A stretch of DNA of 25,531 bases. Source: a virus. The stretch lies in IMG/VR virus record IMGVR_UViG_3300046010_015343, positions 1 through 25,531 of that record. One strand, given 5' to 3'. Every line of letters begins with the position of its first letter. Positions within the stretch are counted from its first letter, which is position 1. Both the position numbers and the translations under genes were made by a program. Positions 1 to 25,531 of this stretch are shown one piece after another. The notes beneath the pieces were generated by a model that saw only the letters and a list, made by a program, of their open reading frames with translations, had not been told where the DNA came from and did no database searches.

Positions 1-2
1 AT

Positions 3-464
3 TGTGTTGAACCAATGGATATTAATGAAATTGAAATGATGGGAAAAACAATCACCGATTATGAAAATAAGCGTAATATAATTGAACATTTCAAATTAAT
101 GGGAGTTGATTTATGGGACGAAGTTGAAACGGAAATGCAGAAATTCATTGATACGAGTGGTGATGCAGCTACGTTTGTAAAGGAACAAACCGGAATCATA
201 TTACCAATAAAAGCTAAACAAAACGATGTTGTTGAACTAACAAGATATGAATTGGAATATGTATTAATCATGAATGATTTAAAACAAAAATTCGGTTCAT
301 TAGGTTACTACAACGATAAACGAAAAACAACACGTCGCATTAAGATCTATTCAGGTCCAACCCCAGCAATTCAGAGATATATGTACGAAAAATATCCACA
401 TATTCAAACATATTTCAACGTTGATCCACGATCAGGTGGGTTGTGTTTTGCATTGCCACTTTAA
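3..464 (+). CDS. hypothetical protein, probably 5'-truncated by window edge
   Basis: The frame is open to the left edge. The first Met codon is at position 15, but it lacks the A-rich leader (ataaaggttATG type) seen before nearly every other gene here, so the true start is probably upstream. The visible 149 residues are mixed alpha/beta and charged, with a basic stretch (KRKTTRRIK, around residues 101-109) and a Gly-rich C-terminal end. I recognise no domain. A strong intrinsic terminator follows immediately, so this gene closes its transcription unit. The coding call is secure; the function is unknown. Confidence 0.75.
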   Translation, partial: CVEPMDINEIEMMGKTITDYENKRNIIEHFKLMGVDLWDEVETEMQKFIDTSGDAATFVKEQTGIILPIKAKQNDVVELTRYELEYVLIMNDLKQKFGSLGYYNDKRKTTRRIKIYSGPTPAIQRYMYEKYPHIQTYFNVDPRSGGLCFALPL

Positions 465-471
465 TAAGAAT

Positions 472-496
472 GGGGACATAAACGTCCCCTTTTTTA
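472..496 (+). terminator. intrinsic terminator
   Basis: GGGGAC (472-477) and GTCCCC (484-489) form a 6-bp GC-rich stem with a 6-nt loop, followed directly by six Ts. It ends the unit of the first gene and sits just before the first GGAYTACA promoter. Confidence 0.85.
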
Positions 497-504
497 TTTC
501 ATTA

Positions 505-534
505 GGACTACAAAGTTTACATTCATATATTTAA
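505..534 (+). promoter_or_regulatory. GGAYTACA-N13-TATATTTAA promoter
   Basis: GGACTACA, 13 bases, then TATATTTAA. It lies about 20 bases before the ATG at 555 and is one of 25 copies with identical spacing in the window. Confidence 0.8.
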
Positions 535-554
535 GTATAAGAAAAAAAAAGGAT

Positions 555-707
555 ATGAAAAATAAAACCAAACAACAGATACTAGCTGAAATGCTACAAA
601 AAGAATTAAACTCAACAGAACAAATGTGGGATGAAGGTAAATCACCTGCATTTATAGCTGGGTATTTAAAGGGTTTAATTAAAGTAACCATTTCAGAACT
701 AAAATGA
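555..707 (+). CDS. small helical protein, unknown function
   Basis: This 50-codon ORF begins after an A-rich leader (gaaaaaaaaaggatATG) just downstream of a consensus promoter. The product is charged and Lys/Glu-rich and probably forms two short helices. Its stop TGA overlaps the next start in an ATGA arrangement (704-707), which implies translational coupling with the SWIM-domain gene. No family is recognised. The call rests on promoter, leader and overlap, which all agree. Confidence 0.7.
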   Translation: MKNKTKQQILAEMLQKELNSTEQMWDEGKSPAFIAGYLKGLIKVTISELK

Positions 708-1012
708 TATATCTACCTATAGCAACAGAACATATTCCACCAACCATCGTAAATACCTATCAAGGTAGATACGCTGTGTTGGATGGAAAATGGTTTGAAA
801 TTGGACAAACCATTACATTGGATTACGTTAGGAAACATTGGAAACCAAAACCAATTGAAACCAATTCAATTAAAACATTTGCTATTAAGAGCTCGAATGG
901 GAAAGAACAGTATACCGTTACAGTGAATGGGGAATATTGGAAATGCAATTGTCCGAGTTGGAAGAACCCATGTAAACACATTGATACAGCTAAAGCTCAA
1001 ATTAAGGAATAG
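704..1012 (+). CDS. SWIM zinc-finger domain protein
   Basis: This is a 102-residue protein. Residues 81-92 read C-N-C-P-S-W-K-N-P-C-K-H, matching the SWIM signature CxCx(n)CxH, whose Cys/Cys/Cys/His set is expected to bind one zinc ion. SWIM domains occur in DNA- or protein-binding factors such as transposases and recombination or chromatin proteins, so a nucleic-acid- or protein-binding role is plausible but not shown. The N-terminal half has a beta-rich pattern with no family I can name. The start overlaps the preceding stop by ATGA. The TAG stop shares its G with the next GGACTACA box. Confidence 0.85.
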   Translation: MIYLPIATEHIPPTIVNTYQGRYAVLDGKWFEIGQTITLDYVRKHWKPKPIETNSIKTFAIKSSNGKEQYTVTVNGEYWKCNCPSWKNPCKHIDTAKAQIKE

Positions 1013-1041
1013 GACTACAGGATTTATTAACGTATATTTAC
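1012..1041 (+). promoter_or_regulatory. GGAYTACA-N13-TATATTTAC promoter
   Basis: GGACTACA begins on the last base of the upstream TAG stop; after 13 bases comes TATATTTAC. It serves the gene at 1064. Confidence 0.75.
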
Positions 1042-1063
1042 TTCAAACGAAAAAATAAAGGTT

Positions 1064-1354
1064 ATGATCGAAATTCAAATCAAAACAGAACACTTCAGAA
1101 AATCACCAGGATATGGATCTATTGATGAATGTCCATTAGCGCTTGCTTGTAAAGATTATTTCTCTGAGGGAACACGTATACGTGCAGGTGGGCACACTGT
1201 ACATATTAATAGAGAATCTTATAAGATTGATGATTATTGGGGAAATCCGAATGGCAATTTAAGGTGTGAGGAAATTAATGAAATGGTTAGTGATGCTAAG
1301 AATGGTAAAGAAATACCTACTGTGACAGTAACTTTAACAAAGTTAGAGTATTAG
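1064..1354 (+). CDS. hypothetical protein (96 aa)
   Basis: The gene has its own promoter and the typical leader aaaaataaaggttATG. The product contains two Cys in its first third (CPLALAC) and one near the middle, His and Tyr residues, and a Thr/Val-rich beta-like C-terminus. There is no signal peptide or membrane segment. I do not recognise a family. Its setting among single-gene promoter units suggests an early host-interaction gene, which is inference only. Confidence 0.75.
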   Translation: MIEIQIKTEHFRKSPGYGSIDECPLALACKDYFSEGTRIRAGGHTVHINRESYKIDDYWGNPNGNLRCEEINEMVSDAKNGKEIPTVTVTLTKLEY

Positions 1355-1383
1355 GATTACAAAATACACGTTCATATATTTAA
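1354..1383 (+). promoter_or_regulatory. GGAYTACA-N13-TATATTTAA promoter
   Basis: GGATTACA, 13 bases, TATATTTAA. The first G is the third base of the upstream TAG stop. It serves the gene at 1405. Confidence 0.8.
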
Positions 1384-1404
1384 TCAACTTAAAAAATAAA
1401 AGTT

Positions 1405-1737
1405 ATGAGCAAAATAACATTCCACCGCAACAGTGCATTTTCAATGAGATTTGATAATGGTTTTGTAGTTTCAGTTACAACAGGACCTGGTACTTATTCT
1501 AGTAACAAACATTTGGACACAGCAAATCCATTACGTCATGAAGCAACAACAGCAGAAATAGCATGTTGGGATGAAAATGACTCCGCTGCATCGTTTGTTC
1601 GACTTGGAGAATATGATGATGTGGTTGGTTGGGTACCTGCACATTTAGTAGCGCAATTTATTTTTATTATTTCTCAAGCTTCAAATAAAGAAGAAATTAT
1701 TGAAAAAGTTAGAGAATTAGGATTACATAAATTATAA
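1405..1737 (+). CDS. hypothetical protein (110 aa)
   Basis: This is a soluble mixed alpha/beta protein. A beta-rich N-terminal part (FHRNSAFSMRFDNG) and a Gly/Pro/Tyr turn (TGPGTY) are followed by an acidic Trp-containing segment (ACWDEND) and a C-terminal amphipathic helix (KEEIIEKVREL). It looks like a compact folded domain, but I cannot name the family. The last codons (tta gga tta cat aaa) carry the GGATTACA box of the promoter for the following tRNA-like unit, so coding and regulatory sequence overlap. Confidence 0.78.
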   Translation: MSKITFHRNSAFSMRFDNGFVVSVTTGPGTYSSNKHLDTANPLRHEATTAEIACWDENDSAASFVRLGEYDDVVGWVPAHLVAQFIFIISQASNKEEIIEKVRELGLHKL

Positions 1738-1749
1738 TTGTATATTTAA
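1720..1749 (+). promoter_or_regulatory. GGAYTACA-N13-TATATTTAA promoter (starts inside CDS)
   Basis: GGATTACA (1720-1727) lies inside the last codons of the upstream gene; TATATTTAA is at 1741-1749 with the usual 13-base spacing. The transcript would begin about 15 nt before the first tRNA-like element. Confidence 0.75.
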
Positions 1750-1769
1750 GTATAAGAAAAAATAAAAAT

Positions 1770-1856
1770 AGTTAGGTATCGTAAGTGGGAATGAATACCA
1801 CATAGGTAACGTCTTGTCGAGTACAAGAGATACAGGTTCGAATCCTGTCCTGACTA
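1770..1856 (+). tRNA. tRNA-like element A (class II shape, abnormal anticodon arm)
   Basis: A 7-bp acceptor stem is formed by AGTTAGG (1770-1776) with CCTGACT (1849-1855), with discriminator A1856. The T arm is ACAGG-TTCGAAT-CCTGT (1832-1848). A 4-bp D stem TCGT/ATGA (1779-1782/1791-1794) encloses a GG-containing loop. The long variable arm is TCTTGT/ACAAGA (1812-1817/1823-1828). The segment where the anticodon arm should lie gives only TACC-ACATA-GGTA, with a 5-nt loop. Opened to 7 nt, the loop would show CAT with A instead of U at position 33. CCA is not encoded. It shares its acceptor and T arms with the elements at 2013 and 4900. Whether it is a working tRNA, a decaying one or a mimic is open. 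Confidence 0.6.
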
Positions 1857-1870
1857 CTAAAAATAAAGAT

Positions 1871-2014
1871 ATGTTTAGAACATTGAAATACTTATGGAGT
1901 AATTTTCAAAAAAGACCATCTAAAAGAAGTTTTTTGAATTTCATTAGAATGATGAAAACTGAAATTAGATGTTTATTAATGACTGGCTACTCAACAGATG
2001 AAATACTAAAATAG
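1871..2014 (+). CDS. small basic protein between two tRNA-like elements
   Basis: This 47-codon ORF starts at 1871, 14 nt after tRNA-like element A, with the standard leader aaaaataaagatATG. An in-frame ATG at 1814 lies inside element A and is unlikely to be used. The product is basic (pattern KRPSKRSF) with aromatic residues and probably helical. The TAG stop (2012-2014) overlaps the first base of tRNA-like element B, so 5' processing of that element would cut the stop codon. The function is unknown. Confidence 0.6.
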   Translation: MFRTLKYLWSNFQKRPSKRSFLNFIRMMKTEIRCLLMTGYSTDEILK

Positions 2015-2111
2015 TCAGGTGGCGGAGAGGAAACGCTAACTATGGATAGTCTGAAGGGTGGAACATAGTCCTATACCCTGATGACCGCAGGTTCGAATCC
2101 TGTCCTGATTA
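2013..2111 (+). tRNA. tRNA-like element B (Leu-like D arm, enlarged centre)
   Basis: The acceptor is AGTCAGG (2013-2019) with CCTGATT (2104-2110, one G-T pair), and the discriminator is A2111. The T arm is GCAGG-TTCGAAT-CCTGT (2087-2103). The D arm reads TGGCGGAGAGGAAACGC, with a 3-bp GCG/CGC stem and a Leu/Ser-like TGGCGGA start. Fifty nt separate the D and T arms, about 15 more than a usual class II tRNA. A long hairpin AGGGTGGA/TCC-ACCCT (2055-2079) is possible, or alternatively ACTATG/CATAGT (2039-2044/2064-2069). No standard 5-bp/7-nt anticodon arm can be drawn. CCA is not encoded. Confidence 0.6.
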
Positions 2112-2126
2112 CTAAAAATAAAGGTT

Positions 2127-2237
2127 ATGAAACATGTATATAAGAAAATAGATAAAGATGGTACAGCGGAATGTACTAAATGCGGACTAAGAAATTCAGA
2201 TCCAAACAAAAGTGATTATACTAAATGTAAAAAATAA
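2127..2237 (+). CDS. mini Cys-rich (zinc-ribbon-like) peptide
   Basis: This 36-codon ORF starts after the leader actaaaaataaaggttATG, 15 nt downstream of tRNA-like element B. The peptide has C16-x2-C19 and a third Cys near the end (C34), in a Lys/Asp-rich background. This resembles half of a zinc knuckle. A fourth ligand could be H3. It is followed 5 nt later by another Cys-containing small gene, so the two are probably one operon. No function is assigned. Confidence 0.55.
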   Translation: MKHVYKKIDKDGTAECTKCGLRNSDPNKSDYTKCKK

Positions 2238-2242
2238 AGGTT

Positions 2243-2443
2243 ATGAAAACTACAGAACTAAAACAAGGATACTCAATTTTTGGGAACAAAGGAAATGTAT
2301 GGAGCGATACAGCTCATATATACAAAAGTGGGACAGGGAACTTATGTGGTACACCTGCACTATCAAATAACTGGGCTAGGATTGAACAAGTAGAACATAT
2401 TGGATGTCCGGAATGTTTAGAAAAGTACAAATTAGAAAACTAA
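2243..2443 (+). CDS. small putative zinc-binding protein
   Basis: This is a 66-residue protein with leader aaaaataaaggttATG. Cys35 (in the segment LCGTP) and a C-terminal C55-x2-C58 plus a nearby His (EHIGCPEC) make a plausible treble-cleft or knuckle metal site. Small proteins with a CG-TP...IGCPEC layout are familiar to me from phage genomes, but without known function. It sits in a short operon between the 36-codon peptide and the acidic 53-codon gene. Confidence 0.72.
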   Translation: MKTTELKQGYSIFGNKGNVWSDTAHIYKSGTGNLCGTPALSNNWARIEQVEHIGCPECLEKYKLEN

Positions 2444-2449
2444 ACGGTT

Positions 2450-2611
2450 ATGGAAGAATCATGGTATGAATTATCCCTTGAAATGGGACTATTAGGAGCG
2501 GTAAATGAATATGTTGCTATGAATGGGGACATTGAAGTAGAAGAATTAATGGAAATATTTTGTGTGAGTGAAGATGAAGCGATTGGAGTAGTTTTTCAAT
2601 TGCAATATTAG
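2450..2611 (+). CDS. small acidic helical protein
   Basis: This 53-codon ORF begins 6 nt after the previous stop (taaacggttATG). The product is strongly acidic, with repeated Glu/Met residues and a helix-turn-helix-like run (VEELMEIFCVSEDEAIGVVFQL). An acidic surface is common in phage proteins that mimic DNA or occupy host enzymes, but that role is only a possibility. The TAG stop supplies the first G of the next promoter. Confidence 0.65.
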   Translation: MEESWYELSLEMGLLGAVNEYVAMNGDIEVEELMEIFCVSEDEAIGVVFQLQY

Positions 2612-2640
2612 GACTACATTGTTTATACTCGTATATTTAA
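2611..2640 (+). promoter_or_regulatory. GGAYTACA-N13-TATATTTAA promoter
   Basis: GGACTACA, 13 bases, TATATTTAA; shares its first base with the upstream TAG stop; serves the gene at 2662. Confidence 0.8.
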
Positions 2641-2661
2641 GTAAACGAAAAAATAAGAGTT

Positions 2662-2901
2662 ATGAAAATAAAAGACCTAATTAAACACCTCGAAACATTA
2701 GATCAAGAAAAAGAACTAGTTGTAATTGCAACGGATCCAACAGATTGGGAATATGGTTTAGTTGTGAATGAAACAACGATTGAACTAGAAGAAATATACC
2801 CGTGTGAGGATAATGGTTTAGAAGGAGAAATAGAACATGGATATGATGAAGATGAATGTCCAATTGAAACGGAATGCTACGTTATTAGATTAAGTTGCTA
2901 G
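2662..2901 (+). CDS. small acidic protein (79 aa), unknown function
   Basis: The gene has its own promoter and leader (aaaaataagagttATG). The product is very acidic, particularly in residues 41-70 (ELEEIYPCEDN, HGYDEDECPIE). It starts with an amphipathic helix (IKDLIKHLETLDQEKELVV), a pattern seen in short phage proteins that precede a beta strand carrying VIATD. There are three or four Cys but no clear metal site. The acidic patch could suggest DNA mimicry, which is inference and not shown. Confidence 0.75.
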   Translation: MKIKDLIKHLETLDQEKELVVIATDPTDWEYGLVVNETTIELEEIYPCEDNGLEGEIEHGYDEDECPIETECYVIRLSC

Positions 2902-2930
2902 GATTACAAAACAAACAATAGTATATTTAA
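2901..2930 (+). promoter_or_regulatory. GGAYTACA-N13-TATATTTAA promoter
   Basis: GGATTACA, 13 bases, TATATTTAA; shares the G of the upstream TAG stop; serves the gene at 2976 through a longer A-rich leader. Confidence 0.8.
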
Positions 2931-2975
2931 GTAATAAGAAAAAAGCAAAAATAATATTCAGAAAAAAAAAGAACT

Positions 2976-3131
2976 ATGTACGGACTAAAATGTGACTACT
3001 ACACAAAGCAATTCACAACAATAGATGAATTGATCGATGACGTGATGAGTTCAGGAATGGACCCAAATTACGAAATAACACGTAACGGAAAAGGAACGGG
3101 GGAACAAGTAAGTGATTTAATACAATATTAG
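2976..3131 (+). CDS. small protein (51 aa), unknown function
   Basis: The ORF starts after a poly-A leader (gaaaaaaaaagaactATG). The sequence contains an acidic helix (IDELIDDVMS) followed by a turn and a short strand (NYEITRNGKG). The pattern is compatible with a tiny alpha/beta domain. No family is recognised. The TAG stop overlaps the first base of the next promoter, as in its neighbours. Confidence 0.65.
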   Translation: MYGLKCDYYTKQFTTIDELIDDVMSSGMDPNYEITRNGKGTGEQVSDLIQY

Positions 3132-3160
3132 GACTACAAAGTAAACGTTCATATATTTAA
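3131..3160 (+). promoter_or_regulatory. GGAYTACA-N13-TATATTTAA promoter
   Basis: GGACTACA, 13 bases, TATATTTAA; first base shared with the upstream TAG; serves the gene at 3185. Confidence 0.8.
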
Positions 3161-3184
3161 GTAAACATAAAAAACATAAGATAT

Positions 3185-3409
3185 ATGAAAAAGTGGTTCA
3201 AAGTATTGGAAGTAAACCATATCATTGAAGAAGTGACTGGACATGTTAACTGTGATTATTCTAGCTATACTGAAAGCTGTGTTGTGGAAGATTTAGAAAC
3301 GGGTGAAGTTATTAGTATAAATGAGAAAACTACTAATGAAAGGGAAGCTCAAATGATAACGAAAATAGATATGTTTGATTTGGTGGTTGGGGATGAATTT
3401 AGAGTATGA
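3185..3409 (+). CDS. hypothetical protein (74 aa)
   Basis: The gene starts with leader aaaaaacataagatATG after its own promoter. The product looks beta-rich (KWFKVLEVNH, SCVVEDLETGEVISI) with an acidic C-terminal part, suggesting a small barrel or sandwich. It ends at the edge of the first gene-free island, 7 bases before the GTATATAT/GGATATAC repeats. The function is unknown. Confidence 0.72.
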   Translation: MKKWFKVLEVNHIIEEVTGHVNCDYSSYTESCVVEDLETGEVISINEKTTNEREAQMITKIDMFDLVVGDEFRV

Positions 3410-3416
3410 CAAGTTC

Positions 3417-3446
3417 GTATATATGGATATACGGATATACGTATAG
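3417..3446 (+). repeat. tandem GTATATAN/GGATATAC palindromic repeats, cluster 1
   Basis: An 8-9 base unit built on GTATATAC or GGATATAC recurs three to four times. The 8-mer GTATATAC is itself a perfect palindrome. Related clusters occur at 3546, 7893, 8025, 8143 and 9021, all outside genes. Confidence 0.6.
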
Positions 3447-3606
3447 TTGGGAGTATGTGACCTAGGGATCAACGGGAATGGGACGCAGGAGTTGGGGGGA
3501 CACAACCCTTTCCCACCCCTCCCCACCTCACTTTACATCGACGAAATATATATGTATATACGAACACTTACGTCACGACAACCGCAAAGTACAGCATTTT
3601 TCACGA
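3447..3606. other. gene-free island 1 (G/C-rich, possible hairpin)
   Basis: I see no convincing gene in 3410-3655. The island is richer in G and C than its surroundings. GGGAATGGG (3474-3482) can pair with CCCTTTCCC (3506-3514) with one mismatch. CCCCACC (3521-3527) and CATCGAC (3536-3542), followed by an ATATATATGTATATAC repeat, recur in nearly the same order in the second island (8107-8158). This could be an operator, an origin part or a structured RNA; it is unassigned. Confidence 0.5.
3536..3562 (+). repeat. CATCGAC + GTATATA-type repeat, copy 1
   Basis: CATCGACRAA followed by an alternating T-A/T-G tract ending GTATATAC. It matches the copy at 8133-8158 at nearly every position. Confidence 0.65.
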
Positions 3607-3636
3607 GGATTACACGTTTTTTTACCATATATTTAA
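3607..3636 (+). promoter_or_regulatory. GGAYTACA-N13-TATATTTAA promoter
   Basis: GGATTACA, 13 bases, TATATTTAA, located at the end of island 1 rather than next to a stop codon; serves the gene at 3656. Confidence 0.8.
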
Positions 3637-3655
3637 CTCAATAAATAAAAAAGAT

Positions 3656-3880
3656 ATGAAAACAGATGTTAATTTAGAAATGTACCGTAACGTTGATATG
3701 ATTACTTCAGAACTACAACGTCAAATTGCTGAAATTGAACAGAGCATCGATGAATTCTGTGCTGATTTTGTTAAGTCCCAAGAAGACCTACAAATTGTTT
3801 CGCTTTTCCAATCCATGTTAACAGATTTATATTCAGACTTGGAACAATTGGAAAAAATAAGAAGTGTATTATATAACTAG
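3656..3880 (+). CDS. small coiled-coil protein (74 aa)
   Basis: The gene has leader aaataaaaaagatATG and a promoter directly upstream. The product is almost wholly helical, with heptad-like Leu/Ile spacing in two stretches (ITSELQRQIAEIEQSIDEF and LTDLYSDLEQLEKI), as in a helical hairpin. There is one Cys and no membrane segment. No family is recognised. Confidence 0.75.
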   Translation: MKTDVNLEMYRNVDMITSELQRQIAEIEQSIDEFCADFVKSQEDLQIVSLFQSMLTDLYSDLEQLEKIRSVLYN

Positions 3881-3909
3881 GATTACAAAATAAACATTCA
3901 TATATTCAG
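3880..3909 (+). promoter_or_regulatory. GGAYTACA-N13-TATATTCAG promoter
   Basis: GGATTACA, 13 bases, TATATTCAG; shares the G of the upstream TAG; serves the gene at 3924. Confidence 0.75.
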
Positions 3910-3923
3910 TTAAAATAAAGGTT

Positions 3924-4148
3924 ATGATTGATACAATTAACATAGTTACAATTGAATACTCCATGGACGATCCTTGTTCTCCAATTACCAATACATTTTA
4001 CTCATTTGATAATTCCAAAGGTGAATATTATTGTTACGTGATGAAAGACGAGGATATTTTAGTCACTAAGGAATGGATTAAAGCACATGATGAGTACTAT
4101 GAAAAATCACAAACCAAAGTTACAATTGAAGAAAGAAAATGTGATTAG
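3924..4148 (+). CDS. hypothetical protein (74 aa)
   Basis: The gene follows its own promoter with a very short leader (taaaataaaggttATG). The product starts with beta-like segments (INIVTIEYSMD), has a Tyr-rich middle (GEYYCYVMKDED) and ends with a charged tail. It is soluble and acidic. No domain is recognised. Confidence 0.73.
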   Translation: MIDTINIVTIEYSMDDPCSPITNTFYSFDNSKGEYYCYVMKDEDILVTKEWIKAHDEYYEKSQTKVTIEERKCD

Positions 4149-4177
4149 GATTACAAGATTTACATTCGTATATTTAA
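4148..4177 (+). promoter_or_regulatory. GGAYTACA-N13-TATATTTAA promoter
   Basis: GGATTACA, 13 bases, TATATTTAA; shares the G of the upstream TAG; serves the 32-codon gene at 4204. Confidence 0.8.
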
Positions 4178-4203
4178 ATAAACATAAAAAACATAAATAA
4201 CAT

Positions 4204-4302
4204 ATGAAGAAAGCAATTCAGAGTCCCGTAGTTTTAGTTCCAACTTGGTTTATTTTTATCCATGTAGTTGGGATAGTATTAAGTATTATTTTAACAAGTT
4301 AG
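4204..4302 (+). CDS. tiny single-pass membrane peptide
   Basis: This 32-codon ORF has its own promoter and leader (aaaacataaataacatATG). After a short basic start (MKKAIQ) nearly all residues are hydrophobic (VVLVPTWFIFIHVVGIVLSIIL), giving one membrane-spanning helix. The size fits a phage membrane peptide such as an exclusion or lysis-timing factor, but nothing in the sequence decides. The TAG stop overlaps the promoter of the structured RNA. Confidence 0.6.
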   Translation: MKKAIQSPVVLVPTWFIFIHVVGIVLSIILTS

Positions 4303-4331
4303 GATTTCAGAATTACAGTTCGTATATTAAT
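4302..4331 (+). promoter_or_regulatory. GGAYTACA-type promoter of the structured RNA
   Basis: GGATTTCA, 13 bases, TATATTAAT. The expected start, about 7 nt past TATATT, falls at about 4336, right at the first base-paired segment of the RNA at 4337-4537. Confidence 0.7.
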
Positions 4332-4336
4332 TAAAT

Positions 4337-4537
4337 AACCGTTCCGAGTACGGGGGATAAGATAGGAAAGGAACGGTTCAAACCGGGTAGCACTGGGGCA
4401 CGACGGATGAAATAATGCCGGCCCCCGCTCCCATTTAAAAGGTGGACATGATGGCCACCACGCGAAGGCACGGCGCACTCCAACAGTGAGTGTTAAGTCG
4501 GCCATGGAGGTCCGCAACGTTGGGCCTCCATTTTTTT
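4337..4537 (+). ncRNA. novel structured RNA, about 200 nt, promoter- and terminator-bounded
   Basis: There is no credible ORF on the + strand here. The segment is markedly G/C-rich within AT-rich surroundings. Helices I can draw are: ACCGTTCC/GGAACGGT (4338-4345/4370-4377, 8 bp); GGGGC...CGG/CCG-GCCCC (4395-4399, 4404-4406/4418-4425) with a 4-nt bulge; GGTGG/CCACC (4441-4445/4455-4459); CACTC/GAGTG (4476-4480/4488-4492). The 3' end is a terminator hairpin with seven Ts (4505-4537). A GGAYTACA promoter ends 6 nt before it. It does not look like tmRNA, RNase P RNA, 6S or SRP RNA by their signature motifs. An open frame on the minus strand across it looks like a shadow of base composition. Confidence 0.7.
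4505..4537 (+). terminator. intrinsic terminator of the structured RNA
   Basis: TGGAGG (4505-4510) pairs with CCTCCA (4525-4530), with possible extra CC/GG pairs inside the loop, followed by seven Ts. Confidence 0.85.
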
Positions 4538-4541
4538 ATTA

Positions 4542-4571
4542 GGACAACACAGTTTACGTTCATATATTTAA
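4542..4571 (+). promoter_or_regulatory. GGAYTACA-N13-TATATTTAA promoter
   Basis: GGACAACA, 13 bases, TATATTTAA; starts 5 nt after the T tract of the RNA terminator; serves the gene at 4584. Confidence 0.78.
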
Positions 4572-4583
4572 ATAAAAAAGGTT

Positions 4584-4853
4584 ATGACAAAAAAACAATT
4601 TCACTCAGTTATTAACAAAGACGTTTACACCTATATGGAACAATATTTTCCAGAATTCACCATTGATGATAGTGAAGGATATGGTAGAATATACTTTTTG
4701 GATTCCACGTCATCTAATCCGGCCGACGACAGCATACAATACCATCAATCAAGGCATGAAGTGTGTACACTGAATTGGGCTAGCGAACGTGTGAAGGATG
4801 TTGAACGTGAATTGGAGAGCTGGATAAACGCCTTAATTAAACAATATCAATAG
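4584..4853 (+). CDS. hypothetical protein (89 aa)
   Basis: The gene follows its promoter with a short leader (taaaaaaggttATG). The product is an alpha/beta protein with an aromatic N-terminal helix (YTYMEQYFPEF), an acidic loop and a C-terminal amphipathic helix (VKDVERELESWINALIKQY). One His/Cys-containing stretch (HQSRHEVC) has no recognised motif. The TAG stop overlaps the promoter of tRNA-like element C. Confidence 0.75.
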   Translation: MTKKQFHSVINKDVYTYMEQYFPEFTIDDSEGYGRIYFLDSTSSNPADDSIQYHQSRHEVCTLNWASERVKDVERELESWINALIKQYQ

Positions 4854-4882
4854 GAATACAAGTTATATAGTTGTATATTTAA
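4853..4882 (+). promoter_or_regulatory. GGAYTACA-N13-TATATTTAA promoter of tRNA-like element C
   Basis: GGAATACA, 13 bases, TATATTTAA. The nearest downstream feature is the tRNA-like element at 4900, so this copy seems to drive an RNA. Confidence 0.75.
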
Positions 4883-4899
4883 GTATAAGAAAAAAAGTT

Positions 4900-5001
4900 A
4901 GTCAGGTGGCGGAATTGGTTAAACGCAACTCTATAAATGGGTGTATTACAATAACATTGAAAACAGTAATACAACTACAGGTTCGAATCCTGTCCTGACT
5001 A
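4900..5001 (+). tRNA. tRNA-like element C (Leu-like, long variable arm)
   Basis: The acceptor is AGTCAGG (4900-4906) with CCTGACT (4994-5000), 7 perfect pairs, and the discriminator is A5001. The T arm is ACAGG-TTCGAAT-CCTGT. The D arm begins TGGCGGAATTGG, typical of Leu tRNAs, with GCG/CGC pairs. The candidate anticodon arm is ACTC-TATAAAT-GGGT (4928-4942): 4 pairs and a 7-nt loop that would show TAA (Leu), but with A in place of the nearly universal U33. The variable arm is a 7-bp hairpin GTATTAC/GTAATAC (4943-4949/4966-4972) with a 16-nt loop. At 102 nt it is longer than an ordinary class II tRNA. CCA is not encoded. Confidence 0.65.
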
Positions 5002-5009
5002 CTTTCCTT

Positions 5010-5310
5010 ATTTTCACCATATGTATAATAGAACATAAAAGGGATCCTCACAGTAGGACAACGAGAAGTGAATGCAAGTCAGGACTGTTCTCAACCACAA
5101 TAAAGTTCATCCGCATATAAAATAAAGAGGTCTTAGTAGCTCCACGTTCCAGCACTAAGGGTGACAGCAAAAATATGCACCAAAAATATACAAAGCTGTT
5201 AACTGTAGCAAAATTCGGTAAAAAGTAGGTGTAAAGGTGCCTCAACTATAAGAAACGAAAACTGCATTGTGGACATAAAAAACGCTGGCATTTTTAAGCC
5301 GGCCATCTTA
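5010..5310 (+). other. gene-free stretch after tRNA-like C, possibly structured RNA
   Basis: I see no believable gene between 5002 and 5374. Several short helices can be drawn: GAGAA/TTCTC (5063-5067/5088-5092), CTTAGT/ACTAAG (5132-5137/5154-5159), GCACC/GGTGC (5177-5181/5236-5240) and GCTGGC/GCCGGC (5284-5289/5298-5303). The last has no T tract, so it is a weak terminator at best. The stretch could be the 3' part of the tRNA-like transcript, a separate RNA or plain spacer. Confidence 0.35.
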
Positions 5311-5324
5311 CTGTTCAAATATTA

Positions 5325-5354
5325 GGAATACAAGTTGTACATTCGTATATTTAA
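5325..5354 (+). promoter_or_regulatory. GGAYTACA-N13-TATATTTAA promoter
   Basis: GGAATACA, 13 bases, TATATTTAA; serves the gene at 5375. Confidence 0.8.
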
Positions 5355-5374
5355 GTAAACGAAAAAACGAAAAT

Positions 5375-5608
5375 ATGAAATATTCTGATTTCTTAGAAAA
5401 TAGAGGCCCCCAAATTAGGAATGATATTGAAAAATATTTTACTGAATTGATATATAATCATCTACCAGTAGAACCTAAAATGAGTGATGAAGAAGCAGAT
5501 AAATGGATGGATGATAATGTTTATAATGATAATGAAGCTAAAAAATATCTTTCCCCGTTATTTGATTTTATTCAATCCAAAATTGAAACAGCTAAATTAA
5601 TAAAATAA
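5375..5608 (+). CDS. small helical acidic protein (77 aa)
   Basis: The gene follows its promoter with leader aaaaaacgaaaatATG. The product is rich in Asp/Glu/Asn and Lys. Two predicted helical segments (IRNDIEKYFTELIYNHL and LSPLFDFIQSKIETAKLI) flank a very acidic linker (MSDEEADKWMDDNVY). It has no Cys and no signal peptide. No family is recognised. Confidence 0.74.
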   Translation: MKYSDFLENRGPQIRNDIEKYFTELIYNHLPVEPKMSDEEADKWMDDNVYNDNEAKKYLSPLFDFIQSKIETAKLIK

Positions 5609-5616
5609 ATCAATTA

Positions 5617-5646
5617 GGACTACACATTTTACAGTCATATATTTAG
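5617..5646 (+). promoter_or_regulatory. GGAYTACA-N13-TATATTTAG promoter
   Basis: GGACTACA, 13 bases, TATATTTAG; serves the gene at 5669. Confidence 0.78.
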
Positions 5647-5668
5647 TCAACCAATAAAACATAAAGAT

Positions 5669-5974
5669 ATGTCAGTTACAAAAGCAAATCAACTATCAGA
5701 ATACCAGTATTTACATTTACTAGACGTAGCGAAATCGTTACGTGGAGCTTATTTACGATTAAGCAAAGACAATTGCTACAGAGTATATACTGAAGCACGA
5801 AAAGACGGATTGCGTAGTAAAATGTGTATGGGAAAGGTTAATAAAGAGGCAATGGCTAAACTAAACGGTGTAGTTGAAGCTTTATATCCACACCTAAACA
5901 TTGTGTTTAAGACATCTGATAAGACTCATCCGTGGACATATGGTGGGGTAAGTATTTTCATTAAAGTAAAATAA
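5669..5974 (+). CDS. hypothetical basic protein (101 aa)
   Basis: The leader is aaaacataaagatATG behind its own promoter. The product is basic and mixed alpha/beta: an N-terminal helix (LSEYQYLHLLDVAKSLRG), a Lys/Arg-rich middle (TEARKDGLRSKM), a second helix and a hydrophobic C-terminal strand (GGVSIFIKVK). Nucleic-acid binding would fit the charge, but no motif proves it. Confidence 0.76.
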   Translation: MSVTKANQLSEYQYLHLLDVAKSLRGAYLRLSKDNCYRVYTEARKDGLRSKMCMGKVNKEAMAKLNGVVEALYPHLNIVFKTSDKTHPWTYGGVSIFIKVK

Positions 5975-5976
5975 TA

Positions 5977-6006
5977 GGATTACAAGTTAAACATATGTAT
6001 ATTTAA
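5977..6006 (+). promoter_or_regulatory. GGAYTACA-N13-TATATTTAA promoter
   Basis: GGATTACA, 13 bases, TATATTTAA; serves the secreted-peptide gene at 6027. Confidence 0.8.
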
Positions 6007-6026
6007 TTAACTTAAAAAACATAAAT

Positions 6027-6206
6027 ATGAAAAAAGTAGTTTTATTGATTATGACTGTATTGATGATGTCTGCAGTTGCGAATGCTGATACAACTGATAG
6101 AGGTAAAAAGCATAAGAAAAAGAAGCATAAAACACATCAGAGCAGTCATCATGGTTGGAAAAACGTTTCAACAGGACGTACATGTAATAAGAAACGTCGT
6201 CATTAA
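6027..6206 (+). CDS. secreted His/Lys-rich small protein
   Basis: This 59-codon ORF follows its promoter with leader aaaaaacataaatATG. It has a clear signal peptide: basic MKK, a hydrophobic core (VVLLIMTVLMMSAVA) and an Ala-x-Ala-type site (ANA before DTT, cleavage near residue 20). The mature part is about 39 residues and strongly basic (RGKKHKKKKHKTHQSSHHG), with several His and one Cys. It would act in the periplasm or envelope. Metal binding, lysis support or cationic peptide activity are possible and not distinguished. A strong terminator follows. Confidence 0.72.
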   Translation: MKKVVLLIMTVLMMSAVANADTTDRGKKHKKKKHKTHQSSHHGWKNVSTGRTCNKKRRH

Positions 6207-6233
6207 GAATATTATTAATGTTAGTTTATTAGT

Positions 6234-6265
6234 GGGGCGGGTGCTTAAGCCCGCCCATTATTATT
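6234..6265 (+). terminator. intrinsic terminator
   Basis: GGGCGGG (6235-6241) pairs with CCCGCCC (6250-6256), 7 GC pairs around an 8-nt loop, followed by ATTATTATTTT. It ends the secreted-peptide unit. Confidence 0.82.
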
Positions 6266-6281
6266 TTCAGTTACGTTATTA

Positions 6282-6311
6282 GGATTACAAGTTAAACATT
6301 CATATATTTAA
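6282..6311 (+). promoter_or_regulatory. GGAYTACA-N13-TATATTTAA promoter
   Basis: GGATTACA, 13 bases, TATATTTAA; serves the gene at 6332. Confidence 0.8.
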
Positions 6312-6331
6312 TCAACTTAAAAAACGTAAAT

Positions 6332-6487
6332 ATGAAAATTAAATTCGAAACATTTGACGAAACACCATTATTTGGGGAATGTACAACAATTGAAGATTCA
6401 ATTCACGAAGCGCTTTGTTTAGCGATTCATGAAGGTAATGAAGATGCGTTAGAATGGTTACAAGAAAATGTAATGAATATTGAATAA
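6332..6487 (+). CDS. small acidic protein (51 aa)
   Basis: The leader is aaaaaacgtaaatATG behind its promoter. The product is acidic, with a short beta-like start (KIKFETFDETPLFG) and a helical second half (IEDSIHEALCLAIHEGNEDALEWLQ) containing regularly spaced Ala, Leu and Glu. There are two Cys, and no motif is recognised. Confidence 0.68.
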   Translation: MKIKFETFDETPLFGECTTIEDSIHEALCLAIHEGNEDALEWLQENVMNIE

Positions 6488-6498
6488 ATAATTAATTA

Positions 6499-6528
6499 GG
6501 ACTACACGTTAATACATTGTATATTTAA
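6499..6528 (+). promoter_or_regulatory. GGAYTACA-N13-TATATTTAA promoter
   Basis: GGACTACA, 13 bases, TATATTTAA; serves the gene at 6550. Confidence 0.8.
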
Positions 6529-6549
6529 TTAACTTAAAAACGTAAAAAC

Positions 6550-6720
6550 ATGAACGAAAACGAAGAATTAATACACGGTCTACAATTAAACAATATTGAA
6601 CAAGACAAGATAGCAGCGTTAATTGAATTAAAAACAGCAGCGGCTAAATTAGGATGGACATTAGATAACTACGATGAAGCGGGAGATGGATTGTATGTTA
6701 CGTTTGCTATTTTTAAATAA
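6550..6720 (+). CDS. small helical protein (56 aa)
   Basis: The gene follows its promoter with leader aaaaacgtaaaaacATG. The N-terminal two-thirds is an amphipathic helix region rich in Leu/Ile/Ala (IEQDKIAALIELKTAAAKLG). It is followed by an acidic turn (DNYDEAGDG) and a short hydrophobic strand (LYVTFAIF). No family is recognised. Confidence 0.68.
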   Translation: MNENEELIHGLQLNNIEQDKIAALIELKTAAAKLGWTLDNYDEAGDGLYVTFAIFK

Positions 6721-6731
6721 ATAATTAATTA

Positions 6732-6761
6732 GGACTACACGTTAAACAATTGTATATTCAA
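6732..6761 (+). promoter_or_regulatory. GGAYTACA-N13-TATATTCAA promoter
   Basis: GGACTACA, 13 bases, TATATTCAA; serves the AT-hook gene at 6814 through an unusually long A-rich leader of about 45 nt. Confidence 0.78.
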
Positions 6762-6813
6762 GTATAAGAAAAATAAATAATTAAAAACTTAAAACAACTA
6801 AAAAATAAAGGTT

Positions 6814-7152
6814 ATGAAAAACGAAAATCAAAACATCGAAACAGTACAGTTAGGTCGTCCTGTTAATCCGAATTCAGTTCGTCAACAACGATTAGCTGAG
6901 TTAGAAGCAAAACGTAATAACGGAGAATTAAAACGAGGACGTCCGGTAAACGGGACATCAGCACGTCAAGCTAGATTAGCTGAGCTAGCAGCTAAAGCTG
7001 AAGCGAATGGTGGTTCAATTAAACGAGGACGTCCGTCAAATGGCGAATCAGAACGTCAGAAACGATTAGCTGAGCGTGCTGCTAAAGCAGCGAGTGGAAT
7101 TGAAATTAAACGCGGTCGACCAGCAATGGTTAAAGCTGAAGTTAGTAAGTAA
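6814..7152 (+). CDS. AT-hook repeat DNA-binding protein
   Basis: This 112-residue basic protein is built from about three and a half copies of a roughly 30-residue unit. Each unit starts with an AT-hook core: LGRP (13-16), RGRP (41-44), RGRP (71-74) and RGRP (100-103). Each core is followed by a helix rich in Arg, Gln, Leu, Ala and Glu (for example ERQKRLAERAAKA). Arg-Gly-Arg-Pro cores insert into the minor groove of AT-rich DNA, so the protein probably binds the AT-rich phage genome or host DNA at several points. This is a nucleoid-protein-like architecture. The clustered TATA-rich repeats in this window are candidate targets, which is inference. A terminator follows at 7174. Confidence 0.88.
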   Translation: MKNENQNIETVQLGRPVNPNSVRQQRLAELEAKRNNGELKRGRPVNGTSARQARLAELAAKAEANGGSIKRGRPSNGESERQKRLAERAAKAASGIEIKRGRPAMVKAEVSK

Positions 7153-7173
7153 GTTGTGTTTATGTTTTAAGTA

Positions 7174-7201
7174 GGGTAGTCCGTTAGGACTACCTTATTT
7201 T
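7174..7201 (+). terminator. intrinsic terminator fused to the next promoter
   Basis: GGTAGTCC (7175-7182) pairs with GGACTACC (7187-7194), 8 bp with a 4-nt loop, followed by TTATTTT. The right arm doubles as the GGACTACM box of the next promoter. Confidence 0.85.
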
Positions 7202-7216
7202 ATCTCATATATTTAA
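7187..7216 (+). promoter_or_regulatory. GGAYTACA-type promoter embedded in a terminator
   Basis: GGACTACC, 13 bases, TATATTTAA. The upstream box is the 3' arm of the preceding terminator hairpin. It serves the gene at 7237. Confidence 0.75.
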
Positions 7217-7236
7217 GTATAATAAAAACGAAACAT

Positions 7237-7416
7237 ATGAAACTGAAGCAAATATTATTAAACATGTTAGCCATTATTATGGCGTTTGAATTTATTGGAA
7301 CAAGTATATTGTGTATCAAGTACCCGAACTGGGGTGGATTGGTGGTTATTACTGTGTCTGCGATTGCATTTGTGATTGCGTTTAATAAAGCATTTTTCTA
7401 TAAGTACGAACATTAG
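7237..7416 (+). CDS. small two-helix membrane protein (59 aa)
   Basis: The leader is ataaaaacgaaacatATG. Two hydrophobic segments, residues about 5-26 (QILLNMLAIIMAFEFIGTSIL) and 33-50 (GGLVVITVSAIAFVIAF), flank a short loop (CIKYPNWG). The ends are basic (MKLKQ, KAFFYKYEH). This should be an inner-membrane hairpin. It is the first of three consecutive small membrane proteins, each with its own promoter. The function is unknown. Confidence 0.72.
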   Translation: MKLKQILLNMLAIIMAFEFIGTSILCIKYPNWGGLVVITVSAIAFVIAFNKAFFYKYEH

Positions 7417-7445
7417 GATTACATGTAGTACAGTTGTATATTTAA
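7416..7445 (+). promoter_or_regulatory. GGAYTACA-N13-TATATTTAA promoter
   Basis: GGATTACA, 13 bases, TATATTTAA; shares the G of the upstream TAG; serves the gene at 7469. Confidence 0.8.
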
Positions 7446-7468
7446 TCAACCAATAAAACATAAAACAT

Positions 7469-7654
7469 ATGAAACTAGGTATTGTAATTGCATTGTTAAT
7501 AGCCATTGGAGCTATAGTAGGTGAGGTAATGTGCATCGTTAAAGCCGTTAATTGTAACTGGGAACCAATTGGTAAAGCAGAAATTGTATACACAGGTGCC
7601 GCGTGCGTAGGCCTTGGAGCAATAGTAGGATATATGGATATAGAGGATAAATAA
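7469..7654 (+). CDS. small two-helix membrane protein (61 aa)
   Basis: The leader is caataaaacataaaacatATG. Hydrophobic segments are at residues about 3-24 (LGIVIALLIAIGAIVGEVMCIV) and 40-55 (VYTGAACVGLGAIVGY), separated by a loop with NCNWEPIGK. The second helix is Gly/Ala-rich, compatible with tight helix packing. The first segment could also act as an uncleaved signal anchor. No family is recognised. Confidence 0.72.
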   Translation: MKLGIVIALLIAIGAIVGEVMCIVKAVNCNWEPIGKAEIVYTGAACVGLGAIVGYMDIEDK

Positions 7655-7656
7655 TA

Positions 7657-7686
7657 GGACAACACAACATACATTTGTATATTCAG
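7657..7686 (+). promoter_or_regulatory. GGAYTACA-N13-TATATTCAG promoter
   Basis: GGACAACA, 13 bases, TATATTCAG; serves the gene at 7709. Confidence 0.75.
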
Positions 7687-7708
7687 TCAACCAATAAAAC
7701 ATAAACAC

Positions 7709-7885
7709 ATGGAAAAGGCACTTAGATGGTTCATCATTATCGGATTAGCAGTAGCGGCTGTAATAGGACATATCAACGTATTAAATACGGCTGAAGAAGG
7801 TGGGTGGATGTTTGCAGCATGTGTTGGTATCCAATTTTTTATCCTGTTGTGGGGTTTACGGGTTGCCAAAAAATTAGGTGTATAG
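7709..7885 (+). CDS. small two-helix membrane protein (58 aa)
   Basis: The leader is caataaaacataaacacATG. Two membrane segments are predicted, residues about 7-24 (WFIIIGLAVAAVIGHINV) and 33-51 (WMFAACVGIQFFILLWGL), with a short acidic loop (NTAEEGG) and a basic C-terminus (RVAKKLGV). It is the third of the small membrane genes and the last gene before gene-free island 2. Confidence 0.7.
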   Translation: MEKALRWFIIIGLAVAAVIGHINVLNTAEEGGWMFAACVGIQFFILLWGLRVAKKLGV

Positions 7886-7892
7886 GAAGGGT

Positions 7893-7916
7893 GTATATAT
7901 GCGTACGTACGTATGC
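7893..7916 (+). repeat. GTATATAT plus GCGTACGTACGTATGC near-palindrome
   Basis: GTATATAT (7893-7900) is followed by a 16-base near-perfect palindrome (7901-7916) of alternating purine-pyrimidine steps. It belongs to the GTATATAC family of clusters. Confidence 0.55.
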
Positions 7917-7936
7917 AATTATACATAATATCCCAT

Positions 7937-7986
7937 GCGCGCCGTCGTCCATATAGCGGGCGGGCGCGCTGGACTTGGATATGGAC
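7937..7986 (+). other. gene-free island 2: GC-rich element with interlocking inverted repeats
   Basis: No gene is seen between 7886 and 8207. GCGCGCC (7937-7943) pairs with GGCGCGC (7963-7969), and GTCCATAT (7947-7954) pairs with ATATGGAC (7979-7986). The two stems interleave, so an H-type pseudoknot is possible in RNA; in DNA they would be two overlapping inverted repeats. The burst of GC is striking in this AT-rich genome. The role is unassigned. Confidence 0.5.
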
Positions 7987-8024
7987 CAATTCCCACATCT
8001 TATACGATCTTTACGCCCCGATTA

Positions 8025-8048
8025 GTATATACGTATATACATATATAC
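8025..8048 (+). repeat. three tandem GTATATAC-type 8-mers
   Basis: GTATATAC, GTATATAC and ATATATAC lie end to end. Each GTATATAC is a perfect 8-bp palindrome. This is the cleanest cluster of the family. Confidence 0.7.
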
Positions 8049-8106
8049 CCATAAACATATCCAAATTTCCAAATAACCCTTTTTACCAAACTCTCCAAGG
8101 GACGCA

Positions 8107-8158
8107 CCCCACCAAAAAAACGATCTTTTTACCATCGACAAAGTATATACGTATATAT
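8107..8158 (+). repeat. CCCCACC...CATCGAC + GTATATAC module, copy 2
   Basis: CCCCACC (8107-8113), CATCGACAAA (8133-8142), then GTATATAC-GTATATAT (8143-8158). Island 1 has the same elements in the same order at 3521-3562. The module lies about 50 bp before the next gene start. Confidence 0.65.
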
Positions 8159-8207
8159 TGACATTGGGAAGAAAACTTCACATATTTATATACAAAACAT
8201 TCACCTA

Positions 8208-8831
8208 ATGAATTTAACAGAGATCTACATTAATGTATTTTTTGAAAATTTTTTTAAAGAACTACAAGAAGAGTATCCATTAAATGAAGAAGCAAATCCA
8301 GCTCTTCAAGAGTTACTTAAAAAAGCAGACGAACTTGTTTTTAAAAAGTTTGGTATTAATCCAAGTGATAAAGTTTACTTTATAGCAGGTTCAGCAGCCT
8401 TATATTTATTTCCAGTTTTAAGAGATAGATTAGATTTACGTAGTACAGTAGGTGATTTAGATATTGTTATTCCAGATCCTAAGTATTGGAAACAAGCAGG
8501 TCTCGAAGGACAAACTGTCTATCGTCCAGGAGAAGACAAGCGTATAGAAGCGTTTATTGGGTGGGATCCTTCCAAAGCAGGTGGTGAATATGCTAACGTA
8601 TCAGTAAGAAGTACCTCAGATATTTTGAAAGATTCATTTCAATCTCAAGGCTATTGGTTTATGAGTTTGATAGACATTTTTGACTATAAAATGAAGTTAG
8701 GTCGTCCTAAAGAAAAGGATATTCTTGATAAAATCAAAGCATACCAAGAAGGAACTATTGCCGATAAAATTGGTTTATTAAGACAATTACTTTCGTATTA
8801 TAAGAAAGAAGATATTAAAGCAACAAGTTAG
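8208..8831 (+). CDS. nucleotidyltransferase-fold protein
   Basis: This 207-residue protein has the pattern of the MNT/AbiEii-like nucleotidyltransferase superfamily. A GS pair occurs at residues 61-62 (FIAGSAAL). A D-x-D metal-binding pair is at D83 and D85 (GDLDIVI). A conserved-type C-terminal motif with Lys/Arg/Asp lies at 161-174 (KMKLGRPKEKDILD). Such enzymes transfer nucleotides to proteins, RNA or small molecules. Here it could modify a host target, RNA ends or an antiviral factor, but the substrate is not evident. The start follows a TATTTATAT element and island 2, without the GGAYTACA promoter. The TAG stop opens the next promoter. Confidence 0.82.
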   Translation: MNLTEIYINVFFENFFKELQEEYPLNEEANPALQELLKKADELVFKKFGINPSDKVYFIAGSAALYLFPVLRDRLDLRSTVGDLDIVIPDPKYWKQAGLEGQTVYRPGEDKRIEAFIGWDPSKAGGEYANVSVRSTSDILKDSFQSQGYWFMSLIDIFDYKMKLGRPKEKDILDKIKAYQEGTIADKIGLLRQLLSYYKKEDIKATS

Positions 8832-8860
8832 GATTTCCAAATTTTATTTTATATATTTCA
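8831..8860 (+). promoter_or_regulatory. GGAYTACA-type promoter, nearly leaderless
   Basis: GGATTTCC, 13 bases, TATATTTCA. The ATG at 8863 lies only 5 nt after TATATT, so a start at the usual distance would give a leaderless message. Confidence 0.65.
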
Positions 8861-8862
8861 GT

Positions 8863-9021
8863 ATGAAAAATTTATTAAAAATAATCCTCGTATTTGTTTT
8901 GTATTATCTTATTGGTAGTTTTATTGCTTGGGATCTAAACGTAGCTCATTGGAGTTGGTGGGGTAGATTAGTTTGTTTAGTATTTGCTACTTGGGGTGCA
9001 TCCAGAGCACTCGAAGATTAG
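8863..9021 (+). CDS. small membrane protein (52 aa)
   Basis: The N-terminal helix is strongly hydrophobic (LLKIILVFVLYYLIGSFIAW, residues 4-23). A second, Trp-rich amphipathic segment follows (HWSWWGRLVCLVFATWGA, residues 29-46), and the tail is charged (SRALED). Probably an integral membrane protein with two helices. Its start directly abuts the promoter box. The TAG stop overlaps the first base of a GTATATAC repeat pair. The function is unknown. Confidence 0.68.
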   Translation: MKNLLKIILVFVLYYLIGSFIAWDLNVAHWSWWGRLVCLVFATWGASRALED

Positions 9022-9036
9022 TATATACATATATAC
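9021..9036 (+). repeat. GTATATAC-ATATATAC repeat pair
   Basis: Two abutting 8-mers of the same family as 8025-8048, beginning on the last base of the upstream stop codon and lying in the leader of the T5orf172 gene. Confidence 0.6.
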
Positions 9037-9079
9037 GTAGGAAGGTTGTAAATGTTAAGGCATGGTGCTATAAAAGGTT

Positions 9080-9568
9080 ATGAAAAAGATTCCAACAATT
9101 AAATCTATCTCTCTTGAGGAAGCAGAAAATTATATTTCTCAAGATGAAGATGTGCAAAATTCTTCAATTTATTATTTTACTATGTCCCCATTGGATACAC
9201 CTTCTGGTATTGATGGAATGTGGGATATAACTTATTATACTCGAAGACCTAAAAAGACTGTTCCAACTGATGGAATGGGAGATGATATCATTTATGTTAT
9301 GTCAAATCCTTCAATTCCTGGTTTGTTGAAAATAGGATATACACGAAAAGAAATTGGTATTCGAATTAAGGATTTATCTAAAGCAACAGGCGTTCCTACG
9401 CCGTTTAAGTTGGAATACGTGTTTAAATGTTATAATGGACTACAGCTTGAAAGTGACATACATAAGCATTTAAAAGATTTTAGACCGAACAATTATCGCG
9501 AATTTTTTGATGTGACGTTAAACCAAGCTATAGAAGCCATTAAATACTTGGGAGAAAGTTATATTTAA
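9080..9568 (+). CDS. T5orf172 (GIY-YIG-like) domain protein
   Basis: This 162-residue protein's C-terminal two-thirds has the T5orf172 layout: a strand IIYVMSNP (70-77), KIGYT (84-88), an Arg helix (R95 onward, RIKDLS), LSKATGVPTPF (99-109), a Glu/His helix (E124, H128, H130) and R-x4-REFF (135-143). T5orf172 is related to the GIY-YIG nuclease fold, so this may be a small endonuclease or a nucleic-acid-binding relative. The N-terminal ~65 residues are acidic with no known domain. No GGAYTACA box precedes it, so it is probably co-transcribed with the small membrane gene upstream. The leader is taaaaggttATG. Confidence 0.85.
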   Translation: MKKIPTIKSISLEEAENYISQDEDVQNSSIYYFTMSPLDTPSGIDGMWDITYYTRRPKKTVPTDGMGDDIIYVMSNPSIPGLLKIGYTRKEIGIRIKDLSKATGVPTPFKLEYVFKCYNGLQLESDIHKHLKDFRPNNYREFFDVTLNQAIEAIKYLGESYI

Positions 9569-9571
9569 CTT

Positions 9572-9601
9572 GGATTACAAAATATCTATTATTATATTAA
9601 C
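9572..9601 (+). promoter_or_regulatory. GGAYTACA-N13-TATATTAAC promoter
   Basis: GGATTACA, 13 bases, TATATTAAC; serves the lipoprotein gene at 9628. Confidence 0.7.
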
Positions 9602-9627
9602 AATAAAAACAAATTAAAAATTTATTT

Positions 9628-9819
9628 ATGAAACAATTTATTATCTTAGCTGCACTAGTTACATTTTTAACTTCATGTGGTGGAACTCTAACTGAAACTA
9701 TCCCTGCAACTGATTCTGTTGCTGTTGATACTACTAAAGTTGACACTTCTGCTTGTTGCAAAGATTCAGTTAAAAAGAAATATGACATGTATGATCAAAC
9801 TCGTATAGTTGTAAAGTAA
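9628..9819 (+). CDS. small lipoprotein
   Basis: This 63-residue protein has a signal peptide (MKQFIILAALVTFLTSC) ending in the lipobox LTSC, so Cys17 should be lipidated after signal peptidase II cleavage. It is followed by GG and a Thr/Asp/Val-rich linker (TIPATDSVAVDTTKVD) and a short Cys-Cys segment. Anchoring in the inner or outer membrane is expected. Phage lipoproteins of this size can act in superinfection exclusion or lysis; which applies here is not shown. A strong terminator follows. Confidence 0.82.
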   Translation: MKQFIILAALVTFLTSCGGTLTETIPATDSVAVDTTKVDTSACCKDSVKKKYDMYDQTRIVVK

Positions 9820-9844
9820 TTAGTGTATTAGTATTTGATTTTGA

Positions 9845-9891
9845 ATTGCTTCATATTTATGGGAAACCATATATGAGGCAATTTTTGTTTT
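9845..9891 (+). terminator. strong intrinsic terminator
   Basis: ATTGCTTCATAT (9845-9856) and ATATGAGGCAAT (9871-9882) form a 12-bp stem with one G-T pair, followed by a T-rich tail (TTTTGTTTT). It ends the lipoprotein unit. Confidence 0.85.
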
Positions 9892-9907
9892 AAAATAATT
9901 AGGGAAA

Positions 9908-10423
9908 ATGTTTTTTAAAAATAAATTAACTTTAATTGATAGATCTATAGATTTAGTAGGTTATTTATTTAAAACGCTTTTTGATATTTTTAAAATGAAT
10001 ATAAACAATATATTTAACTTATTTAACGATCAGCCTGATCAATCTCAAGATGACGAAACGTCATTATTGGTAGATTTTTCGGAACATCCATTTTATTGGA
10101 TTGGGGGGTTTAATAAGGTAATTGCTAACCATTCCTATTTTCAACAATATACTGTTAAAATGTTTAAAGATGCTTCTCCAAGTTTGGATGAAGATGAAAT
10201 GGAAAAGGCAGGTAATCATTTAATGTTTGAAAAAGCCTGGGAATATATAAAAGATATAAAACTAAACAATCAGTTTCATGTTGAATGTTTGGGGAAAAAG
10301 GCGTCTTTTGGGTTTTGTAAAAACTTAGAATATGCCGTACAACATTTTGAGCAGTATGAAGAATATGAAAAGTGTGCCTTACTCAAAGGTATTGAGGTAA
10401 AAGTTAAAGAGTTTTTAAGGTAA
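9908..10423 (+). CDS. hypothetical protein (171 aa)
   Basis: The start at 9908 follows aattagggaaaATG; an internal Met at residue 30 is an alternative. The first 29 residues are hydrophobic and amphipathic (LIDRSIDLVGYLFKTLFDIF), resembling a peripheral membrane helix. An acidic linker (DQSQDDETS) and a soluble mostly helical domain with Trp, Tyr and Phe residues follow. I do not recognise the family. No GGAYTACA promoter is seen. Confidence 0.75.
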   Translation: MFFKNKLTLIDRSIDLVGYLFKTLFDIFKMNINNIFNLFNDQPDQSQDDETSLLVDFSEHPFYWIGGFNKVIANHSYFQQYTVKMFKDASPSLDEDEMEKAGNHLMFEKAWEYIKDIKLNNQFHVECLGKKASFGFCKNLEYAVQHFEQYEEYEKCALLKGIEVKVKEFLR

Positions 10424-10443
10424 ACTTGATTGACTATTTTTTC

Positions 10444-10470
10444 ACCCGTATATTAAAATTACGGGTTTAA
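10444..10470 (+). terminator. weak hairpin between convergent genes
   Basis: ACCCGTA (10444-10450) pairs with TACGGGT (10460-10466), 7 bp. The tail on the + strand is only TTAAAATAA, and on the minus strand it is A-rich, so this is a modest terminator candidate between converging genes. Confidence 0.45.
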
Positions 10471-10512
10471 AATAAAGATTTAGGAATTAAAGGGAATGAA
10501 TGAGGGGGGAGA

Positions 10513-11037
10513 TTATTTCCAATGGTTATATCTGGTGATCAAACGATTGAAATATGATTTATCACTGATTGGAATTACATATTCATTATTCGTTACATAG
10601 TTATAAACTTTAACTGAATCTAGAGGATATGTTTTAAGTAAATTATTTTGCTGTTTAGATATATTAAATACAGCTAATATTTTACAACTCATTCTTTTTG
10701 TACTTCCTATTACAATAGGTTGTTGTGTTTTAGGATATAGTGTTATTACAGTAGAATCTGAACAGTATGTTTCTAATGGATCTCCTTTTTTAAATGTAAT
10801 AGGTTTAGGCATTTTGTCTTTATAATACAATTTTAAAGTCATTATAAATTCATACCCAGGCATATCTACATTTTCAACTATTGGTTGAAGTATAAAACTA
10901 GAATCACTATTCAGTACTAATGGAGCTGGTTGAGGTAGATCAATTTTAATCTCTCTTGCACTTCTATCTATAGTTGTTAGACTCATAAAGAATCCTAAAC
11001 ATAATACTACCAGAAAAGTTGAAATGGAGAATTTCAT
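10513..11037 (-). CDS. secreted/periplasmic protein, only minus-strand gene
   Basis: This 174-residue protein has an N-terminal signal peptide (MKFSISTFLVVLCLGFFMSL, residues 1-20). The mature part is beta-rich with a Pro-rich start (LPQPAPLVLNS), Tyr/Lys segments and two Cys (C91, C118) that could form a disulfide. It is transcribed against all its neighbours and converges with the gene ending at 10423. A TATTTATGG element lies upstream on its own strand (11054-11062). Because it is host-like in type (exported, single gene), it may be a recent acquisition or an envelope-modifying phage protein. No family is recognised. Confidence 0.78.
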   Translation of the reverse strand: MKFSISTFLVVLCLGFFMSLTTIDRSAREIKIDLPQPAPLVLNSDSSFILQPIVENVDMPGYEFIMTLKLYYKDKMPKPITFKKGDPLETYCSDSTVITLYPKTQQPIVIGSTKRMSCKILAVFNISKQQNNLLKTYPLDSVKVYNYVTNNEYVIPISDKSYFNRLITRYNHWK

Positions 11038-11084
11038 GTATCGTTGTATTTAACCATAAATATAAGATTTTTTAATTTTAACTT

Positions 11085-11114
11085 GGAATTCAAAAAATTA
11101 TTTTGTATATTAAA
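11085..11114 (+). promoter_or_regulatory. GGAYTACA-type promoter (divergent version)
   Basis: GGAATTCA, 13 bases, TATATTAAA; serves the gene at 11132. It is the last and most divergent copy of the series. Confidence 0.6.
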
Positions 11115-11131
11115 TTTATAAAAAATATATT

Positions 11132-11326
11132 ATGAGAAATAGAGAACCAGTATTACGTAAATTAGATAGTTTAGAATCTAATACCAACAAATTAGTCATG
11201 GCCTTGAATCAGGGTAATCGTGAATTATGTTATGAGTTTATTGAAGAATTCAGATCTCAAATTGAACAACTTAAAATGTATGTTGAATCTGAGCCTATTG
11301 CAGGTAGTGAATTAAATCGAGTTTAA
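11132..11326 (+). CDS. small coiled-coil protein (64 aa)
   Basis: The gene lies 17 nt after its promoter element. The product is helical, with heptad-like Leu spacing (VLRKLDSLESNTNKLVMAL, EEFRSQIEQLKMYV). It is acidic and soluble. It is followed 17 nt later by the HD-domain gene and shares its direction, so the two are probably co-transcribed. The function is unknown. Confidence 0.75.
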   Translation: MRNREPVLRKLDSLESNTNKLVMALNQGNRELCYEFIEEFRSQIEQLKMYVESEPIAGSELNRV

Positions 11327-11343
11327 TTTAAAAAATAAAAGTT

Positions 11344-12135
11344 ATGAAACTGACAGCCGAACAAATTCAACAAAATTGGACTGATTTAGAAGAAACAATC
11401 CAAAATTATATCTCAGAACCACGTAAATCAGCATTACTTGATTTTTATCAAAAATTTCAAGAACGCATTATGTTGATGCCTGCAGCACATAAAAAAGAAT
11501 ATCATAATGCATTCCCAGGAGGATATGTAGATCATGTTCTTCGTGTGGTAGATTGTGCTCTTAAATTAAATAATGTTTGGATTGAAATGGGAGTTGATGA
11601 TACTACCTATACTAAAGAAGAACTAGTATTCTCAGCTTTAAATCATGATTTAGGAAAAATAGGAGATGAAGAAAATGAATCATACATCCCACAAACTGAT
11701 CAATGGCGTAAGGATAAATTAGGTGAGGATTACATGTTTAATACTAAAGTACAATTTGCTTCAGTACCAGATCGTGGTTTATTTTTACTTCAATCTCATG
11801 GTATTCCTTATTCATTTAATGAAATGGTTGCTATTCAAACACATGATGGTTTGTATGATGAAGGTAATAAAAAATACCTAATGACATTTATGCCAGAACA
11901 AAAACCACGTACTTCATTACCATATATTGTTCATCAAGCAGATTTAATGGCTGCTAGAATTGAATTTGAAAAAGAATGGTTACCAAAATTTAAAGGTAAC
12001 TTGGCTCCGGCAAAAAATAATTATACATTGACTGGCAAGCAGCCCGTTAACAAAGCTTCTATTAAAACTAAAGCCTTAGGTAATATCCAAAGTGAAGGCT
12101 TGAAAAATGTAATGGATGATTTTTTTAAAGCTTAA
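11344..12135 (+). CDS. HD-domain phosphohydrolase
   Basis: This 263-residue protein shows the HD-superfamily metal ligands: H64 (GGYVDH), the H101-D102 pair (ALNHDLGKIGD) and D200 (IVHQADLMA), plus H167-D168. The family hydrolyses phosphoester bonds, often of nucleotides, using one or two metal ions. In phages, such proteins are linked to nucleotide metabolism or to breaking cyclic or alarmone signals, but the exact substrate here is not known. The leader is aaaataaaagttATG. A terminator follows at 12162. It lies between the accessory genes and the late sigma gene, consistent with a metabolic or regulatory role. Confidence 0.87.
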   Translation: MKLTAEQIQQNWTDLEETIQNYISEPRKSALLDFYQKFQERIMLMPAAHKKEYHNAFPGGYVDHVLRVVDCALKLNNVWIEMGVDDTTYTKEELVFSALNHDLGKIGDEENESYIPQTDQWRKDKLGEDYMFNTKVQFASVPDRGLFLLQSHGIPYSFNEMVAIQTHDGLYDEGNKKYLMTFMPEQKPRTSLPYIVHQADLMAARIEFEKEWLPKFKGNLAPAKNNYTLTGKQPVNKASIKTKALGNIQSEGLKNVMDDFFKA

Positions 12136-12161
12136 GTTAATTTTAATTTTTTTAACATTAG

Positions 12162-12190
12162 AGGTTGTGATTAAGTTCACAACCTTTTTT
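12162..12190 (+). terminator. intrinsic terminator
   Basis: AGGTTGTGA (12162-12170) pairs with TTCACAACCT, followed by six Ts, only about 12 nt before the next start codon. It separates the HD gene from the membrane protein gene. Confidence 0.85.
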
Positions 12191-12201
12191 AATTCAACAA
12201 C

Positions 12202-12471
12202 ATGATAACAACAATTATTATTCTTTCTCTTATTATAGTAGCATTAAGCTTTACTACTTATAATTTGCTTAAGAAAAACGAAAAATGTGAGGACGTAATT
12301 AAATCATATGAAAGCTATATGGTTAATTTAACCACTACAATTGAATTTGCGGATACGAAACTTAAAGAAATTGATTTTAAGGGTACGTTTGAAGGTGATG
12401 ATGAAGTAGGTTTTTTCTTTAAAACAGTACAATTCATTCAAGAACAATTAAATGACTTTAAAGTAAAATAA
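12202..12471 (+). CDS. membrane-anchored small protein (89 aa)
   Basis: One N-terminal transmembrane helix (TTIIILSLIIVALSFTTYNLL, residues 3-23) is followed by a Lys/Glu-rich helical region and an acidic domain with an amphipathic end (VQFIQEQLNDFKVK). Topology is probably N-out/C-in. The start lies just behind the terminator stem, with no clear promoter, so a start site overlapping the terminator or read-through is needed. It is 3 nt upstream of the sigma-like gene, indicating a shared operon. Confidence 0.78.
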   Translation: MITTIIILSLIIVALSFTTYNLLKKNEKCEDVIKSYESYMVNLTTTIEFADTKLKEIDFKGTFEGDDEVGFFFKTVQFIQEQLNDFKVK

Positions 12472-12474
12472 TAT

Positions 12475-13176
12475 ATGTCTAAAAATTACTTTACTCAGGA
12501 AACGGAAGACGCAATCGTAGCTTACAATTTAAGTGAAGATTTTGATGAAAAAAGTCAAATATATGGTGATAAAATTCACTATGCGTTCTTTAAACTTACT
12601 CAAAATATAATCCATACATTTAAATTCTACTATACCGAAGTAGAAAATATTGAGGATTTACAACATGAAGTTATTACATTTCTCTTATCTAAAATTCACA
12701 GATTTGATCCTTCTAATGGAGCTAAAGCATATTCATATTTTGGAACTATTGTTAAACGTTGGTTAATATTATATAACGAAACTAATTACAAAAAACGCGT
12801 AAATTCAGTCCCAGTATCTACAATAGAGGAAGATAATGGACATTCATACGTAATAGAAGAAAATAATTCACCAAGCGATAAATTGTCTCATAATGACAAA
12901 ATATCTTTATTTACAGATTTATATGTTGAGCATTGTACCAATAATATTTATACTCTGTTTCCTAAGGAAGCGGATGCTAAAATAGCAGATGCTATATTAG
13001 AATTATTTAGAAAAAGAGATAATTTAGAAATTTTTAATAAAAAAGCATTATACATTTATATTCGAGAAATGATAGATGCTAAAACTCCTAAAATTACTAA
13101 GATAGCCGACCGATTACATATTATATTTAAAAACGGCTATATCTTTTATTTAGAAAACGGATATATAAAATTTTAA
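12475..13176 (+). CDS. T4 gp55-like RNA polymerase sigma factor (late sigma) candidate
   Basis: This 233-residue protein's residues 61-98 carry a sigma region-2 pattern: DLQHEV, then KIHRFDPSNGAKAYSYF and KRWLI. The FDPSNG...AYSYF...VKRWL core resembles the FDP...TYA...IR core of sigma-70 region 2, which contacts the -10 element and the polymerase. The second half is helical and ends without an obvious region 4, as in T4 gp55, which needs a co-activator for upstream contacts. It is expected to steer host polymerase to late promoters. It directly precedes the tail operon, fitting a late regulator. Confidence 0.78.
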   Translation: MSKNYFTQETEDAIVAYNLSEDFDEKSQIYGDKIHYAFFKLTQNIIHTFKFYYTEVENIEDLQHEVITFLLSKIHRFDPSNGAKAYSYFGTIVKRWLILYNETNYKKRVNSVPVSTIEEDNGHSYVIEENNSPSDKLSHNDKISLFTDLYVEHCTNNIYTLFPKEADAKIADAILELFRKRDNLEIFNKKALYIYIREMIDAKTPKITKIADRLHIIFKNGYIFYLENGYIKF

Positions 13177-13215
13177 CAAATCCCGTATTTATAATAAATA
13201 AATATTGATAAAAAT

Positions 13216-13563
13216 ATGGATAATTTAGATTCCAATATCTTTGGTGATAAAAAACTTAAAGATTTATTCCAAGAAATATACACCAACCAAAAGAAAAAAG
13301 AAAGACAAATTTCTGCTTTGATTGAAGAATTAAAGCCAATGGTTGAAAGTATTGGGGATGCTACATTAATTGTCCCATTACTTAAAGAATACCTTGAAAT
13401 AGGTGTTAAAAATGATGAACAATTAATCAAAATGGCCACTGTTATTCAGCGTTGTTTAAATGCGGGTAGTACTGGTGGTGGAGAAGGATTTGGAATATCT
13501 GAAGCTGAAAAAACACAGCTTTTAAATGATATTAATAAGTTAAATGATAATTCTAAAGAATAA
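13216..13563 (+). CDS. helical protein at head of the tail operon (115 aa)
   Basis: The product is mostly helical (LKDLFQEIYTNQKKKERQIS, IEELKPMVESIG), with a middle of hydrophobic helices and a short Gly-rich linker (GSTGGGEGFG) before a charged tail. A TATTTATAA element lies at 13186-13194. Its stop overlaps the next start by 1 nt (TAATG). It probably plays a structural or assembly role in the tail, because it opens the baseplate operon. The family is not recognised. Confidence 0.78.
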   Translation: MDNLDSNIFGDKKLKDLFQEIYTNQKKKERQISALIEELKPMVESIGDATLIVPLLKEYLEIGVKNDEQLIKMATVIQRCLNAGSTGGGEGFGISEAEKTQLLNDINKLNDNSKE

Positions 13564-14822
13564 TGTTTAGTGGAAATTCTTATATTAAAAATAATTTTAA
13601 TTCAAATACTTCTCAAGCAGTATCTAACATATTTATTCCTGTTAGAGTACTTGGTATTGTATTAGATGAATCACATCCATTATTTTCTTATTTAGGAGGA
13701 TGGAATGCTTTAGGTACTATACAATATGAAATTGTTTCACAACCTATAATAGGAGTTTTTAATGAAAGTAATAAAGATATTTCTCGTGCTCTTCCCGCAA
13801 CTCCTAATTTAAAGAATTATCCATTAATTAATGAAATAGTATATATATTATCTCTTCCAAATACTGAAATAGGAAATAATAATAATTCATCAATATCATA
13901 TTATTTTAATTTAACTTCATTATGGAATCATCCCCACCATAATGCTTATCCTTCTATTGCTAACGAACCTTCACCTCCTCAACAAAAAGATTATTTACAA
14001 ACTACAGCCGGAAGTGTTGTTACTGCAGTTAATAATCCCACCCAAATATTTTTAGGTAAAACATTTAAAGAACGCTCAAATATTCATCCTTTACTCCCAT
14101 TTGAAGGTGATGTAATATATGAAGGTAGATGGGGTAATTCAATTCGTTTAGGAAGTACAGTTAAAGATACTCCAAATTCTTGGTCAAGTACAGGAGGAAA
14201 TGGAGATCCAATTACTATAATCAGGAACGGACAAGGAACACAAACTCCAGAAGGATGGATTCCTATTATTGAAGATACATCCACTGATAATTCTTCTATT
14301 TATTTAACTAGTACACAAAATGTTCCTATACTTGCTTCAAGTATCAGTTATGTAAGTTATCCAGATGGTCAACAACCCACTTCTCCTAAAAATTATGCGG
14401 GTAAACAGATAATACTAGATTCAGGTAGATTAGTATTTAATACTTATGAGGACCATTTACTATTAAGCTCAGCTAAATCTATTAATTTAAATTCTCAAGA
14501 ATCAGTTAATATAGATACTAGAAAATTTATAACCCAAGCCGATCAAATATTTTTAGGTAAAGAAGATTTAGCAACAGAACCATTATTATTAGGTGATACA
14601 ACTGTTAATTTATTAAAAGATTTAATTAGTGCGCTAAAAAGCCTATCAGATACTTTAAAAACTGCTCAAACTGTACCCGCAGTACCTGGAATTCCATTAT
14701 CTATTCCTTCATTAAACTTAGCAGCTGTAACATTATCTACTCAATTAGCAGTATTAGAAAATCAATTAGGTTCATCACCTGAAACTTGTACTATAACTTC
14801 AAAACGTAATTTTACTTTATAA
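13563..14822 (+). CDS. baseplate spike/hub protein (gp5-like OB-fold)
   Basis: In this 419-residue protein, residues around 185-225 contain FEGDVIYEGRWGNSIRLGS followed by NGDPITIIRNGQG. That pattern occurs in OB-fold hub/spike proteins of contractile tails (gp5/VgrG-like). C-terminal to it are beta segments (IYLTSTQNVPI, KQIILDSGRLVFNTYEDHLLLSS) resembling spike helix repeats, and a Ser/Ala-rich helical tail. The N-terminal ~180 residues probably adapt to the tube. It would form the central cell-puncturing hub. No lysozyme-like domain is visible. Next in the operon is the peptidoglycan-binding-like protein. Confidence 0.8.
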   Translation: MFSGNSYIKNNFNSNTSQAVSNIFIPVRVLGIVLDESHPLFSYLGGWNALGTIQYEIVSQPIIGVFNESNKDISRALPATPNLKNYPLINEIVYILSLPNTEIGNNNNSSISYYFNLTSLWNHPHHNAYPSIANEPSPPQQKDYLQTTAGSVVTAVNNPTQIFLGKTFKERSNIHPLLPFEGDVIYEGRWGNSIRLGSTVKDTPNSWSSTGGNGDPITIIRNGQGTQTPEGWIPIIEDTSTDNSSIYLTSTQNVPILASSISYVSYPDGQQPTSPKNYAGKQIILDSGRLVFNTYEDHLLLSSAKSINLNSQESVNIDTRKFITQADQIFLGKEDLATEPLLLGDTTVNLLKDLISALKSLSDTLKTAQTVPAVPGIPLSIPSLNLAAVTLSTQLAVLENQLGSSPETCTITSKRNFTL

Positions 14823-14833
14823 TTCTTTACAAA

Positions 14834-15721
14834 ATGCCAGAAAAATGTTTAGCTTGTGTATATAATTCTGATGGTACTAGAAATTATCGTTATGCATTAG
14901 ATGGTACAGATCTTTCTATACCACCAATTCCAAATTTAAATCCATTAGATATAGTAGTACCTCCTGGGAGAACAGTAGGAGATATTGCTAGAAATTGGAA
15001 TGGTTTTTATGCATTTATTAGAAGAGTAAAAAATATTAATACTGCCGATCCTATACTAAATTCAGAAGAAGGGCGAAAAAATATAACAACACAACTTCTT
15101 AATGAATATAATAATAATGAAACATATCATACGAATTTTAAGTATTTAAGACCACATCCTCTTAACCGAGAAGATATTAGAGCAATTCAGACATTTACTA
15201 AAATTACGGATCCTAATGTTATTGTAGATGGATTTTTGGGTACTCAAACCATCCAAATGGAGTATCCTCGTGAAGCTGTTTATGAGGACGTAGATAGTAC
15301 ATTATTTGAATGGCTAGCAAAAGATCCAAGTCGTAGAAAAGAGGATTTTCCCCAATCTGAAATTAAAAAATTAAATCCTACTCAACAATTATTATTTGTA
15401 GTACCAAATGATACTGATTTTGTTCCATATATTTGGGGTAATAAAAGATATGTAGTAACTTGGAAACAATATCGTTTTAAAAATGAAAAAATATTTGATG
15501 AATCTATTTTGAATCTTCTTATACCATATGATCCTGCAATTCATAGACCATTAATTTTAAAATTTCTTCCTAAAAATTGGGATGCTATAGGTGAAAATAG
15601 TGTTTTATATCAACCAGCATCTTTAAAAAATATTGTAACTCAACAAGTTCAAGTTCAAAAGGAAACACAACAACTTAAAACTCAATTAACAAACTCTTTA
15701 ACCAAAATTGTACCTAGATAA
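14834..15721 (+). CDS. tail protein with peptidoglycan-binding-like motif
   Basis: In this 295-residue protein, residues around 113-140 (EDIRAIQTFTKI...IVDGFLGTQTI) resemble the PG_binding_1 core, where an R-x-x-Q helix precedes a DG-(I/F)-G-x-x-T turn. This suggests attachment to cell-wall peptidoglycan near the spike. The N-terminus has a CxxC pair (EKCLACVYNSDG), and the C-terminus a Gln-rich coiled coil (TQQVQVQKETQQLKTQL). It could belong to the baseplate hub or act as a tail lysozyme accessory. The match is partial, so the call is moderate. Confidence 0.65.
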   Translation: MPEKCLACVYNSDGTRNYRYALDGTDLSIPPIPNLNPLDIVVPPGRTVGDIARNWNGFYAFIRRVKNINTADPILNSEEGRKNITTQLLNEYNNNETYHTNFKYLRPHPLNREDIRAIQTFTKITDPNVIVDGFLGTQTIQMEYPREAVYEDVDSTLFEWLAKDPSRRKEDFPQSEIKKLNPTQQLLFVVPNDTDFVPYIWGNKRYVVTWKQYRFKNEKIFDESILNLLIPYDPAIHRPLILKFLPKNWDAIGENSVLYQPASLKNIVTQQVQVQKETQQLKTQLTNSLTKIVPR

Positions 15722-16563
15722 TGTTAGGAGCAGATAAAATCCCAGTATTAATTGCTGAAAAAGCTCAATCCTTGATTCAACAGTTGGTTCCTACTATTAC
15801 TCAAATAGTTGAAAAAACAGGAATCCAGAATATAGGTCAACCAAATATGGTAATGCCAAGTATATGTTTACCTGCAGATGATCTTCAAAATATTATTCAA
15901 CTAAGAAATAATATGGTTGATAAATTAAATTCTGTATCCTCAACTATAGAACTTCTCAGTAAACCCATAGATACTTTAACCCCAATATTAGATGCTACAG
16001 AGACTGGATTAACTATAGGTAAAGCTGTTCTTCTCGGATTAGAAGCAGCAATAATAGCTGCGCCACCTGCAATACCAATTCCTGGCGCTTTAATAAATGG
16101 ATATGTTAAAGCTAATGATTTAATTAATGTAACATTACCTCCTTTAATAACTACTACATCAAATAAAATAAAAACTATAACCTCAGCAGTAGGATATGCT
16201 AACGAAATTTTATTTAAGATATTAAATTTATTAAATAGTATAGATAGTTATTTAGCAGGATGTGGAGCAACAGGATCTGATTCTAAAACTCCACTTACAT
16301 CTACAAATGATTATCTTAATGCAGTAGAGCAACAATATACTCAAGTTCAAGAATCCCCAACATTTTCACAAGTGTATAATGGATTTACTTTAGATATTGT
16401 TGAGGAACAGTTTTCTCCCACAGTAAAAAGAATAAAAGGAGTGGCTAAGAATCCTCAAGGTATTATATTATTACAAACACCACTCTCATTTACAACAACA
16501 CCCCAAGTATTAATTGAAGAACTTAAACTAATTATTGATAAAAGCAATTTAAAAGCCAATTGA
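15721..16563 (+). CDS. hydrophobic tail-associated protein (280 aa)
   Basis: It starts by a 1-nt overlap (TAATG) with the upstream stop. The protein is Ile/Leu/Ala-rich, with a long hydrophobic middle (AVLLGLEAAIIAAPPAIPIPGALI, about residues 102-125) that could be membrane-active or buried in the tail. Before and after lie helical segments with heptad patterns (LRNNMVDKLNSVSSTIELL, ITSAVGYANEILFKILNLLN). Its position between the hub and gp25 genes points to a virion role. The family is not recognised. Confidence 0.7.
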   Translation: MLGADKIPVLIAEKAQSLIQQLVPTITQIVEKTGIQNIGQPNMVMPSICLPADDLQNIIQLRNNMVDKLNSVSSTIELLSKPIDTLTPILDATETGLTIGKAVLLGLEAAIIAAPPAIPIPGALINGYVKANDLINVTLPPLITTTSNKIKTITSAVGYANEILFKILNLLNSIDSYLAGCGATGSDSKTPLTSTNDYLNAVEQQYTQVQESPTFSQVYNGFTLDIVEEQFSPTVKRIKGVAKNPQGIILLQTPLSFTTTPQVLIEELKLIIDKSNLKAN

Positions 16564-16580
16564 TTAAATATTTATAACAA

Positions 16581-16928
16581 ATGAAAACAGATATTTTTAA
16601 AAAACTTATTAAAGAAGCAGTCCGTGAGGCAATCCAAGAGGAAATGAAGGATCTTCTTTTAGAGGCGGTTAGATCAAATAAACAGCCTATAAGAGAATCT
16701 TTTGATTCTGAAACTCGTACTTTGAATTTTAATACTAATTCTTTACCACCTAAATCTCCTATTGATACCAAAAAAGCATATATGGATATATTAGGAGAAA
16801 TGGCTCAAGGACCAAAATCTGGATTAGAAGGTGAATTTAAAATGCAAGGACCTATAGACCCAGTAAATGGAGCTTTACCTGACGGACAACTAAGTTTAGA
16901 TCAAATAATGAATTTAACTAGAAGATAA
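16581..16928 (+). CDS. small amphipathic tail protein (115 aa)
   Basis: It is preceded by TATTTATAA (16569-16577), only 3 nt before the ATG. The N-terminus is a strongly amphipathic helix (IFKKLIKEAVREAIQEEMKD). The rest is Pro/Gly-rich (PPKSPIDTKK, GPKSGLEGEFKMQGPIDPVNG) and probably extended. Such short proteins often act as assembly or connector parts in tails. It overlaps the gp25 gene start by 1 nt (TAATG). No family is named. Confidence 0.74.
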   Translation: MKTDIFKKLIKEAVREAIQEEMKDLLLEAVRSNKQPIRESFDSETRTLNFNTNSLPPKSPIDTKKAYMDILGEMAQGPKSGLEGEFKMQGPIDPVNGALPDGQLSLDQIMNLTRR

Positions 16929-17335
16929 TGGCATTTGGCGCTAAAAAAATATTTCCAATAGATCAAAGACCTGGAACTGCAGTAGGAATATCTATTCCTT
17001 TTAATGCATCTGCAGTATTCTTTTCAACTTATACAACTAAAGATGCTATTAGAAATAACTTATTAAATTTTTTTCTAACAAATAAAACAGAAAGATATTT
17101 AAATAATAATTTTGGTGCTAACTTAAGAGCATTCATTTTTGAACAAATAACATCAGATAATTTAGATTTTTTAAAACAAGATATTCAACAATTAATTAGT
17201 CAATATTTTACTAATATAAGAGTAGAAAAATTAGATATCTTAGAATACCCCGATGCTAATGAAATTAACGTACAATTAACATATAGTATTATCAATACTG
17301 GAGTAACAGATCAAGTAGAAATAACGTTCGTATAA
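16928..17335 (+). CDS. baseplate wedge protein, GPW/gp25 family
   Basis: The 135-residue length and pattern match gp25/GPW: a Pro-rich start (IFPIDQRPGTAVGI), a helix with AIRNNLLNFFLTNKTERYLNN, FGANLRAFIFEQ (the highly typical GAN..FE core), a second helix, and C-terminal beta strands (INVQLTYSIINT). gp25 is the sheath-initiating component of the baseplate wedge in contractile phages and related injection machines. It overlaps its neighbours by TAATG at both ends and sits directly before gp6/J, the usual order. Confidence 0.93.
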   Translation: MAFGAKKIFPIDQRPGTAVGISIPFNASAVFFSTYTTKDAIRNNLLNFFLTNKTERYLNNNFGANLRAFIFEQITSDNLDFLKQDIQQLISQYFTNIRVEKLDILEYPDANEINVQLTYSIINTGVTDQVEITFV

Positions 17336-19188
17336 TGGCTGCTAATAAAAATATAAAATACATAAATAAAGATTTTAATGAGTATAAAGCAAGTCTAATT
17401 GACTATGCTAAAACTTATTTCCCAACTACATATAATGACTTTAGCCCAGCATCTCCAGGAATGATGTTCATGGAAATGGCGGCATATGTAGGTGATGTTT
17501 TGTCTTTTTATCTAGATAATCAAGTTCAAGAAAACTACTTACAATTTGCTCGTCAATCAAATAACTTATTTGAATTAGCATATATGTTTGGGTATAAACC
17601 AAATGTAACAGGAATAGCAGCTACAGATATAGATTTTTATCAAAAAATACCTTCTAAACTCTCAAGTTCAGTATATATTCCTGATTTTGATTATGCGTTA
17701 TTGGTTAATGAAAATGCTACTGCTACCACATCAAACGGCATATCATTCTTATTATCTGACCCAGTAGATTTTTCAGTATCTAGCTCAGGAGATCCTACTG
17801 AAATTACTGTTTATGAAAGATCAGGTATATCAACAATAGTATATTACTTATTAAAAAAGACACGTAAATCAATTTCATCTACTATTAATACTACTACTTT
17901 TTCATTTGGTTCGCCTGTTAAATTTTCAACAGTTGAAATAAATGCTTTAAATATGGTGGGTATTTTAGATATTGTAGATAGTGAAGGAAATGTTTGGTAT
18001 GAAGTAGATTATTTAGGTCAAGAAATGGTTTATGATTCTATTAAAAATACAAATGTTAACGATCCTAATTTATCACAATATAGTGGAGATACTCCATATC
18101 TTTTAAAATTAAAAAAAGTACAACGTAGATTTGCTACTCGTTTTAGAAATGCAACAACATTACAAATTCAATTTGGAGCAGGAACAACAGCAGATGTTGA
18201 TGAAAATATTATTCCAAATCCAGATAATGTAGGTATTGGCTTACCATTTGAGCAATCCAAACTTACTACAGCTTATGCTCCCTCAAACTTTTTATTTACA
18301 GATACTTATGGTATTGCACCTTCAAATACAACTTTAACAGTTAGATACCTAACAGGCGGAGGAGTAACCGCAAATGTATCTTCAAATACTTTAACTAAGT
18401 TAAACGGAAATGTTAAGTTTTTAAATTCCAATCTAAATACAACAACTGCAAATGATATTTTTGCTTCATTAGCAATTACCAATCCTGAAGCAGCAAGCGG
18501 AGGAGGAGATGGAGATACAATTGAAGAAATTAGACAAAATGCTTCTGCAAATTTTGCTACTCAATTACGAAATGTAACTCAAGATGATTATTTAGTAAGA
18601 GCATTAAGTATGCCTGCTAGATATGGAAATATTTCAAAAGCATATATTGAACCAACTAAAGCTCAAAATGCATCAATGGGTGAATCTGCTGGTATTTTAG
18701 ATTTATATGTTTTAACAACTGATCTTAATAGTAAATTAAATATTGCTTCGGTTGCTTTAAAACAAAATTTAATCACTTATCTTTCTCAATATCGAATGAT
18801 TAATGATGCTATCAATATTAAAGATGGATTCATTATCAATATTGGAGTAGATTTTGATATTATTGTACTTCCTAATTACAACAGTAATGAAATACTAACA
18901 GCATGTATTTCAGCTTTACAATCATATTTTGACACTTCAAAATGGCAAATTAATCAGCCAATTATATTAAGAGAAATTTATATTCTTTTAGATAAAATTG
19001 AAGGTGTTCAAACAGTTAAGACAGTTAATATTTTAAATAAAGTAGGAACAAATGATGGATACTCAGAATATTCGTATGATATATCAGGAGCAACTAGAAA
19101 TAATGTAGTTTATCCTTCATTAGATCCTATGATTTTTGAAGTTAGATATCCACAAACAGACATTCAGGGTAGAGTAGTATCCTTATAA
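17335..19188 (+). CDS. baseplate wedge protein, gp6/baseplate-J-like
   Basis: This is a 617-residue protein. The N-terminal part (NKDFNEYKASLIDYAKTYF, then FSPASPGMMFMEMAAYVGDVL, residues about 12-62) is the classic J/gp6-like start seen in T4-type wedges. The middle is beta-rich (about 100-380). The C-terminal part includes a Gly-rich loop and IEEIRQNASANFATQLR...VTQDDYLVRAL (about 396-425), a typical baseplate-J motif. gp6 forms the iris ring holding the wedges together. The 1-nt overlap with gp25 supports coupled expression in a fixed ratio. Confidence 0.92.
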   Translation: MAANKNIKYINKDFNEYKASLIDYAKTYFPTTYNDFSPASPGMMFMEMAAYVGDVLSFYLDNQVQENYLQFARQSNNLFELAYMFGYKPNVTGIAATDIDFYQKIPSKLSSSVYIPDFDYALLVNENATATTSNGISFLLSDPVDFSVSSSGDPTEITVYERSGISTIVYYLLKKTRKSISSTINTTTFSFGSPVKFSTVEINALNMVGILDIVDSEGNVWYEVDYLGQEMVYDSIKNTNVNDPNLSQYSGDTPYLLKLKKVQRRFATRFRNATTLQIQFGAGTTADVDENIIPNPDNVGIGLPFEQSKLTTAYAPSNFLFTDTYGIAPSNTTLTVRYLTGGGVTANVSSNTLTKLNGNVKFLNSNLNTTTANDIFASLAITNPEAASGGGDGDTIEEIRQNASANFATQLRNVTQDDYLVRALSMPARYGNISKAYIEPTKAQNASMGESAGILDLYVLTTDLNSKLNIASVALKQNLITYLSQYRMINDAINIKDGFIINIGVDFDIIVLPNYNSNEILTACISALQSYFDTSKWQINQPIILREIYILLDKIEGVQTVKTVNILNKVGTNDGYSEYSYDISGATRNNVVYPSLDPMIFEVRYPQTDIQGRVVSL

Positions 19189-19197
19189 AAATAAATC

Positions 19198-20310
19198 ATG
19201 GCAGTATATAAAATATTCCCAACTCAAGATACAACATTGTACTCTCTGTATCCTGAAATGAATACAGGATTAGATGAAATTTTAGAATCTTCTTTAGAAG
19301 TAGGAACCTATGGAACTCCTTCTCCTCAAACAAGTCGTTTTTTAATTCAATTTGATTCAAATGAAATAACAGATGTTATTGATAATAGAATTTCTGGATC
19401 TCAATGGCAGTCTAATTTAAAATGCTTTGTTGCTAACGTTACTGGTTTAAATTCAGATACTACAATAGAAGCATATCCTATTTCCCAATCTTGGAATATG
19501 GGTACAGGAAGATTTGCATATTCTCCAGAAATACAAAATGGAGCAAGTTGGATTTGGAGAGATTATCAAGGAGGAATAGCATGGACTACTAGTTCATTTG
19601 CTCCTGGTTCAACAGGTTCATATTCATCATCAGTAGATCCAGGAGGAGCTACATGGTATATAACTCAATCTTTAAGTAGTTCTCAAACATTTGAGTATTA
19701 TACCGATAAAGATATAAATATAAATGTTACAAATATCATTAATGCTTGGTATAGTTCTTCTATTGAAAATAATGGTTTTATAATTAAGCAAGAAACAGAA
19801 TTTATTGATAGTGAAGATATTCAACCTAAAATAAAATATTTTTCTATTGATACTCATACAATATATCCTCCATGCTTAGAATTTAAATGGGATGATGCTA
19901 CTTTCAATACAGGTTCTTCAACTTTATCTACAATTGATATTCAACCATTTGTAGTTACAATTGGTGAAAATCCAGGATATTTTTATCCTGATAGCACTAA
20001 CGAGTTTAGAGTATATTCAAGACCTGAATATCCCGCTCGAGTATTTTCAACTGCTTCATATTTTACTCAAAATTTCTATCTACCTGATAATTCATATTAT
20101 GCAATAAAGGATTTAGATACAAATGAATATGTAGTTAATTTTGATACAACGTATACTCAATTAAGTAAAGATGAAATAAGTAGTTTCTTTACATTGTACA
20201 TGAAAGGATTACAACCTGAAAGATATTATAAAATATTAATTAAAACTACAATAAATGGAAGTACAGTAGTATTAGATGATAATTATTACTTTAAAATTAT
20301 TAATGGATAA
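19198..20310 (+). CDS. DNRLRE-like tail/fibre structural protein
   Basis: In this 370-residue protein the start (YKIFPTQDTTLYSLYPEMN...LEVGTYG...SRFLIQFD) fits the DNRLRE-type pattern: D-T-LYS, then an R-(F/L)-L-I-x-F-D strand. This is found in virion and cell-surface structural proteins and suggests a beta-sandwich. Further beta-rich, aromatic and Ser-rich stretches (WTTSSFAPGSTGSYSSSVD) follow, typical of phage tail surface proteins. It may attach fibres to the wedge. It overlaps the next gene by TAATG. Confidence 0.68.
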   Translation: MAVYKIFPTQDTTLYSLYPEMNTGLDEILESSLEVGTYGTPSPQTSRFLIQFDSNEITDVIDNRISGSQWQSNLKCFVANVTGLNSDTTIEAYPISQSWNMGTGRFAYSPEIQNGASWIWRDYQGGIAWTTSSFAPGSTGSYSSSVDPGGATWYITQSLSSSQTFEYYTDKDININVTNIINAWYSSSIENNGFIIKQETEFIDSEDIQPKIKYFSIDTHTIYPPCLEFKWDDATFNTGSSTLSTIDIQPFVVTIGENPGYFYPDSTNEFRVYSRPEYPARVFSTASYFTQNFYLPDNSYYAIKDLDTNEYVVNFDTTYTQLSKDEISSFFTLYMKGLQPERYYKILIKTTINGSTVVLDDNYYFKIING

Positions 20311-20666
20311 TGGAAAAGCTAAATTTGAATAAAAGAGCATACGCTAAAAATCAATATGAGAAAGTTATAGATACTAGATTTTCTCAACTAGCTAATTCTG
20401 TTTCTCCTAATGCTCCTTTACCTCCTTCTATTTCTGTTGAAGAGTTTTTTCAAAATTATAACGATATTTTTTTTCAAATACCTAAACTAGGAGCCATTAA
20501 TTCTCATGAGTATCTTGTAAAGACAAGTTCTGAATATATTAATGCTAATGTTATAAACAATGACATTCAGGCTTTAATTGAAGAAATTAATGCTCTTCAA
20601 CAACAAAATTTAGAACTTAACCAACAATTAGTTAATTCGTCAATTTCAAGTTCACAACCCATCTGA
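20310..20666 (+). CDS. coiled-coil tail protein (118 aa)
   Basis: It starts by a 1-nt overlap (TAATG) and ends in a TGATG overlap with the next gene. The middle contains VEEFFQNYNDIFFQI. The C-terminal third is a clear coiled coil (IQALIEEINALQQQNLELNQQLV, about residues 88-110) followed by a Ser/Gln-rich tail. It is probably an adaptor, trimerising part or chaperone for the large structural protein that follows. The family is not recognised. Confidence 0.74.
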   Translation: MEKLNLNKRAYAKNQYEKVIDTRFSQLANSVSPNAPLPPSISVEEFFQNYNDIFFQIPKLGAINSHEYLVKTSSEYINANVINNDIQALIEEINALQQQNLELNQQLVNSSISSSQPI

Positions 20667-22981
20667 TGGAGAAAATAGTTAACATACAAAATGTAGATCC
20701 GAATACACTTCAACTGCAAAATTATTCTTCAGCAGATGAATCTCTTATATCTAATTCTATAATAAATATTGCTTTTAATCCCTCAGAAGATTATTTAGAA
20801 TATTTTATTTTAGATTTAAATCAAAACGTTTTATTTGGCAATACTGCAGGATATCCTGGTTATCAAATTCAAGATAATAATATAGTAATTGATCCTCAAA
20901 ATGATTTAGAATCACAAGGATTTGAAGAAGGTCAATATTATACAATATATAATTTTTTAAAACGAAAGTTATCTTCATCTCCAAATAGTACTTTTTATAT
21001 ACAAGACATAAGTACTGATAGAACAGAATTAAGATTAAATACTACTACTATATCTAATACAGATGTAGCAGATTTAACAGTCCAACTTGCAACTCAAATT
21101 ATTAATGCTACCGGTTCATATTTTGATTTTTATTTGAACTTTGGAGATAATAAATTAGTAATAGCAAATAATATAGCTTTAGATAGTACCAACCCCAGCG
21201 ATCCTACGGTATTAATCAAACTATACGAACCTTTACCTGACGAATTTATACTTCAATCACAATGTTGGGTAGTTGAACAGATCGCTGAATCTCAAGCTTA
21301 TCAAATTGAATTAACAACCGTATTTACTGTTACTGAGCAATTAAATTATATTGGGGGTCCAAATTTTAATTTAAACACTCAAGACCAGATTAATAATACT
21401 ACAATATATCAAAATCAAAACCAACTAAAACTAACAAACTCAATTCAAGGTTCTGGAAGTTTAAAATCTCAGATTAATAGTATATTAGCTGAAAAAGGAA
21501 TTGAAATTAATATAGACTATTCAGAATATTCTCAATTTGTGCATTTTTCATCCGCACAATCTCGACTAGAAAATTTTTACTATAAATTATCATTAATTGA
21601 AGAATATACAGCTAATAGTAGTCTTTCATCTGGTTCTACAGAATCAAATGCTTCTGCTAGTGGAGAAATATGGGATAATAGAATAAATGAAATCATAACT
21701 AATTTTGATGGTTATGAATACTATCTTTATTATGAATCTGGCAGTTATGCTTGGCCTAAAACTAACTCTACTGCCCCATACATAAACTATTCTACTAGTG
21801 ATATAGTATCAATTAGTTGGCTTAGTTCTCAAATTTCATCTGCTTCATTTTTTGATTCTGAAAATAACGATGCTTTAGTAAATGCTATACCTACATATTT
21901 AAGAGAAGATTCAACAAATGATCAATATATGTTGTTTATCCAAATGATAGGACAACATTTTGATAATGTATGGATATATTTGAAAGATATTACTAATAAA
22001 TTTGATGCCGATAATAGATTAAATTTTGGTATTTCAAAAGATATAGTAGCACAAGCTATTAGGGATTTAGGTGTAAAAATATATCAAAATAATTTCTCAT
22101 CTACAGATCTATATTCAGCATTACTAGGTTTAACTCCATCTGGAAGTAATTTAAATATTCCTTATATTACTGATTCTTTACCTACACCTACTGGATTAGA
22201 ATACATAAATCTATTTATAACAGCGTCTGATCCAAATGCTCTCGATCCGTTGGATGATGTTAATAAAGAAATATATAAACGCATTTATCACAACTTACCT
22301 TACTTATTAAAGAAAAAAGGTACACCTGAAAGTTTAAGAATACTTTCTACTATATATGGTGTTCCTGATACTATTTTTCGTATAAATGAATTTAGTGGAA
22401 AAACAACATCTGTTTCAAATAATTGGGATAATTTCCAAAACCAATTTAATTATGAATTTTTTACTACAAGTTCAGGATATATTGAAGTTCCATTATTAAT
22501 TGATACAGGATCAGGAAATGGACTATATGGAGCAGCTCATTATGGGCAAGATTATTACAATGGAGATTCATTTAATGAACAATCGTCTTCATTTACTGTA
22601 GAATTTAGATTTAAAACAACGGGTATCCCGACAGATCCATCTCAATATGATCAGATATTAGCTTATTCCCCTGAAAATAATTTTGCATTAGTTTTAGAAT
22701 ACATAGGAACTGGATATGCTAGTGGTTCATATAATGGTTCAATTCCTGATCCTTATAATGAATATGGAAATTTAAAATTCATAGATTTAGATACTAATAC
22801 AGCACAAATTTTGTATTTACCATTTTTTGATGGTGGATGGTGGTCAGTAATGTATAATTTAGGAGATGAAATAACCCCTATAACAGATTGGGTATTAAAC
22901 TACCAACCAACCCCATCTAGAGGAGTTTGGGCAGATGTAGGAACATGGTATGATACTGAAACTTGGTATGATGCTCCTTAA
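20666..22981 (+). CDS. large tail structural protein ending in half a LamG-like domain
   Basis: This is a 771-residue protein. The N-terminal part (about 1-400) is beta-rich and Asn/Gln/Ser-rich. Residues around 540-575 carry the segment EIYKRIYHNLPYLLKKKGTPESLRILSTIYGVP, a motif of Bacteroidota and marine phage structural proteins. The C-terminal 150 residues look like the first half of a LamG/concanavalin-type domain (SSFTVEFRFKTTG...NFALVLEYIG). They then run into a Trp/Tyr-rich end (DVGTWYDTETWYDAP) not expected in that fold. The other half seems to continue in the next ORF in another frame. Probably a fibre or baseplate-peripheral protein. Confidence 0.78.
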   Translation: MEKIVNIQNVDPNTLQLQNYSSADESLISNSIINIAFNPSEDYLEYFILDLNQNVLFGNTAGYPGYQIQDNNIVIDPQNDLESQGFEEGQYYTIYNFLKRKLSSSPNSTFYIQDISTDRTELRLNTTTISNTDVADLTVQLATQIINATGSYFDFYLNFGDNKLVIANNIALDSTNPSDPTVLIKLYEPLPDEFILQSQCWVVEQIAESQAYQIELTTVFTVTEQLNYIGGPNFNLNTQDQINNTTIYQNQNQLKLTNSIQGSGSLKSQINSILAEKGIEINIDYSEYSQFVHFSSAQSRLENFYYKLSLIEEYTANSSLSSGSTESNASASGEIWDNRINEIITNFDGYEYYLYYESGSYAWPKTNSTAPYINYSTSDIVSISWLSSQISSASFFDSENNDALVNAIPTYLREDSTNDQYMLFIQMIGQHFDNVWIYLKDITNKFDADNRLNFGISKDIVAQAIRDLGVKIYQNNFSSTDLYSALLGLTPSGSNLNIPYITDSLPTPTGLEYINLFITASDPNALDPLDDVNKEIYKRIYHNLPYLLKKKGTPESLRILSTIYGVPDTIFRINEFSGKTTSVSNNWDNFQNQFNYEFFTTSSGYIEVPLLIDTGSGNGLYGAAHYGQDYYNGDSFNEQSSSFTVEFRFKTTGIPTDPSQYDQILAYSPENNFALVLEYIGTGYASGSYNGSIPDPYNEYGNLKFIDLDTNTAQILYLPFFDGGWWSVMYNLGDEITPITDWVLNYQPTPSRGVWADVGTWYDTETWYDAP

Positions 22982-23003
22982 CTTAAAATATTTATAACAA
23001 AAA

Positions 23004-24038
23004 ATGGGGAGTTTATACGCCAAAAATAAAATTTATACTGGATATGATGGAAACCAAATAGGATTTCAAGCATCATCTAGTGTGTCTTCTTCCGCTTTTG
23101 CTATGGTAAGAAGTGGAAGTTTTTTTCTTTCTTATCCTACTAATCTAACATTAGCAGGAACAACATATATTCCATTTTCTGGTTCATTTCAAGAATTACG
23201 TTTTTATAAAATTAATTTAAGTAAAAGTAAATTTGATGATTATGTAATGAATCCATATTCAATTGAAGGAAATCAATTAATTGGAAATCAAAGTTCTTTA
23301 AGAGCACTAGTATTTAGAGCTCCTTTAGGAACAATGCTAGATAGTGGATCTGATACTACTAGAACATCAATACATCCTGGAGTATCTACCATTCCTCCTC
23401 GCCCAACATTTAGAACTATAGCTGCTACAAGTAGTATATATACATTAAATGGTATATATTCATTACCATCTCAAACCGAAATTATATATCAAGATCAATT
23501 CTCTTCAGGTGTTAAAAATGCAGTAACTGAAAAAATTAGGATAATAGATCAAACCCTCCCAACTGGAAGCACATTATCTCAATATATTTCTGTTCAACAG
23601 GATTTCTTAATGGATGAAAGTTTTAGTAAAGATATTAATTATGTTGAGGCAGGTTTTTCACCACAAGATGAAATTAACGATGATATTATAGAACAGCTTG
23701 GCTCATTCAATATAGGTAATTATATTGGGGATCCAAGACAAGTATCTTCATCATTAACATATTATCCTGATTTTAATGTATTAAGAGATAGTTATTTTTC
23801 TAAATATATTCACAATTATGATATATGGGACTATATACGATTGATTAAATTTTATGACAATTCATTATTTAAAATGATTCAAGATTTTACACCTGCTCGT
23901 GCTGGTTTAGCAACTGGAATTATTATTAAACAGACATTGTTAGAAAGAAATAGATATCCATTACCTCAAGCTACAACAAATAGTCAAATAGCATTTGTAG
24001 GTAGTCCAACATCAAAAACATTAAATATACCGTATTAA
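23004..24038 (+). CDS. tail structural protein starting with second half of a LamG-like domain
   Basis: In this 344-residue protein, the start (LYAKNKIYTG...IGFQASSS) and FSGSFQELRFYKINLS (about 70-85) resemble the back half of a LamG sandwich, without its first strands. The rest is Ser-, Thr- and Tyr-rich. An acidic C-terminal segment (INDDIIEQLGSFNIGNYIGDP) and a helical part (YDIWDYIRLIKFYDNSLFKMIQDFTPAR) are reminiscent of attachment to the tail. A TATTTATAA element lies at 22989-22997. It ends by a TAATG overlap with the next gene. It could be a product of gene fission or insertion. Confidence 0.75.
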   Translation: MGSLYAKNKIYTGYDGNQIGFQASSSVSSSAFAMVRSGSFFLSYPTNLTLAGTTYIPFSGSFQELRFYKINLSKSKFDDYVMNPYSIEGNQLIGNQSSLRALVFRAPLGTMLDSGSDTTRTSIHPGVSTIPPRPTFRTIAATSSIYTLNGIYSLPSQTEIIYQDQFSSGVKNAVTEKIRIIDQTLPTGSTLSQYISVQQDFLMDESFSKDINYVEAGFSPQDEINDDIIEQLGSFNIGNYIGDPRQVSSSLTYYPDFNVLRDSYFSKYIHNYDIWDYIRLIKFYDNSLFKMIQDFTPARAGLATGIIIKQTLLERNRYPLPQATTNSQIAFVGSPTSKTLNIPY

Positions 24039-25531
24039 TGGCTTTAAAAGATATTACAATAACAGGTTCAATAGGTAGTTATCCTACTTTATCATACGGG
24101 CAAAAAACTTATATTTCATCAACAGACGAAGAATCATTTCCCATAGAACATATTACTGGAAGTGCGGGAGGGTCAACTCCTAATTTTAATGGTCAATATT
24201 CTACAACAGATTTATTTGTCAATATTACTCAATCATGGAATGGATCAATAGATACTCAAGTAGGTATTGTTGATTTTATTCATAATACTCAAGAAGAATT
24301 TATTAATGGAGAATATAGCGGTTCAGGAATAGAGGTAACTCATCAACGATTAATTGGTGAAGATTGTATTCAACTCTTAAATGTTAGTACAGTTCCTGTA
24401 AATTATAAACCATATTTTTATGTAGCAGAAACTACGGAATCGGTAGCTATAGATCCAATATTTGAAACAATACAAAATAATTTTTTAGATTCCAATACAT
24501 CCCCAAATTTAGGAGAGATATATTTACTTAGTATAAAATATCCAAAACCCAGTCTAGGAAATAGTAGAATATCTACAATTAGAAAAATTACTCATATTAA
24601 GATTAATAGATTTGATGAACAAGGAAATGATAATACTTTATCTTTACAAGAACTAAATTCATTAAGAATTTTATTTAGTGATTTTGGAGCAATAAATTTC
24701 CCCGTATTATCAATTACAGAATATCCAACATATTATTTATATACAACTGACAAAACATTACCTGGTAGTAATACTAAATCGAATGATAACAATGTACTAG
24801 ATTATCACTTAAGTGCATCTACATTTACAACTCCATTTACTTTTCCAACTTCTTTTTATTTTAATTCCATTAATTCATATACTGTTTCTTCCTCAGGTAT
24901 TGCCAATTCATTTGATTCAACTACGGGAACATATTCTGTACTTAACAGTAATAATGTCCCTCTTACTTTTACCGCTTCTTTTACATTAAACAATCCTAAT
25001 TCTAACCCAGTATATATAGCATGTTTTGGTGGTGATTTAGCTGATAATTCAACATTTTCTTCTCTTAATTATTTAACCGCATCTAGTGGTACCAATACTT
25101 ATAATGTTACTTCTTCTCAAATTTATTTTAGAGAAAATACTGAACAACTACTTTTTTTGATTTATAATCAAAATAGTGAACCATCTCCAGCAATTATTTC
25201 GAATTTACAATGGAAATTTACCCAATCCATAGCTCCATCATCTTCATCTAATATTACAGTTTTAGAACCATATCTAACTGAAAATTTTGAATATAGTGAT
25301 TGTAATGTATTATTTAATAATGCCACCAATTTAGAATATGATCCTAATTTTTATAAAGTAAATTACGATACTGGATTATTAGTACCCACAAATCAACAAC
25401 AAATTTTAGATGGAACAGCAGAATTTGCTCCTGTAAAACCATACAACTATTCATTAAATGCTCAAGTACTTCCTAGATACAATGGAGTTAAAACCACAGC
25501 TCCTGATTTCAATACATCAAGTAGTAATGGA
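24038..25531 (+). CDS. tail/fibre structural protein, 3'-truncated by window end
   Basis: The frame is open from the ATG at 24038, a 1-nt TAATG overlap, to the last base of the window (498 codons seen). The protein is rich in Ser, Thr, Asn and Tyr, with many short beta-like stretches (DITITGSIGSYPTL, VLSITEYPTYYLYTTD, YTVSSSGIANSF). It has no visible enzymatic motif. Composition and place suggest a fibre or tail-surface protein. The C-terminal end and total length are not visible. Confidence 0.8.
   Translation, partial: MALKDITITGSIGSYPTLSYGQKTYISSTDEESFPIEHITGSAGGSTPNFNGQYSTTDLFVNITQSWNGSIDTQVGIVDFIHNTQEEFINGEYSGSGIEVTHQRLIGEDCIQLLNVSTVPVNYKPYFYVAETTESVAIDPIFETIQNNFLDSNTSPNLGEIYLLSIKYPKPSLGNSRISTIRKITHIKINRFDEQGNDNTLSLQELNSLRILFSDFGAINFPVLSITEYPTYYLYTTDKTLPGSNTKSNDNNVLDYHLSASTFTTPFTFPTSFYFNSINSYTVSSSGIANSFDSTTGTYSVLNSNNVPLTFTASFTLNNPNSNPVYIACFGGDLADNSTFSSLNYLTASSGTNTYNVTSSQIYFRENTEQLLFLIYNQNSEPSPAIISNLQWKFTQSIAPSSSSNITVLEPYLTENFEYSDCNVLFNNATNLEYDPNFYKVNYDTGLLVPTNQQQILDGTAEFAPVKPYNYSLNAQVLPRYNGVKTTAPDFNTSSSNG

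Follow-up and report, generated by a model that had tools for sequence, protein, structure and literature searches.

A one-strand array of putative early promoters with a clade-specific -33 box in a T4-like relative of Flavobacterium phage immuto

The window analyzed here (25,531 nucleotides, positions 1 to 25,531 of IMG/VR virus record IMGVR_UViG_3300046010_015343) represents part of the genome of a T4-like phage, a distant relative of Flavobacterium phage immuto, and we infer that its host is a Bacteroidota-type bacterium. From positions 505 to 11114 it contains 25 + strand sites of the form GGAYTACA-N13-TATATTTAA (at up to 3 mismatches), referred to here as class A. We consider it reasonably probable that this array is the early promoter set of the phage, composed of phage-tuned sigma-A promoters that are read directly by the host polymerase. 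A second class, TATTTATAAT, has no upstream box and is located before late genes. From these patterns and those in related phages we infer when the array acts, which polymerase reads it and why its box changed in one clade.

Motif, spacing and strand

The initial annotation described 25 + strand copies with a fixed 13-base spacing that was far beyond chance, and systematic counts bear this out. The exact motif GGAYTACA-N13-TATATT occurs 17 times on the forward strand and not at all on the reverse strand, its reversed control pattern has no match in the window, and the pairing of GGAYTACA with TATATT is seen 17 times at a spacing of 13 and never at any other spacing from 5 to 30. There are no - strand sites of GGAYTACA-N13-TATATTTAA in the window at up to 3 mismatches (the best has 4), and first-order Markov sequences give no exact matches and a mean of only 0.52 sites (maximum 3) at the same tolerance. 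A position-weight (PWM) scan at a score of at least 14 returns 24 + strand sites, with none on the - strand or in the Markov controls. The conserved block exceeds the box first described, and reads A.TAGGAYTACA with a later TTCR immediately 5' of TATATT. None of the window's class A boxes forms a hairpin at -5 kcal/mol or below; immuto, unlike the window, does have some hairpins at its sites.

The sites are closely tied to gene starts, with TATATT approximately 30 nt upstream of the start codon. Equal frequency of the motif inside genes had been named as the pattern that would count against promoters, and this is not what is seen, because no class A site lies within a + strand gene of the window; three sites overlap - strand ORFs only, and those ORFs look spurious. 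The leftmost site (505–534, before the CDS at 555) matches without mismatch and has a PWM score of 47.1. At 10 of the 18 sites that have an upstream ORF the TAG of the box is the stop codon of that ORF. Examples found by both motif and PWM scans are 1012–1041 (stop of CDS 704–1012, before CDS 1064), 1354–1383 (stop of CDS 1064–1354, before CDS 1405), 2611–2640 (stop of CDS 2450–2611, before CDS 2662), 2901–2930 (stop of CDS 2662–2901, before CDS 2976), 3131–3160 (stop of CDS 2976–3131, before CDS 3185), 3880–3909 (stop of CDS 3656–3880, before CDS 3924), 4148–4177 (stop of CDS 3924–4148, before a short ORF starting at about 4204) and 7416–7445 (stop of CDS 7237–7416, before CDS 7469). A degenerate site at 8831–8860 (PWM 23.2, before CDS 8863) likewise contains the stop of CDS 8208–8831.

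Both scans also identify 3607–3636 (before CDS 3656), 4542–4571 (with GGACAACA, before CDS 4584), 5325–5354 (CDS 5375), 5617–5646 (CDS 5669), 5977–6006 (CDS 6027), 6282–6311 (CDS 6332), 6499–6528 (CDS 6550), 6732–6761 (CDS 6814, encoding an AT-hook repeat protein), 7187–7216 (CDS 7237) and 7657–7686 (with GGACAACA, CDS 7709), together with two sites that precede tRNA-like RNAs, 1720–1749 (RNA starting at about 1766) and 4853–4882 (RNA at 4900–5001). Of the remaining three sites, 4302–4331 is a variant (GGATTTCA ... TATATTAAT; 3 mismatches, PWM 23.8) before an apparently non-coding stretch, and 9572–9601 (CTTGGATTACA, 2 mismatches, before CDS 9628) and 11085–11114 (CTTGGAATTCA, 3 mismatches, before CDS 11132) are of a TTGG type. 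All are on the + strand, and the sequence patterns support the proposal of the initial annotation that these are promoters, one for each small gene.

Related phages and evolution of the box

The search for the box in related phages suggested with the initial annotation shows that these have comparable arrays, again on a single strand and with fixed spacing. After refinement of the motif for each phage there are 52 sites in g2, 32 in g1, 28 in g9, 15 in g6 and 11 in g3, in the same place as in the window, with median distances of 30 to 50 nt from TATATT to ATG and few sites within genes. The syntenic region of immuto, which is cultured, has an analogous array of 35 sites with the form TTG-N20-TATATTTAG. 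Class A is concentrated in the early regions, at a distance from the virion genes, with 31 of the 35 immuto sites below 78 kb and 49 of the 52 g2 sites below 66 kb. The exact motif is absent from Microcystis phage Mel-JY01 and from the uncultured LR756508.

The sequence of the box at the -33 register differs by group, being TTTGG in the sister phages, TTG in immuto and TTAGG with an extension in the clade of the window. The spacing of the two five-base forms is rigid, with TTTGG-N19 (the same register as the window box) present 62 times in the sister phages versus no more than 9 at any other spacing, and TTAGG-N19 present 92 times versus no more than 4. Nine of ten gene trees unite the TTAGG phages as one clade, and it is therefore probable that the box changed once, from TTTGG to TTAGG, across the whole promoter set in the clade of the window. 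The phosphohydrolase tree is the sole one without a single TTAGG clade, probably as a result of recombination.

A second promoter class and a candidate phage sigma factor

The box-less class is enriched in structural gene regions (Fisher p = 6.7e-6 in immuto and 1.1e-4 in g2). In the window, + strand members are TATTTATAATA at 13186–13196 (before CDS 13216) and TATTTATA at 16569–16576 (before CDS 16581), both conserved in g2 and g3, and TATTTATA at 22989–22996 (before CDS 23004), conserved in g2; a further possible element, TATTTATA, is at 8183–8190 before CDS 8208. The + strand gene at 12475–13176 encodes a putative sigma-70-family protein resembling late sigma factors (PHROG late sigma, E = 0.0024). 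Its matches to Pfam Sigma70_r2 (E = 2.7e-4) and TIGR02937 (E = 1.1e-3) are both below the curated cut-offs, and the top matches in a fold search are sigma factors, yet with E of at least 0.2. This sigma fits the late class better than class A, and it is probable that it reads the late class. The arrangement is similar to the T4 late promoters and gp55, in that virion genes are preceded by an 8-bp AT-rich -10 box only and a candidate gene for a gp55-like sigma lies nearby, although the box is TATTTATA here and a TATA-type 8-mer in T4.

Relationship to host promoters

The sigma-A box of F. psychrophilum, TAnnTTTG, lies at -12 to -5 (PMC9723704), and the resemblance of the downstream element to this Bacteroidota box holds, since TATATTTA retains TA and TTT, although its last base is A in place of G at almost every site. 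The accompanying statement that the upstream box is unlike the usual -33 element is not supported: it occupies the -33 register, and the TTAG of the window departs by one base and has an added extension. The TTG of TAnnTTTG promoters is at about the same offset in two host-type genomes, albeit in small samples. Class A shares with Bacteroidota sigma-A promoters the positions of both elements, the T at -23 and G at -21 relative to TA, and a TATATTT core. It differs in having TTTA instead of TTTG at the end of the -7 box, in having TTAG for TTTG at a fixed position, and in the added GAYTACA, which is not a host feature; all of these count against direct reading by the host polymerase, as does the set-wide box change, which would also follow from a changed reader.

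The box was considered as a host promoter class and this was rejected: the genome collection has only one exact match to the full motif, and 149 genomes of the Arenibacter family have 5 matches, not above the reversed control. The plain host consensus, counted in the same way, is also not enriched over its control, so that these whole-genome counts are insensitive and constitute weak evidence.

No copy of the host consensus TTG-N19-21-TAnnTTTG occurs in the non-coding + strand sequence of immuto, g2 or g9. Because only the late class is found besides class A, and no host-consensus class, class A is most likely early and would necessarily be readable by host sigma-A. We propose that the promoter comprises the -7 box TATATTTA, immediately preceded by the short TTCR, together with a -33 box that is at the host position and is extended downstream to TAGGAYTACA, its start often coinciding with the stop codon of the preceding gene. 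Host RNA polymerase with sigma-A would, most likely directly, read class A at the start of infection, so that almost all of the small genes, which probably act in host takeover, and the tRNA-like RNAs would each have their own promoter. The products would include the phage's late sigma, which would then open the TATTTATAAT class before the virion genes, and in the clade of the window the -33 box would have switched from TTTGG to TTAGG throughout the set. T4 early promoters are similar, as many strong one-strand promoters before small early genes that combine host elements with extra consensus beyond that of host promoters (PMC2988021). They differ in having -35/TGn/-10 rather than the Bacteroidota -33/-7 elements; here one class also seems to serve both early and metabolic genes, the -33 box has changed in a clade-specific manner, and the box often lies over an upstream stop codon.

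Alternative readers of the box

A less likely alternative, by analogy with T4 MotA and AsiA, is that a phage protein, injected or made early, binds the -35 to -26 box and takes the place of region 4 by docking on sigma-A, in which case the switch from TTTGG to TTAGG would be a change in that protein. As first noted, the box is where MotA binds: TATATT at -12 puts TAGGAYTACA at -35 to -26, the coordinates of the MotA box (PMC2988021), and it is also about MotA-box length and 13 bp from the -10, as compared to the 12 or 13 bp that separate box and host-type -10 in T4 middle promoters. The extension has far greater specificity than the host -33 element, the full motif is nearly absent from cellular genomes, and the entire promoter set is altered together in one clade. 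However, TAGGAYTACA is not the MotA consensus wwwTGCTTtA (PMC2988021), to which it is unrelated, and the sister phages and immuto retain a host-like TTTG or TTG core at the box. The MotA_activ profile has no match in ten phage records (the search control was also silent), and since immuto, g2 and g9 yielded no early class of host-consensus type that could supply an activator beforehand, such a protein would need to be injected or expressed from unrecognized promoters. The AT-hook repeat protein (6814–7149) was examined as the TTAGG reader and rejected; it seemed to track the TTAGG type in fetched stretches, but whole records show it in two TTGG-type phages as well. It is rather doubtful that this is a Bacteroidota phage family with its own sigma appropriation, in which a phage protein that is probably brought in by the virion or synthesized at once would read the extended -33 box on host polymerase, and a change in it would have shifted dozens of promoters in each genome together from TTTGG to TTAGG.

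It is unlikely that the phage sigma (12475–13176) itself reads class A, with the box contacted by a C-terminal helix-turn-helix and TATATTTA by region 2. No other sigma-like gene was noticed, the C-terminal half of the protein is predicted to be all-helical, and its tree unites the TAGG-type phages in one clade. This co-inheritance was suggestive at first, but the same single clade is recovered in eight other gene trees and the link of box type to sigma is therefore not special. The late class moreover fits a region-2-only sigma of the T4 gp55 type, and the phage sigma would be required before expression of its own gene. A non-exhaustive Pfam search for a phage-encoded RNA polymerase, covering nine large proteins from g9 and immuto, gave no match. 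That the repeats are operators, protein-binding sites or RNA elements between small genes is very improbable, for although the motif is long and uniform and inspection by eye shows a partial palindrome in the box region of g9, the distance to start codons is constant, the one-strand orientation matches the genes, the -7 box is host-type and in the host register, tRNA-like RNAs begin after sites, the class is partitioned against the late promoters, and the window's sites have no stable hairpin.

Implications

We found no description of these promoters in the open-access literature searched, and little has been written on the transcription programmes of T4-like phages of the Bacteroidota. Sequence alone yields a two-class map here, with an early array and a late TATTTATA class. 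Relatives of the family number in the hundreds among public virus contigs, and they include the cultured immuto, which is usable for tests of timing. The alteration of the -33 box throughout the set amounts to a natural experiment on the reader of the box, and the promoters may serve as strong parts for Flavobacterium genetics.

Class A promoters in the window

The motif of the initial annotation, GGAYTACA-N13 followed by a TATATT-type box (class A, together with its related forms), is present with up to 3 mismatches at 25 + strand sites (505-11114), the number given there, and at none on the - strand at equal stringency. The spacing is as rigid as was claimed and well beyond chance, since exact GGAYTACA/TATATT pairs occur at spacing 13 only and Markov sequences give a mean of 0.5 sites with up to 3 mismatches allowed. 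Once the sites are aligned, a longer motif emerges: A.TAGGAYTACA, then a spacer that is semi-conserved, TTCR-TATATTTAA and an A-rich leader. The sites precede small ORFs and two tRNA-like RNAs, and the distance from TATATT to the ATG is typically ~30 nt both here and in relatives. The TAnnTTTG element is mapped at -12 to -5 in F. psychrophilum (PMC9723704), and if TATATTTA is taken to occupy the same positions, class A transcription would start ~18 nt 5' of the ATG.

Two inter-promoter stretches (3409-3607 and 4302-4542) lack a convincing ORF and have no match in an Rfam search; the second, which has a degenerate class A promoter upstream of it, may be a small-RNA gene. An early protein (6814-7149) contains repeated RGRP AT-hook-like units but matches no family; it has homologues in many relatives, with none found in immuto, a cultured Flavobacterium phage (NC_055915.1), and further RGRP proteins are encoded in g2 and g9.

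Arrays in related phages

Searching with the class A motif itself retrieved the related virus records g1 (G001, IMGVR 3300008117_001056), g2 (G002, IMGVR 3300042691_040362), g3 (G003, IMGVR 3300046002_005059), g5 (G005, IMGVR 3300046009_012100), g6 (G006, IMGVR 3300036985_006124) and g9 (G009, IMGVR 3300017917_003388), with g5 and g9 coordinates on the reverse complement. The analysis is sequence-based throughout. The relatives are mostly fragments, so absences mean little; genes outside immuto are simple ORF calls, and the hosts are those we infer. The same kind of array is present in these relatives, with 52 sites in g2, 32 in g1, 28 in g9, 15 in g6 and 11 in g3, almost all on one strand (profile refined phage by phage). 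At 10 of the 18 window sites for which a preceding ORF was found, that ORF terminates on the TAG of the box, as happens in g2 (15/35), g1 (6/21) and g3 (5/11); no instance was seen in phages with a TTGG-type box.

The order array, T5orf172 protein, phosphohydrolase, sigma-like protein and baseplate is syntenic in g1, g2, g3, g6 and g9 as far as the contigs extend, and also in immuto. The window is a 25.5-kb piece of a virus record. Its second half encodes T4-like baseplate genes including gp25, and its wedge protein shares 47% identity with that of immuto. The wedge protein of Microcystis phage Mel-JY01 (PP395634.1, L097), whose recorded host is a cyanobacterium, is 46% identical to that of the window.

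A de novo motif search 5' of small genes in immuto reveals an array that is homologous although its motif differs, AGTTG-N20-TATATTTAG, and TTTGG-N19-TATATTTA is present in other members of the 80 loci found via the sigma-like protein. In 10/35 immuto class A promoters (L072-L075; for example at 22092, 33345, 37318, 64522, 67985 and 104414) the spacer forms a stable hairpin, several of these with T's on the 3' side, which resembles a fusion of an upstream terminator with the promoter.

A second promoter class and a sigma-like protein

In immuto, g2, g9 and the window, structural genes are where a second motif, TATTTATAAT (class B), is mostly found, 4 to 30 nt 5' of the gene and with no conserved upstream box. 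The two classes are distributed differently over the genome (p=6.7e-6 in immuto and p=1.1e-4 in g2), between regions whose borders we picked from the gene map. The arrangement resembles that of T4, whose late promoters consist solely of an 8-bp box recognized by gp55 (PMC2988020). The sigma-70-family-like protein (12475-13176, +) is the obvious candidate reader, with family matches that are all weak; the top matches in a fold search are sigma factors at non-significant E values of 0.2 or more. Its g2, g6 and g9 counterparts (L079:7255-8127, L095:9974-10849 and the g9 copy) have ~58 extra residues after the KIH motif, which those of the window, g3 and immuto lack.

tRNA-like RNAs

The tRNA-like RNAs (window 1766-1855, 2013-2112 and 4900-5002; G002 at 38596 and 40552; g9 at 5420 and 174318; L219-L297) share an invariant acceptor stem, AGTCAGG...CCTGACTA, together with D-like and T arms. 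The middle ~40 to 70 nt differ almost wholly from copy to copy with no clear anticodon, and 83 of the 93 inserts read are unique among the matches listed. A pattern scan identifies at least 120 viral stretches, and the 3' half has no match in 60 cellular genomes.

Timing and reader of class A

Host-consensus sites (TTG-N19-21-TAnnTTTG) are absent from the + strand non-coding DNA of immuto, g2 and g9 with classes A and B masked, and class A is therefore most likely in use from the start of infection. The box had been described as unlike the usual -33 element, but relatives hold TTTG or TTG there in the same register, and the window, relatives and immuto share a G at position -21 relative to the -7 box. 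In two Arenibacter-family genomes TTG 5' of TAnnTTTG is most frequent at roughly this offset, on small counts (5 where 1.4 would be expected, and 4 to 5 where 1 to 1.5 would be). Our first choice is that host sigma-A would read class A directly, given the host-promoter skeleton and the TTTG or TTG retained in relatives, although the uniform T-to-A change in the -33 box, the box extension and the near absence of the full motif from cellular genomes argue against it. The initial annotation suggested a phage activator or sigma; a MotA-type activator fits the box position exactly but has no candidate protein.

Phages of the TTAGG type, which include that of the window, form a single clade in 9/10 gene trees, and dozens of promoters per genome have thus probably changed together; g6 has mixed box types, and the window retains two TTGG-type sites (9572 and 11085). 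The phosphohydrolase (11344-12135) tree conflicts with those of nine neighbouring genes, which suggests that this gene alone recombined. A changed reader or a changed host would explain the joint change to TTAGG, and drift within a tolerant reader would explain it too.
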